Positions 1 to 64,000 of a stretch of 64,000 nucleotides of DNA are shown here, one piece after another. Source of the DNA: Crossaster papposus (Eukaryota > Echinodermata > Asteroidea > Velatida > Solasteridae); the NCBI GenBank assembly GCA_037893245.1, contig JBAIAA010000511.1, positions 62,001 through 126,000 on the forward strand, in the 5' to 3' direction. Position 1 is the stretch's first letter. Each line of letters opens with the position of its first letter. Made by a program: the position numbers and the translations under genes. Under the pieces are notes generated by a model. It was given only the letters and a program-made list of their open reading frames with translations, had not been told where the DNA came from and made no database searches.

Positions 1-110
1 TGTCCTCAAACCAGACTAAAACTACCACTCCCTGCAAGACTAAAATAGTTATCGAGAGCAAGCATGAAACTATATTTCTTAAAATCTGTCATGCAAAGAA
101 ACAAGCAAAC

Positions 111-234
111 AGCTTGGTGAACAAGGTAAGCTGGTGAACAAGGTAAGCTGGTGAACAAGGTAAGCTGGTGAACAAGGTAAGCTGGTGAACAAGGTAAGCT
201 GGTGAACAAGGTAAGCTGGTGAACAAGGTAAGCT
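111..234. repeat. 17-bp minisatellite, about 7 copies
   Basis: Seven head-to-tail copies of a 17-base unit (AAGCTGGTGAACAAGGT), nearly identical to one another, which points to recent expansion. The unit reads open in two frames only because 17-base repeats cycle frames; there is no sign of a protein. It resembles the GGTAAGC / AGCTT words of the transposon-like fragment just to its right and may have grown from it. Confidence 0.95.
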
Positions 235-354
235 GATCATAGCCTCAACTCGAGTCGTATTTATCCGGTAAACACGTACCAAAAGACACGTACCAAAAAA
301 CACGGCCAATTTCATGAAGCTGGTAAGCACCACAAATGGTTAGCACGAAAATTC

Positions 355-585
355 TTCCTTGCCAAAAATAGGGTTACAAACCAAATGTTCAGGTGATGTA
401 TATTGTTTGTGACCGGTAATCGGCGGGTTTAGGTTTGGCATAAAAACCACATAGAGTTTTGGCTGTTAAACTGTTTTTACCAAGCAAGACTTTTTTAGTG
501 CTAAGCAATTTTGTGTGCTTAGCAGCTCCATGAAAATTTGTCCAAGTTTTATTTGGAGAAAGACAAAACACGTTATAGACACTGC
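355..585. repeat. fragment of a TTAGCAC/AGCAGCT-rich dispersed element
   Basis: This stretch holds words such as TTGTGTGCTTAGCAGCTCC and GCTAAGCA that recur in the palindromic element at 42790-43062 and in the repeats near 54700-54860 and 63160-63290. It looks like a decayed, incomplete copy of that broad family. Ends were not defined. An open frame across it on the minus strand is not thought to be coding. Confidence 0.35.
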
Positions 586-604
586 TGAGAATTTAAACAA
601 ATAC

Positions 605-751
605 CGAACAGGAATGCGTTGCTAACTGCCATCAGAAAACGCCCAATCAGCATTGTTATTAGTCTTGTTTCCAGCCTCGATGTCAACAAAGGACCTACAG
701 CAAACGCCAGCCCGCCTAGTGCGCTCAGTAATCCGGCCACTAGCAGGTTTG
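605..751 (-). CDS. MFSD1-like transporter, exon 4 of the visible part (TM3-TM4)
   Basis: On the minus strand a pyrimidine-rich acceptor (CTTTTTTCCTGCAG) precedes a 147-base exon that ends at a GTATTT donor. It begins with the last two bases of a codon and ends with the first base of one. The first is exactly what exon 3 at 18135-18190 requires. The peptide begins ANLLVAGLLSALGGLAFAVG (a membrane helix) and then has LITMLIGRFLMAVSNAFLFG (a second helix with the GRF typical of helix 4 in MFSD1-type carriers). MFSD1 is known as a lysosomal dipeptide exporter. At 31 an acceptor-like TTGCAG is followed by codons reading SGSFSLV and then a TGA, so the next exon is either tiny or lies outside the window. 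The family call rests on alignment by eye. Confidence 0.72.
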
Positions 752-1106
752 CTGCAGGAAAAAAGTTAGAAGAACAGAAAAGCTATGTTTAAATACCACC
801 CAAGTAGATCCTTGTCGTTTGATTGGAAGATCATAGGTCATGTGGTATTCATTAGTCAAACCATTGCATGGCCTACGTCATGACCGTACATTTTCGTGTC
901 ATCCCTTTTGATCTACGTATACTGCACGCTAGAGCGGAAATGCACGCGTTTTGTACGCAGCAGTACAAAACGCCCTCCGTATTACAATTTTGACAATTTG
1001 GTTTATTCTTATAGTTTTATCCTCCGATTAAAATGACAAAGATCTACCTGGGTATGTTATATAAAACAAAATGTTTTGCGTTCGTGCAATGGTGAGAAAT
1101 GATTCT
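752..1106. other. intronic DNA, nothing recognised
   Basis: This is the downstream end of the 17.4-kb intron between transporter exons 3 and 4. Apart from the acceptor tract next to 752, I see no open frame, repeat or motif of note. Confidence 0.6.
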
Positions 1107-1114
1107 CGTTGAAT

Positions 1115-1325
1115 TATACCCAGCACGATATGTGGCAGAGGGGTACCCCCCCCCCCCCCCCCCCCCCTCTTATCCCTACACTTCATACGCACTCAACACT
1201 ATTGTAACCTAACCCATCCCCCCTTGAAACCTAAAAGGAATTCCTGAGATTCCGGGAACACAATGGTCAACACAAAAGAGGGGGGGGGGGGGGGGTTTGC
1301 TCTGCCACATATCGTGCTTCATATG
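1115..1325. mobile_element. poly-C/poly-G MITE, copy 1 (8-bp target duplication)
   Basis: A 211-base palindromic element. The left end reads TATACCCAGCACGATATG and the right end is its imperfect inverse. It is flanked by an 8-base direct repeat CGTTGAAT (1107-1114 and 1326-1333). A run of 22 C (1146-1167) sits inside the left arm and a run of 16 G (1280-1295) inside the right arm. Other copies are at 28445-28639 and 29111-29247. An 8-base target duplication suggests the hAT superfamily; no transposase is present. Confidence 0.88.
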
Positions 1326-1333
1326 CGTTGAAT

Positions 1334-2418
1334 GGAACATTTCATCTTTCAACTCATGCACAAGTTCTCCCCATTGCACCAATAAACATTCATTATTTGT
1401 GTATTGAAGGTTTGTCATGTGTTAGGTACATGGTTGGGTTATCCAATTGGAACTATTATGCAATGTGCCCAATTTAATGCTGTGTCTATCAAACAATATA
1501 TATATTACAAATACTAGCTCTTGTTTTCTTTAATATACCGGTGACCTGCTATAACAAAATTCGAACAAAGTTGACAATTTCTGTTTTTTAGATTTTTCTT
1601 TTTTCAAATTCTCTAGGTTCTCAGTTTTAAATGATGTATCATTTACATATGTATCCCCACCCTTTCTTCCCTGGGGAAATAATTTATTTATAAAGCCCTG
1701 ACAACCTAATTATGAGATAAACAGCTTTGAAGTTCAGAAAAGCGTTTTATTTCTATACACAATTTTTTCACAAAATCGACCAAAAAACACACTTCTGGGT
1801 GATGGATTATGTTCAAATTTGGGAAGATTGTAGATTAATAGTTAGTGATTCAGAAAAACCCAAAACCTTAAAATAGTAAAATCCACCCTAAAATGATTTC
1901 ATGAGTACATTGTAATAAAACACATTGTGCGACTTTGTCAGGGTGTCGTTGGAACAGGTCACATTGCCGTATGTCATTATTAGCTTCCCCAGTTATACTA
2001 AAGCCGTGTTCGCACTGGATAAACATTTTGGGTTATTTGACCACTCTTCCCACCGCCCGCACTTGGATTTAATTGACGCGGGTAGAATTGCCGAGACGAT
2101 GGGTAAACTAACCGAGCTGGCTCCAAAACAATAAAGAGGGCGCCCTGCGTGACCTATGACCGCGACTTGACACGCGGATCGCGTATATATTTTTTACACC
2201 GCAGCGAAGGATTTTTTGTCCTAACACTGGCAATTCCACTCTTGGAAAGAGACTAACGAATACGAAGTCATGTACATGTACATACAGTGTACAGCGCGCG
2301 TGAAAATATAGGATCGTGCATGCGTGCACTGAGTTAATCGTTGTTTACCACTAGGAATTGGGCAAATGGGTTATCTGACGTTATCTTGATTTATACCACT
2401 GTTTATGTCCTCATTGTC
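1334..2418. other. intronic DNA, no gene seen
   Basis: AT-rich DNA inside the long transporter intron. It contains the dispersed repeat at 1935-2125 listed separately. No convincing exon was found; the open frame at 1925-2134 coincides with that repeat. Confidence 0.5.
1935..2125. repeat. dispersed repeat with AAAGCCGTGTTCGCACTGG
   Basis: The word AAAGCCGTGTTCGCACTGGA followed by GAGACGATGG(G)TAAA and CCGAG(C) blocks recurs in inverse orientation at about 22540-22712, and a related, shorter version lies at 17505-17610. The copies are diverged and terminal repeats are not clear. It is probably an old non-autonomous transposon. Confidence 0.5.
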
Positions 2419-2697
2419 TGCGTTCCAATCGCGTCGTGTTTAACGTGTTCACGAGTTCACGAGTCGTATAATGGCGTTCTAATGGCCTGGTAACTCGTGT
2501 TCACCAGTGATGAACTCGAGGTGGATTGTTTTTCTCCATGTTCATGACTTCATAAACGAATGAATACTCGCGCATGTACCGCACGACTAACTCGACTGTG
2601 CGCGTGCGTCTTGGTGAGTAGCGTTTTGAATGCAACCTACTCGTGAAAATTGAGAAATTCACGGTGAACACGATAAAAACGACGCGATTGAAACGCA
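2419..2697. mobile_element. palindromic MITE (TGCGTTCCAATCGCGTCG ends)
   Basis: The left end TGCGTTCCAATCGCGTCG is matched in inverse at the right end by TGCGTTTCAATCGCGTCG, and similarity continues inward through GTGTTCACG. The element is about 280 bases with no coding capacity. I could not define a target duplication or assign a superfamily. Confidence 0.75.
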
Positions 2698-3312
2698 GCA
2701 TAAGAGTTCACTCTGAAACGCCACTTAAATTGTATAGCGCCCTCTATAATATTGTAACGTTTGTGCCGGTTGGCCGATAGAGGGCACTTGAGCAATAAAT
2801 CCATGGTGAAATCGCCTGGTGCCACAGACATTAAAGGGTGCATGTGACTAAATCAGTGAAAATCAGTGCGCGCGAGCTCATTAATATTTTGTGATCCCTC
2901 CGGTAATTTTGAATAAGAGGTCCCTGGGGCCTATACATTGGACTGATTGTATAAATATTTGTGGAAATCAAGAATTGGTAACCCGTGGCTTCCAACTCGG
3001 GGGATTCCGTTTACAAAAAAGACCAATACGTGGGTCTATTTGGCATAGAGGCGGGGGGGATACATTGATACCTGGGCCCAGAGCTGGGCCACCAGTTTAG
3101 GGGTGGTTTGTGTGGAGGGAGTATAAAAAAAAAATTCATTCGGTCAACCCCCATAAATTTGAAAAGAAAATTGTTCTAGGAGTCTTAATCTTTGATTTCC
3201 AGTCAAAAAAATATGGCCACTCTACTCATGAGCGTCACCAGGCGGCGCTCTTTATTTCAATTTTTGTGTTGGTTACAATGAGCGCCGTATTTAGTGTAGT
3301 GGAACCATAAAC
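2698..3312. other. intronic DNA, no gene seen
   Basis: The stretch holds short open frames at 2891-3310 that lack splice signals and similarity to anything I know. A G-rich run lies near 3050. I see nothing else to support. Confidence 0.5.
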
Positions 3313-3610
3313 ACATAGACCGCCAGGTCCTATTAAAAACTACAGGATGATTTCGTGATTTCGCGGCGCCCGACTAAAATACCAACTATGGGCAAATTTA
3401 GCCCTCGGTATAGGGAATTTGTACACACCCGAACTGTTCCAGCCAAATAATTATATGAAAGCATTTATCGATTTAAAAGAAAATTACATAGGGTTATACC
3501 ATAGGCGATGTAGATTAAGCAAGTCCAGTGTCAATCTTGATACCCTTAAATAAAGACTTTTAGGCTCATTTTTGTGTTAAGCGCGTTGCCCGGTATGCGC
3601 ACAGAACGTA
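3313..3610 (+). repeat. 300-bp dispersed repeat, copy 1
   Basis: This stretch from CATAGACCGCCAGGTCC to GCGCACAGAACGTA recurs at 32622-32920 and 46822-47100. The copies match along almost their whole length, including TATACCATAGGC and CAAATAAAGACTTTTA-like blocks. The 46822 copy lacks about 27 bases near its 3' end. No inverted ends are visible, so the class is unknown; an AATAAAG word near the end could point to a retroposed transcript. Confidence 0.8.
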
Positions 3611-3811
3611 ATGAGCGCGCGGGGCGTTGCCCGTCGAACGAAAGATAGTGTACACGATTTTATGAACGCGCGTGCAAAGTGCGTTGCACGATAGGCGCGT
3701 AATTATACGCGCTTGGCTTTTTATAGCCACACGCGCATGCCGTGCAGCCTACGCGTCGTTTTGCCCATGCTTTGCAAATCACGGTTTTGTGCACACGACT
3801 GGCGGTCTATA

Positions 3812-5327
3812 TAGTCCGGGAGCCCAGCCAGGTTTAATCATAATTTTGAGTGCAAAAGGTTTGAAGCGTGGGATATGTAGGGGTGACTGGGACAACTGCA
3901 AAATGGGTTTTCTTAAGTTTGGCGAGTGGTGCGTTGGGAGGGGGGAGCCCCTGACAGACCCCCAAAAATTCGATTTAATCATAATCTTGAGTGCAAACAT
4001 AATTTCTTCATAGGTCGAAAGTTTATCGTGTACTGAATAGGATTTGTATACTTAAGAAAAATATAATTGGTGCTAAGTACATTTAAGAAGGTCTTTAATT
4101 AGTGCTAATTACACGTTTGATCATAATTTTGAGTGCAAGGATAAAACAAGTGTCAATGTGTAGCTGACACCTTGCTGGAGTAAAATCTGCCACATAAGAA
4201 AGTTTCAAGTGGTGCCATCCCTAATTAAGAAAGGGTCAAAGGTCATCACAAGTCATTAAACACTAATAATTATAACGTTGAGTGCAACTTGCATTTATGT
4301 GTATATCAACAGATTATCATAGACCGATCACTGATCACAAGCTTAAGAGCATGATATATAGTGCAAAGTCTAATTAAGAAGGTCTGTAATTAGTGCTAAT
4401 TACACGTTTAATGTGTAGCTGACACCATGCTGGAGCCAAATCCGCCACTTATGAAAGTTTCAAGTGGTGCCATCCCTAATTAAGAAGGGGACAAAGGTCT
4501 TTAAAACTAAAAGTCAATAAACACCGATAATTATAATGTTGTATGCAACTTGCATTTTTATGTGGATCAACCGTTTATTATGGACCAATCACTGATTACA
4601 CGGCGCAATGTCCGATCGAAATGTCTGATTAATAAATGATTAGAATGATAATTGAAATCATAAAACGAGCGTCAAAGTGTACTTTACCAAACGCAGGAAT
4701 AAAACCCACCGCATAAGCAATATCACAAACAGTCATGAAGTTGATTGCAATTGCCTGTACCCTCTCAAACACGAATGGGTGTAAAATAATTAGGGAATAT
4801 GAGATCACCGATGCTTACAATTATAGGAACATAACTTGTTAGTAGTTTTGAGCTCAAACAAGGTTTGCATTAAATAAGACAACAGTCAATATTGAGAACT
4901 TTATTGTAATGATATCATTAACATTGGCTGATGAGCTGCTTTGGAGTAAGTTACGTGGTGCTTAGTACAGTGGCTCGATAGCAAAATTCCTAATCTTATG
5001 CAGCAGCGCGATCGAGTACACAAAATTGCAAAGCGCACAGGCTCACAAATCCATTCATACAAAGACCTGCGGCACAATGTTAATGCAATCCGCAGTAAGA
5101 AATCAAAAGCAATTCACCTATGATGTAGAAAACTCTGCAGGAGGTACTCCCTAATGAGCAGACAACTGAACTGTACCAAATTCGATTACTTCCCCCAAAT
5201 GGTGAAATATTGACGATTCCGCCGACATTGCTGATACATTAAATAAACACTTTTTAACAATCGGCAAGCGTACTGCTGGTAATTACCCTTTGCGTAAACT
5301 TGAAATAGATGACAATACTACCTTTAA
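3812..5327 (+). repeat. left arm of the foldback element
   Basis: This is the inverse of 6231-7809. Pairing can be followed from the terminal TAGTCCGGG through the block near 4600 (CGGCGCAATGTCCGATCG) to CTTGAAATAGATGACAATAC near 5320. The last 350 bases are LINE coding sequence in plus orientation, diverged from the matching part of the right arm. Confidence 0.85.
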
Positions 5328-5339
5328 GTCAACATTGGA

Positions 5340-6660
5340 TATTTTCTGCCTTGTACCAATATGCATACATTTAGTTTTGGTGGCGTTTAATGCTATAGCT
5401 TGTTTCTTACGTACCAGTTGTGAAAACTATAACAGCTGTGCTTAAGCTGCTTTCTATTATATTAATGTTGGAGGAGCTACACGTTAATGTGGAGTCATCA
5501 GCTTACATAAATAAGTTGCAGTTTGGGGATATACAAAATGGAAGATCACTAGTATAAACAATGAATAAAAGTGGACCTAGTATCGACCCCTGCGGAAAAC
5601 CAGTGTTTACGGACAGGAAATTTGATATTTACAGACTGACTACGATCACTTAGGTATGACTTTAATAAACCAATTGATTACAGAAAATAACAGGTTCAGC
5701 TTCTCTAGTGTCTCTAGTAAGATGCCATGATTAACACAATCAAATACTTTACTGAGATCTATAAACACACTGCCTGTGCCTGTAATTTCTCTATTCTCCA
5801 TGGCCTCAAAACACTTGTTTATTAAGTCGTGCATGGTGCTTTCAGTTGAGTGCAGGGGTCTAAATTCTGATTGGCAACTAGGAATCAGAATGTTTTCATC
5901 AAGGTATATACCGATGTGTGCACCTATCTTTCAAAAATCTTAGAGATGATTGGCAGTATAGAAATAGGCCGATAGTTACCAGTACTACATTTATATCCTC
6001 CCTTGTTAATTGGTGTTACTAATACATGTTTCCAATTTTTAGTGTATCGCTCACATCTTATAGACATGTTAAAAATACAAGTTGAATATTTAATGATATA
6101 AGGTGAAGCAATTTTGATCATTTTAACACTAATTTCATCCATAGATAGATGATATTTGCTTTTGAACAAACTCTTCTGTAACATTAGGTACGGTACTATG
6201 CATTCTTTATGAAGAGAATCATTGATAAAGGCGTCAGTATTGACATTTATTTCAAGTTCACGCAAAAAGTAATTACTAGCAGTACGCTTGCCGATTGTTA
6301 AAAAGTGTTTATTTAATGTATCAGCAATGTCGGCGGAATCGTCAATATTTCACCCTTTGGGGAAGTAATCGAATTTGGTACAGTTCAGTTGTCTGCTCAT
6401 TAGGAAGTACCTCCTGCAGAGTTTTCCACATCATAGGTGAATTGCTTTTGATTTCTTCTATGGCGGATGTGCGAATGTTCACTCTTTTTTACTGCGGATT
6501 GCATTAGTTAACATTGTGCCGCAGGTGAATCCCAATGGATTTGTGAGCCTGTGCGCTTTGCAATTTTGTGTACGCGATCATGCTGCTGCATAAGTTTAGG
6601 AATTTCGCTATCGAGCCACTATACTAAGCACAATGTAACGTAACTTACTCCAAAGCAGCT
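5340..6660 (-). mobile_element. LINE reverse transcriptase fragment inside the foldback element
   Basis: Minus-strand frames show, in order, an endonuclease/RT linker (near 6560-6640, HDRVHKIAKRTGSQIHW), an RT start with NYRPISILPIISKIFER (about 5924-5990), VFIDLSKVFDCVNHGILLE (about 5690-5780), and near 5500-5600 SILGPLLFIVY followed by an ADD catalytic motif. This order is that of the CR1/L2/Jockey group of non-LTR elements. The frame is interrupted by stops and frameshifts between these blocks, and both ends are missing, so it is dead. Its 5' part is duplicated in inverse in the left arm. Confidence 0.82.
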
Positions 6661-7809
6661 CATCAGCCAATGTTAATGATATCATTACAATAAAGTTCTC
6701 AATATTGACTGTTGTCTACTTTAATGCAAATCTTGTTTAAGCTCAAAAACTACTAAAAGGTTATGTTCCTATTATTATAAGCTCCGGTGATCTCATATTC
6801 CCTAATTTTAACGTATTCATATTAAATATTAAATTTTACACCCATTCGTGTTTGAGGGGGTACAGGCAATTGCAATCAACTTAATGACTGTTTGTGATAT
6901 TTCTTATGTGGTGGGTTTTATTCCTGTGTTTGGTAAAGTACATGTACACGTTGACGCTCATTTTTTTAATTCAATTATCATTTATTAATTATCATTTATT
7001 AATCAGACATTTTGATCGGACATTGCGCCGTGTAATCAGTGATTGGTCCATAATAAACGGTTGATCCACATAGAAATGCAAGTTGCACACAACATTATAA
7101 TTATCGGTGTTTATTGACTTTTAGTTTTAATGACCTTTGACCCCTTCTTAATTAGGGATGGCACCACTTGAAATTGTCTTAAGTGGCGGATTTGGCTCCA
7201 GCAAGGTGTCAGCTACACATTAAACGTGTAATTAGCACTAATTACAGACCTTCTTAATTAGACTTTGCACTATATATCATGTTCTTAAGCTTGTGATCAG
7301 TGATCGGTCTATGATAATCTGTTGATATACACATAAATGCAAGTTGCACTCAACGTTATAATTATTAGTGTTTAATGATTTGTGATGACCTTTGACCCTT
7401 TCTTAATTAGGGATGGCACCACTTGAAACTTTCTTAAGTGGCAGATTTTACTCCAGCAAGGTGTCAGCTACACATTGACACTTGTTTTATCCTTGCACTC
7501 AAAATTATGATCAAACGTGTAATTAGCACTAATTAAAGACCTTCTTAAATGTACTTAGCACCAATTATAAGTATACAAATCCTATTCAGTACACGATAAA
7601 CTTTCGACCTATGAAGAAATTATGTTTGCACTCAAGATTATGATTAAATCGAATTTTTGGGGGTCTGTCAGGGGCTCCCCCTCCCAACGCACCACTCGCC
7701 AAACTTAAGAAAACCCATTTTGCAGTTGTCCCAGTCACCCCTACATATCCCACGCTTCAAACCTTTTGCACTCAAAATTATGATTAAACCTGGCTGGGCT
7801 CCCGGACTA
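6231..7809 (-). repeat. right arm of the foldback element
   Basis: This is the inverse partner of 3812-5327. It carries the same subterminal words in reverse, and its innermost 400 bases are LINE sequence continuous with the centre of the element. The LINE frame is better kept here than in the left arm. Confidence 0.85.
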
Positions 7810-7918
7810 ATAGGTTTATATGTCTGTGCCTGGTGCTCCCGGCCCTGACGGTGCGCTCGGGCAACCCCGTACTTGTGCGCGCATACGCCGAACCGGTTCT
7901 GACCGGTTCCAGTGCCGC

Positions 7919-8880
7919 GTGATATCGGTGATAGCTGGTTGCTATATGTTAACCAGACATGAAGTTGGAGTTCAGAATACACAGTTGTTAGTCAGAATAC
8001 TGTCTGAGTAAGTGTCGTCTTTTCAAGCCTCAAACATAAATAGAACCACGTAACATGGTGTCAGAAGTGGACTGATATGTGCAAAAAATGTCAGAGATTC
8101 GATTGAGTATACTGTGAATGTTGGAGTAGCCAGCCTTCAACTGCAAAAAAGAGAGATTTTTCGGAGGTAAGAGTAGACTAAGAGACTGAACTTCCGAATT
8201 TTCAGTGACTGTGTGCATGCATACGAACAGTACATTTTACACAGTCAGTGAATAGCGACACACAACTGTGTTTACATGATGGCGGCCTATCAAATACCAC
8301 CACCAGAGGCCATGGACTGCACAGGAGGTGATCTTGCAAATAGTTGGACCTTCTTCAGAGAGAGTTTCGAGGACTTTCGCAAAGCAGTAGAACTTGATAA
8401 AAAGGATGAGTCTATCCAAGTGGCCACTCTGAAAAGTGTGATGGGAAAAGATTGCAAGAACATATTAAAGCAACTTCAGCTCACAGATGATGAAATGAAA
8501 AGTCATAAAACCGTTCTCGACAAGCTACAGGAACATTTTGCACCATCAGGGAATGTACTGCATGAGAGATACCTGTTTCCATACTGCCAATCAACAGTCA
8601 AATGAAACTGTAGACCAGTATGTCAAGCGCCTGAGACAGTTGGCTGAGAAATGCAAATTCACTCAGCTAGAAACAGAGATGATCCGAGACAGATTGGTTT
8701 TTGGAACTAGCGAAGCAACACGAGCACATCTCTTCGGGCAGAAAGAATGTGATCTGAAGCAAGCAATAGAGTCCCTCCGAAACAGTGAGCGGGCTGAGGA
8801 ACTGCTCAAAAAGATGGCCGTGTCACAGACAGAAACTGTACACTCTATGAAGAAACTTAAAAAGTAGAAAGGCAAAGGCC
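7919..8880 (+). mobile_element. fossil Ty3/gypsy fragment: leader and gag only
   Basis: A primer-binding-like site (TGGTGTCAGAAGTGG at 8054) follows what may be the remains of an LTR. Downstream lies a gag region (about 8276-8867) with the long, charged, helix-rich gag pattern of this family (for example ETVDQYVKRLRQLAEKCKF). There is no nucleocapsid knuckle, protease or polymerase, so this is a broken remnant with about one break inside gag and the rest lost. The same primer site occurs in the nearly whole element at 9858-14701, so the two are related but distinct. Confidence 0.78.
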
Positions 8881-9857
8881 AATTTAACAGGCCAACAAAC
8901 TCACTACCGGAGTAGTCCCACTACTAGTGTTCCCCCGGTATACTGCGATATACAGGGTCACACATCGGCACACGCTAAAATTGGTTGAAAACTTGCTTTT
9001 TCGTGCGCACTCTGTGCGAGGAATTGTGGAGTCGTAATTATACTGGGTGTATTCTCTAATTTCTCAGCTATTACATGTACTATCTGAAATTGCGCTTAGG
9101 TCTTAGCCAGCCAGCCGTGTAGGCCGTGTTTTACACGGCCACATTTGAAATAATGCGGCTGATTTTTAATTACCACGGCCCAAGATTCAATACGCCGGCC
9201 GTGCACTTTTTGTTATGTTAAAACGCTTGTTATATTTCTGCTGTCGGTGTATTTTGTTTATTTACTTACAATTGCTATTTTCGAAAGCAAAACTCCGCTG
9301 TTTTTGCCCCAATAATATGCCCCGATAAATCAACAAGGCTTTGCGTGCTGGTACGGTGATATGAATGAGTGCCAGAAAACCATGTGCTCGCCCGCCCCAT
9401 GCAACAATACATGCATCATTGTTGGAATGGTTCCCGTCGCACGCTTCAATAGACAAAGTTAAGGACTGGAACCAGTCCATGGCCGACACGCATGTATTTT
9501 TCCGTTACACGAACAAGAACATACAAACTGGTCGAATCGAATTTGACATAGTAAGACGTAAAAATGCCCGGCAAACAAACGTCGATGAAGAAAGTCATTT
9601 CCTGCAGGTTAATTCTCAGATCATGTTCACCCTTTTCTGTGTTTGTATTTTCTGTTTTAATGTATTTATTTCGAGGTAGTAACGCTCGTCCTTGAGCGAT
9701 ACAGCGCAGCGTGTTTTTGCAAAATGTTTTACCGCAGCATGTTTCCTGTGGTGCGTTGTTGCACACGCTTGTTGTGGTCAGATCATGAAGGTATATCGGC
9801 GTCCATCGTGTAAATAGGCCTACTACATTCTCCATTTAAAAAAAAGGTTATCAACCT
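8881..9857. other. intronic DNA between two LTR-element fossils
   Basis: No supported gene. A 104-codon open frame on the plus strand (9365-9679) has no recognisable domain; a GT follows CTGCAG at 9608, so a chance exon-like look is possible. A CGGCC-rich patch with inverted words lies at 9100-9200. Confidence 0.45.
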
Positions 9858-10008
9858 TGTTGTGATCTTACACGACACGGATGGCAAGGATTACTTTAGA
9901 TTTATTGTGTCTCGAAAACGGTACATGTCTGGTTAGTCCGGTAGCCATTTTCTAACTCCCAGTTCCCACCAATAGAGGGGGCTATTAAAGTTCAGTGTAA
10001 TATCAACA
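9858..10008 (-). repeat. 3' LTR of the Ty3/gypsy element
   Basis: A 151-base long terminal repeat running TGTTG...CAACA. It is identical to the copy at 14550-14701 apart from one base in a C run. It holds an AATAAA word in transcript orientation, suitable for poly(A) addition. Confidence 0.95.
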
Positions 10009-13000
10009 CATCTTCCTTTCTTAATAAAAGAAGTTTATATAGATGAAGTTCTGTTATGACTGAAAAGTTCCAATGTTCTGCATTCTAGTTGATACACGTA
10101 TCACGATCAAGGTAGTGTTCTGACGACGTGATACAAGTTCAATGTTCATTCTTGAAGTTGGGTGTTTATCAAAGCAGCTGAAATTTTGCAATCTTATATT
10201 TACTGAAGAAAACTTTCAATTAAGACAAATCTAATTTCTAAAACTTTCACATGAAAAACTAGAAGAATAACGCTGTGAAACATTAACGCTAAATCTACAC
10301 GTGTGTAACTGTTCTAAGTTTAACTATAAGTATAGTTGGGCAAGTCCCGCGATTTACAGATCAAGCCTTATCGGTGGCTTAACAACTCGTCCACTCCTGG
10401 TCGTAGTAGCTGGTGGTTGCGTGATGTCCTTGTTGTTGTCGTTGCTGGGTTCTACTGTTGTTGTGGTTGGTTCCAAATCCAGTTCTTTGGATGATGGCTC
10501 GATGAAGTCGCGCTGTTGTGGCAGTTGTGGGGCAACTCTCAGGTGGCGCCTATTGCGACGTCTCGTACCATTGCCCGTCTCTACTTGGTAAGAATGATTT
10601 GGCAATGCGGCTGCAACACACCGCCCTGAGACCACACGTTCTTGGTCGTGTCCAGCAACCTGACTGTATCTCCTATCTGTAGTTGAGGTAGGTCACGGGA
10701 TCCAGATTGTTTGTTGTGTTGTACCTTTTGTTTTTCCTTTTGTTGATCCTTTCTATGTTTAAAGGCTTGGCTGTCGAGATGTTTGAAGTCGAGCAGGCTA
10801 TCCACCATAGGCAGATTGGATCGAATGCGTCGGTTGTACAACAGTTCTGCTGGAGATTTTCCGCACTCTAATGGTGTACTACGGTAGATCTGCAAAGCCC
10901 TGTAGATATCTTGGCCACTGTTAGCTGTTTTGCGGATCATGTTCTTGACGATTTTCACGGCATTTTCCACCAATCCATTTGATTGAGGATAGTGGGGACT
11001 CGATGTGGTGTGTGTGAAGTCCCAATCTGCTGAAAAGCGTTTGAATTCAGCACTGGCAAACTGGGGTCCATTATCGCTGAATATTTCACATGGAGTTCCT
11101 TGTCGCGAAAACACAGACTTTAAGCTTTTGATCACTGTGCCGCTGGTTGTGTTAGTCAATGTGCATACTTCTACAAATTGTGAGAACGTAGTCTACAATG
11201 ACTATGTAGTTCTTACTGTTCAATGTGAACAAATCTGCTCCTACCTTTTTCCATGCTCGGTTGGGAGTAGGGTGCGGCTGGAGTTTCTCTGCCGTCTGTT
11301 TTGTCTGGTATTTTTGACATTCGTTGCAGTTTTTTACCATGTCTGTTACATCTTGGTTGATGCGTGGCCAGTACATGACTTCTCTGGCTCTTCGCTTACA
11401 TTTCTCAATGCCAAGGTGACCTTCGTGGATTTTCTCAAGCATGTTTCGGCGCATTGATGTTGGGATTATGATTTTATTGCCCTTGAACAACATGCCGTCT
11501 GCTTGAGACAGTTCATCACGTGCATTCCAGTAGTCACTAACGGCAACTGGACAATTGCTCTTCACGTCGGGCCAACCTTCATTGATTACTGTGCTCAGTG
11601 TCTGTAGAGTTTCATCGCGTTGTGTTTCTACGGCGATTTCTTTCTTCCTGTTGGAGGACACTGGCATGCTTGTCAATATTGTATTGACGTAGGCTTGGAT
11701 ATCATCCTCTCTGGAGCTGTCGTTCTCTGCATGAGGATCTACGGCCCTTGAAAGTGTGTCAGCGGTATACATGAACTTGCCCGGTGTGTAAGACACTTTC
11801 AAGTCGTAGCGTTGTACTCTGATAAGCATGCGTTGTACTCTTAATGGACAATCACACAGTGGTTTAGTGAACAACGGAATTAGTGGTTTATGATCGGTTT
11901 CCACTTCTACGATTTGCCCATAGATGTACTGGTGAAAGCGTTCACATGCATAGGTTATGGCCAACAGTTCCTTTTCAATTTGGGCGTATCTTGTCTCGGC
12001 CGCTGTCATTGACCTGGATGCGTACGCCACTGGTGCCCATGCATTCTGATACTGTTGTAGTAGAACTGCACCAAGCCCATTCTTTGATGCATCAGCCGAT
12101 AGCTTGATGGGCTTCTTTGGGTCATAGAATTTTAGCACTGGCGCTGTTGTCAGTATGACTTTTAGTTCTTGCCAGGCCTTTTCTTGTGCTTCAAGCCAAA
12201 ACCATTGATTTTTCTGGTCTAGCAAGCTGCGTAGTGGAGCTGACTTGGTAGATAGATTTGGGATGAATTTGCTCATGTAGTTGATCATCCCCATGAATCT
12301 CTGTACATCATTCTTATTTTGGGGTTTCTGCATGTTGAGGATAGCGGATACCTTTTTGGGATCAGGCAAGACTCCTTGGTCGCTGATGACATCTCCAATG
12401 AAGGTCAATTTTCTCACCCCAAACTCGCACTTTTCTCGGTTTAGTTTGAGATTATTGCGCTCTGCTATCTCTAGTACTTGTCTGAGATTCCGGTCATGCT
12501 CTTCACGAGTTGAACCCCAAACAATGATATCATCCATCATCGTGTTGACCCCTGGCACATCAGCAAAGAGATCATGGATGATTTTGTGATATACCTCTGG
12601 TGCACTGCAAATGCCAAAGGGAAGACGAAGGAATCGATACCTCCCAAACGGTGTAATGAACGTGCAAAGTTCTGAGCTGGCATCGTCTAGTTGTATTTGC
12701 CAAAATCCGCTTGAGGCATCCAGTTTAATGAAGAATTTTGCTCCAGCAAAGTGTGCTGTGATTTCAGCACGAGATGGCAGCTTGTAGTGTGCTCGCTTGA
12801 TTGCCCGGTTTAGATCTCGTGGATCTAGACACACTCGGAGCTTGCCGTTTTTCTTGTCAACGACACAGAGTGACGACACCCAATCTGTTGGTTGGTCTAT
12901 CTTTGTGATCACCTGCATTTGCTCCATTTTGTCCAGCTCCTCCTTTAGTTTGTCTTGGAGTGGAAAAGGGACTTCCCTACATGCATGCTGGACGGGTATA

Positions 13001-14549
13001 GCATCTTCACGAATTGTGATGTGGTGTGTTCCTGGTAGGCATCCTAACCCAGTGAACACTTCCTCGAAATCTTCTATTTCTAGGGGTGTTGTAGCGATGT
13101 TTAGTACTTTCTTTATGAGGTTCATCTTTTCACAAGCTTTCAACCCTAACAATGGCTGATGGTCTCCTGGTGTGACTAGAAATGCAATGAAGTAGTTCTT
13201 ACTTTTGTGTTGCACCTTGGTCATACATCTGCCGGTGATGGGTATGTCTACTCCCGTATATCCTGTAGCCTTCACTTTTGCTGCGTGAAGTTTTGGCTGT
13301 GGTTTCATTTGTTGAAACAGCTTTTCGGGAAGGAGATTGGCTTGAGCCCCTGTATCTAGCTTGTAGTTGACTCTTATTCCATGTGTATGGAGTTGGAGTT
13401 TCCATTCGTCGTTTCCTGTATCTCTATCAATCACATCCACGAAGAATTCTTCCATATCTTCTGGAGTTTCAGTGACATCATGCACATGTTTCTTTCTGTA
13501 AGGAGAGCTTTGTGCAGCCTTGCACACTTTTGCAAAGTGGTTTGTTTTGCCACATTTTGTGCACGTTTTTCCATAAGCAGGGCATGCACCATACTCATGT
13601 GTTTGGCCACATCGATAACATGTTTTGGTACTCTTACTCGAGGTATGTTGAGACTTTTTGTAGAAACTTCCTTTGCCATTCGATCTTCGATCTTTTGCTC
13701 TTACCGCATCTACCGGTTTGCCGGATGGCGCTAGCGCCTTGGCTTGTAGCTTTGTGGTTTCTGCTGCTCTGCATAGCTGCATGACTTTTTCCAGAGTGAG
13801 GTTATCTCCCCTTAAGAGTCTCTCTCTTAAACCGTCCACTGGAATTCCACAAATGATGCGATCTCTGATTAGCGAATCCTTAAGCTCGCCAAATTCACAT
13901 GACTTACTGCGCGTACGTAGTTCCGTTGCGTATTGGTCAATGGTTTCTCCTGGTTGCTGATCTCTGGTAAAGAACCTGTGGCGTTCAAATGTGATATTGC
14001 GCTTCGGCATGCAGTACTCCTCAAACTTCTGTAGTACAACATCTAGTTTCATATTATCATCTTGTGGTTCAAAGATAAATGTGTTGTAGATGTCGAGGGC
14101 TGCTTCCCCTATGATATATAGGAGAGTTGATGTCTGCGTCTTATCATCTTTATCCGATAAGCCTGAAGCTGTATTATACAATGTATATCGCTGCTTAAAT
14201 CGCTTCCAATTCTCAGCCAAGTTGCCAGTCAGATCCAATGCCGGAGGTTGTGATAGATGAGGTAGCTGTGCCATGTTAGTGTTCAAGATATTGTCCTTGT
14301 ACTGATGAGTATTATCGATCTCTGTCAGGTACTTACCCCTATCATTAAGCTAACTATTAGCTAGACAACAGGAGGAGCAATAGCCCGTCCCCCAACTAAG
14401 AGATCAGTTCGACAACTAACGTTACAACGTTATTTATAATGTCTTTATATATCGGCAATTCTTGAGTTTTTATGGCAGATTTTATGCCTCACCTCCATCC
14501 ATATTCAGCTATTCTTTCTTGACAAGAGAAATCTTCACTTCTGACACCA

Positions 14550-14701
14550 TGTTGTGATCTTACACGACACGGATGGCAAGGATTACTTTAGATTTATTGT
14601 GTCTCGAAAACGGTACATGTCTGGTTAGTCCGGTAGCCATTTTCTAACTCCCCAGTTCCCACCAATAGAGGGGGCTATTAAAGTTCAGTGTAATATCAAC
14701 A
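14550..14701 (-). repeat. 5' LTR of the Ty3/gypsy element
   Basis: A 152-base long terminal repeat, partner of 9858-10008. In element orientation it is followed directly by the primer-binding site. Near identity of the two LTRs indicates recent insertion. Confidence 0.95.
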
Positions 14702-16195
14702 CAGTACACCTTAAACCTTTATCATGCTTTTAAAATAACTCGGGCAGTTTTGTTGTCACTGGTGAGGGGCAGTTTTGATAGCTTTCGTGACGGATGCAAA
14801 TTAAATCTTCCCGCAAGATCAGCGATTACGACAAGCAGTGTGGGCTGTAGTGCCGTGCCGTGCCGTGCTAGGGAAATGTTCCCGCACACGCGCTTTCGTT
14901 TAGTTGTACAATGCAGTTGCGTAACCTCGGTGGAATAAGTTAAGCTACTTTTCACCGCGCAGTGCCGGCGTAAATTTCTCGTCTGAACGCAAGCATATTT
15001 TGGATTAAAAAATTCTTATCTACTGGCCTCGATGTACAAATAAAAAGGTGTTAAAAAACCCTGAGCCTGTTTATTTACGAAACCCTAGTCATAAAAAAAA
15101 TTATATATATTCCTAAGGTTAATGATGAAATTGTCTTTGTAATATAGAAAAAAAAAAAAATGGTACTTAAAGACTTATTTGTCTGAACTCCTAAACAATT
15201 TCCAACCGATTTCAGGAGTAAATAATAATACAATATATTCTTGGTTTTTTCCGGTATCTAATAAAATCGACAAACACCTGACCATTGAATTACGAGACTA
15301 GCAAAATAAATTCCAGGTTTATTGAATAACATTTATTTCTAGTTTCATTGTTGAAATGACTGAAATAAAGACAAAGTAACTTGCTTCCTTTCTTCCTATC
15401 GGTGTTCTTATTTGTTTACAGGTTTATGGCCAATTGACCGTTATCCCATTTTACACGTAGTGTGAGTCAGTGTGCGCTGTTTTTCAATCCAAACTTCCAA
15501 TACCGGTATCCATAATATACTCCTCTGGTCAAAATTTATTTCAAGTTATCATTCCAGCTAAAAATGGTAAATATTAGATTTAAAAAGAAAAGTATAAAAA
15601 TCAGGATTCATATTGCCACAACATTAACAAAAAATAGGTAGAAATTGGCCTCAGATTACGCCAGAGCTAGAGCACCTAAGAAACCAACAAATTTCAGGGC
15701 CCTTAAGCGGGCCCTGAAACCCCGGCCGCAGGGACTCCCCGCTACGCGCTCGTGATGTGCGCTTCGCGCACATGCTCCGCAGTTACATGTACTCAAATTG
15801 TTACACACCCAACTTTTTTTTTGAAACACCCAATTCACAAAATCCTGCCTAAGACCCATTCTTACCTCCAAAATTACGAGAAATTTGGGCATCTTTTTTT
15901 TCAGTCGAACTGAGTGCAACGCACAGTTCAGGCTGGATTATAATCCAATGACCCGTGACGTCATTTGAGTGTGCAAAGCCCACCTCGAGGGCGCTTCACA
16001 AGTTGAGATGCGACGGCTGTTTCGTGTGCAATGGATTTGCCAAGTATATTCACTCGTATTTTATGGGCATGGAACGCAATTGTGGGGATGATTATAAATC
16101 ACAGCGACTGAATGGGGAATTGTCAAAGCAACTCTGTTCATGATAACATTATACCTTGTTTGGAGGTTAAATGCACGAAACTTTACTTTATGGCG
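14702..16195. other. intronic DNA; one strong hairpin
   Basis: AT-rich DNA with no supported exon. At 15692-15719 a perfect 11-base inverted pair (TTTCAGGGCCC / GGGCCCTGAAA) surrounds a 6-base loop, followed by a GC-rich tract with CGCGCTCGTGATGTGCGC words. This looks like the end of an old repeat. Confidence 0.5.
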
Positions 16196-16335
16196 TAAGT
16201 GGACTTACGCCATAACTTATTGCGTAAGTTGCGCAATAACTTTAGGATGGATTTCATAAAAGTTACGCATTATCGGGATATGTCGTAACTCACCGAGTTA
16301 CGCCATAAGATGTGGCGTAACTGGCTATGTGTCGT
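16196..16335. repeat. cluster of short palindromes with GGCGTAA / TTACGCC words
   Basis: Several inverted pairs (GGCGTAAGTGGACTTACGCC, GCGTAAGTTGCGCAATAAC, CGAGTTACGCCATAAG) lie within 140 bases. The region could fold into several hairpins. It is likely a decayed palindromic transposon. Confidence 0.6.
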
Positions 16336-16879
16336 AAATATGGCGTTCAACGTGAACACCGAAGAGCGCTTCGCCGTGAAAGATTATTCCGTGACCGAAT
16401 AAATCCCCTATAGATCATCTCGAAGACGACGAAATCAGAGGGCGGTATCGCTTTTCTCGGAAGGGTATTTTCTATATTGTTGAAGATTTACGACATGTTT
16501 TGGAGCGTCCTACAAGGATAGTTTCTCATTTTCCGTTAACGTTAGTAAATGTCGAGTGCAACAAAACCACCCTCATTTAAATATCACTTTCTCAAATCAT
16601 AACAAATCGCCGGCGCACTTTTTTGTCTCAAAAGTTAAACAGCGCCCTCATGCACCCCTAAAAGATAAATGTAGGCCTATATTGGTCGAACAAAATACAT
16701 AATGTTCTCGGGGATAAAAAGGACAATGTGGTTTGTAAGGAGCGCGTTCTCGAAATGTATTGTTAGATATTAAAGCAAAAGCAACCCACCTGTTAAATGT
16801 AATCTTGGAACCAAGACTAATTTCAATGTCAAGTATAAAGGGGCATTCAAAATATCAATGTTTTAAAGTTTGACTTTTA
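16336..16879. other. intronic DNA, nothing recognised
   Basis: No open frame, repeat ends or splice-flanked coding block could be supported here. Confidence 0.5.
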
Positions 16880-17111
16880 ACCAGTTCGCGCTGGATGACG
16901 TATACAAATGCAACGTTTTTCCCAGATTCAAAACGGATGACGCATAAACACGCCACGAGCAAGGCCGGAAATGTTCGTCAGCAACGAGCAAGGCCAGAAA
17001 TGTCTGTCAGCAACGAGCAAGGCCGGAAATGCGTGGGTGTGCTTTCCGGTATCATCGGGCTGAACCCGCCTCGGATCGAGTTTTGTTAAAAATAATTCCG
17101 CGCGAACTGGT
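16880..17111. mobile_element. MITE with ACCAGTTCGCGC ends, copy 1
   Basis: The left end ACCAGTTCGCGC is matched in inverse by GCGCGAACTGGT at the right end. Inside are three tandem copies of a unit of about 27 bases (GCAACGAGCAAGGCCGG followed by AAATGTCTGTCA). Copies 2 and 3 of the family are at 17877-18122 and 51313-51533 and have two such units. No coding capacity. Confidence 0.85.
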
Positions 17112-17876
17112 GGAGACTATGGAACGTCAAAAGCTAGTACATGTAGAACAAGAATTTTAAGTTTTCAGAAACTGCGACAGATAGTAAAATCCAAATTTCT
17201 GCTACCATAAAATCCATTTTTTTAAAACCCGTTTGGAATTTCTGAAAACCTAAAATTCTACTAGCTCTGAGAAAATCGGAAAATACGGTTGTCAACTTTT
17301 GTTGCTCCATAGGAGACAATTCACCTACATTTTAGAGTCAAAAGTTTGTAAACGTTGATTACTTTTATTTTTGGCCCCAATAAATAGAGAAAATTATGAC
17401 AGGGAATAAAGAACATTTGGAAATTAGAAGTTAAACTGACCTGGTCAATCTTCCTGGGCACCTTTGGCTCAGTTAAACTACCCACGCGGCGTGGGTAAGT
17501 AACCTGTGAGGAAAGTTACCCAGGCTGTTCGCACTTGACTTGAAATGGGTAAGTTACCCATTGGCTCGGTTAGTTTGCCCAAATTAAGTCCAGTGCGGAC
17601 AGGGCTTAACACTTCACACACATTCATTATAGCTAAGCTTTAGTTTCGTCCCCGATTATCACCGAGCTCGATTTAAATTTAAACAAGTTACCAATTAATT
17701 TTATTTAAGGTGCAGTACAATTCAAATGTGCAGTATTCTGTTTCGAGCTGAATTTTAAAAGGATGTGAGAGCTTTATTTCTAGTTAATTATAAGTAAAAT
17801 TGGAATGGTTAATTACGCCGAAAGAAGAAACAGACAATAGGTGCAAAAAGTACACACGTGTCTACTACAGACGTTA
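17112..17876. other. intronic DNA between two copies of one MITE
   Basis: No supported exon. A short segment near 17490-17600 with TGGGTAAGTTACCCA and AAGTCCAGTGCGGAC words is related to the dispersed repeat at 1935-2125. Confidence 0.45.
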
Positions 17877-18122
17877 ACCAGTTCGCGCCAGAGGACGTAT
17901 ATACACGCAACGTTTTGTCCGAAATTCACGCAGATTCAAGCGGATGACGCATAAACACGTCACGGGCAAGGCCGGAAATGTCTGCCAGCAGCGAGCAAGG
18001 CCGAAAATGCGTGGGTGTGCTTCCCGATACCATCGGCCTGAACCCGCCTCGGATCGAGTTTCGTTAACAATAATCCCGCGCCTCGGCTTAGGTGATGTTA
18101 AATAATCCTGACGCGAACTGGT
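17877..18122. mobile_element. MITE with ACCAGTTCGCGC ends, copy 2
   Basis: Same family as 16880-17111: ends ACCAGTTCGCGC and its inverse, internal AAGGCCGGAAATG units. It stops only 12 bases downstream of the splice donor of transporter exon 3, so it sits at the very edge of the intron. Confidence 0.85.
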
Positions 18123-18134
18123 TTTAAGGCTCAC

Positions 18135-18190
18135 CTGTTCGACCATATCTATCGATTAAGATTCCCGCCACAACAGCCGTAACGGCTTCC
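18135..18190 (-). CDS. MFSD1-like transporter, exon 3 of the visible part (TM2 end and motif A loop)
   Basis: A 56-base exon between an acceptor (TTCTCATCGTTGCAG) and a donor (GTGAGCC). Joined in phase to the exon at 21311-21435 and to that at 605-751, it encodes EAVTAVVAGILIDRYGRT. GILIDRYGRT is the conserved loop between helices 2 and 3 of major-facilitator carriers (pattern G-x3-D-R-x-G-R). It starts after two bases of a glycine codon and ends with the first base of an alanine codon, matching both neighbours. The exon is too small to be noticed by open-frame length; splice sites, phase and motif together make it convincing. The downstream intron is 17,383 bases and full of transposons. Confidence 0.85.
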
Positions 18191-18359
18191 CTGCAACGAT
18201 GAGAAATCAATTAGTTTTCCCGAATAGTTTTCCTTTGTTAAACTGTTACGAAACAAAACCTTATGAGCAAACGTGTGCAATAGTTGTTGACGGCGTTCAA
18301 CCGTCTATAATCAAATGTCCTAAGTCGGAGGACGTTGGGCTGAAACGGTAAGCACTTAA

Positions 18360-18699
18360 AGGTAAGATACACCATTGGTAATTGCTTGAATTATCAGTAA
18401 TAGGTAGATTTGGGGGTTGTATTTGAATATCGTGCCTGTCCTTAGTTTTACAACCTTGAATGCAAAAAAAAACCAAGAAAAATGGCTTTCGTTTTTAGCC
18501 GGCGTCGGGCAGTTGTTCTTGTTGTTCGGTGGTTTTTTTCACGATCGCCGTCTGGTGATCGTGAATTTGTTTGTACAGGATATCTAGCGCAATCATTTTG
18601 CTGGATGCCTACAATCATTATATACTTTCAAATAAGTGAGATATTTCTGAATAATTCGGTAGTAAAATCTTTCGATATCTGCAAATGGTGTATTCTGCT
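18360..18699 (+). mobile_element. TTAA-flanked MITE (AGGTAAGATACACCAT), copy 1
   Basis: The element starts AGGTAAGATACACCAT and ends with an imperfect inverse, between TTAA at 18356-18359 and TTAA at 18700-18703. Two more copies in inverse orientation are at 18919-19300 and 20371-20759. Internal landmarks are GATATCTAGCGCAAT and a GATCGCCG...CGGCGATC-like hairpin. TTAA targets suggest the piggyBac superfamily; no transposase. It lies in intron 2 of the transporter. Confidence 0.82.
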
Positions 18700-18918
18700 T
18701 TAATTAGCAACCAAATTGACAATTCTAATCCAAGCCCGACAGCACAGTGGGCCAGAATCGACTTAAAGCTTGCATTTAAAAAAAACCAAATTGTTTGAGG
18801 AAAATAACATCCTATAGAATATGTTTCCACCCATATTTATTTTTTTTGTAAGTTTTGATAGTGCCGTTTACCACTGTGAAGGCCTAAACAAACAATTCAT
18901 TCACATTTAGCACTTTAA

Positions 18919-19300
18919 AGGTATAGGAAACACCATTTGCAGATATCGACAAAAATTACTACCGAATTATTATGAATTATCTTACTTATATAAAAGTCGA
19001 TAATGATTGTAGGCATCTAGCAAAAGGATTGCACTAGATATCCGGTAATTGTTCTGAAAATTGAGTTTTATAAAAACAAAGTCACGGTCGCCGGAAGACG
19101 ATCGCAATTAAGGCAGTCAACATAAGAACCACTGCCTGACGCCGGTTGAAAACGAACCCCGTTTTTCTTTCTTTTCTCAGCTTCAATGATTGTAAAACTT
19201 TGGACAGATCAGTTATACGATATTTACTATAAAATACAACCCACCAAATCCACCCATTCGTGATAAATCAAGCAATTACCAATGGTGTATGTATCCACCT
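18919..19300 (-). mobile_element. TTAA-flanked MITE (AGGTAAGATACACCAT), copy 2
   Basis: Inverse-oriented relative of 18360-18699, flanked by TTAA at 18915-18918 and 19301-19304. It lies only 215 bases from copy 1, so the pair could form a long hairpin in the transporter pre-mRNA. Confidence 0.8.
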
Positions 19301-19528
19301 TTAATACCGACTGAGTATGTAATACGGATTTCGAATAATATACATTTCGTATACCCCAGTCCGTATAATACAGATTTCGGGTTTTTGTTTGCCGGGTATA
19401 GGGGGATATTTTCATGCTAGATATCCACTTCCTGCGCAAAATATCTGCCAAATGACACAATGCATTACCCCTGAAGTGGACGTAAACATATTCCAAATTG
19501 TTTTTTCCCATAATCTTCCAATTTCTTC

Positions 19529-19641
19529 GGGTTTCTTCAGGCTTACGAGCTACAGTGCCTTGGGCGCTTTTGAGGAATCCTCGGTTTCATTGCCGGAAAA
19601 AAAATATAAAAAAAATAAAAAAAAAATAATAATAATAATAT
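19529..19641 (+). repeat. 5'-truncated SINE tail
   Basis: GGGTTTCTTC...GGCTTACGAGCTACAGTGCC matches the 3' part of the full SINE at 30006-30400 and ends in an A-rich, then (AAT)n tail. Truncation at the 5' end and a simple-sequence tail are what retroposition leaves. Confidence 0.8.
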
Positions 19642-19960
19642 CACCCCGTATAGGTGTGCATACCTTGCAAATAAAATCGCTATGAGCATTTATACTCGTG
19701 TCAATCATTGTGATACCGGCACTTGGCTCTCCGGGTCACCCCGTCTTATATTCCATGAAACGGAAGTTATTTGTAATTAATCATGAAATAATAAACGGGT
19801 CCACTAAAGTCGAAGTCTGTTTTTGTTTAGCCGCTTGGCTGCTCCGTGGTCTACACTTGATATCAATCCGTCAGAAGTATCATATTAAAATTGTCAAAAT
19901 GTAATATAATAGTCAAATATTGATATAATTACCAATTTAAAGTAATAGTCATTATAGGCA

Positions 19961-20234
19961 CCAAATAGGCACTTGGGGAGACAATCCCATAGAGATGTAC
20001 ACAAACTTAAGACAGTCCTAACTTGTTTACCCTAACCCTTTTCTCTAAGATCTTCGAGATTTATGATATTTAGACCAAAATCTGTCGTTCTAGGACAAAA
20101 ATAACTCCCAAATATCGGGTTTTTTTTAGGGTAGCTAGACACTTAGGGAGACACTGAAATGTCTCCCTAAGTGACACTGTCTCCTTATTACCTAAAAACT
20201 TACGCTAATTTGTCTCCCCAAGTGCCTGTTTGGA
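19961..20234. mobile_element. MITE with CACTTGGGGAGACA ends, copy 1
   Basis: Ends CCAAATAGGCACTTGGGGAG and its inverse bound 274 bases. Internally a second inverted pair (TTAGGGAGACACT / GTCTCCCTAAGTG) makes a hairpin. Other copies: 35844-36114 complete, 50008-50187 truncated. No coding sequence. Confidence 0.85.
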
Positions 20235-20370
20235 AGAATTAGTTAACTGAAAAGTGGTTTGTTATGTATTTAATACCTTAAAGTCACACCTCGTTAAACC
20301 CTAATAGTCCTGAATCCTGAATCCTCCAATATTCACAGGATTTGCACGCACCCGAGGGAGTTAGGGTAAA

Positions 20371-20759
20371 AGGTAGGATACACCATTTGCAGATGTCGAA
20401 AATATTTACTACCGAATTATTAAGAAATATCTTGCCCATTTGAAAGTAAATAATGATTCTAGGCATCTAGAAAAATAATTGCGCTAGATATCCTCTTATT
20501 ATTCGGAAAAATTAAATTGTATAAAAAAAAAATCGGGATCGCCGGGCGGCGATCGCGAAAAAACAGAAGAAGAAAAAAGATAACATAATAATAACTGCTC
20601 GACGCCGGTTGAAAACAATCGCTGTTTTTCGTGCTTTTCTTGGCATTCATGGTTGTAAAACGTCAGACAGGTCAGTTAAACGTAATTTAATATAAGATAC
20701 AAACCCCCAATCTACCCATTCATGATAATTCAAGCAATTACCAATGATGTATACTACCT
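20371..20759 (-). mobile_element. TTAA-type MITE (AGGTAAGATACACCAT), copy 3
   Basis: Same orientation and layout as 18919-19300, with TTAA at 20760-20763 on the right. The left target copy is degraded (GTAAA). It contains a perfect GATCGCCGGGCGGCGATC palindrome at about 20538. Confidence 0.78.
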
Positions 20760-20878
20760 TTAAATGTATACATCCTGGAAATACCCAATTGGGTTACAAA
20801 ATACGTTTTTAACGAAATTATGTTAATCGGAAAGGGCATTTAAAAGTAGGATATAAGCATCCACACATACACGCGAAC

Positions 20879-21130
20879 AGCGCGAGTCGGTAAAAGCGGC
20901 TCAGGAAAACGTACTGTACATCCGGGCCCCTAGTACAGTGCGAGGTCATGCTACACAAGGCGCACGCGATCTTTGTATTGTTTACGTGATCACATTCGCA
21001 TGTGGTTCTGCAAAACGAAAAAGAACAGAAAAGAGCGTGCAGTAGTAAATTGTACTACTAGTACTCGTGTCGACGATGGCGTCAATGATCGATCGGACAT
21101 AATTAAACCGCGCGCGCGAGTATTGGGTAC
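20879..21130 (+). repeat. direct duplication, left copy
   Basis: The block from GCGCGAGTCGGTAAAAGCGG to a CGCGCGCGAG patch recurs in the same orientation at 22233-22512, about 1.35 kb away, with small insertions and deletions. A shared core is GCATGTGGTTCTGCAAAACG. Transporter exon 2 and two MITEs lie between the copies. Ends do not look like LTRs (no TG...CA pair), so a local duplication is favoured. Confidence 0.8.
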
Positions 21131-21310
21131 ACCGTTTGATGTCTCATTCTACAGTGGAAAGGTGTATCTTTCCAACCATACCTATGTTATCAATTGGTTA
21201 CACTACGTGTGGCATTCCGTTAAATTCTGCTTGCATTTTTTTTTAGACACACTGTACTTGTACATTGTATATTGTATATGAAAAAATGGGTAGCCTTATT
21301 ATATTCTCAC

Positions 21311-21435
21311 CCAATACTGTAGATAGCGTAAAGTTGATTGTACTGGAACGGTGTAAAGCCAAGGCCATCAGTGAGGTAGCCTCCATCATCAAACAGCTCA
21401 ACGTCAGAGCCGTTGGAGTATTGAGGTTGGGGGTT
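21311..21435 (-). CDS. MFSD1-like transporter, exon 2 of the visible part (loop 1 and start of TM2)
   Basis: A 125-base exon between an acceptor (GTGTTTTTATTAAACAG) and a donor (GTGAGAAT). It opens in phase 0, as exon 1 demands, and ends two bases into a glycine codon, as exon 3 demands. The peptide runs from NPQPQYSNG through a polar lumen-like loop to GLGFTPFQYNQLYAIYSIG. The LYxxYS block at the start of helix 2 is characteristic of MFSD1-type carriers (human: LLYAWYSWPN). The exon lies between two direct repeats (20879-21130, 22233-22512), and a MITE starts 36 bases upstream of its acceptor. Confidence 0.8.
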
Positions 21436-21470
21436 CTGTTTAATAAAAACACCATGTACATGTACATCAA

Positions 21471-21640
21471 GGCCGAGTTCGGGCGGCCTGTTCTTGACAC
21501 GCGAATTCTGTTCTCGCGCTCGAACGGCGGGAACGCGACCCGTGAACATTGCACTTGGAACAAGAACACACACCACCTATCCATCAGGGTTTTGCAAGAA
21601 CAAGTTACGCGTTTCAAGAACAGACCGCCCGAACTCGGCC
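21471..21640. mobile_element. MITE with GGCCGAGTTCGGGCGG ends
   Basis: The left end GGCCGAGTTCGGGCGGCC is matched in inverse at the right end, followed inward on both sides by TGTTCTTG and CGCG words. 170 bases with no coding capacity; the long open frames across it arise from its base composition. No target duplication was clear. Confidence 0.8.
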
Positions 21641-21734
21641 CATAACATCAGTCCGGGAGCTACCCTTAATGGTTTTCCTTATATGAGAGGGCTCTTACAG
21701 GATTCCTGCACATTGCCTCTCTTTTCTGTGTGTA

Positions 21735-22184
21735 CAGGGTGGTCCAAAAAAAAATATACCCAACTTTGGAGGCCATTTGTATTGATGTTCCAGATACATG
21801 AAATTATATCATTTGTTGAACTAACTGAAATGAACAAAACCAGAAGCCTATCTATTAAAAAGTATTATTTATCCATTTTAGTGTAAATAAAAGAAGCTCT
21901 CGCAAAAACATTTGTCAAAGGACTATCGCGTCATTACATTATTGTGTCATATCATATTCAAACATGTTGATGCATTGACAGCTCCCGTGGAAAAGCCATT
22001 TTTACACATACTCGCTAAAAATAGGAATATCTCCCAAAATATTAATGTAATATCTTCCCTATTTTCACCAATAATGCTCAACGATATATGCTTTAATAAT
22101 ATGCAAACCAAATTACTAAAATATTTTATCATCTAGGAGAAAATGGCCTCCAAAGTTGGGTATAGTTTTTTTTGGACCACCCTG
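21735..22184 (+). mobile_element. Tc1/mariner-type MITE (CAGGGTGGTCC), copy 1
   Basis: Inverted ends of at least 40 bases begin CAGGGTGGTCCAAAAAAAA and continue CCCAACTTTGGAGGCCAT. It is flanked by TA on both sides (21733-21734, 22185-22186), the target of Tc1/mariner elements. The 450-base body has no transposase. Copy 2 lies in inverse orientation at 26412-26857 and is very similar. Confidence 0.92.
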
Positions 22185-22232
22185 TATAATACTTTATTTA
22201 AGGACAATAAAGCTAGTTTGATATTGGATAAC

Positions 22233-22512
22233 AGCGCGAGTCGGTAAAAGCGGCTCAGGAAAACGTACATCCGGCCCCATAGTGCAAGGCCATACACCCC
22301 AAGGCGCATGCGATGTTTGCATTGTTTACGTGCCCGCACGCTGATGCGTGCACATCACATCGTGATCACATTCGCATGTGGTTCTGCAAAACGAAAAAGA
22401 ACAGAAAAGAGCATGGAGTAATAAATTGTACTACTAGTAGTGGTACTTGTGTCGACGATGGCGTCAATGATCGATCGGACAAAAAAAGCGCGCGCGAGAA
22501 TTAGTACACCGG
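22233..22512 (+). repeat. direct duplication, right copy
   Basis: Partner of 20879-21130. It carries an extra palindromic piece (GTGCCCGCACGCTGATGCGTG region) absent from the left copy and lacks a few short segments. Confidence 0.8.
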
Positions 22513-22897
22513 GGTCAATGCGTTAAGGTCACACAAAGCGCCCTCATTAGTCATTATAATAACAGCTCGGCTACTTCTCCCGCGGTCTCGGTACTTTTCC
22601 CGTGTCGAAAGTCCAAGTGCGAACAGTGGTAACATTTGACCATTTTTTTATTTTACCATCGTCTCAGTAAAACCTTTCGAAAACAAAGTCCAGTGCGAAC
22701 ACGGCTTTAGATGGGTTACATAATTATATACCCCACATGGTATACTTTGTGTTCTACGGTGCAACGCAGCTGACAGCAGCATTCTGGACGGATTAGCGAT
22801 TAGCGGGCCGCGGCTATAGACGAATCCAACAGAGGCATTTGTTTTGCATTCGTCATTGGCGACTGTTTCTCTCTAGGGGCCACGCGACGCGAATTTT
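22513..22897. other. intronic DNA with one dispersed-repeat copy
   Basis: 22540-22712 is an inverse copy of the repeat at 1935-2125. The rest shows nothing recognisable. Confidence 0.5.
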
Positions 22898-23002
22898 GGC
22901 CGTTTTCCAAACCGCAGCTTCGTCTCCGTTTGGCTTCGTTTGTGCAGTTTGGAAATGGTGATGAAGCCCAGTTGGATCCTAAGCTGGGATTTAGAAAACG
23001 GT
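22898..23002. repeat. 105-bp palindromic element (GGCCGTTTTC ends), copy 1
   Basis: GGCCGTTTTCCAAACCGCAGC at the left pairs with GCTGGGATTTAGAAAACGG at the right. A second copy is at 31574-31665, nested in another element. It is small enough to be a minimal MITE. Confidence 0.7.
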
Positions 23003-23564
23003 AATGCGATGGTCCTCACAATACGATGGTCCTCACCGGCAATACCGGTCCTCATAATGTCCTTGTATCCTAGGCGCGCGCATTGATGTGTGTGTGTGTT
23101 ATTGTATGTGTGTAAACACGTTGGACACAAGAACTTTGTGGCAAACGATGAGTTAGTCTTGCATACGCACTGTGGACCTCCGAACAATATAGGTCCACAC
23201 GATGCGGGAAGAGGTTACGGTTTGTGGTCTTGCCCAGGTCCACAATCCGTTTTTCAGTTTCCGAAAAAGAGCGCTAGAGGAAAAACGGGTTAGGGTTATA
23301 TATAGAAAAGATAGAAGGAACAGCTGAGAGACCCAGAATCAAAATTGAGGGTAAATTTGTTTTGGGGAAGCGAGAAAAATGAGTATTTGGTCAACGTTTT
23401 TTAACTACACGAAGACAAAGGAATGTCCACAGAACGTATGTAAGGTAAAGCTAAGTGGGTCCACGATTGACAGAAAGTCCACGATTCCAAATCGTGTACA
23501 AATCCTATGGAGGTCTTCCGTAAAAAAAGTTAGTACAACCAAAAGAGGGATAACGGGAGGACAA

Positions 23565-23905
23565 TAGGGGGTCCATCGAGGAAGGTGGTGCGAAATACGG
23601 TACCCTCTGGAGACGTGAACACAATGGGGACAATGGGAGTGAAAAGGTCTCCAACGAGTAATTTCTATAGATGAATAGGTCTTCATTAGGAATTTCACGA
23701 ATTAGATTTTTAGATTAGACTTAAATTACTCAAAAACTAGGGTTAGAATGTGAGTTAGGGTTAGTGTTTGGGTTAGGGTATGGGTATATTGGTCGAAATT
23801 TCAACCCAGAAAAGTAGTTTTGTGGTTAAAGTGGGAGCATTTTGAAAAACGTGCTCGACTTTCTAACCATTTTGTACACGAGAACAAAGCCATGTCTCCA
23901 CAGTG
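23565..23905 (+). repeat. dispersed repeat containing GGGTTAGGG words, copy 1
   Basis: This block, with ACTAGGGTTAG, GAGTTAGGGTTAGTGTTTGG and a CGTGCTCGACTTT...TTGTACACGAGAAC core, recurs at 33100-33400, 47270-47580 and 57895-58235. The TTAGGG-like words are spaced and imperfect, part of the repeat rather than a true telomere tract. Confidence 0.75.
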
Positions 23906-23947
23906 ATACAAAAACGCGAATACGTGTTTACACATACATGTGCGTTT

Positions 23948-24135
23948 GTTTATGGTGTAAATGGAGGACACATACCTGGCGACACGAAGGTGAATTGGGG
24001 TTAGGGTTAGAATCGAGGACGACCTCGATTGAGATTCGTGTACAAAACCAATGAGAGCCGTCGGAAAAAGTTAGAGTACAAACAAAGGAAATTTTCGAGA
24101 GGAACAAAGGAAACTCCTCGATTTACACCATAAAC
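23948..24135. mobile_element. MITE with GTTTATGGTGTAAAT ends, copy 1
   Basis: GTTTATGGTGTAAATGGAGGA at the left is matched in inverse by TCCTCGATTTACACCATAAAC at the right. A second inverted copy of the family is at 57665-57840. The inside holds GAATCGAGGACGACCTCGATT, itself a palindrome. It ends 56 bases from the donor of transporter exon 1. Confidence 0.85.
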
Positions 24136-24191
24136 AACGTGCATGATTGTTTATATGTATACATGTACACTGTAGACCTTATAGTACTTAC

Positions 24192-24304
24192 AGCTTGCAA
24201 AACTCCTTGTAGTGGGCTGGGCAAATCATGAACGAAGTGGATTCCGAACAAACCTACACTGTTGAGGAGAAATATCGCCCAACGAAATAACTGTCCGTCT
24301 TTAC
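24192..24304 (-). CDS. MFSD1-like transporter, exon 1 of the visible part (TM1)
   Basis: A 113-base exon with an acceptor (CTTTCAATGTATGCAG) and a consensus donor (GTAAGT). It starts with two bases that finish a codon and ends in phase 0. The peptide is KDGQLFRWAIFLLNSVGLFG followed by IHFVHDLPSPLQGVLQA. This matches the first helix of MFSD1-type carriers, which ends in a D-x-P-x-x-L-Q block (human: YFCYDNPAALQ). If the acceptor were not used, an ATG at 24314 would add three residues and could be the start. No earlier exon is certain: an ATG in good context at 25129 (MASYSKENLH) has a GT at 25084 but the phase does not fit this exon directly. Confidence 0.8.
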
Positions 24305-25499
24305 CTGCATACATTGAAAGCGTAAAGATTACGGGTCAAGATCTCATTATTTTCGGGGTCGTTGCCTCAGTAAGCCTTGTCCGAGGAAAAAGGGGGGGAG
24401 GGGGCATTTGAACAAACTCTCGTAGATAAGAACGGCCGTTAAGTAAGTTTTCCTAAACTACGCAATAACTTTTACACTTTAAATAAACAGATTAAAGTAT
24501 CGTGTTGAAATATTGTTTTGCCGATGCGAGTACGATGTTTTTGGCGCCACAAAAGTTCGACCATAGTTCGAGTAGAGTCGTTTGCGCTGCCGAACTTCAC
24601 GGCGCATGCTCCAAATATCTTTCTCGAGACATGCATGTATATATCTGACTGTGTGTCAAATTTCCTGATGATTTTATCATTAAGTGAATAATGATATCAT
24701 TCAAATTAAGAAGTGCGTGAGGAGAAACTAAATGATCCCGAAGTCTCTGGATCTCGTCCATTTTGTTTTCGGTGAGGCTGTCTAAATGAAGCAAATGCTG
24801 CAGTTTAATTAAGTAATAGTTTTTACTGTGGAATACAAACATTAACACTACACGTCTTAGGCCCGTTTCAAACGTCGAGTTTCTGCCGTGTCCAATGCAA
24901 ATAATGACCTAACATTTGAATTAGACACGGCAGAAAGTTGATGTTTGAAGCAACTGCCGCTCTTCTGTCGTAAGTTGGACAGGTCTTGTCGCTCTGAGCG
25001 GCGGAAGGGCGTGCTTTAAACGTCGAATTTATGCTGCGAATAATTCAATTGGCACTTCCCAATTGATCGGAAGCACAGTGGTACCGTTTGGAAATGCGCG
25101 TGCAAGTTTTCTTTCGAATACGACGCCATCTTGTTTAGTAAGCACGCGAGCGACGCGCACTATACTTTGCAAGCAAGCGCACATATCCAAATAGCTTACC
25201 TCTTGCGGTTTGTCAAGGCCTCGGATTTGTTAACCAGCGGTTATTGACTGCTGTTTTATTGCAGGCGGTACCAGACCTTTTTTGTTTTGATCTCAGGGCG
25301 TTCAAACTCCTTGTGTTTTTATTCCTTCATTTGTTTTTATTCCTACATGTATTTTTATTCCTCCATAAATTGTTATTTCTGCATTTACGACCATTTCAAT
25401 AACATCTTGACTTGACTTGACTTGATTTTATTTCCATCCCATCAAAGAACTAAATACATAATCAATCACTTTACACAGCATAATAACATTTAACATTAA
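24305..25499. other. 5' flank or first intron of the transporter; no certain exon
   Basis: An open minus-strand frame at 24597-24848 (contains MDEIQRLRDHLVSPHALLN) looks somewhat protein-like but lacks clear splice sites in a usable phase. An imperfect palindrome with TTCTGCCGTGTC words is at about 24866-24956. A possible start codon AACAAGATGG lies at 25129 on the minus strand. None is firm. Confidence 0.4.
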
Positions 25500-25886
25500 A
25501 GGGATCGTATACGTTTGGTAATTACTCCAAAAACTAATGGCAATAAAAACTTACTTGGTAAGAAGTACAGCAGCTTTGGATAGTATAATGCATTTTTAGA
25601 AACTTTTCACTTCGAAGTACTGCGGTTATGGAAAAAGATATCACTTTTTATCCCCAAAAATTTGAATCTGAGAAGCGTTACTGCAGTGACGTTTCTCAGA
25701 GCGTGTATTCCAATGGAGATTATTCTTTCCGCGTGGATATAACCGCTCCAGATTTTCGGCAATATCTCAAAATCGGTACCACCTTTTGAAATGATTTTTT
25801 TACAGGTTAGTTTTATGGCATATATCTATAACTATATAGGATTGAAACAAACAATGGGTTCCAATTACCAAACGTGTACGATCCCT
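25500..25886. mobile_element. TTAA-flanked palindromic MITE (AGGGATCGTATACGTTTGG)
   Basis: The left end AGGGATCGTATACGTTTGG and right inverse CCAAACGTGTACGATCCCT lie between TTAA at 25496-25499 and TTAA at 25887-25890. The body shows the GAGAAGCGTTAC...GTAACG-like hairpin. I recall very similar 'AAAGG...TTTGGTAATTACTC' elements as abundant in starfish and other echinoderms, which is one basis for the organism guess. piggyBac-type target; no transposase. Confidence 0.88.
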
Positions 25887-26411
25887 TTAATGAAATAATA
25901 TCGCGAAAATAATAAATATAAATCAAGGATGAAGGGGACCCGCAAGAAGCAAGGCTTGTCGAGTGCGAGTCCCCTGGGTACGAATAACAAATAACAACAT
26001 TATACATTAATACAGAGACTAAACAAAACAAAAATTTACTGAAATAGACTGGTAAGAACTTTTACACGCCGGCATCTTTAATACCTATACTAACCTGAAC
26101 TCAGTAAATAACTATATACTCGTAGAACTGTCGGTATATCGCGTGCATTTTGAGTTCTTACTGTTTCCTCTCCGTGTGCTCTCTGTGTCTTTGAACTACC
26201 TATCCCCTCGTGCCGGGTTTGACATTACTGGATCTATTATAACCGGTCGTAAAGTCCACCAACGGGCACATTCCCGAACGGTTTTTAAATCCCACTTTCT
26301 TCCACGGCGACTGTCTGAACGTCTGGCGTATCGTGAGGTACGTTAGGGACTGTAGTTGGACTTTATGTTCACTATACAACAATACAAAAATTAAAAATAA
26401 TAATAGATATA
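25887..26411. other. intergenic DNA, nothing recognised
   Basis: No supported gene or repeat ends; short open frames have no splice context. Confidence 0.5.
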
Positions 26412-26857
26412 CAGGGTGGTCCAAAAAAAAACTATACCCAACTTTGGAGGCCATTTTCTCCTAGGTGATAACAATTTTTAGTAATTTGGTTTGCATATTA
26501 AAATATATCGTTGAGCATTATTGGTGAAAATAGGGAAGATATTACATTAATATTTTTGGAGATATTCCTATTTTTAGCGAGTATGTGTAAAAATGGCTTT
26601 TCCACGGGAGCTGTCAATGCATCAACATGTTTGAATATGATATGACACAATAATGTAATGACGCGATAGTCCTTTGACAAATGTTTTTGCGAGAGCTTCT
26701 TTTATTTACACTAAAATGGATAAATAATACTTTTTAATAGATAGGCTTCTGGTTTTGTTCATTTCAGTTAGTTCAATAAAATGATATAATTTCATGTATC
26801 ATACATCAATACAAATGGCCTCCAAAGTTGGGTATAGTTTTTTTTTTGACCACCCTG
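26412..26857 (-). mobile_element. Tc1/mariner-type MITE (CAGGGTGGTCC), copy 2
   Basis: Inverse-oriented copy of 21735-22184, flanked by TA (26410-26411 and 26858-26859). Both ends are complete. The close match to copy 1 suggests that both moved fairly recently. Confidence 0.92.
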
Positions 26858-27601
26858 TACATTGACGATAAGCTTGGTTATTTGACAAAAAATAAATAAT
26901 AATACTTGAATAATATAAAGGATATGTGCATGGTCTACAAAAAAACACACACACACAAAAAGATCTAAATATTATTTTGTACCGATTGTATATCATAAAT
27001 GTTAGGAGAAAAACATCTGGTACACCAGCCACTGTCCTAATCGCAGTATGCAGCGCGTGCAGGCCGCTAACGTACGCTGTATAGACCAAGCCAAAACCAT
27101 GGAATAGTAGTCCAGGGAAAATACTTAATTTTGTTTTGTTGACCTCACACAAATTGCAATAGAATATTTTTTCACCACAGTGCACTTAGAATGACATACA
27201 CAAAATCTCAAAAAATCCAAGTGGTGGAAATATGAATAGTTTGCATAAATCGTTAACCCCTGCCGCGTAATATATTTTTTCCTATAGGGCCTATTTGGGT
27301 ATATTTGTATTATTAATTTTTGTTGACAAGTTTATTTTGGTGATTCTATTTACATATCCGTACTTCAATAACATTTTTTAAAGTATATAAGTGACTGAAT
27401 AATTATGTGAACATAGTAATTATCCAAAATGACAACTTCGTGAACCCATAAATGTGCGCACATTACACTGTCTCCAGATATCATCAAGTAGTCAGTATTG
27501 GTGAGCTTCAAATTCACCAAGTTGCTTACTGGCACAGTTATCATATTAAAACCTTATGGAAAATCATATGAACAATGATAACATTGTGATTCAAGACTAT
27601 A
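26858..27601. other. intergenic DNA, no supported gene
   Basis: An open minus-strand stretch at about 27000-27180 (GLLFHGFGLVYTAYVSGLHA) is protein-like in part but has no start, splice partner or known match that I recognise. The rest is AT-rich. Confidence 0.4.
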
Positions 27602-27988
27602 CAGGGTGTATCAGAAAAAATGATACTCTCGGAAAAATCATCATAAAATTAACATAGATTATAGTTCTGTAAATGTGGGCGTAAACCTTGGTAGAGGGGG
27701 TCATTCTGCTTCGAATGATACCAGTATCTTGGTTTACGCTTCACGCTCCAGTGAGCACGGATGCTTTGAATTTTGAAGAATTCAAGTCTTTTGCGCACGG
27801 GAATGCGAGGGTTAAAATTGGATTCGTCACATTGAATTAAAAGTTTAGACAGGGTTTTACCAGTGTGCCAAGGCGTTTTTTGAATAATTAACCCTATCAC
27901 CCCCTACCCTCAGCACAAAATGATCTCGGACAGCCTTTGCAAAATCTGTATCGCCAGGGTGGCAACATGACACACATGACACACCCTG
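27602..27988. mobile_element. TA-flanked MITE (CAGGGTGT ends)
   Basis: The left end CAGGGTGTATCAG and right end CTGACACACCCTG-like inverse (ACATGACACACCCTG) sit between TA dinucleotides at 27600-27601 and 27989-27990. The inverted ends are short and imperfect. It may be another Tc1/mariner derivative, unrelated in its body to the CAGGGTGGTCC family. Confidence 0.65.
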
Positions 27989-28337
27989 TAGCGGACTTGA
28001 GGTTATTCAAATTTAACTCGTAAAGGGGTATTGAATTAAAATGGTCGTAAATAATAAAACAGCAGGCACCAACAGCTGGTTGACATTTCCGAGGCCTTGA
28101 AAAACTGCAAGGGATAAGAACAGATGCGTAATTAAACAAGAGGTTCCAGTGTGTTAAACCGTGCGGTACCAGGCTGTTTTTAAAGGTAACGTGAGGTTTC
28201 GTTTTAATGAGCTCATTATTATTTACGGTCAATATACACAACCCTGGTGACATCACAAGCGCCTGGCTGCCCAGTGATGCTGACACAATGCTAGAGCCGC
28301 GCGCACCGCAATTAAGGCCTGACCTCCCGCTAATAAG

Positions 28338-28884
28338 CCATTTACGAGTTAAATTTAAATAACATCTGGTACACTGACTTGCTTAAAATACTTGGTGCGT
28401 TTTAACTTTAAATTCTCCAGACTAAAGACACTGTTGCTAGATCATATACCCAGCACGATATGTGGCAGAAGGGTACCCCCCTCTTATCGCAATACCCATT
28501 ACACACTCAACACTATTGTTACCTGACACATCCCCCTTTAAACCTAAAAAGAATTCCTGAGATTCCGGGAACACAATAGTCAACACAAACGAGAAGGGGG
28601 GGGGGGGGTGTTTCTTTGCCACATATCGCGCTTTATATGCTAGATCAAGCTTTTTTATAGTTACGTAAGAGACAATTGGCATTATTGTTCACAATACCAT
28701 TGTGGTGATAATGGCACAAAGACACCAGACCATTCCGGAGCTGGGGGTTGCTAGCGTATAAGGCTTGTCCAGAATCACGTGATATAGTAAAAGTCTTTAG
28801 TCTGGAGAATTCAAAGTTAAAATGAGCCAAACTTGTTGAGCAAGTCAGTGTACCAGATGTTATTTAAAATTAACTCGCGAATGG
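28338..28884. mobile_element. palindromic element with about 100-bp ends, host of a nested MITE
   Basis: Both ends carry inverted copies of a block of about 100 bases including AACATCTGGTACACTGACTT and AATTCTCCAGACTAAAGAC. The centre contains the complete poly-C/poly-G MITE at 28445-28639, so this element is the older of the two. No coding sequence. Confidence 0.8.
28445..28639 (+). mobile_element. poly-C/poly-G MITE, copy 2, nested
   Basis: Ends TATACCCAGCACGATATG and its inverse, as in 1115-1325. It is flanked by CTAGATCA at 28437-28444 and 28640-28647, a clean 8-base target duplication inside the palindromic element 28338-28884. The G run is 13 long; the C run is only 6. Confidence 0.9.
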
Positions 28885-29110
28885 CTCATTCCCCAGTGCC
28901 TGTTGCGTGCGCTAGCCTACCGCATTGAATGCTACCACCCAGCCCCAAACTAACCTTATAAAATACGTAATTGGGCGTTCAAAAACTCAGAAAAATAAAC
29001 TACATTTTACGGGGAAGATATAGGGAATGGAAAATATAGATTCATTCTAGTATTTCTAGTTTTTTTTCAAACCTCCGCTAGAATCCCCGAACCCACATAT
29101 GAACCATGTT

Positions 29111-29247
29111 GACCATTGTGTTCTCGGAATCTCAGGAATTCCTTTTAGGCTTCAAGGGGGGATGGGTTAGGTTACAATAGTGTTGAGTGTGTATAAGGTA
29201 TAGGGATAAGAGGGGGGTACCCCTCTGCCACATATCGTGCTGGGTAT
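29111..29247 (-). mobile_element. poly-C/poly-G MITE, copy 3, truncated
   Basis: Inverse orientation; it retains the TATACCC end and the middle (CCTAAAAGGAATTCCTGAG words) but lacks the other end. TGAACC occurs at both edges, so it may be an internally deleted copy rather than a broken one. A more diverged relative may lie at 29450-29575. Confidence 0.75.
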
Positions 29248-29984
29248 ATGAACCCAGTGTTTATCCAAACGCCACAGGTGTGACCACTGTAATAATCCTG
29301 TAGGCCTAATCCGGGGCAGAATAAAAACGACTGTCTGATGTCCACGGAGGGCCACGTACGTACAACCCCAAAATCTCTACGTGGACCCCTCGCTACGCCT
29401 ACGCGGGTCAGATGAGACCGTGGCTTTAGTCCCCCATACATGTACATAACACTCTCTAGACTAATCGTTACCTACTGACCGCGCACCCTCCCTCAAAACC
29501 TAAAAAGAATTTCTGAGAAACCACACCAGGTCGCAAGCACAATTACCACCACAAAGGAGGGGGTGCCCTGCGAGTGCATAGCCAAATGATTTATAACAAC
29601 AAAATCTTGTACACAGTGCAATCCGTAAGCATGCCGTAAGCTATTATGATAATAATTGTCCACTTGATAATAAAAGCATTTGAGTATTTGAGTATGCCAT
29701 GAGAAAGATATTTGGCTAGAGAGCCATTGCAGATTTGACCTTTGAAAATATAGGTTTTCGCATACATTTTATTACATTAAAAAAATTGGCATATGTCCGA
29801 TTCGTTTTAGAAGTCGGTGATTTCTTTGTGACTCGCATTTTCTTTCAAAAAAACCCGCGATACTTGTGTTTTAAACTTTTTTCCACGTATAGATGTGAAA
29901 GCAGGGAACCGGCAGTCATTGTGCCCAATGCGCCTTTGGCCATGATAAATGATAAACCTAGCCGGCCATTCGTGGTGTGGCACG
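29248..29984. other. intergenic DNA, no gene seen
   Basis: 29450-29575 is a distant relative of the poly-C MITE. The rest has no supported feature. Confidence 0.45.
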
Positions 29985-30680
29985 GCGTACGCCGCAACGT
30001 GTTTGATTATTATTATTATTATTATTATTATTATTTTCTGGTAATGAAACCAAGGATCCTTCAAAAGCACTCAAGGCACTGTAGCTCGTAAGCCAGAAGA
30101 AACCCGTAGACAGAGGCTGTGTCAGCCAGGAACACCGGGGCAAACCCCTTCTCTTAGCGATAAGTGTTCTGGGTTCTTTTACGTGCATTATACAATTTTA
30201 TAATGTTATAATGGGAAAGATATATACACACATTATAAATTATACAACACACGGGACCTACAACTTTACGTCCCATCCGAAGGGCGAAGCAATAGTGGTT
30301 TAATTGCCTTGCTTAAGGACACACGTGTCCCGGCCGGGATTCGAACTCACGCTCTGTGGAACAGAAAACACACGCTCTTAACCACTCGGCCACGACACGG
30401 ACGATCATGGCGGTTTAACTTAGTTGGCGGTGTTCGAAAGCTGTTTAAACGTACCTTTCGCGAATTTTCTCTCATGCCTTAATTTTTGTCATGCCTTAAT
30501 TTGTTGCCGATTTTATTGTCATATCGGGGGGGGGGGGGGGGGGGGAGTACGTACGCCGCAACGTGTTGATGGACGATCATGATGGTACTTACACACAAAC
30601 TTGGGGGGTGTTCGAAAGCTGTTTGAGCGTACTTTCAGGAACAGTTTTTTCATGCCTTAATTTTTTGCCAATTTTAATGG
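29985..30680. repeat. local direct duplication interrupted by a SINE
   Basis: GTACGCCGCAACGTGTT occurs at 29985 and 30551. In the right copy it runs straight into GGACGATCATG, GGTGTTCGAAAGCTGTTT and TCATGCCTTAATTTTT; in the left copy the same words resume at 30401 after the SINE. So the right copy shows the uninterrupted order. A run of about 19 G lies between the copies at 30527-30545. Confidence 0.7.
30006..30400 (-). repeat. tRNA-derived SINE with (TTA)n tail
   Basis: In minus orientation it opens with a tRNA-like head: box A TGGCCGAGTGGTTAAGAGC and box B GTTCGAATCCC (about 30336-30346), the internal promoter of RNA polymerase III. A body of about 300 bases follows, with GGTTTGCCCCGGTGTTCC and GGCTTACGAGCTACAGTGCC, then a (AAT)n tail. 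It is complete from head to tail; a 5'-truncated relative lies at 19529-19641. It is not a working tRNA gene. I recall this 3' body in echinoderm genomes. Confidence 0.85.
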
Positions 30681-30887
30681 CAGCCATTTAGAAAATTCAG
30701 AAAATTGCGTGTTATCCTACCTATTTTTTTGTTTTTCAAAGGTCAATCTTTCTCATAACATAATATGATTGTGTGCCAAATCCAATGCTTTTATCATTTG
30801 ATTGAATGTTGTTTTGTTTCACCAGTCTGTCTTACTACATGTAGTAGTATTGCGCATGCTGGAGTCGAGTTAAGATAATCATAATAA

Positions 30888-31109
30888 GTGACACGATCAA
30901 GCGAAATCAGTCGGAAGTCGGTCCCGGTCAAAACAAATGAGTGTCCATGTAGTTTCAAAGAGGGCATCTGTACGTTTTAAAAACTGAAAACCCCATGTTG
31001 ATACGATGTTTTGTTGTCGAGTTATGTAAATTTGTTTAAATACCAACGAAGAATACAGTGCATTTTGGGGATTCGCCGACATCCGACTGATTCGGCTTGA
31101 TCGTGTCAC
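30888..31109. mobile_element. MITE with GTGACACGATCAAGC ends
   Basis: GTGACACGATCAAGC at the left and GCTTGATCGTGTCAC at the right are perfect inverses, and pairing continues through TCAGTCGGA to about 34 bases. 222 bases, no coding capacity. Confidence 0.88.
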
Positions 31110-31222
31110 ATATATTAGAAGCGTGACTGGTCACGCGAGTTGGTTTAACCAATAATAGGACAAATTGATCCAATCATGGGTCCGTTTTTCATAGGACACC
31201 GGCCCCAGCGATTTATACAACT

Positions 31223-31316
31223 CCGTACGTACGACTTATATGTCGTACGTACGACTGATATCTTGTATACCATTATTATATCTTCTCGTACGTACCACTT
31301 ACTCGTACGTACGACT
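31223..31316. repeat. cluster of GTACGTACGAC words
   Basis: CGTACGTACGACTTAT, CGTACGTACGACTGAT, CGTACGTACCACTTA and CGTACGTACGACTTAG recur within 100 bases. GTAC/CGTACG is self-complementary, so each word can pair with any other. Origin unknown. Confidence 0.75.
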
Positions 31317-31349
31317 TAGTAGTCAAATGAGGGGAAATGCTCATGATAA

Positions 31350-31693
31350 TTTTTGGCAAGGTATGCACCGTCCCCATGTAGTTAAAAACATGTGATAACA
31401 TTGCAACGGTGGCATCTTTTTGGGGTGTTATCACAAGTTTTGTGTAATGGCTGCCAATAATTGTTACCTCATATAATTATTCCGGTAACTAGCATATTGG
31501 CGGCCATTTTGAAGAAAAAAAAAAATACAAGTTGCCACCGCTCAATGCTATCACATATTTTTTTCAACTCGAAGGCTGTTTTTTAAACCCCAGCTTCGTC
31601 TCGGTGTTTGGCAATGGTGATGGAGCCAGAGACACGGAGCCTAAGCTAGGGTTTTGAAAACGGCCTAGGTACATGTGCATACCTTGCCAAAAA
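31350..31693. mobile_element. palindromic element with nested small palindrome
   Basis: TTTTTGGCAAGGTATGCAC at the left is matched in inverse by GTGCATACCTTGCCAAAAA at the right. Internal inverted words (TTGCAACGGTGGCA / TTGCCACCGCTCAATG) also pair. At 31574-31665 it contains a copy of the GGCCGTTTTC palindrome also found at 22898-23002. Confidence 0.75.
31574..31665. repeat. small palindromic element (GGCCGTTTTC ends), copy 2
   Basis: Shares CAGCTTCGTCTC and GGCAATGGTGATG with the copy at 22898-23002 and has the same inverted ends (GTTTTTTAAACCCCAGC / GCTAGGGTTTTGAAAAC). Nested in 31350-31693. Confidence 0.65.
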
Positions 31694-32162
31694 TCACTAT
31701 AAACATAACTAGTGACGGTGGCCCAATCTTTGGACTGAGAATGGCCTGAATCATGAAGGAATAAGAATTCTTAATAAAGATAGATCTGTTATCAAAACCA
31801 GTCCACTGTGAATATACTTTTCCACATTAATACTTTATTAAGGTCTATATTTTCTAGGTGGTTTATACGACGGTAATATTTTGGTTATACTAGGGTTAAC
31901 CATGGGTTAACTCACCGACATCACGAGTATCCATGCTCTACACAACACGCCACTGCACTGCTCATTTGACAATGCTGAAATCAAGTTGTCCGTGTCCTTC
32001 TGCGTTCTGATGTGTGCGAGTCGAGCGATGCATGCGGCTGTGTCACTGTTTACTAGTCTTGACGCAAGACTGGGTTTATCGTTTGTTCCGATCCCGCCGA
32101 TCCTCGATAAGTTAAACAAATAGAGGGGGCTATTATTAGCCAGAGCGTCCGCGACGTGCATG

Positions 32163-32414
32163 GACCACTGACCTCTACACATGGACGGGTCATTGCTCAT
32201 TCACGCTTGAAGTCGGCGCGAACTGGAAGTGCAACATGGCGGACCACGGCATCACTCTGTGAGCCAATGAAATGTCCAGGTGTAAGGTTCAGTGGGTACG
32301 GCGCACAGAAGTGACGTCTTGGGTCCGCCATGTTACACTTCCAGTTCGCGCCGACTTCAAGCGTTAGCACAGCAGAATATGGACAATGATCCGTCCAGGT
32401 GTAGAGGTCAGTGC
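32163..32414. mobile_element. palindromic MITE (CACTGACCTCTACAC ends), copy in unit 1
   Basis: The left arm runs CCACTGACCTCTACACATGG, then GAAGTCGGCGCGAACTGG and AATGAAATGTCCAGG. The right arm is its inverse, ending CCAGGTGTAGAGGTCAGTG. The element is about 250 bases. Copies: 42666-43193 (split by another element), 45992-46306 and 46307-46614. It lies about 2 kb upstream of HNMT-like gene 1. Confidence 0.85.
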
Positions 32415-32621
32415 CCAGGATGTGCGATATAATGGCACATTTATCGACGTCCAAATCTACGACCGTTACAATGTATAAAACAGTGTGTACGTGCAATTGT
32501 ATTCGGTTGGATGATCAAGCACCTGCTGCATGCATTCCTACATCACAATGGGACCGTTTTGAAAACGTTATGTCATGTCTAGGTTTTATTTAAATCTATG
32601 GCAAACACAGACATACAAACC

Positions 32622-32920
32622 CATAGACCGCCAGGTCCTATATTCAAAACTAAAGGAGCGTTTCGTGATTTGCGCGGCGCCCGACTAAAATACCAACTAT
32701 GGGCAAATTACTCGGTATAGGGAATTTGTACACACCCAGTCCGGAGTTCCAGTCAAATAATTATATGAAAGCATTTATCGATTTATAAGAAAATTGCATA
32801 TGGTTATACCATAGGCCATATACATTAAGTATATACAGTGTCAATCTTGGTACTTTCAAATAAAGACTTTTATGCCCATTTTTGTGTTAAGTGCGTTGCC
32901 TGGTATGCGCACAGAACGTA
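32622..32920 (+). repeat. 300-bp dispersed repeat, copy 2
   Basis: Near-complete match to 3313-3610. Part of the tandem duplication; the matching copy in unit 2 is 46822-47100. Confidence 0.8.
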
Positions 32921-33099
32921 AAAAAAGGCGGTTTTGGGGGAGAGTTTTTGTTTTTTGTTTTTCAGATTTTTCTCTATAGGATTTGTATACGTTTTTTTAG
33001 ACAATACACTTTGACACTTTGGTAAAGTAGATCGACCTTAGACTTGACACACACTTAGACCACCACCCATGCACGCACATGTAGGAGGCCTGAACACAT

Positions 33100-33400
33100 G
33101 GACAATGGGAGTCAAAAGGTCTCCACCGAGTAATTTCTATTGATTAATAGGTCTCCACCAGAAACTTCACGAAATAGATTTTTAGATTTTACTCGAATTA
33201 CTCAAACTAGGGTTAGGATGTGGGTTAGGGTTAGTGTTTGGGTTAGTGTATTATTATAGGGTATATTTTGGTCAACATTTCAACCCAGGAAATTAATTGT
33301 TGTTGAAATATGAGCATTTTGAAAAACGTGCTCGACTTTTTTGTAACCATGTTGTACACGAGAACAAAGCGATGTCTCCACAAAAATACACATTTGAGGA
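33100..33400 (+). repeat. dispersed repeat with GGGTTAGGG words, copy 2
   Basis: Same family as 23565-23905. A further shared block in inverse orientation (CTAACCCGTTTTACCTCTAGCG at 33598, inverse of about 23270) shows that the larger element is rearranged between loci. Confidence 0.72.
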
Positions 33401-34493
33401 TGGGTGTGCACGCTTAATTGTACTCACAAAAATGTGCGAACCTTACTATCATTTTGTGGACATCCTTTGTATTCGTGTATAGTTAAGAACCATCGATCAA
33501 ATTTCACCAAATACTAATATTTCTCACACCATGAAGTTTTTTTCAATCCACATTTTGTGAATGTTATACCCTAAGATAATCATCTTCTATTATGTAACCC
33601 TAACCCGTTTTACCTCTAGCGTTCTTTATCCAAGAGGGGAAACCTTGTGTGGACTTGGCCAAGTCCACAGAAGGTTTCAGGTTTGTGTAAAGTGTGGACA
33701 TCTTTTGTTACACAGTCCACACTAAGATAGCAGGGTTCGTACAATCATATATACTGTGCACAAACATGTACATCTGTATCAACAAGTATGGCTACGTGAA
33801 TGTTTCCTCCGTGATTTTCTTTTTGTTTGTAAAACCGAGAAAATGTGATACGACAAGGAATGATGTTCAAATGGGTGCCCTGTTCTAAAGAATATGGTGT
33901 TACAAGTACATGTACATGTAGGTATTGAAAAAGACAAAGTAAAACAAGTACAATATGTTTTAGAAAATTACAATCGAGCACAGTAAAATAAGTGAATTTA
34001 ATATAATACATGTAACTAACAATTTATTTGTGGACACACACAGCTGTTTCGGGTGTCAAATGACTTTCAATGGACTCGGATGTACCGAATTTAGAAACAC
34101 AATACCACATTCACACACATTCAAGTCACCGCTCACACACACGACGTCATGTAGATTCAACCAATCAGCGCTGTGTGTGGAAGCCAGCGCGCCGACTGCT
34201 ACCCAGTGGTCATAAATGACCTTCAGGCCCTCTACAAAACACAAACGCTACTTATAAAGAAAAGGTTAAACGGCACTGGACCACTTTTATGAATGAAAGG
34301 TGATTGAAAGGTCATCATCAAAAAATGTCGTTATCACGCTCACTTGCACAACAACAAAGTTATCTAGTCACACATTCTGCACAAATGTACATGTACATGT
34401 ACATTCAAAATGAACCAAAGTGTACAGCTCACCGGGTGCTTTTTCAGTGGTATATTGACATAAATGAGTACAGCCAAGGATAAGAGTAAAAAT

Positions 34494-37400
34494 ATGGAGG
34501 GCATGTTGGACAACTCTTTTAAATTTCACCCAACTCTTCCACTCGACGAGGACCACTACCAGTTGTGTTTTCGGGCCTTCGGTCGGAATATACGCCCCAG
34601 CAAGCCGGGGGAGTCCGAGTTGTGGTGCGACACCCGTAACAACGTGCTGAGTGCGGCACTACAGGCCAAGTTATTAAGCGGGAGGGTGGCGGGCCAGCAA
34701 CCGCCAACCAGTGATACGCCACTTCGCCACCTAGGCGTTGGTAGTGGTTCCGGTAAGAAGCATTTTGGAAATATTGTTGCAACCTGACGCTATAACCTGA
34801 TATTTTTTGGGAGCTTTAAACCTTGTACTTCAGAGAGTAACATTTCATTTGAGTACTGCAAGGGATGTTAAGACTACCCCTAGAAGTAACTATGGCCGCT
34901 CCCGACGCCCGCAGGGCGGAGCACCAAAGATAGAGAGGGTGTTTACAGCTTAACCGCCGTTAGTACAAGAAACCATGCACAAACTGCACACAATTACTCC
35001 AATACTGCTCAACGGTCTACATCCAAACACAATTGTATGAGTACTTTTTCAACTCAACCAGCCGGCACTTCAATTGTCAAATCTCGCCCAATTTCTGTAA
35101 AAAAAGTTGAAAACTATCCTCGTTCCGCAAACGCGACTGTTACAAGATGGCGAATAACTAATGTGTTATATTTCCACATAATATCGTCGTTCTTTTTCGT
35201 AAAATACGCAAAATCATGATCATTCAATTGAGCAAAGCAGGTTCGACTAAGAATTTTTGCTGATAATTTTTTTAAAATTTCGTTAAGAGGCAATCAATTT
35301 CGCTAAATGAGAATTAAACTAAGTATACGACAAATAAATGCGAATAATCAAATAAAATCTGTTTCGCATCTTCACTTATATAAGTCAGTCAAGTGACCCT
35401 TTTTAAATTCATTTGGTATGAATAAAAATGAGTAAATGCTTCCGATTTGCAGTATTTACATTTTTCAAGGTTGGGTCGGGGCTACCTTGTTTGTATTGCC
35501 ATTTTGTATTCATACGACCCATTATTGTCACTGTGTACGGATAGCCACACACATCAGCGTGTGCGCTGCCTGGATCGGAATAACAGGTCAGGGCCAGATC
35601 GTCTAATAATAGGCACAGTAGGCTACATATGAAGCAAGATATGATACAGGGACCCCCCCCCCCCCCCCCCCCTTGTGGTGGAGTCACATAGGTCGTATGA
35701 AGTATAGTATGAAGTATACAAACATAAAGAAGTTCTTGTTCTTTTGGACCTTGCCTTGGCCTTCGATACCGTGGACCAATCAGTCCTGCTTTCCCGTCTG
35801 AACCATAGATTTGGACTGGAAGGTACTGCTCTAGACAATTTTTCAAAATAGGCACTTGGGGAGACAAATCGTTTTTAGGTAATAAGGAGACAGTGGCACC
35901 TAGGGAGACATTTCAGTGTCTCCCTATTGTGTCCAGCTACCCTAAACAAAATATTTGGAATTTATTGTTGTCCTAGAACGACAGATTTTGGCCTAAATAG
36001 CATAAATCTCGAAGATCTTAGAAAAAAGGGTTAGGGTAAACAAGTTAGGACTGTTTTAAGTTTGTGTACATCTCTAAAGGATTGTCTCCCCAAGTGCCCT
36101 TTTGGAGGTACAATCACTTTCTTATTACATGTAATGATCATGTAGCCTGTAGAAAAAGGCACTTTCTGACATACGCGTGTGTATAACATCGAGAGTTCGA
36201 ATGATTACATGGGGCATCCCGGTCCCCCTTAGTTAATGTTAGGGGAAATACACCCCCCCCCCCCCCCCCCCGGTTTCTACGCCTATATGCTTTCAAGTAA
36301 AAGCATTTGCCGCACTTTTATTCATACAGATGCTAGTAATCATTGCTTACAAATTGGTCGTAAACGCAAATGCTAGTTTTGGGGTCGCAATAATAAAAAC
36401 TAGCATTTGCATTTAATACCAATGGGTCGTATGAATAAAAACTAGCAAATGCTATGAAGTACAAGCAAAAAGTAAAAGCATTTACTTCGAAGTGAAAGCA
36501 TTAAGTAAAAGCAAATGCTTCAATTCGTATGAATAAAATACAGTTTTACTGTTTAGCATTTACTGGCTGAAATAGCAGTAAATGCTTTTTACTTGCAATT
36601 GATTTCACAGCCGAATGGTTTATAACAATAGAGTCTCTATTGTGTGTACGATACACACCCACGCATAGACGCTCGTACGCTGACAGGGGTGTTTGAATGA
36701 AATCGGAACCTCAAGTTACTGCTTCGCAGTCACGATGCCGTTTTCTGTCTCAGCAATATTGCAAGAAATTATCGGCCATCTACGTCTCATTTCCTTGCCC
36801 AAAATCAGTACAACTGCTTGTATTTTAATCCTAGACAATCCATCTTCCGTGTTCATAACTTTTCCTGCCTAACCACAATATACAAAAGCTTCTATTTTTT
36901 ATATTAGTATTTGCTTCTCTTTTTTCAAGGTAGCCCCGACCCAACCTTGAAAAATTACGAGTAAATACTGCAAATCTGAAGCATTTACTCATTTTTATTC
37001 ATACCAAATGGAGCAAATACTAATATTCTAGCAAATGCTGGAAATTAAAAAGTAAATACTTTTAGTCTTTAGCAAATACTTTCCAGTAAAACCTTTTGCT
37101 TCATTTTTATTCATACAGATTCCAGTAAATGCTTGAAAATTGATAGTAAAAGCAAATGCTAGTTTTTATGCATACGGCCCAATGTTTAGGCATTTACTAA
37201 CATCTATATGAATAACAATTAAGCAAACGCTTTTACATTTGCTAAAAGCCACAAGTATTTACTTTTTAGCATTTGCTATAGGGTCGTATGCATGCAAACT
37301 AGTAAATGCTGTGAAGAACAAGCAAGAAATAAAAGTATTTACTTCGGAGTAAAAGCATTAAGGAAAAGTAAAGGCTTCAATTGGTATGAATACAATAAAG

Positions 37401-38792
37401 TTATACTGTTTAACATGTATTGGCTGAAAGGGTTAATGCTTGTTATTCAAGCTGACAGGGGTGTTTGAACGAAATCGGAACCTCAAGTTGCTGCTTCGCA
37501 GTCATGATGCCCCTTTTTATCCCAGGAATGTTGCAAGAAAGGATCGGACATCTACGTCTCATTTCTGTCCCCAAAACCCAGTACAACTGCTTGTATTTTG
37601 ATCCAAAAGACACTCTATCTTCCATGTTCATACCTTTCCCTGCCTAACCAAACATATAAAACGCTCCTATTTTGAATACTAGGATTTGCTTCTCTTTTGT
37701 CGAGATAGCCCCGACCCAAACTTGAAAAATGACGAGTAAATACTGCAAATCTAAAGCATTTACTCATTTTTATTCAAACCAATTTGAGCTAGGTTTTATG
37801 AATAAAAACTAACATTTGCTTTTACTACCAATCTTTAAGCGTTTCCTAGCATCTGTATAAATAAAAATGAAGCAAAAGGTTTTACTGGAAAGTATTTGCT
37901 AAAGAGTAAAAGTATTTACTTTTTACTTTCTAGCATTTGCTTGTATACCAACAGGGCGGATTGAAAGACAACTACTCCGTGATCTCCCGAGTACGTTTGG
38001 ACGGCCGATCTACAGCCGTATTTTGGAGCCGAGCGGCGACTCGATAGCCGCGTACCAGGGGCTGGTACAGGCGGACCCCTCTCTCGTGGACGGCGTCCAA
38101 TACGATTGGCGACAGCAGACGTTGGAGACCTACCAAGCCAACGAGGATAGAGGGCGTGACATGGTAAAGTTTGACGTCATCACCTTGCTGCATTCCATTT
38201 ACTACGGTGGCCGCATGGAGGACAAAGTGCCCTATCTGTACAACCTGCTGACGGAGGGCGGAGTTATGATAATTGAACTCAAATCGGGTACGACACAAAT
38301 TAATTGAAAGGCTGTTTGTATTGTATGCATATGCGTTTAATCACGATTCGCATTCTTTAAATTGTCGTCTTGTAGAAGATTTTGTGACGTATGTAAATAA
38401 TTTCCGTATTCTTTACAGAGCTGACTGACGACCTGTCCCAAGTGCAAAGACATTTTCTTTCACCAGACATCCCTGGTTACCGCTACTACACCGACAAGAG
38501 ACTGCAGTCGTTCCTGGATACCAACAACATCAAGTACGACCGCGTCGAATTACCCCGTCAACACATCGACGTCACAGAGTGTTTCGACAACGTGTCAACA
38601 GAGGGCGCACTCGTCCTGGATTTTCTCTCCCACATGAAGCAGTTTCGACGCGAGGTTCCGGTGGAGAGGCGGGAAGCGTTCCTGGGTCTTCTGCGCCAGA
38701 ATGCGCGCCCTCTCGGAGACAGGCTCGTGTTGACCTCCGACACATCGTCATTGATCGTCCAACGAACAGCCGGTCAGAAATTCACGGGGTAA
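34494..38792 (+). CDS. HNMT-like methyltransferase, gene 1 (three exons, 321 aa)
   Basis: Exons 34494-34752, 37955-38287 and 38419-38792, all with GT..AG introns in phase 1. The protein should transfer methyl from S-adenosylmethionine. Motif I is LGVGSGSG followed by RIE, with a glycine codon split by intron 1 (human HNMT: LSIGGGAGEID). ILEPSGDSIAAY matches the human VVEPSAEQIAKY, keeping the glutamate that binds the cofactor ribose. FDVIT and IYY mark the next strand. The C-terminus with LVLDFL and SSLIV aligns to the human end. At positions equal to human Gln143 and Asn283, which bind histamine, this protein has His and Asp, so histamine may not be its substrate (inference). An in-frame ATG at 34464 would add ten residues, but genes 2 and 3 have stops there. 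Intron 1 is 3.2 kb of repeats. A TATAAAG at about 34253 is a possible core promoter. Confidence 0.9.
35732..35843 (+). mobile_element. LINE RT fragment in intron 1 of gene 1
   Basis: One open frame reads VLLDLALAFDTVDQSVLLSR and goes on NHRFGLEGTALDNF. This is the block around the first catalytic aspartate of CR1/L2-type reverse transcriptases (DLSAAFDTVDHSVLL pattern). Only about 110 bases remain. The same fragment is in unit 2 at 49893-50005. Confidence 0.8.
35844..36114. mobile_element. MITE with CACTTGGGGAGACA ends, copy 2
   Basis: Complete copy of the family at 19961-20234, with both inverted ends, inserted directly after the LINE fragment in intron 1 of gene 1. In unit 2 its counterpart is cut short at about 50187. 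Confidence 0.85.
36270..37935. repeat. AGCAAATGCT / TTTTTATTCATAC composite repeat in intron 1 of gene 1
   Basis: Dozens of short words alternate in both orientations: GTAAAAGCAAATGCTAG, TTTTTATTCATACGACCC, AGTAAATGCTTCAGATTTGC. Between them sits a module of about 330 bases (here at 36680-36960 and 37440-37760) containing CCCCTGTCAGC..., CTGCTTCGCAGTCATGATG and CAGTACAACTGCTTGTATTTT. The same composite fills 38990-39330, 39914-40480, 40620-41755, 51980-52895, 53930-54310, 55000-56140, 57520-57580, 58430-58640, 60260-60500 and 63770-64000. Unit 1 has an extra stretch (about 36420-37185) missing from unit 2. Short open frames in the module (for example 37443-37631, minus) are kept in several copies but shifted by indels. 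Confidence 0.8.
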
Positions 38793-38850
38793 ATGGATTC
38801 GAATCCTCCCTGAGGCTCTATCGTATGGTGTTCTAAAACGGACAGGCAAC

Positions 38851-38938
38851 GTCGTGGTTCAACTTTCAAAACGTCATGGTTCAACTTTCAAAACGTCATG
38901 GTTCAACTTTCAAAACGTCGTACTTCAACTTTCAAAAC
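38851..38938 (+). repeat. 22-bp tandem repeat 3' of gene 1, 4 copies
   Basis: GTCGTGGTTCAACTTTCAAA plus two bases repeats four times, 58 bases after the stop codon. Gene 2 has two copies (53805-53848) and gene 3 none. Probably in or near the 3' untranslated region. Confidence 0.88.
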
Positions 38939-38989
38939 GTCCAAAGGCAAATTCGCTTTAATTCGAATGCACGAACATTTATTTGGCTG

Positions 38990-39330
38990 CTCATTTGCAG
39001 GAATTGACCGAGAAAACCTATAATTGCTTTTAAATAGTAAATGCAAATGCTAGTTTTTATTATTACGACCCGTTTTTATTCATACATATGCCAATAGTTG
39101 CTTTTAAATTGGGAGTAAGCGCAAATGATAGTTTTTGGGTGGTATTAATCAAAACTAGCATTTGCATTTACTACCAATTAAAAAATATTTGTAAGCATTT
39201 ACTAGCATCTGTACGAATAAAAATTAAGCAAATGCAGTTACTCAAAAGCATTTGCTAAAATCAAAAGTATTTACTTGTCAGCATTTGCTATAATATAGGG
39301 TCATATGAAAGTATTTACTTCGGAGTGAAA
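38990..39330. repeat. composite repeat, 3' tail of gene 1
   Basis: AGCAAATGCT and TTTTTATTCATAC words as described for 36270-37935; collinear with 53930-54240 in unit 2. It contains ATGCAAAT octamer words (39049, 39165). Confidence 0.75.
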
Positions 39331-39337
39331 GCATTAA

Positions 39338-39909
39338 AGATGGACTACAACGGAATAATGATAAAGGCTGTGTTGCTGTTTTTGTTCGAGAAATGTATAA
39401 TGATTACTAATATATCATTAGTATTCAATAAAACTTGTTCCTTCATGCAAACAAAATAAAAAATTGATCGGCGTTCTACGACCCAGAAAAACTCAGTTTC
39501 AGCAAAAGCCCTTAACTCATAAATAATTCATACTTTGTGTGTGACCTACTACCCATGACGATTTACTCGGGTAGATCGTGTGCGTGCATACATAATACAC
39601 ACGGAATAACATGGCGTCTTTTGTTTACTCTCGGTTGCTCATGGGTAGTACGTCATCACTTTTCGCTGGTTTACAAGTCCGCTGGTACTATATCGTGGAT
39701 TTCATTGTGGTTTTCAGTGGATCTTTGCCGGGAACCAGTACAGGGCGGGAAATTTCAAAATCGAAGAAACGAGGTCTAATTTTTTCGGTCAAATTGCAAC
39801 AAAATTATTTAGAGAAAAACTTGACCGTAACAATAAAGTGTTACCTGAACACAACATAAACAAGGTCCGATAATAAATTTAATGTGTGAGTTTTCGTTGT
39901 AGTCCATCT
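39338..39909. mobile_element. TTAA-inserted element, present in unit 1 only
   Basis: AGATGGACTACAACG at the left and CGTTGTAGTCCATCT at the right are perfect inverses, between TTAA at 39334-39337 and 39910-39913. Unit 2 has the empty site with one TTAA (near 54249), so the insertion followed the duplication. TTAA is the piggyBac target. The 572-base body has an 82-codon open frame (39611-39859) with no known domain; it includes ATAACATGGCGTC, a possible start context. Confidence 0.92.
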
Positions 39910-39913
39910 TTAA

Positions 39914-41755
39914 GGAAAAACAAATGCTTCAATTCGTATGAATAAAATAAAATGTTACTGTTTATCATTTACTGGATAGACGTACGCTGACAGGGGTGTT
40001 TGAATGAAATCGAAACCTCAAGTTGCTGCTTCGCAGTCATGATACCCTTTTCTGTCTCAGCAATAATGCAAGAAATTATCGGCCATTTACGTCTCATTTC
40101 CTTCCCCAAATTCAGTACAACTGCTTGTATTTTAATCCTAGACAATCCATCTTCCATGTTCATACCTTTTCCTGCCTAACCAAATATACGGAAGCTCCTA
40201 GTTTTCATATTAGTATTTGCTTCTCTTTTTCAAGGTAGCCCGACCAAACCTTGAAAATGTACGAGTAAATACTGCAAATCTGAAGCATTTACTCATTTTT
40301 ATTCATTACCAAATGGAGCAAATACTAATATTCTAGCAAATGCTGGAAATTTAAAAGTAAACACCTTTAGTCTTTAGCAAATACTTTCCAGTAAAACCTT
40401 TTGCTTCATTTTTATTCATACAGATTCCAGTAAATGCTTGAAAATTGGTAGTAAAAGCAAATGCCAGTTTTTATTCATACGGCCCAATAACTCATATGAA
40501 GTCTGGTTAATGGCCAACCCCACAGCATGCGCAATACAACCAAGTTGAACGCAGAATATGCGAATTTGAATTATAACAAATGAAAAATAGTATTTAATTC
40601 AGGCCTCGACACAATGACGAATCGGTAGTAAAATTGGTAGTAAAAGCAAATGCTATAGTTTATATTCATACGAACCATATATTCCTTCATTTGGTATGAA
40701 TACAAATGAGTCAATGGGCCATATGCATACAAAGTAGTAAATACTATTTACTTGAAAATGTAAGTATTTACTTCAATGTATATGCATAAAGTGTAGTAGA
40801 TTACTACTAGCATTTGCTCAACAATCTTTTACTTGAAAATATAGTAAATACTGCCATTGATATGCATAAAACAAAGTATTTATTAGCGTTGTCCTAGTAG
40901 ATGCTTGAAAATTCCAAGGTAGCTGCAGAGCTACTTTGGCAGTATACTTGTACAGATGTGTCCATAACACCTACATGCAAAATGGCTGAGTTTATGCAGT
41001 TACCAATTAGAAAGCAGAAGGAGTACCAGCCAAGAAGAGTTGCTCTGGTGAAGTATATCTAAAGGACATCTATATGATTTGAATTACCTTTTGTGCAAGG
41101 GTTCTAGAGTCTGACCACAAGGATTTAATGAATTCATAAGTAAATACTAGGCAAATACTAGCATTTACTACGAAGTAAAAAGTAAAGGTAATATGCATAC
41201 CAAATCGAGCATATGCTTTTACTTTTACTTTTATTTGACCAGAAAATGCTTTTACTTTTACTTTTCACTATAAGTATTTACTATTTTGTTATGCATACGG
41301 CCCGATGGTTTATGCACAGTCAATTAAATTTCACGTTTTTAGAGAGTGTCCAAGTACGGTCTTATTTCTTTCTCAAAAACTGGTACAACTGCTTGTATTT
41401 TGATCCTAGCTCCATCTTATACATGTTCATACATTTTCCTGCCTAACCACATAAAAGCTTCTATTTTAATTTGAATACTAGTATTTGCTTCTTTTTTTGT
41501 CAAAGTATCCCCGACCCAACCTTGACAAATGACGAGTAAATACTGTAAATCTGAAGCATTTACTCATTCATGTATTCATACCAAATGAAGCAAATACTAA
41601 TTGTGGGTCGTATGAATAAAAACTAACATTTGCTAATTTTCAAGCTTTTACTAACATCTGTATGAATAAAAATGAAGCAAAAGGTTTTACTAGAGAGCAT
41701 TTGCTAAAGACTAAAGGTATTTACTTTTTACTTTCTGGCATTTAAATTTGACTCT
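39914..41755. repeat. composite repeat tail between gene 1 and the unit boundary
   Basis: Copies of the 330-base module at about 39970-40290 and 41360-41560, and word arrays in between. From about 40490 it is collinear with 54870-56150 in unit 2. No gene is supported here; the minus-strand frames at 39969-40163 are part of the module. Confidence 0.7.
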
Positions 41756-41759
41756 TCCA

Positions 41760-41968
41760 AGGAATAAGATCGCGAAAGGCATGATGGGACAACATGGCGC
41801 AGCAAGATCAGCAATGTCGTAGCCATGGTAACGAGGTTTGCGTGCCTGTGATGTGCGCGCGCGCCCGAGTCCACCCCCTGCTGCGAAGGTTAATAAAAAG
41901 TTATCATCTCAAAATGTCGTTCCAGGGCCAAGGTCCCATTCACTTGCACAAGAAGGCTACCCAATCAC
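41760..41968 (+). promoter_or_regulatory. orphan upstream region of an HNMT-like gene
   Basis: This stretch (AAGATCGCGAAAGGCATGATG, GATGTGCGCGCGCGCC, CCAAGGTCCCATTCACTTGC) matches 56150-56357, the DNA just upstream of gene 3, almost base for base. Here it breaks off at TCAC and joins the 5' flank of unit 2, with no gene following. It is therefore the end of duplication unit 1, and any promoter activity would fire into the spacer. Its function as a promoter is inferred only from position. Confidence 0.75.
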
Positions 41969-42138
41969 TATGAACATAACTAGTGACGGTGGCTCAATCT
42001 TTGGTATGAGAATGGCCTAAATCATGAAGGAATAAGAATTCTTAATAAAGATAGATCTGTTATCAAAACCAGTCCACTGTGAATATACTTTTCCACATTA
42101 ATACTTTATTAAGGTCTATATTTTCTAGGTGGTTTATA

Positions 42139-42371
42139 GACGATGTGCCCTCTGACGTCACGTGTTTACATCTGTATTCAAATGTGCCCGGCAGTGATGC
42201 GCACCCATCATGTTTTACATACAATTTGCTTAAAGACTGACGTCGCAGGTCAGATCGCCTTTGAATTATGTGACCTCTGATGTCATCTCTTAACCAAATT
42301 TATGTAAAACATGATTCGTGCGCATATTGACGGGCACATTTGAATACAGATGTAAACAGAGGCACATCATC
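42139..42371. mobile_element. TATA-flanked palindromic element, unit 2 only
   Basis: GACGATGTGCC and its near inverse GGCACATCATC bound 233 bases, flanked by TATA at 42135-42138 and 42372-42375. Unit 1 has a single TATA at the same place (GGTTTATACGACGG near 31862). Pairing continues inward (CATGTTTTACAT / ATGTAAAACATG). Superfamily unclear: either a 4-base target or TA with TA-ending termini. Confidence 0.88.
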
Positions 42372-42665
42372 TATACGACGGTAATATTTTGGTTATACTA
42401 GGGTTAACCATGGGTTAACTCACCGACATCACGAGTATCCATGCTCTACACAACACGCCACTGCACTGTTCATTTGACAATGCTGAAATCAAGTTGTCCG
42501 TGTCCTTCTGCGTTCTGATGATGTGGGCGAGTCGAGCGATGCATGCGGCTGTGTTACTGTTACTAGTCTTGACTCAAGACTGGGTTTATCGTTTGTTCCG
42601 ATCCCGCCGATCCTCGATAAGTTAAACAAATAGAGGGGGCTATTATTAGCCAGAGCGTCCGCGAC

Positions 42666-43193
42666 GTGCATGGACCACTGACCTCTACACATGGACGGGT
42701 CATTGCTCATTCACGCTTGAAGTCGGCGCGAACTGGAAGTGCAACATGGCGGACCACGGCATCACTCTGTGAGCCAATGAAATGTCCAGGGCCCAATTTC
42801 ATAGCGCTGCTAAACACACGATTTTCTGCTAACCGAGCCTCCGTCTATTTCATGGGGACCGTAAGCAGTAAGCGCAGCAAAAGGCACGCTTAACCTAGCG
42901 GGAAAATTTGCTTAAATCAGTGACGTAACAGTAGAATCTCCAGTGCGCGCGCATACGTTAGCACAAAAACGCCGTGAAATAGCGCTTAAGGTTAGCAAAT
43001 TTTTCTGCTAAAGTTAGCACAACTTTTCCGCTAACTGATAAGCAGCGCTATGAAATTGGGCCCAGGTGTAAGGTTCAGTGGGTACGGCGCACAGAAGTGA
43101 CGTCTTGGGTCCGCCATGTTACACTTCCAGTTCGCGCCGACTTCAAGCGTTAGCACAGCAGAATATGGACAATGATCCGTCCAGGTGTAGCGG
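42666..43193. mobile_element. palindromic MITE (CACTGACCTCTACAC ends), split by an insertion
   Basis: Unit-2 counterpart of 32163-32414. Its centre is interrupted by the element at 42790-43062; removing that in thought gives the same order as unit 1. An observation of nesting, not of function. Confidence 0.85.
42790..43062. mobile_element. GGCCCAATTTCATAGCGCTGCT MITE, CAG target
   Basis: GGCCCAATTTCATAGCGCTG at the left has a perfect inverse at the right for 22 bases. CAG flanks it at 42787-42789 and 43063-43065; unit 1 has the empty site TGTCCAGGTGTAAGG. The exact 3-base duplication is what PIF/Harbinger elements make (family inference). Internal GCTAA / TTAGC words link it to decayed repeats at 355-585, 54700-54860 and 63160-63290. 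273 bases, no coding. Confidence 0.93.
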
Positions 43194-43195
43194 TC

Positions 43196-44703
43196 ATTGG
43201 CATAGACGAGTCTAATTTGTCGATGTCCAAGGCCATCGTCGTTTATGTCTGAAATCCACCCGCGCGCTACAGTTTAATAGTTTAGCATGCGCGCACAGTG
43301 CAAAACTACATCGCGAACAGCGACCTCACGCGGCCACTATACAATTCAACTCGGGCCGTTTGAAGGCATTGGTTCATTCACTAATTAAATCGTATGTTTT
43401 TTCTTATTTTGCGCTAGATTTCTAGCGCACGACCTCGTACGCGAAAACAGATAAGTATCGGCGGGGCTTATTATGTGGCGCGTCCAATCACACCTTGGTT
43501 TATCCCAACAACATGCAGCTATATAGGCCTACTTCAGTTTGCAACAAGACGTTCGGGGAAAAAATGGCAAAGACTATTGGAAGCGTCGTCTGTCGTCGAA
43601 GATATGTTGTGTTGTTTGAATTCTGTTTGAACGATGGCCTTGGCCAAGGCTGCTAGAACAAGCCTTGTTTAGTTGACCAAAGTACACCAATAGATGGGGC
43701 TATTATACTGTTCCCGCATAGTGTATATTGTACGCTCTTTTGAACGCGGATCGCGTGTACAATCAAGGGCGCCCTCAATAAGCCCATTTCGGAGTCTCAT
43801 GGTGAGCTGCATAGACAGACGGCGCACCCTGGTAACAAATACACAAACAAGTCTGGGAGCAAGACTATGGTGATACCAATTACACTTTAATTTAAAAAAA
43901 CCGTCTGGGTCAAATTTTTAACCATTTCTCTGGGTCAAATATATTTGACCCTTTTCTGGGTCAGTTTGACTATTCTCCGGGTCAACTGACGTCATGGTAC
44001 GGCCACTCTTATCATTGGATATAATGGTAACGTGATTTGCTCACGCGGACGTTCGAATTTTGTTCTGCGTTGCCACCATCTTGATTTAATCAGTTGTAAT
44101 TGTGCGGAGAGGCGACAACAACCTCGTTACCATGGCTATCATGCCGTGCACAATCTTAAGTCTTAACCCCTGGTGCCATTTTGGCGAGCACAGCTAAAAA
44201 CTGTTTTGGCCGTCGGTCATTGGTTAAGCGTTTTGGCGATGGTCACGTGACTGTTCCGACCAAAGTTGAACCGATGCTCCGGGAGTTGGTCGCCACTTGA
44301 AATTAAAGATGGCAGAAAGGTAAACATGTTGCAAAACTGTCCGATTTTTTTCTTTAGTTTTTACCTTTTAATAGCGGTTGAGTTGGTATTTGAGAAATAA
44401 TTATATGCCCTTAATTGCAAATACAATCGACAGAGCAAATATTGAAATAAGTCGCTGTATCGCAACTACCTCGCTCAATCAGAAAAGACAAATCTGTCGT
44501 CTGGAAAGAATTTCGTTTGCCACTAAAGTTGGTCGTAACCATGGAGATCAATGGTTGTAACGTTAGGCTTACGTGAACGACGAACAATTCTTGGTCATGC
44601 GTTTCGCGCGTTGAACATAACTGTTTCTGCGCTGCACGGTCGTTAAGTTATGACGTCAGAAACAGCTTTTGGTTTTGGAGCGCCAGAACACGACCCAGGA
44701 TCA
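43196..44703. other. spacer unique to unit 2, no supported gene
   Basis: Part of the 3.4 kb missing from unit 1. It has several ATGGCAAAG/ATGGCAGAAAG starts followed by GT (for example 44310), but no open frame that continues. A GGGTCAAATATATTTGACCC palindrome lies near 43955. Nothing else is recognisable. Confidence 0.45.
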
Positions 44704-44704
44704 C

Positions 44705-45196
44705 TGACCTCTACATATGCTACAGGGTGCACTACCCCAATTGAAGGGAGAATTTCTCCGCCAACTCATTAGAATGAAATGTGCCCCCACAATTTCTTTT
44801 GAAAAAGGATGCCGTTTGGTGGAATGTGGGATTGTGTAAATATAGCATAGGATCAACTCCCTGGTTTTTGAGCTGAGGGCAGACTTGACAAAATTACGGT
44901 TGAAAAATGGGTCCTAATTGCCCTAGAATGTGGAGGGATGCCATTTGTAAAATGGCTGCTTGCAGGCTCGGGAAGTATCACTTTTCGGGAGGTGAGTTTC
45001 TTTTGGTGGGAATATTAAAAAATGTAATTGGCTAACCTACTAAAAATTGAAAAGAAATGGAAAGATAAAGACCAAGACAATAATCTGATTGTTGTTTGAG
45101 AAACCCCAGTGATGCCGGTGTGCATGAAACTTGGTCGTGAACATTGTTGATTTTACACTGTTTTCAGTGGGGCTTGAATTAGGCCAGTGCACCCTA
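44705..45196. mobile_element. element with AGGGTGCACT ends
   Basis: AGGGTGCACT at 44705 and AGTGCACCCT at 45187 are inverse. The inner 280 bases (CCTAGAATGTGGAGGGATGC onward) recur at 56958-57243 in intron 1 of gene 3, where only the right end is kept. Short inverted ends and no transposase suggest a non-autonomous transposon. Confidence 0.62.
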
Positions 45197-45991
45197 TATT
45201 TCAAAATGGCCGCCTCCTTGCGCTCATGCTGGCGGGGATTTAAACATGTTTTTATTTGTTTACGATAGTTGTAGCAGACAAGAACAAGCTTCAGGAGACA
45301 ATTTTGGGACGCTACCTGCACGGTCAAGTACCGCTTGTGCTTCTTAGCTCGACGATCGGCTAAATGTTCACGAACTTAATTCTCTTTGGTGATTCGTTCC
45401 ATTCTTGGGTGGGGTGCCCCTTTTTGAGAATGGGCTTTCTACTCTTGAGATGGAGCTTGTCAACTGGAGTAATTTCTGCACTTGGTCTCTGATGCTGGCA
45501 GTGTCTGTCTGGCTGAAAACCCCTCGTTCGGGGCAGGGGGGGGGGTTGCTGGGTGTCCATTAAAGACATGAGTGCTAAATCTAAAACCTTCAATTACTAT
45601 TAACAATTTCCTTCCCTTACATTATATTTGTTTGTCGAATTATACCCCCACCTACCAACCATTCACCCCTCCCCCCTCCCCTCCCTAACCCCTCCCCGCT
45701 ATGGAATGAAAAGTAACGACGCTTCAAAAAGTGACATTTTGTTGCCGTTCGCGGCAACAAGTTTGCTCAATTTGAGTAATAGCAACGACAACAACAATCA
45801 GGAGATGGCCGATATTATCACTTTCGGGGATTTGTTAAAAGGTTTAAACATGAACAGCCTATAAATTAGAGTTTTAACTAACGATTTATGAAGAAAAAAA
45901 ACCGACCGGCAACACATTTTGTGTGTACAATGCCATATCTCGAAATGGCATTTGCCGACTTCCGCCTGGTTTTGGCCTGGTGGGCCACCAT
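45197..45991. other. spacer with a coding-like patch (45300-45600, minus)
   Basis: On the minus strand, overlapping open frames between 45593 and 45307 have even base use and protein-like peptides (RKPILKKGHPTQEWNESPK in one frame, TASIRDQVQKLLQLTSSISR in another, REHLADRRAKKHKRYLTVQ before a GTAGCG). No one frame runs through, so this may be an exon pair, a broken gene or a transposon ORF1 remnant. A C-rich tract is at 45640-45700. Confidence 0.3.
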
Positions 45992-46306
45992 CACTGACCT
46001 CTATACATGGACAGATCATCATTGTTTCATTTTGAAGTCGGCATGCGGAGAAGTGCAACATGGCGGACCCACGACGTCACTCTGTGAGCCAATGAAATGT
46101 CCAGGTGTTGGTACGATACGTATTACGTAATGTTTATAAATACAAAATGTACAGAGTAAATCCACTGACTTCTACATCTGGACATTTCATTGGCTCACAG
46201 CAGTGACGTCTCGGCTCCGCCATGTTGCACTTCCAGTTCGCGCCGACTTCAAGTGTTAGCACAGCAGAATATGGACAATGATCCGTCCAGGTGTAGAGGT
46301 CAGTGG
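45992..46306. mobile_element. palindromic MITE (CACTGACCTCTACAC ends), third copy
   Basis: The left arm with GAAGTCGGCATGCGGAG and CCAATGAAATGTCCAGG, a centre with ATTACGTAATG, then the inverse arm ending CCAGGTGTAGAGGTCAGTGG. Directly followed by the next copy. Confidence 0.78.
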
Positions 46307-46614
46307 CCACCATCCATTGCCCTTTCACATTTGAAGTCGGTGCGAACGAGAAGTGCAACATGGCAGACCCACGACGTCACTCTGTGAGCCAATGAAATGT
46401 CCAGGTGTAAGTGGGTACGGTACGTATGACGTAATGTTTATAAATAAAAAATGTTATAAAATCCACTGATGACCTCTACACCTGGACATTTCATTGGCTC
46501 ACAGAAGTGACGTCTTGGGTCCGCAATGTTGCACTTCCAGTTCGCGCTGACTTCAAGCGTTAGCACAGCATAGCAGAATATGGATAATGGTCCGTCCAGG
46601 TGTAGAGGTCAGTG
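46307..46614. mobile_element. palindromic MITE (CACTGACCTCTACAC ends), fourth copy
   Basis: Tandem neighbour of 45992-46306 and very similar, including the ACGTAATGTTTATAAAT centre. After it, collinearity with unit 1 resumes (GCCCAGGATGTGCGATAT), so the 3.4-kb extra stretch is bounded by copies of this MITE on both sides. Confidence 0.78.
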
Positions 46615-46821
46615 CCCAGGATGTGCGATATATTGGCACATTTATCGACGTCCAAATCTACGACCGTTACAATGTATCAAACAGTATGTACGTGCAATTG
46701 TATTCGGTTGGATGATCAAGCACCTGCTGCATGCATTCCTACATCACAATGGGACCGTTTTGAAAACGTTATGTCATGTCTAGGTTTTATTTAAATCTAT
46801 GGCAAACACAGACATACAAAC

Positions 46822-47100
46822 CCATAGACAGCCAGGTCCTATTCAAAACTACAGGAGCATTTCGTGATTTGCGCGGCGCCCGACTAAAATACCAACTATG
46901 GGCAAATTACTCGGTATAGGGAATTTGTACACACCCAGTCCGGAGTTCCAGTCAAATAATTATATGAAAGCATTTATCGATTTAAAAGAAAATTGCATAT
47001 GGTTATACCATAGGCCATATACATTAAGTATATACAGTGTCAATCTTGGTACTTTCAAATAAAGACTTTTAGGCCCATTTTTGTGTTAAGTGCGTTGCCG
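46822..47100 (+). repeat. 300-bp dispersed repeat, copy 3
   Basis: Unit-2 counterpart of 32622-32920, with a deletion of about 27 bases at the 3' end. Confidence 0.8.
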
Positions 47101-47269
47101 CGGTTTTGGGGGAGAGTTTTTGTTTTTTGTTTTTCAGATTTTTCTCTATAGGATTTGTATACGTTTTTTTAGACAATACACTTTGACACTTTGGTAAAGT
47201 AGATCGACCTTAGACTTGGCACACACTTAGACCACCACCCATGCACGCACATGTAGGAGGCCTGAACAC

Positions 47270-47580
47270 ATGGACAATGGGAGTCAAAAGGTCTCCACCG
47301 AGTAATTTCTATTGATTAATAGGTCTCCACCAGAAACTTCACGAAATAGATTTTTAGATTTTACTCGAATTACTCAAACTAGGGTTAGGATGTGGGTTAG
47401 GGTTAGTGTTTGGGTTAGTGTATTATTATAGGGTATATTTTGGTCAACATTTCAACCCAGGAAATTAATTGTTGTTGAAATATGAGCATTTTGAAAAACG
47501 TGCTCGACTTTTTTGTAACCATGTTGTACACGAGAACAAAGCGATGTCTCCACAAAGATACACATTTGAGGATGGGTGTG
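47270..47580 (+). repeat. dispersed repeat with GGGTTAGGG words, copy 3
   Basis: Unit-2 counterpart of 33100-33400, nearly identical. Confidence 0.75.
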
Positions 47581-48666
47581 CACGCTTAATTGTACTCACA
47601 AAAATGTGCGAACCTTACTATCACTTTGTGGACATCCTTTGTATTCGTGTATAGTTAAGAACCATCGATCAAATTTCACCAAATACTAATATTTCTCACA
47701 CCATGAAGTTTTTTTCAATCCACATTTTGTGAATGTTATACCCTAAGATAATCATCTTCTATTATGTAACCCTTAACCCGTTTTACCTCTAGCGTTCTTT
47801 ATCCAAGAGGGGAAACCTTGTGTGGACTTGGCCAAGTCCACAGAAGGTTTCAGGTTTGTGTAAAGTGTGGACATCTTTTGTTACCCAGTCCACACTAAGA
47901 TAGCAGGGTTCGTACAAGCATATATACTGTGCACAAACATGTACATCTGTATCAACAAGTATGGCTACGTGAATGTTTCCTCCGTGATTTTCTTTTTGTT
48001 TGTAAAACCGAGAAAATGTGATACGACAAGGAATGATGTTCAAATGGGTGCCCTGTTCTAAAGAATATGGTGTTACAAGTACATGTACATGTAGGTATTG
48101 AAAAAGACAAAGTAAAACAAGTACAATATGTTTTAGAAAATTACAATCGAGCACAGTAAAATAAGTGAATTTAATATAATACATGTAACTAACAATTTAT
48201 TTGTGGACACACACAGCTGTTTCGGGTGTCAAATGACTTTCAATGGACTCGGATGTACCGAATTTAGAAACACAATACCACATTCACACACATTCAAGTC
48301 ACCGCTCACACACACGACGTCATGTAGATTCAACCAATCAGCGCTGTGTGTGGAAGCCAGCGCGCCGACTGCTACCCAGTGGTCATAAATGACCTTCAGG
48401 CCCTCTACAAAACACAAACGCTACTTATAAAGAAAAGGTTAAACGGCACTGGACCACTTTTATGAATGAAAGGTGATTGAAAGGTCATCATCAAAACATG
48501 TCGTTATCACGCTCACTTGCACAACAACAAAGTTATCTAGTCACACATTCTGCACAAATGTACATGTACATGTACATTCAAAATGAACCAAAGTGTACAG
48601 CTCACCGGGTGCTTTTTCAGTGGTATATTGACATAAATGAGTACAGCCTAGGATAAGAGTAAAAAT

Positions 48667-51600
48667 ATGGAGGGCCTGTTGGACAACTCTTTTAAATTTC
48701 ACCCAACTCTTCCACTCGACGAGGACCACTACCAGTTGTGTTTTCGGGCCTTCGGTCGGAATATACGCCCCAGCAAGCCGGGGGAGTCCGAGTTGTGGTG
48801 CGACACCCGTAACAACGTGCTGAGTGCGGCACTACAGGCCAAGTTATTAAGCGGGAGGGTGGCGGGCCAGCAACCGCCAACCAGTGATACGCCACTTCGC
48901 CACCTAGGCGTTGGTAGTGGTTCCGGTAAGAAGCATTTTGGAAATATTGTTGCAACCTGACGCTAACCTGATATTTTTTGGGAGCTTTAAACCTTGTACT
49001 TCAGAGAGTAACATTTCATTTGAGTACTGCAAGGGATGTTCAGACTACCCCTAGAAGTAACTATGGCCGCTCCCGACGCCCGCGACAGGGCGGAGCACCA
49101 AAGATAGAGAGGGTGTTTACAGCTTAACCGCCGTTACACAATAGAAACCATGCACAAACTGCACACAATTACTCCAATACTGCTCAACGGTCTACCTCCA
49201 AACACAATTGTATGAGTACTTTTTCAACTCAACCAGCCGGCACTTCAATTGTCAAATCTCGCCCAATTTCTGTAAAAAAAGTTGAAAACTATCCTCGTTC
49301 CGCAAACGCGACTGTTACAAGATGGCGAATAACTAATGTGTTATATTTCCACATAATATCGTCGTTCTTTTTCGTAAAATACGCAAAATCATGATCATTC
49401 AATTGAGCAAAGCAGGTTCGACTGGGAATTTTTGCTGATAATTTTTTTTAAATTTCGTTAAGAGGCAATCAATTTCGCTAAATGAGAATTCAACTAAGTA
49501 TACGACAAATAAAATCTGTTTCGCATCTTCACTTATATAAGTCAGTCAAGTGACCCTTTTTAAATTCATTTGGTATGAATAAAAATGAGTAAATGCTTCC
49601 GATTTGCAGTATTTACATTTTTCAAGGTTGGGTCGGGGCTACCTTGTTTGTATTGCCATTTTGTATTCATACGACCCATTAGAGTATCTATTGTCACTGT
49701 GTACGGATAGCCACACACATCAGCGTGTGCGCTGCCTGGATCGGAATAACAGGTCAGGGCCAGATCGTCTAATAATAGGCACAGTAGGCTACATATGAAG
49801 CAAGATATGATACAGGGACCCCCCCCCCCCCCCCCCTTGTGGTGGTAAGTAGGTCGTATGAAGTATAGTATGAAGTATACAAGCATAAAGAAGTTCTTGT
49901 TCTTTTGGACCTTGCCTTGGCCTTCGATACCGTGGACCAATCAGTCCTGCTTTCCCGTCTGAACCATAGATTTGGACTGGAAGGTACTGCTCTAGACAAT
50001 TTTTCCAAATAGGCACTTGGGGAGACAAATCGTTTTTAGGTAATAAGGAGACAGTGGCACCTAGGGAGACATTTCAGTGTCTCCCTATTGTGTCCAGCTA
50101 CCTAAACAAAATATTTGGGATTTATTTTTGTCCTAGCACGACAGATTTTGGCCTAAATAGCATAAATCTCGAAGATCTTAGAGAAAACCCTTACAAAAAT
50201 ATCTGAATGGTAACCATTGAGATACCATTAGGCATTACCATTGAGATACCATTCAAAAGTACCATTGGGATACCATTTGAAAGTACCATTGTGATACCAT
50301 TAGTAGCCCAATGGTGTTTTGGAACGTTTTTGTTGAATGGTAAAATATGGTATTACCATTATTGCTACCATTAATTTACCATTGTATGGTATCTTCCAAT
50401 GGTAATTTGATATCAATGGTAAAAATACAGTTTTACCATTTGCATTACCATTCATGTAATATGAATAGTATTTTCCAATGGTAAATTCATCTTTACCATT
50501 GACATGGTAAATTAATGGTAAATCCAATGGTAATGCTAATGGTAAATTCATCTTTACCATTGACATGGTAAATGAATGGTAAATCCAATGGTAATGCTAA
50601 TGGTAAATTCATCTTTACCATTCACATGGTAAATGAATGGTAAATCCAATGGTAATGCTAATGGTAAATTCATCTTTACCATTCACATAGTAAATGAATG
50701 GTAAAGATAATGGTAAATTCATCTTTACCATTCACATGGTAATTGAATGGTAAATCCAAATGGTAATGCTAATGGTAATACTGTAGGTTTTAAATGCAGG
50801 TTTTAAATGCGTTACTATTGGTCCTAATTCTGAATGGTAAATGGTGCTTTCTAGTGATTTACCATTTACCATGTCAACCATTTACAGTACAAATTACCAT
50901 TAATTGCAATTAAAACCATTGACAAATATATTTAAAGTGTTTATTAGTCGAGTATTCTTCAATGTAAAATTCAAAAAGCAGTGTGGAGGGGTTGGGGAGA
51001 CGCGAGACCTCTGGCAGTTAGGGCAGTAGACTGATGGAGAGAAGGGGAGCTGAAGCAGGATACGGGCACGTCAATCTTGGTGTCTGGGGACAGGGGAGGA
51101 CACGTAGGTTCAAAGGATAAGACGTGGAGTTCGATCAGCCTCAGCTTGTTCTTTATTCGGACTGCATCTGACTGCTGGACCCGAGGCTGCCTGTGAAAGT
51201 TGGGCGGGCAAGTTTTATGCAATTTACAACTTAAGTTCTGGTTAAGATGTATACAATTTTACTCAAATAAAATGACGGAAAAATACGAAATACACACTTT
51301 CCCTGAGATTTAACCAGTTCGCGCCAGAGGACGTATATACACGCAAAGTTTTCCCCACATTCAAAACGGATGGCATATAAACACGTCACAAGCAAGGCCG
51401 GAAATGCCTGTCAGCAGCGAGCAAGGCCGGAATTGCGTGGGTGTGCTTTTCGGCTTGAACCCGCCTCGGATTGAGTTTCGTTAAAAATAATCCCGCGCCT
51501 CGGCTCAGTGATGTGAATAATCCCGGCGCGAACGCTACGCAGGCATGACGACTGTAAACCACAATTACACAGGTTAACCCTGGCTGCAGGATGGCCTACA

Positions 51601-53746
51601 GTACACTTGCATACACTCAGGCTCGCACACATAACAACCGCATGCACTAAATCCAGCCCTATAATGCACAACACAATCTCAAACCAAACTTCAAAAATAA
51701 CAATTACGTACATGCAAGTCTGCCTCATACTGAATAGAATACCTCAGGATCCAATAAAATAGTTACTAAATCTTATACAATCCACCTAGCTTCTCTGTTT
51801 AACATTCTTGATGGTGATGTCCATGTACACGCATATCGCACATGGTCATATGCTAATGCTATGCATGCACATGTACAATGTATATGTACATGTGGCCTGG
51901 TCTGCACAAACCCTGTGAGTGACACAGTGCTCCCTAAATCATCTCTTAAAAATCACCATTTTAACTTTTCAATCTTCTCCAAAACAAGTAAAAGCATTTG
52001 CCGCACTTTTATTCATACAGATGCTAGTAATCATTGCTTACAAATTGGTCGTAAACGCAAATGCTAGTTTTGGGGTCGCAATAATACAAACTAGCATTTG
52101 CATTTACTACCAATGTTTAGGCATTTACTAACATCTAGGCCTATATGATTGAATAACAATTAAGCAAACGCTTTTACATTTGCTAAAAGCCACAAGTATT
52201 TACTTTTTAGCATTTGCTATAGGGTCGTATGCATGCAAACTAGTAAATGCTGTGAAGAACAAGCAAGAAATAAAAGTATTTACTTCGGAGTAAAAGCATT
52301 AAGGAAAAGTAAAGGCTTCAATTGGTATGAATACAATAAAGTTATACTGTTTAACATGTATTGGCTGAAAGGGTTAATGCTTGTTATTCAAGCTGACAGG
52401 GGTGTTTGAACGAAATCGGAACCTCAAGTTGCTGCTTCGCAGTCATGATGCCCCTTTTTATCCCAGGAATGTTGCAAGAAAGGATCGGACATCTACGTCT
52501 CATTTCTGTCCCCAAAACCCAGTACAACTGCTTGTATTTTGATCCTATAGACACTCCATCTTCCATGTTCATACCTTTTCCTGCCTAACCAAACATACAA
52601 AACGCTCCTATTTTGAATACTAGGATTTGCTTCTCTTTTGTCGAGATAGCCCCGACCCAAACTTGAAAAATGACGAGTAAATACTGCAAATCTGAAGCAT
52701 TTACTCATTTTTATTCAAACCAATTTGAGCAAGTACTAATTGTAGGTTTTATGAATAAAAACTAACATTTGCTTTTACTACCAATCTTCAAGCTTTTCCT
52801 AGCATCTGTAATAAATAAAAATGAAGCAAAGGGTTTTACTGGAAAGTATTTGCTAAAGACTAAAAGTATTTACTTTTTACTTTCTAGCATTTGCTTGTAT
52901 ACCAACAGGGCGGATTGAAAGACAACTACTCCGTGATCTCCTGAGTACGTTTGGACGGCCGATCTACAGCCGTATTTTGGAGCCGAGCGGCGACTCGATA
53001 GCCGCGTACCAGGGGCTGGTACAGGCGGACCCCTCTCTCGTGGACGGCGTCCAATACGATTGGCGACAGCAGACGTTGGAAGCCTACCAAACCAATGAGG
53101 ACGGAGGGCGTGGCAATGTAAAGTTTGACGTCATCACCTCGCTGCATTCCATTTACTACGGTGGCCGCATGGAGGACAAAGTGCCCTATCTGTACAACCT
53201 GCTGACGGAGGGCGGAGTTATGATATTTGAACTCAAATCGGGTACGACACAAATTAATTGAAAGGCTGTTTGTGTTGTATGCATATGCGTTTAACCACGA
53301 TTCGCATTCTTTAAATTGCCGTCTTGTAGAAGATTTTGTGACGTATGTAAATAATTTCCGTATTCTTTACAGAGCTGACTGACGACCTGTCCCAAGTGCA
53401 AAGACATTTTCTTTCACCAGACATCCCTGGTTACCGCTACTACACCGACAAGAGACTGCAGTCGTTCCTGGATACCAACAACATCAAGTACGACCGCGTC
53501 GAATTACCCCGTCAAGACATCGACGTCACAGAGTGTTTCGACAACGTGTCAACAGAGGGCGCACTCGTCCTGGATTTTCTCTCCCACATGAAGCAGTTTC
53601 GACGCGAGGTTCCGGTGGAGAGGCGGGAAGCGTTCCTGGGTCTTCTGCGCCAGAATGCGCGCCCTCTCGGAGACAGGCTCGTGTTGACCTCCGACACATC
53701 GTCATTGATCGTCCAACGAACAGCCGGTCACAAATTCACGGGGTAA
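48667..53746 (+). CDS. HNMT-like methyltransferase, gene 2 (three exons, 321 aa)
   Basis: Exons 48667-48925, 52909-53241 and 53373-53746; the same phases and sizes as gene 1. The protein differs from gene 1 at only about a dozen residues, mostly in the stretch after WRQQTLE (AYQTNEDGGRGNVKF against TYQANEDRGRDMVKF). Cofactor motifs are unchanged, and the His and Asp at the histamine-site positions are also present. The upstream ATG at 48637 opens a reading frame of four codons (stop TAG at 48649), so here the ATG at 48667 must be the start and the short frame may reduce translation. Intron 1 is 4.0 kb and holds a minisatellite, a MITE and a possible foreign exon; intron 2 is 131 bases. No break was found, and so this copy appears functional. 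Confidence 0.9.
49893..50005 (+). mobile_element. LINE RT fragment in intron 1 of gene 2
   Basis: Duplicate of 35732-35843 with the same AFDTVDQSVLLSRLNHRFG frame. It predates the tandem duplication. Confidence 0.8.
50008..50187. mobile_element. MITE with CACTTGGGGAGACA ends, truncated
   Basis: Counterpart of 35844-36114, but it stops at GATCTTAGAGAAAACCC where the ATGGTAA minisatellite begins. The missing end shows that the following 1.8 kb entered or replaced DNA here after the duplication. Confidence 0.82.
50190..50900. repeat. minisatellite of AATGGTAA / TTACCATT words
   Basis: About 700 bases in which GGTA or TACC occurs every 10-20 bases. The core (about 50478-50770) is five copies of a 61-base unit starting TGGTAAATTCATCTTTACCA, each of which contains the word in both orientations and can fold on itself. 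The edges have looser copies (ATACCATT, AATGGTAT). Unit 1 has nothing like it, so it is new to unit 2. Confidence 0.93.
50971..51203 (-). other. possible 3' exon of an unknown gene inside intron 1 of gene 2
   Basis: In minus orientation an acceptor-like CCAACTTTCACAG is followed by an open stretch of about 77 codons that ends in TGA at 50971-50973. AATAAA follows 28 bases later (50938-50943), and base composition differs from the AT-rich surroundings. The peptide (contains IELHVLSFEPTCPPLSPDT and PVSCFSSPSLHQS) is not one I recognise. It may be a gene piece captured by the same event that brought the minisatellite. Equally it may be chance. Confidence 0.3.
51313..51533. mobile_element. MITE with ACCAGTTCGCGC ends, copy 3
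   Basis: Same family as 16880-17111 and 17877-18122. The right end is worn (GGCGCGAAC only). Two AGCAAGGCCGGAA units inside. In intron 1 of gene 2, absent from unit 1. Confidence 0.82.
51534..51979. other. intron DNA, nothing recognised
   Basis: Unit-2-specific DNA between the MITE and the composite repeat. ACATGTAC words are common. No gene seen. Confidence 0.5.
51980..52895. repeat. composite repeat in intron 1 of gene 2
   Basis: Counterpart of 36270-37935 but shorter, with one 330-base module (52385-52720). Its sequence is nearly identical to unit 1 over the last 700 bases. Confidence 0.78.
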
Positions 53747-53804
53747 ATGGATTCGAATCCTCCCTGAGGCTCTATCGTATGGGGTTCTAAAACGGACAGG
53801 CGAC

Positions 53805-53848
53805 GTCGTACTTCAACTTTTAAAACGTCGTACTTCAACTTTCAAAAC
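53805..53848 (+). repeat. 22-bp tandem repeat 3' of gene 2, 2 copies
   Basis: Two copies of GTCGTACTTCAACTTT(C/T)AAA plus two bases; four in gene 1. Confidence 0.85.
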
Positions 53849-53929
53849 GTCGAAAGGCAAATTCGCTTTAATTCGAATGCATGAACATTTAATTGGCTGC
53901 TCATTTGCCGAAATTGACAGAGAAAACTT

Positions 53930-54310
53930 ATAATTGCTTTTAAATAGTAAATGCAAATGCTAGTTATTATTACGACCCGTTTTTATTCATACATATGCCA
54001 GTAATTGCTTTCAAATTGGTAGTACATGTAAACCCAAATGCTAGTTTTTGGGTGGTATTAATCAAAACCAGCATTTGCATTTACTACCAATTTAAAATAT
54101 TTGTAAGCATTTACTAGCATATGTACGAATACAAATTAAGCAAATGCTTTTACTCAAAAGCATTTGCTAAAAACCAAAAGTATTTATTTGTCAACATTTG
54201 CTATAATATAGGGTCGTATGAAAGTATTTACTTCTGAGTGAAAGCATTAAGGAAAAGCAAATGCTTCAATTCGTATGAATAAAATAAAGTTGTACTGTTT
54301 AGCATTTACT
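53930..54310. repeat. composite repeat, 3' tail of gene 2
   Basis: Counterpart of 38990-39330 plus 39914 onward, without the TTAA element. The empty insertion site is at about 54246-54252 (AGCATTAAGGAAAAGC). Confidence 0.78.
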
Positions 54311-54324
54311 GGCTGAATTATAGG

Positions 54325-54860
54325 TTTTCCCGGACGATATCGAAAAATGTGCACATTCATTCGTAAAAGATGCATTCGTTTTCGTGCGAAATAGTATGAA
54401 CGTTCACAATCCAACAATTGATAAATATTTGTCCATAAAGCTAAGGTGCAATCAGTCGTAAACAAAAATCAGCTTACGATTTCCCGAATGTGCACTAAAT
54501 TTAGTATTGATAATTAATTTTAGCGCTAATTCGAATGCACACTCACAATTCCGAGTTCCTTTTAATATACAGTATAAACAATCAAGTTTGCTTAATGTGC
54601 AGCCGATTCCCTGCGCATTTGTTTAAATGTATGTCTGTCAAGCATTGGAATTAATGTATGCTTCAACCAAAGTAACATATGCTGAACTGAACTAGGGGCA
54701 ATGTTTTATAGGAAGCCCTGCTAAGTACATGTACAACAATTTTCTTAGCACAAACAAGTCTTGCTCAGTAAAATCAGGTTAATAGCCAAAACTCCATGTA
54801 CTGTTTCTGCTCGGCATAAAACGGCCCAGCCGGTTTTAAACGCTTTTTGTGTATGTCGCA
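54325..54860 (+). repeat. tail repeat (GACGATATCG...CGGCCCAGCCGG), copy 1
   Basis: Matches 62778-63290 plus 63600-63640: GATGCATTCGTTTTCGTGCG, TTGCTTAATGTGCAGCC and AACGGCCCAGCCGGTTTTAAA are shared. Unit 1 lacks it, so it entered or was lost on one side. The part near 54700-54790 has GCTAAG / CTTAGC words of the GGCCCAATTTCATAG family. Confidence 0.75.
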
Positions 54861-56150
54861 TTAACTCATATGAAGTCTGGTTTATGGCCAAACCCCAAAA
54901 CATGCGCGCAATACAACCAAATTGAACGCAGAATATGCGAAATTAAATTATAACAAATGAAAAAGAAAGTTTAATTCAGGCCTTGACACAATGACAAATC
55001 GGTAGTAAAACTGGTAATAAAAGCAAATGCTAGTTTATATTCATACGACCCATATATTCCTTCATTTGGTATGAATACAAATGAGTCAATGGGCCGTATG
55101 CATACAAAGTAGTAAATACTATTTACTTGAAAATGTAAGTGTTTACTTTAATGTATATGCATAAAATGTAGTAGAAGCTTTCTCAAAGAATTTACTACAT
55201 GTAGCCTATATCATTTGCTCAACAACCTTTTACTTGAAAAGTAGTAAAACTTCCATTGGTAAAACCAAGTATTTACTGGCGTTTTCCAAGTATAGATTCT
55301 TGACAATTCCAAGTTAGCTACAGAGCTACCTTGGCAGTATACTTGTACAGATGTGTCGATAACACCTACATGCAAAATGACTGAGTTTATGCAGTTACCA
55401 AAGCAGAAGGAGTACCAGCCAAGAAGAGTTCATTGAGGTATATCTGAAGGACATCTATATGATTTGAATGGCTTTTTGTGCAAGGGTTCTAGAGTCTGAC
55501 CACAGGGATTTAAGGAATTCATAAGTAAATACTAGGCAAATATTAGCATTTACTATACGAAGTAAAAGGTAAAGGTAATATACATACCAAATCGAGCATA
55601 TGCTTTTACTTTTACTTTTATTTGACAAGAAAATGCTTTTACTTTTACTTTTTACTATAGGTATTTACTATTTTTTATGCATACGGCCCAATGGTTCACG
55701 CACAGTCAATTAAATGTCACTTTTATCGGGAGTGTCCGAGTACAATCTTATTTCTTTCTCAAAAACCGGTACAACTGCTTGTATTTTTATCCTAGACACT
55801 CCATCTAACATGTTCATACCTTTTCCTGCCTAACCACATAAAAGCTTCTATTTTAATTTGAATACTAGTATTTGCTTCTTTTTTTGTCAAAGTATCCCCG
55901 ACCCAACCTTGAAAAATTACGAGTAAATACTGCAAATCTGAAGCATTTACTCACATTTGTATTCATACCAAATGAAGCAAATACTAATATGGGTCGAATA
56001 AAAACTAACTTTTGCTTTAAAATTTTACTACTAATTTTCAAGCTTTTACTAGCATCTGTATGAATAAAAATAAAGCAAAAGGTTTTACTGGTAAGCATTT
56101 GCTAAAGACTAAAGGTATTTGGTTTTTACTTTCTGGCATTTAGATTAGAC
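54861..56150. repeat. composite repeat between gene 2 and gene 3
   Basis: Collinear with 40490-41755 of unit 1 and, in its first 430 bases, with 63640-64000 at the right edge. It contains the AGCATTTGCT words and one partial 330-base module (about 55720-55960). No gene supported. Confidence 0.75.
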
Positions 56151-56483
56151 TCTTCCAAGAAATAAGATCGCGAAAGGCATGATGGGACAACATGGCGCAG
56201 CAAGATCGGCAAGGTCGTAGCCAACGAGGTTTGCGTGCCTGTGATGTGCGCGCGCGCCTGAGTCCACCGCTGCAAAGGTTAATAAAAGGTTATCGTCCCA
56301 AAATGTCGTTCCAGGGCCAAGGTCCCATTCACTTGCACAAGAAGGCTACCCAGTCACACATTCTGCATAAATGTACATTTGTACATGTACGTTCAAAATA
56401 AACAAAGGTGTGTATAGTACAGCTCACCGGGTGCTTTTTCAGTGGTATATTTACCCAAATGAGTACAGGACAAGAGTAAACAT

Positions 56484-59400
56484 ATGGAAGGCCCGATGGA
56501 TAGTTCCTTTAAATTTCACCCAACTCTTCCACTAGACGATGACCACTACCAGTTGTGTTACCAGGCCTTCGGTCGGAATATGCGCCCCAGCAAGCCGGGG
56601 GAGTCCGACGAGGTGTGGTGCGACACCCGCAACAACGTGCTGAGTGCGGCACTGAAGGCCAAGTTATTAAGCGGGACTAGGGTGGCGGGCCAGCAACCGC
56701 CAACCAGTGATACGCCACTTCGCTACCTAGGCGTTGGTAGTGGTTCTGGTAAGAAGCATTTTGGAAAGATTGTTTCAACCTGACGCTAACCTAACTTGAA
56801 TAGTGTTCACTCAAAGTCATCCGGTGTATAAAGAGTGACTGATGACAACAATAGGACTTAAACGGTTAAAACATGTACGGGATAAAACTATGGGTCAGAT
56901 ATTAGGCCAAATAAAAAAAAAAACATGTTTAGCGTCATGCCTTTTTTAAGGAACTAATTGCCCTAGAACGTGGAGGGATGCCATTTGTAAAATGGCTGCT
57001 TGCAGGCTCGGGAAGTATCACTTTTCGGGAGGTGAGTTTCTTTTGGTGAGAATATTAAAAAATGTAATTGGCTAATTAACCCGCTAAACATTGAAAAGAA
57101 ATGGAAAGATAAAGACCAAGACAATAATCTGATTGTTGTTTGAGAAACTTCGCTGATGTCGGTGTGCATGAAACTTGGTCCTGAACATTGTTGATTTTAC
57201 ACTGTTTTCAAAGGGACCTGATCCGAATTAGGCTAGTGCACCCTTCACGCTAGATAAACACTAGGGATTATTCCAGGCTAGCCCAATAACTTGTGAAGCC
57301 CCAAGGCTACGTGGTGGGCCAAACAGGCATTTCATTGTGCTCATTTGTTATTCATACGAGTATCTATTGTCACTATGTACGGATAGCCACACATGCATTG
57401 TGTGCTCTGCCTGGATATTTGAAATGAAATCGGAATAATCAGGTCAGGGCCGGATCGTCTAATAATAGGCACAGTACATATGAAGCAAGATATGGAACAG
57501 GGACCCCCCCCCCCCCTTCAATTCGTACGAATAAAGCTTTACTCTTTAGCATTTACTGGCTGAAATAGTAAATGCTTCTTATCTGCAGTTGATTGCCTGC
57601 ACAGCCGAATGGTTTATAACAATACAGTATATTAAAGTTTGTACATTGTACGTACAACACGTTTGTTTATGGTGTAAATCGAGGAGTTTCTTTTGTTCCT
57701 CTAGATAATTTCCTTTGTTTGTACTCTGACGGCTCTCATTGGTTTTGTACACGAATCTCAATCGAGGACGTCCTCGATTCTAACCCTAACCAATCCACTT
57801 TCGTGTCGCCAGGCATGTGTCCGCGATTTACACCATAAACAAATAACGCACCCATACACACGCACGCATGCTCGTATGCTCGTATGCTCAGTGACAAGAG
57901 TGGTGCGAAATACGGTACCCTCTGGAGACATGAACACAATGTGTACAATGGAGACAAAACGTCTCCGGAGGGTAAATTTCTATAGATGAATAGGTCTCCA
58001 TTGGGAATTTCACGAATTAGATTTTTGGATTTTACTTAAATTACTCAAAAACTAGAATTAGGATGTGGGTTAGGATTAGTGTTTGGGTTAGGGTATATAA
58101 TACAGGGTATATTGGGTCGAAATTTCAACCCAGGAAAAAAATTATGGTGAAAATGGGAGCATTTTGATAAACGTGCTCGACTTTCTAACCATTTTGTACA
58201 CGAGAACAAAGCCATGTCTCCATAGTGATACAAAAATGCGAATGTGTGTTTAAATGAAATCAGAACCTCAAGTTGCTGCTTCGCAGTCAGGCTGTGCCTT
58301 TCCATCCTTAGAATGTTGTAAGAACGGATCGGCCATCCACGTCGAGTCATTTCTTTCCCCAGACCCAGTACAACTGCTTGTATTTTGATTCTAGATACTC
58401 CATCTCCCATGTTCATACTTGTTCCTCCCTAATATAGTATTTGCTTCTCTTTTGTCAAGGTAGCCCCGACCCAACCTTGAAAAATGACGAGTAAATACTG
58501 CAAATCTGAAGCATTTACTCATTTTTTTTTCATACCAAATGTGACAATTACTAAATTAAAGCAAATATTTTTAGTAAAAACCTTTTGCTTCATTTTTATT
58601 CATACAGATGCCATTACTGATGTAGTAAAAGCAAATGCTAGTATTTATTAATACGACGGCATTGTGATTAACTAGTAATTGGAAACTAGAATCTGAAATT
58701 CGGATACTACCTTTGATGTAGCCATGTTTTAACATTTAAAACAAATTTCATACAATCACTTTCTAATTCATGTGGCCTGTGCTACCCCCCACAAACCATC
58801 CTTTCCTCATCTATCTGCCACTGATGTTCATGTAAATTGGTTGTATACCAACAGGGCGGCTTGAAATACAACTACTTCGTGATCTCCTGAGTACGTTCGG
58901 ACGGCCGATCTACAGCCGTATTTTGGAGCCGAGCGGCGACTCGATAGCCGCGTACCAGGGGCTGGTACAGGCGGACCCCTCTCTCGTGGACGGCGTCCAA
59001 TACGATTGGCGACAGCAGACGTTGGAGGACTACCAAGCCAATGAGGATAGAGGGCGTGACAATGTAAAGTTTGACGTCATCACCTCGCTGCATTCCATTT
59101 ACTACGGTGGCCGCATGGAGGACAAAGTGCCCTATCTGTACAACCTACTGACGGAGGGCGGAGTTATGATATTTGAACTCAAATCTGGTACGACACAAAT
59201 TAATTGAAAGACTGTATAAGCCACTTCGACATTCCAACTGCGCATGTGCACAACAAGATTCAACAATTTTTCTCTTGGGATAAACACGGCAGACAAATGC
59301 ACACAAGGCTATGGGGGACGTCACGGGTAACCGTATCCGCATTTTGTGCATTTTCTTGTGAAATCGAAAAGACGATGGGAACTTTGTTCGAACAAAAGTT

Positions 59401-60086
59401 TGGCCACACAAAACACCTGAAAACACCAAAACGTAAAAAAAAATGTTACTTAATAACTTTAGAACACGACGATCTCTTTAAATTCGCTGGTACCCCGCTA
59501 TGCTTTTGCACGCAATCGCTGAAATGTTTATCTCAAAAGAAAAAATCGTAAAATCTCCATGTGCACCCGCGCAGCGGGAATATCGAACTGGGTTATTGTA
59601 TGTATTGTATTGTATTGTATGTATATGCGTTTAACCACGATTCGCATTCTTTAAATTGTGGTCTTGTAGAAGATTTCGTGACGTATTTAAATAATTTCCA
59701 TATTCTTTACAGAGCTGACTGACGACCTGTCCCAAGTGGAGAGACATTTCCTTTCACCAGACATCCCTGGTTACCGCTATTACACCGACAAGAGGCTGCA
59801 GTCGTTCCTGGATACCAACAACATCAAGTACGACCCCGTCGACTTACCCCGTCAACACATCGACGTCACAGAGTGTTTCGACAACGAGTCGACAGAGGGT
59901 GCACTCGTCCTAGATTTTCTCTCCCACATGAAGCAGTTTCGACGCGAGGTTCCGGTGGAGAGGAGGGAAGCGTTCCTGGGTCTTCTGCGCCAGAATGCGC
60001 GCCCTCTCGGGGACAGGCTCGTGTTGACCGCCGACTCATCGTCATTGATCGTCCAACGGACAGCCGGTCAGGAATTCACGGAGTAA
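56484..60086 (+). CDS. HNMT-like methyltransferase, gene 3 (three exons, 323 aa)
   Basis: Exons 56484-56748, 58855-59187 and 59713-60086. It has two codons more than genes 1 and 2, both in exon 1 (ESDEVWCD and SGTRVAG). It is more diverged (for example MEGPMDSS, GRLEIQLLRD, YDPVDLPRQ, LTADSSSLIV), so it is the older paralogue. The cofactor motif GVGSGSG, the EPS glutamate, and the His and Asp at the positions of human Gln143 and Asn283 are all kept. The upstream ATG at 56459 gives a six-codon frame ending in TAA. Intron 1 (2.1 kb) carries different repeats from genes 1 and 2; intron 2 is 525 bases because of a MITE (59214-59597). All splice sites are canonical. Confidence 0.9.
56958..57243. 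repeat. second copy of the 44705-45196 element (right part)
   Basis: Shares CTAGAACGTGGAGGGATGCC and the following 280 bases with 44935-45195, ending AGTGCACCCT. It sits in intron 1 of gene 3, absent from genes 1 and 2. Confidence 0.75.
57350..57515 (+). repeat. segment shared with intron 1 of genes 1 and 2
   Basis: GTCACTATGTACGGATAGCC, TCGTCTAATAATAGGCACAG and a run of about 12 C match 35525-35660 and 49690-49815. It shows that the intron-1 sequence of all three genes has a common origin; C-run length differs in each copy. Confidence 0.75.
57665..57840. mobile_element. MITE with GTTTATGGTGTAAAT ends, copy 2
   Basis: Inverse relative of 23948-24135 with both ends (GTTTATGGTGTAAATCGAGG and ATTTACACCATAAAC). 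The next block (57895-58235) is the GGGTTAGGG-bearing repeat, which is also the neighbour of copy 1, so the two often travel together. Confidence 0.83.
57895..58235 (+). repeat. dispersed repeat with GGGTTAGGG words, copy 4
   Basis: Same as 23565-23905: GGTGCGAAATACGGTACCC at the start, CGTGCTCGACTTTCTAACC near the end. In intron 1 of gene 3. Confidence 0.75.
58245..58650. repeat. composite-repeat module in intron 1 of gene 3
   Basis: One copy of the 330-base module (CTCAAGTTGCTGCTTCGCAG to AAATACTGCAAATCTGAAGC) with flanking TTTTTATTCATAC words. A 123-codon minus frame across it (58045-58416) is not thought to be a gene. Confidence 0.72.
59214..59597. mobile_element. MITE in intron 2 of gene 3
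   Basis: ATAAGCCACTTCGACATTCC at the left is imperfectly matched in inverse at the right (GGAATATCGAACTGGGTTAT). Genes 1 and 2 lack it at the same point (131-base introns), so it inserted after gene 3 split off or was lost earlier. It leaves both splice sites untouched. Confidence 0.8.
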
Positions 60087-60794
60087 ATGGATTCGGATCC
60101 TCCCTGAGGCTCTATCGTATTAGGCCCTATCTCTATCGAGAGGCATATTCGCTGTAATTCGAACGCACGAACATTAAATTGGCTGCTCATTTGCCGAAAT
60201 TGACCGGGAAAACTTTCAAATTAGTAGTAAATTTGACCGGGAAAGTTTTCAAATTGGTTTAGCCCCGAACCAACCTACTGCAAATCTGAAGCATTTACTC
60301 ATTTTTATTCATACCAAATGGAGCAAATATTAATATTCTAGCAAATGCTGGAAATTAAAAAGTAAATACTTTAGGTCTTTAGAAAATACTTTTACAGTAA
60401 AACCTTTTGCTTCATTTTGATTCATACAGATGCTAGTAAAACCTTGAAAATTTGTAGTAAAAGCAACTGCTATAGTTTTTATTAATACGACCCAAGGTTC
60501 TTGTAGTATTTGTTCAAATGAATTAAGTTAGTCAACAAGACAATTCTGGAATTGTTTTTGGTTAATAGGACACTCCAATGATTTTCTTGGTTAGTTTAGT
60601 TAATCTGTTATCTCTTTATATTGTTTATGCATGAAACTTAAGGCCTGCATATTTTGTGTTTTTTAATTGCAGTTAACCGCACATGCATACGCACACGCAT
60701 ACAACAACGCATACGCAGCTAGGATAAGTTAACCAGCTAGGATAAGCTACGCAACGCTAAGTTACATCATGTTAATGAATGTATGTTGATAAGT
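60087..60794. other. 3' flank of gene 3, no gene
   Basis: 60087-60250 matches the 3' flank of genes 1 and 2 without the 22-base repeats. 60260-60500 is composite repeat. 60660-60790 has CGCATACG and GCTAGGATAAG short repeats next to the LINE tail. Confidence 0.6.
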
Positions 60795-62635
60795 TTTTTT
60801 TTATTTTTTTATTTTTTTTTTATTTACTTATTATCAAACTCTCACGGCCAAAAGAATTGCGGTTCGATGTACAGTAAAATATATAGTAAATTAAAAGGAC
60901 AAAACAATTATCACAATAAGTTAAAAAGGGTTTAAAGATGTACTATTAAATATGAAAATAACATTTGTTACAAAAATTTTATCAAACAAAATGTACCACA
61001 TTGTATCTTTCTATGCTGCCAATGATCAAGTATGCATATTGAGCAATTTGGTAAGGTATGGGATCGCACTTTTGCCATACCTTTTAACTCTAATTTTAAG
61101 CTCAATGAATTGTCGCTTCTGCCGCAGTTCCATGGTATAAGTAGAGTTATTTTTAAAAAACCAAGTCTTAAAACGCTCAGAGAAAACACACGATTTGGCA
61201 AACTTTAAACAAAGTCTCAACATTCAATGTTAGCAATGCATGATTGTAATTTAAGTAACTATAGCCCATAATTATTTTAAAGGCTCGTTTTTGGACTGCT
61301 TCAATTCATGAAGATTGTTTAGAAGTGAGACCAGAGTGCCACACAGGCGCAGCATATTCAAGGACCGGGCGGACATATGTTTTAAAAATTGTCACAAGAT
61401 CTGAATTAGGTACACGAATTTTTTTTAAACGACTAAGAATATGCAGACGTCTGCTACCCTTAGAAACCATTTCATGAACCTGGGTGTTCCATTTTAAATT
61501 ATTCTGGATCCATACTCCAAGTAGTTTCGTTTCTGTCACTACTTCAAGTACGTTGTTACCAATCAATAAATGAGGTGGTTCTTGCAAATTTTTCCAAAAG
61601 TAAAATTGCATAATTTTGCATTTAGACGGGTTGAGATTAAGTTTGTTAACTTGGGACCAGTTAAACAAATCATTGGTATCATTTTGCAAAGAGGAGTTGC
61701 TGTTGACCAATCTGATCTCACCTAAGCTAAGGTCGTCAACATATTTCCATTTATGAGCGGCGGAATCAGCACAGGCATCATCAACAGTAGTCAAAAAAAC
61801 AATTGGACCAAGTTTTGTTCCTTGAGGGACACCACATGTAAGATGTTCCCAACTTGAAAGGCCTGACTGATAACGAACCCTCTGGCGTCTACAAGAAAGA
61901 AAACTTGTAAATCCATGGTACGATTTCGGACCTGGCTCCCAGGGAGATCAGTTTGGTCACAGCAATTGTATGGTCAACGCAGTCAAATGCTTTAGAAAAA
62001 TCAGTCAATACTAAAGTACCAATTGTTTTAGGTTGATTACTACCTTTATAAAAAACATTCAGCAGGTCAACTAAACAATGTGTTGTGGATGATCCACCAA
62101 GACTACCATATTGCTGATGGTCAAGATTCATATTAATATCATCAAGTAACCATTTAAAAATAAAACCTTCGACAATTTTAGAAAATTGAGAGGTAAGAGA
62201 TATGGGCCTTAGTTTACCAACTGATGCTGGGATCTCCTTTGGAATTGGTGCTACAATCGCATCTTTCCAAACTTGTGGAACAACCCCTTCCCTCAAAGAG
62301 GAATTAAAAATATCTGCAACTGGCAAGCTCAATTCACATGCGAATTCCTTAATTATTTTATTTTGAATATTGTCTGGTCCAGCTGATTTGTTGACGTTGA
62401 TTTTCCGCAGTTCCTGATACATTTCCCATTCACAGATATGGGGTGGACGATTGGCTGGAAGAAATGTAGGTAACTCATCCAATTTTATAGGGGGTCTACT
62501 TTGAGTTGTCTGTGCGAAACTCAGGTTTATTTTTTCAGCAACAGTGACATCATCACTTGACTTTAAGCCGGGAACGTTGATTGTAGCTGGTGGTTTGAGG
62601 CGGTTTGCTAACAACTGGATGCCGCGGTGCCATTT
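60795..62635 (-). mobile_element. 5'-truncated LINE with reverse transcriptase
   Basis: Minus-strand frames give, in order, an RT start with KLRPISLTSQFSKIVEGFI (about 62170-62230), LVLTDFSKAFDCVDHT (about 61975-62020), GVPQGTKLGP (about 61810-61840), catalytic YVDD (61735-61745), LNPSKCKIMQF and the C-terminal YVRPVLEYAAPVWHSG, then RQKRQFIELKIRVKRYGKS near 61100. The 3' end has an A-rich tail (T-rich on the plus strand, 60797-60827). One frameshift near 61890 and at least one stop or shift near 61310 break the frame; the 5' part with the endonuclease is lost at about 62635. Affinity: CR1/L2/Jockey group. It interrupts the tail repeat of gene 3. Confidence 0.88.
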
Positions 62636-62777
62636 TGCAGTTAATGGAAGCTACCGATACGTTGTAATCTACACCAGACTGTACGCTATATCACAGGACG
62701 AGGAGAATAAAGATTACACGTAAAGCGAGTTCACGCTCATGGATTCCTTTCTTATGTACAGAGACAGACGGTACACT

Positions 62778-63290
62778 ATAGGTTTCCCCGGACGATATCG
62801 GGAAATGTGCACAATAATTCGTAAAAGATGCATTCGTTTTCGTGCGAAATAGTATGAACGTTCACAATCCTATTTTCTATTTAACAATTGATAATTCTTT
62901 TTTCCATAAAGCTAAGGTGCAATTAGTCGTACAAAATCAGCGTACGATTTCCCGAATGTGCACTAAATTGAGTATTGATAATTCATTTTAGCGCGAATTC
63001 GAATGCACACTCGCAATTCTGAGTTCCTTTTAATATATAAACAATCGAGTTTGCTTAATGTGCAGCCAATTCCCTACGCATTTGTTAAAATCTATGTCTG
63101 TTAAGCATTGGAATTAATGTATGTGTCAACGTCCAACGTAACATAATGGTGAACTGAACCAGGGGCAATTATTATAGGAAGCCCTGCTAAGTACAACAAT
63201 TTGCTTAGCACAAACAAGTCTTGCTCAGTAAAATCAGGTTAATATAGCCAAAACTTCATGTACCCTTATATGCTCAGCAAAATACAGCTG
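62778..63290 (+). repeat. tail repeat (GACGATATCG...), copy 2
   Basis: Collinear with 54325-54800 behind gene 2. It shows that the 3' flank of gene 3 continues in the same order as that of gene 2 after the LINE. Confidence 0.78.
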
Positions 63291-63599
63291 AATCAGTCAC
63301 TAACAGTACACAGTATACATCATCTAAAAGTTTGTTTCGTAAACCTGGTGGGGTTTTTTTCAAAGAAAAGATTGGTCATGCTAAGAAAGTCCATGAAATT
63401 GTCCTTATGATGTCTAGTCTTTTTAAACATTAAAGAGGTGATATACATGCGAAACGCACTGCATTAATGGTGCAATCATTCTCAGACATACATCCCAGAT
63501 GTCTTCAAAATGAGAGAGAAAAGACAGTACAATAGAAATTATAAATACCTGCGAAAGTTTCCAATTGATCGACTATTTTGGAGACTATTTTTCTAATTT
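63291..63599. other. DNA specific to this tail, nothing recognised
   Basis: Interrupts the collinearity with unit 2 between matching points near 54800 and 54825. No gene or inverted ends seen. Confidence 0.5.
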
Positions 63600-64000
63600 T
63601 AAAACGGCCCAGCCGGTTTTAAACGCTTTTTGTGTGTGCCGCATTAATTACTAAGTCTGGTGTATGACGAAACCCCACAGCATGCGCGCAATACAACCAA
63701 ATTGAACGCAAAATATGCGAATTTAATTTATAACAAATGAAAAAGATTTAATATATAGGCCTTGACACAATGACGAATCGGTAGTAAAATTGGTAGTAAA
63801 AGCAAATACTAGACTATATTAACGACCCATAATCCTTCATTTGGTATGAATACAAATGAGTCAATGGGCCGTATGCATAAAAGGTAGAAGCTTTTACTCA
63901 AAGATTTTACTACTAGCATTTGCTCAACAACCGTTTACTTGAAAAGTAGTAAATACTTCCATTGATATGCATAAAACCAAGTATTTACTAGCGTTTTCCA
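63600..64000. repeat. tail repeat and composite repeat at the right edge
   Basis: AAACGGCCCAGCCGGTTTTA at 63600 and the following 400 bases match 54820-55290. In unit 2 gene 3 begins about 1.2 kb after this point, so the array probably goes on. Confidence 0.78.

Follow-up and report, generated by a model that had tools for sequence, protein, structure and literature searches.

A divergent MFSD1-family carrier gene in Crossaster papposus with a mobile-element block in intron 3 of one copy

Structure of the carrier gene

The window, a 64,000-nt stretch of Crossaster papposus DNA, lies on a contig called here C511 (C511 coordinate = window position + 62000). On its minus strand, four blocks of 113, 125, 56 and 147 nt had been proposed in an earlier note to be spliced exons of a transporter gene, and the sequence bears this out. 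Each block is flanked by AG and GT, and in-phase joining yields a 146-residue peptide that carries helix 1, LYAIYS, the motif-A loop GILIDRYGRT and helix 4 with GRF (Table 1). The remaining exons, expected to the left of position 1, were found there: eight further exons follow exons 1–4 in phase up to a stop codon. The resulting 12-exon model extends 10.2 kb past the window edge and encodes 473 residues. Exon 5 supplies the rest of the codon split after exon 4, and its WF aligns with the WF of mouse MFSD1.

Table 1. Features of the locus, in window positions. C1108 is the contig with the second copy of the gene.
Feature	Position	Strand	Remarks
Exon 1 (TM1)	24192..24304	-	AG/GT, in phase; 113/113 nt identical to C1108:238856-238968
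Exon 2 (TM1-TM2 loop, TM2 start, LYAIYS)	21311..21435	-	5 differences/125 nt vs C1108:232555-232679
Exon 3 (TM2, motif-A loop GILIDRYGRT)	18135..18190	-	56/56 nt identical to C1108:224922-224977
Exon 4 (TM3 to TM4, GRF)	605..751	-	4 differences/147 nt vs C1108:222412-222558
Exon 5, in-window part	1..39	-	Whole exon 39 to -43; exons 6-12 farther left on C511
Intron 3	752..18134	-	17,383 nt here vs 2,363 nt in the C1108 copy
Block without counterpart in C1108	2002..17605	.	15,604 nt, largely mobile elements
Foldback element	3807..7813	.	Inverted arms 3807-5319 and 6236-7813, 91% over 1,594 columns
Gag-like fragment of another retrotransposon	8252..8867	+	Weak
LTR retrotransposon	9854..14703	-	LTRs of about 157 nt; RT, RNase H and integrase domains

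Because its start falls inside a codon, exon 1 is probably preceded by another coding exon. Of 11 candidate ATG exons ending in phase 1 that a scan listed for this first coding exon, none was convincing, and a second scan with different filters gave zero. An in-frame ATG at 24311 was considered as the start and rejected, because the matching exon of a paralogue on contig C755 starts in equal phase, and the sequence behind that start has a stop but lacks an in-frame ATG. The acceptor of that exon lies four residues further in than that of exon 1, and its donor is equal in position and phase. Chance is not a reasonable explanation of the model as a whole, since its exons run in phase to a stop codon, a second copy exists on C1108 and the introns are shared with the C755 gene. 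The blocks are exons of a genuine spliced carrier gene, which is presumably transcribed.

Relationship to MFSD1 and the dipeptide site

The window product matches the Pfam profile MFS_1 over residues 57-384, a span that takes in both six-helix halves (E 4.2e-29; 102 bits vs cut-off 33.4). It is barely above the cut-off of Sugar_tr, and its five NCBIfam matches are every one far under their cut-offs. In a PDB sequence search, the top match of the 473-residue product was mouse MFSD1 (8r8q; E 1.7e-11, residues 68-400) and the second was GLUT3 (E 0.022), so that among solved MFS carriers MFSD1 is the nearest to the product. When only the first 146 residues were searched, OCT and GLUT chains outranked MFSD1 (E 0.0011 vs 0.18). 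The likeness to mouse MFSD1 lies in the MFS profile, the collinear alignment, the motif-A loop, the retained residues D60, F173 and Y365, and a C-terminal GG.LN-type motif common to both; the window product differs from it by a longer TM1-TM2 loop and an identity of 24%.

With human MFSD1 as query, we found an MFSD1 orthologue on contigs C150 and C1826. The C150 gene, and not the window gene, is the closest gene to MFSD1 in the genome (56.9% vs 24.0% identity to the mouse protein), and 2 of 11 orthologue introns are at window-gene positions. Paralogy was judged by such intron positions. The C755 paralogue is 33% identical to the window gene, and all 10 introns that can be compared agree in position and phase; MFSD1 was its sole match at E up to 1 (1.7e-46). 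Since a far closer gene sits on C150 and C1826, the window gene is, as judged from sequence, a divergent paralogue within the MFSD1 family and not the MFSD1 orthologue. Its description as an MFSD1-type carrier therefore stands in a broad sense, on the PDB and MFS_1 matches, but MFSD1 itself is the C150/C1826 gene. A narrow literature search from the invertebrate and phylogenetic angle, judged by title, found no account of MFSD1 paralogues.

Mouse MFSD1 (8r8q) is described in the sections of PMC11252000 used here as a lysosomal dipeptide uniporter that clamps the dipeptide termini by E150 and R181. From the same sections we took 16 dipeptide-site and gate residues. Y369, given as a gate residue in a legend, was left uncounted, as the chain has A at 369 by count, and the "R118" given there for coordination was taken as a slip for R181 and not counted separately. 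All 16 of the residues tested are kept in the orthologue, 10 in the C755 paralogue and 3 in the window gene. The 13 replaced in the window gene include E150 and R181, each of which aligns to A; the C755 paralogue keeps R181 and is nearer to MFSD1. Thus, the link to lysosomal dipeptide transport drawn in the earlier note fails for the residues that these sections name. With the clamp residues replaced, dipeptide transport by the window protein is doubtful, and the dipeptide function of MFSD1 should not be transferred to it on sequence grounds. The MFSD1 partner GLMP is present in the genome (PF15065 on C449, 4 matches, all above cut-off), an observation that says nothing of whether the window paralogue binds GLMP. 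MFSD1 also has an N-terminal lysosomal sorting motif.

Two copies that differ in intron 3

The gene has a second copy on C1108, with the same 12 exons, equal exon lengths and the same AG/GT sites. In either copy the 473 codons contain no stop and no frameshift, and the coding sequences show 27 differences, with a dN of 0.0084 and a dS of 0.054 (NG86; dN/dS about 0.16). Over about 80 kb of C511 (30.7-109.9 kb) the two contigs are collinear, the counterpart on C1108 being 172.0-260.7 kb. The two contigs terminate in one tandem repeat in the same orientation; this repeat occurs on seven further contigs. A probe from C511:129000-134000, dominated by a high-copy element, gave no C1108 match among the 30 of 2,291 candidates scored. 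The C1108 copy is probably the other haplotype.

The roughly 17-kb intron packed with transposons is real, but the gene does not always have it at this length: the collinear C1108 copy has only the short form. Intron 3 is long in just one of the copies, because a block of mobile DNA sits there. At the matching site, C1108:224265-224396 pairs with 1869-2001, and the alignment resumes at 17606 with C1108 from 224393 on. The block is flanked by CTAA on the left and TTAA on the right, and C1108 has TTAA once at that point. Among the 41 other genomic matches listed to 1870-2330, 35 start at 1992-2002 and 6 at 2045. Most of those listed end near 2181, so the block may begin at its left with a short repeat rather than with the terminus of a single outer transposon. 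The block ends show a short inverted similarity by eye (15 of 17 bases). Aligned locally, the end regions scored at best 54, compared with at most 49 across 200 shuffles. A possible source of such a border is a PIF/Harbinger-like DNA transposon, a class marked by a TWA 3-bp target duplication, terminal inverted repeats and a transposase.

Both elements that had been placed inside the gene, a foldback and a near-whole LTR element, were recovered in the block, and both are missing from the C1108 copy. The inverted arms define the foldback. Its centre holds a reverse-transcriptase fragment (5646-5930, minus strand; RVT_1 E 9.9e-5, 22.6 bits, under the cut-off of 29.6), and frame 5924-6349 had no family match in the profile search. 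In the gag-like fragment, Retrotrans_gag matched 8499-8867 under its cut-off (E 0.0077), and the same search gave no family match for frame 8252-8605. The LTR element has direct repeats at 9854-10010 and 14546-14703 that are 98.7% alike, together with domains in the order RT, RNase H, integrase (RVT_1 1.9e-23, RT_RNaseH_2 2e-32, Integrase_H2C2 1.4e-16, rve 9.7e-11) and a weakly matching gag zinc knuckle. Its integrase is divided between two reading frames, which makes "near-whole" a fair term. From domain order and motifs we take the element to be of Gypsy type (Ty3/Gypsy). Inspection by eye revealed no clean target duplication at its ends. The similarity of the LTRs suggests that at least this part of the block is young.

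Interpretation of the locus

We consider it very probable that the locus holds an intact 12-exon MFSD1-family paralogue encoding a non-dipeptide carrier, with the intron 3 block in one, probably haplotypic, copy. The gene would be a working one, its product a predicted 12-helix MFS carrier that most likely transports by ordinary alternating access (rocker switch). It would not carry free dipeptides in the manner of MFSD1, and its substrate may be of another kind. The 15.6-kb block of foldback, Gypsy-type LTR element and other repeats would have built up from mobile elements that inserted at a TTAA/TAA site. Insertion in C511 is more likely than loss in C1108, and the block may have arrived within a single outer transposon or through successive insertions. 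Splicing presumably removes the block, since neither copy has damaged exons or splice sites.

It is hardly credible that the window gene is the MFSD1 of this species, with lysosomal dipeptide uniport as its function. The top PDB match and the shared C-terminal motif fit such an identity, but the C150/C1826 gene surpasses the window gene in identity and in the residues drawn from PMC11252000, and few of its introns lie at window-gene positions. A silenced allele or pseudogene, in which the 17-kb copy is intact in its exons and not expressed, is very unlikely; the big block of mobile DNA and the divergent site would suit it, but open reading frames and splice sites are kept in both copies and dN/dS is low.

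The two remaining alternatives concern the copies. C511 and C1108 could be two loci arising from a recent segmental duplication, which we regard as unlikely. The genes for L32e, GLMP and the C755 paralogue each turned up on a single contig, indicating that the assembly is not doubled everywhere, and the collinearity has been traced along about 80 kb of C511 rather than its full length. Against two loci, the same terminal repeat in the same orientation ends both contigs, and the MFSD1 orthologue is also present on one large and one 26-kb contig, as for leftover haplotigs, although that pair is more diverged (80-95% alike by piece). Some DNA transposons excise precisely at TTAA sites, and the block could thus be ancestral and lost from the C1108 copy through excision or deletion. 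We judge this quite unlikely, as the single TTAA of C1108, facing CTAA and TTAA in the window, resembles a never-entered site, and the near-identical LTRs point to a young LTR part. An intact paralogue with a block inserted in one haplotype is thus preferred. More tentatively, the window gene might belong to a separate MFSD1-derived subfamily that lost the charge clamp and gained a new substrate, and the 15.6-kb block of one allele could possibly alter expression in heterozygotes.

The locus cautions that a best match alone is no ground for giving the dipeptide function of MFSD1 to MFSD1-like genes. Three MFSD1-family genes in one genome, with 16, 10 and 3 of the 16 residues taken from the cited sections, form a graded series for residues of substrate choice. 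The parts of the locus are ordinary; it is the pair of copies that shows how the intron grew, a clear case with the block-free site available, and one suited to tests of allele-specific splicing in very long introns. Animal genomes contain introns expanded by transposons as well as heterozygous structural variants. The present case is like them in that an intron has been lengthened by mobile elements in one copy out of two, and does not differ in kind; here the block-free site is present within one assembly.

The twelve-exon gene and its family

The gene lies on the minus strand of contig JBAIAA010000511.1 (C511), in an assembly of 1.02 Gb and 1,841 contigs; the window corresponds to C511:62001-126000. 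Its four blocks described in the earlier note are each preceded by AG and followed by GT, and joined they encode a 146-residue peptide. Reading left of window position 1, as that note had proposed, revealed eight further exons, and the product of the resulting 12-exon model is 473 residues. The first coding exon was looked for and not found; it is missing from the model: exon 1 starts within a codon, as does its counterpart in a paralogue on contig C755 (same phase, four residues further in, no in-frame ATG behind). All 12 exons are present at equal lengths in a second copy, C1108:210768-238968, with AG ahead of each and GT behind the 11 that precede introns. The exons of the two copies differ at 27 nucleotides and 9 residues (NG86 dN 0.0084, dS 0.054).

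Features of the gene and of the mobile block in intron 3 (window coordinates; negative positions lie left of window position 1)
Feature	Position	Strand	Remark
Exon 1	24304-24192	minus	
Exon 2	21435-21311	minus	
Exon 3	18190-18135	minus	
Exon 4	751-605	minus	
Exon 5	39 to -43	minus	in phase, C511
Exon 6	-1201 to -1359	minus	in phase, C511
Exon 7	-2020 to -2153	minus	in phase, C511
Exon 8	-3460 to -3574	minus	in phase, C511
Exon 9	-5283 to -5420	minus	in phase, C511
Exon 10	-5954 to -6099	minus	in phase, C511
Exon 11	-9207 to -9321	minus	in phase, C511
Exon 12	-10059 to -10151	minus	in phase, C511; stop codon at end
Foldback	3807-7813		within block
Weak gag-like fragment	8252-8867		within block
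LTR element	9854-14703		LTR pair 98.7% alike; integrase split between two frames

The protein matches Pfam MFS_1 (4.2e-29). The 146-residue peptide alone ranked OCT and GLUT chains ahead of MFSD1, all with weak E-values, and the full model was therefore required. With it, phmmer against PDB sequences (E up to 1) returned mouse MFSD1 as best match (8r8q, E 1.7e-11, query residues 68-400) and otherwise only GLUT3 (E 0.022). The family placement made from sequence alone was right, and the gene is real. A human MFSD1 query recovered the orthologue on C150, again on C1826, and weakly the C755 locus (E 0.027). With gene models that lack the N-terminal part for both C150 and C755, and for C755 the C-terminal end too, the window gene is 33.3% identical to the C755 gene (427 columns), 24.8% to the orthologue (404) and 24.0% to mouse MFSD1 (405). 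The C755 gene is 34.0% identical to the orthologue (379 columns) and 32.4% to mouse MFSD1 (386), and the orthologue is 56.9% identical to mouse MFSD1 (408). The window and C755 genes share position and phase at 10 of 10 comparable introns, the 11th being where the C755 model ends, whereas the orthologue shares 2 of 11. Because of these identities and intron positions we group the two genes; judged by sequence, they are an MFSD1-like sister line. Protein searches with human, window and C755 queries detected no further member among the 16, 24 and 18 candidates scored, respectively, C584 aside (weak MFS match, E 0.11, human query).

Residues of the substrate site

According to PMC11252000, the dipeptide site of MFSD1 comprises Y56, Y59, E150, Q176, R181, Y276, F280, Y365, W373, Q393, Q396, N397 and L400, D60 is critical, and N157 and F173 belong, with W373, to the gate; E150 clamps the N-terminus of the dipeptide and R181 its C-terminus. 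All 16 of these residues are kept in the orthologue, 10 in the C755 gene and 3 (D60, F173, Y365) in the window gene, although at 24% identity to mouse MFSD1 its columns are individually uncertain. GRF and the aligned WF and FG nevertheless anchor helices 4 and 5 in the alignment, and the window gene has alanine at the columns of both E150 and R181. With 3 of 16 residues kept and both clamps replaced, the lysosomal dipeptide function given earlier for MFSD1 does not carry over. We infer that the gene would encode a working carrier with another substrate. GLMP, the partner of MFSD1, is encoded on C449. The finding as a whole involves things of kinds already known.

Intron 3 and its mobile block

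Intron 3 measures 17,383 nt on C511 and 2,363 nt on C1108; the transposon-packed 17-kb intron noted earlier is real, but belongs to one copy only. Window 1869-2001 aligns with C1108:224265-224396, and window sequence from 17606 with C1108 from 224393. C1108 therefore lacks one 15,604-nt block (window 2002-17605). The block's left flank is CTAA and its right flank TTAA, where C1108 has a single TTAA. Its extreme ends, one inverted, are alike at 15 of 17 bases by eye, and alignment of the end regions scored 54, only slightly above the best of 200 shuffles (49). With a query extending left of the border, 35 of 41 other listed matches start at window 1992-2002 and 6 at 2045, most ending near 2181. 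Since the repeat family begins at the border in most listed matches, the block's left end is the end of a high-copy repeat. The block may be a single outer transposon that received nested insertions, or several separate insertions side by side. The foldback and LTR element described earlier are indeed inside it, together with high-copy repeats.

The ~185-nt high-copy piece from the left border (window 1997-2181) is usually 80-91% identical genome-wide. A 165-171-nt piece (window 2830-3000) recurs at 96-99% identity; C1459, C315 and C532 are among the contigs where it forms arrays, spaced at 643 nt. Window 16174-17434 is a high-copy repeat of two ~630-nt blocks, with many copies at 81-98%.

Intron lengths are in flux in both copies: introns 1, 2 and 9 measure 6,176, 7,577 and 2,420 nt on C1108 versus 2,756, 3,120 and 533 nt on C511. 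C1108:234359-237757 (intron 1, ~3.4 kb) and 227912-232425 (intron 2, ~4.5 kb) are absent from the window copy, and neither copy is therefore ancestral throughout.

Haplotypes or duplicates

Collinearity of the two contigs was seen over C511:30.7-109.9 kb and C1108:172.0-260.7 kb, except for a duplicated stretch in the window. Right of 109.9 kb the comparison comprised the contig ends and one probe. Each contig finishes in an array of one shared 1.6-1.8-kb tandem repeat, with matching orientation (C511:266579-275000, C1108:392109-397068). Units on C1108 are 89-92% alike to the C511 query, and the repeat was also found on C715, C181, C195, C507, C89, C160 and C1087. The probe (C511:129000-134000), largely a high-copy element, had no C1108 match among 30 of 2,291 candidates scored. 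The MFSD1 orthologue likewise lies on a pair of contigs, one of them 26 kb in length, and piece by piece the pair is 80-95% alike. An assembly doubled everywhere is argued against by L32e, GLMP and the C755 gene, each found on a single contig. Two haplotypes rather than duplicates appears the better reading of the C511 and C1108 copies.

The ~3.4-kb element at C511:129700-133100 was probably recently active, because many copies among the matches listed are 97-98% identical. Within the window, 32300-41968 and 46496-56357, ~14-15 kb apart, have long pieces in common whose order is unchanged: 97.9% alike over 3.1 kb, 96.7% over 1.7 kb and 88.5% over 1.5 kb. In a C1108 comparison extending to position 262000, C1108:259016-260668 was matched by both window 32300-33757 and window 46305-47930.
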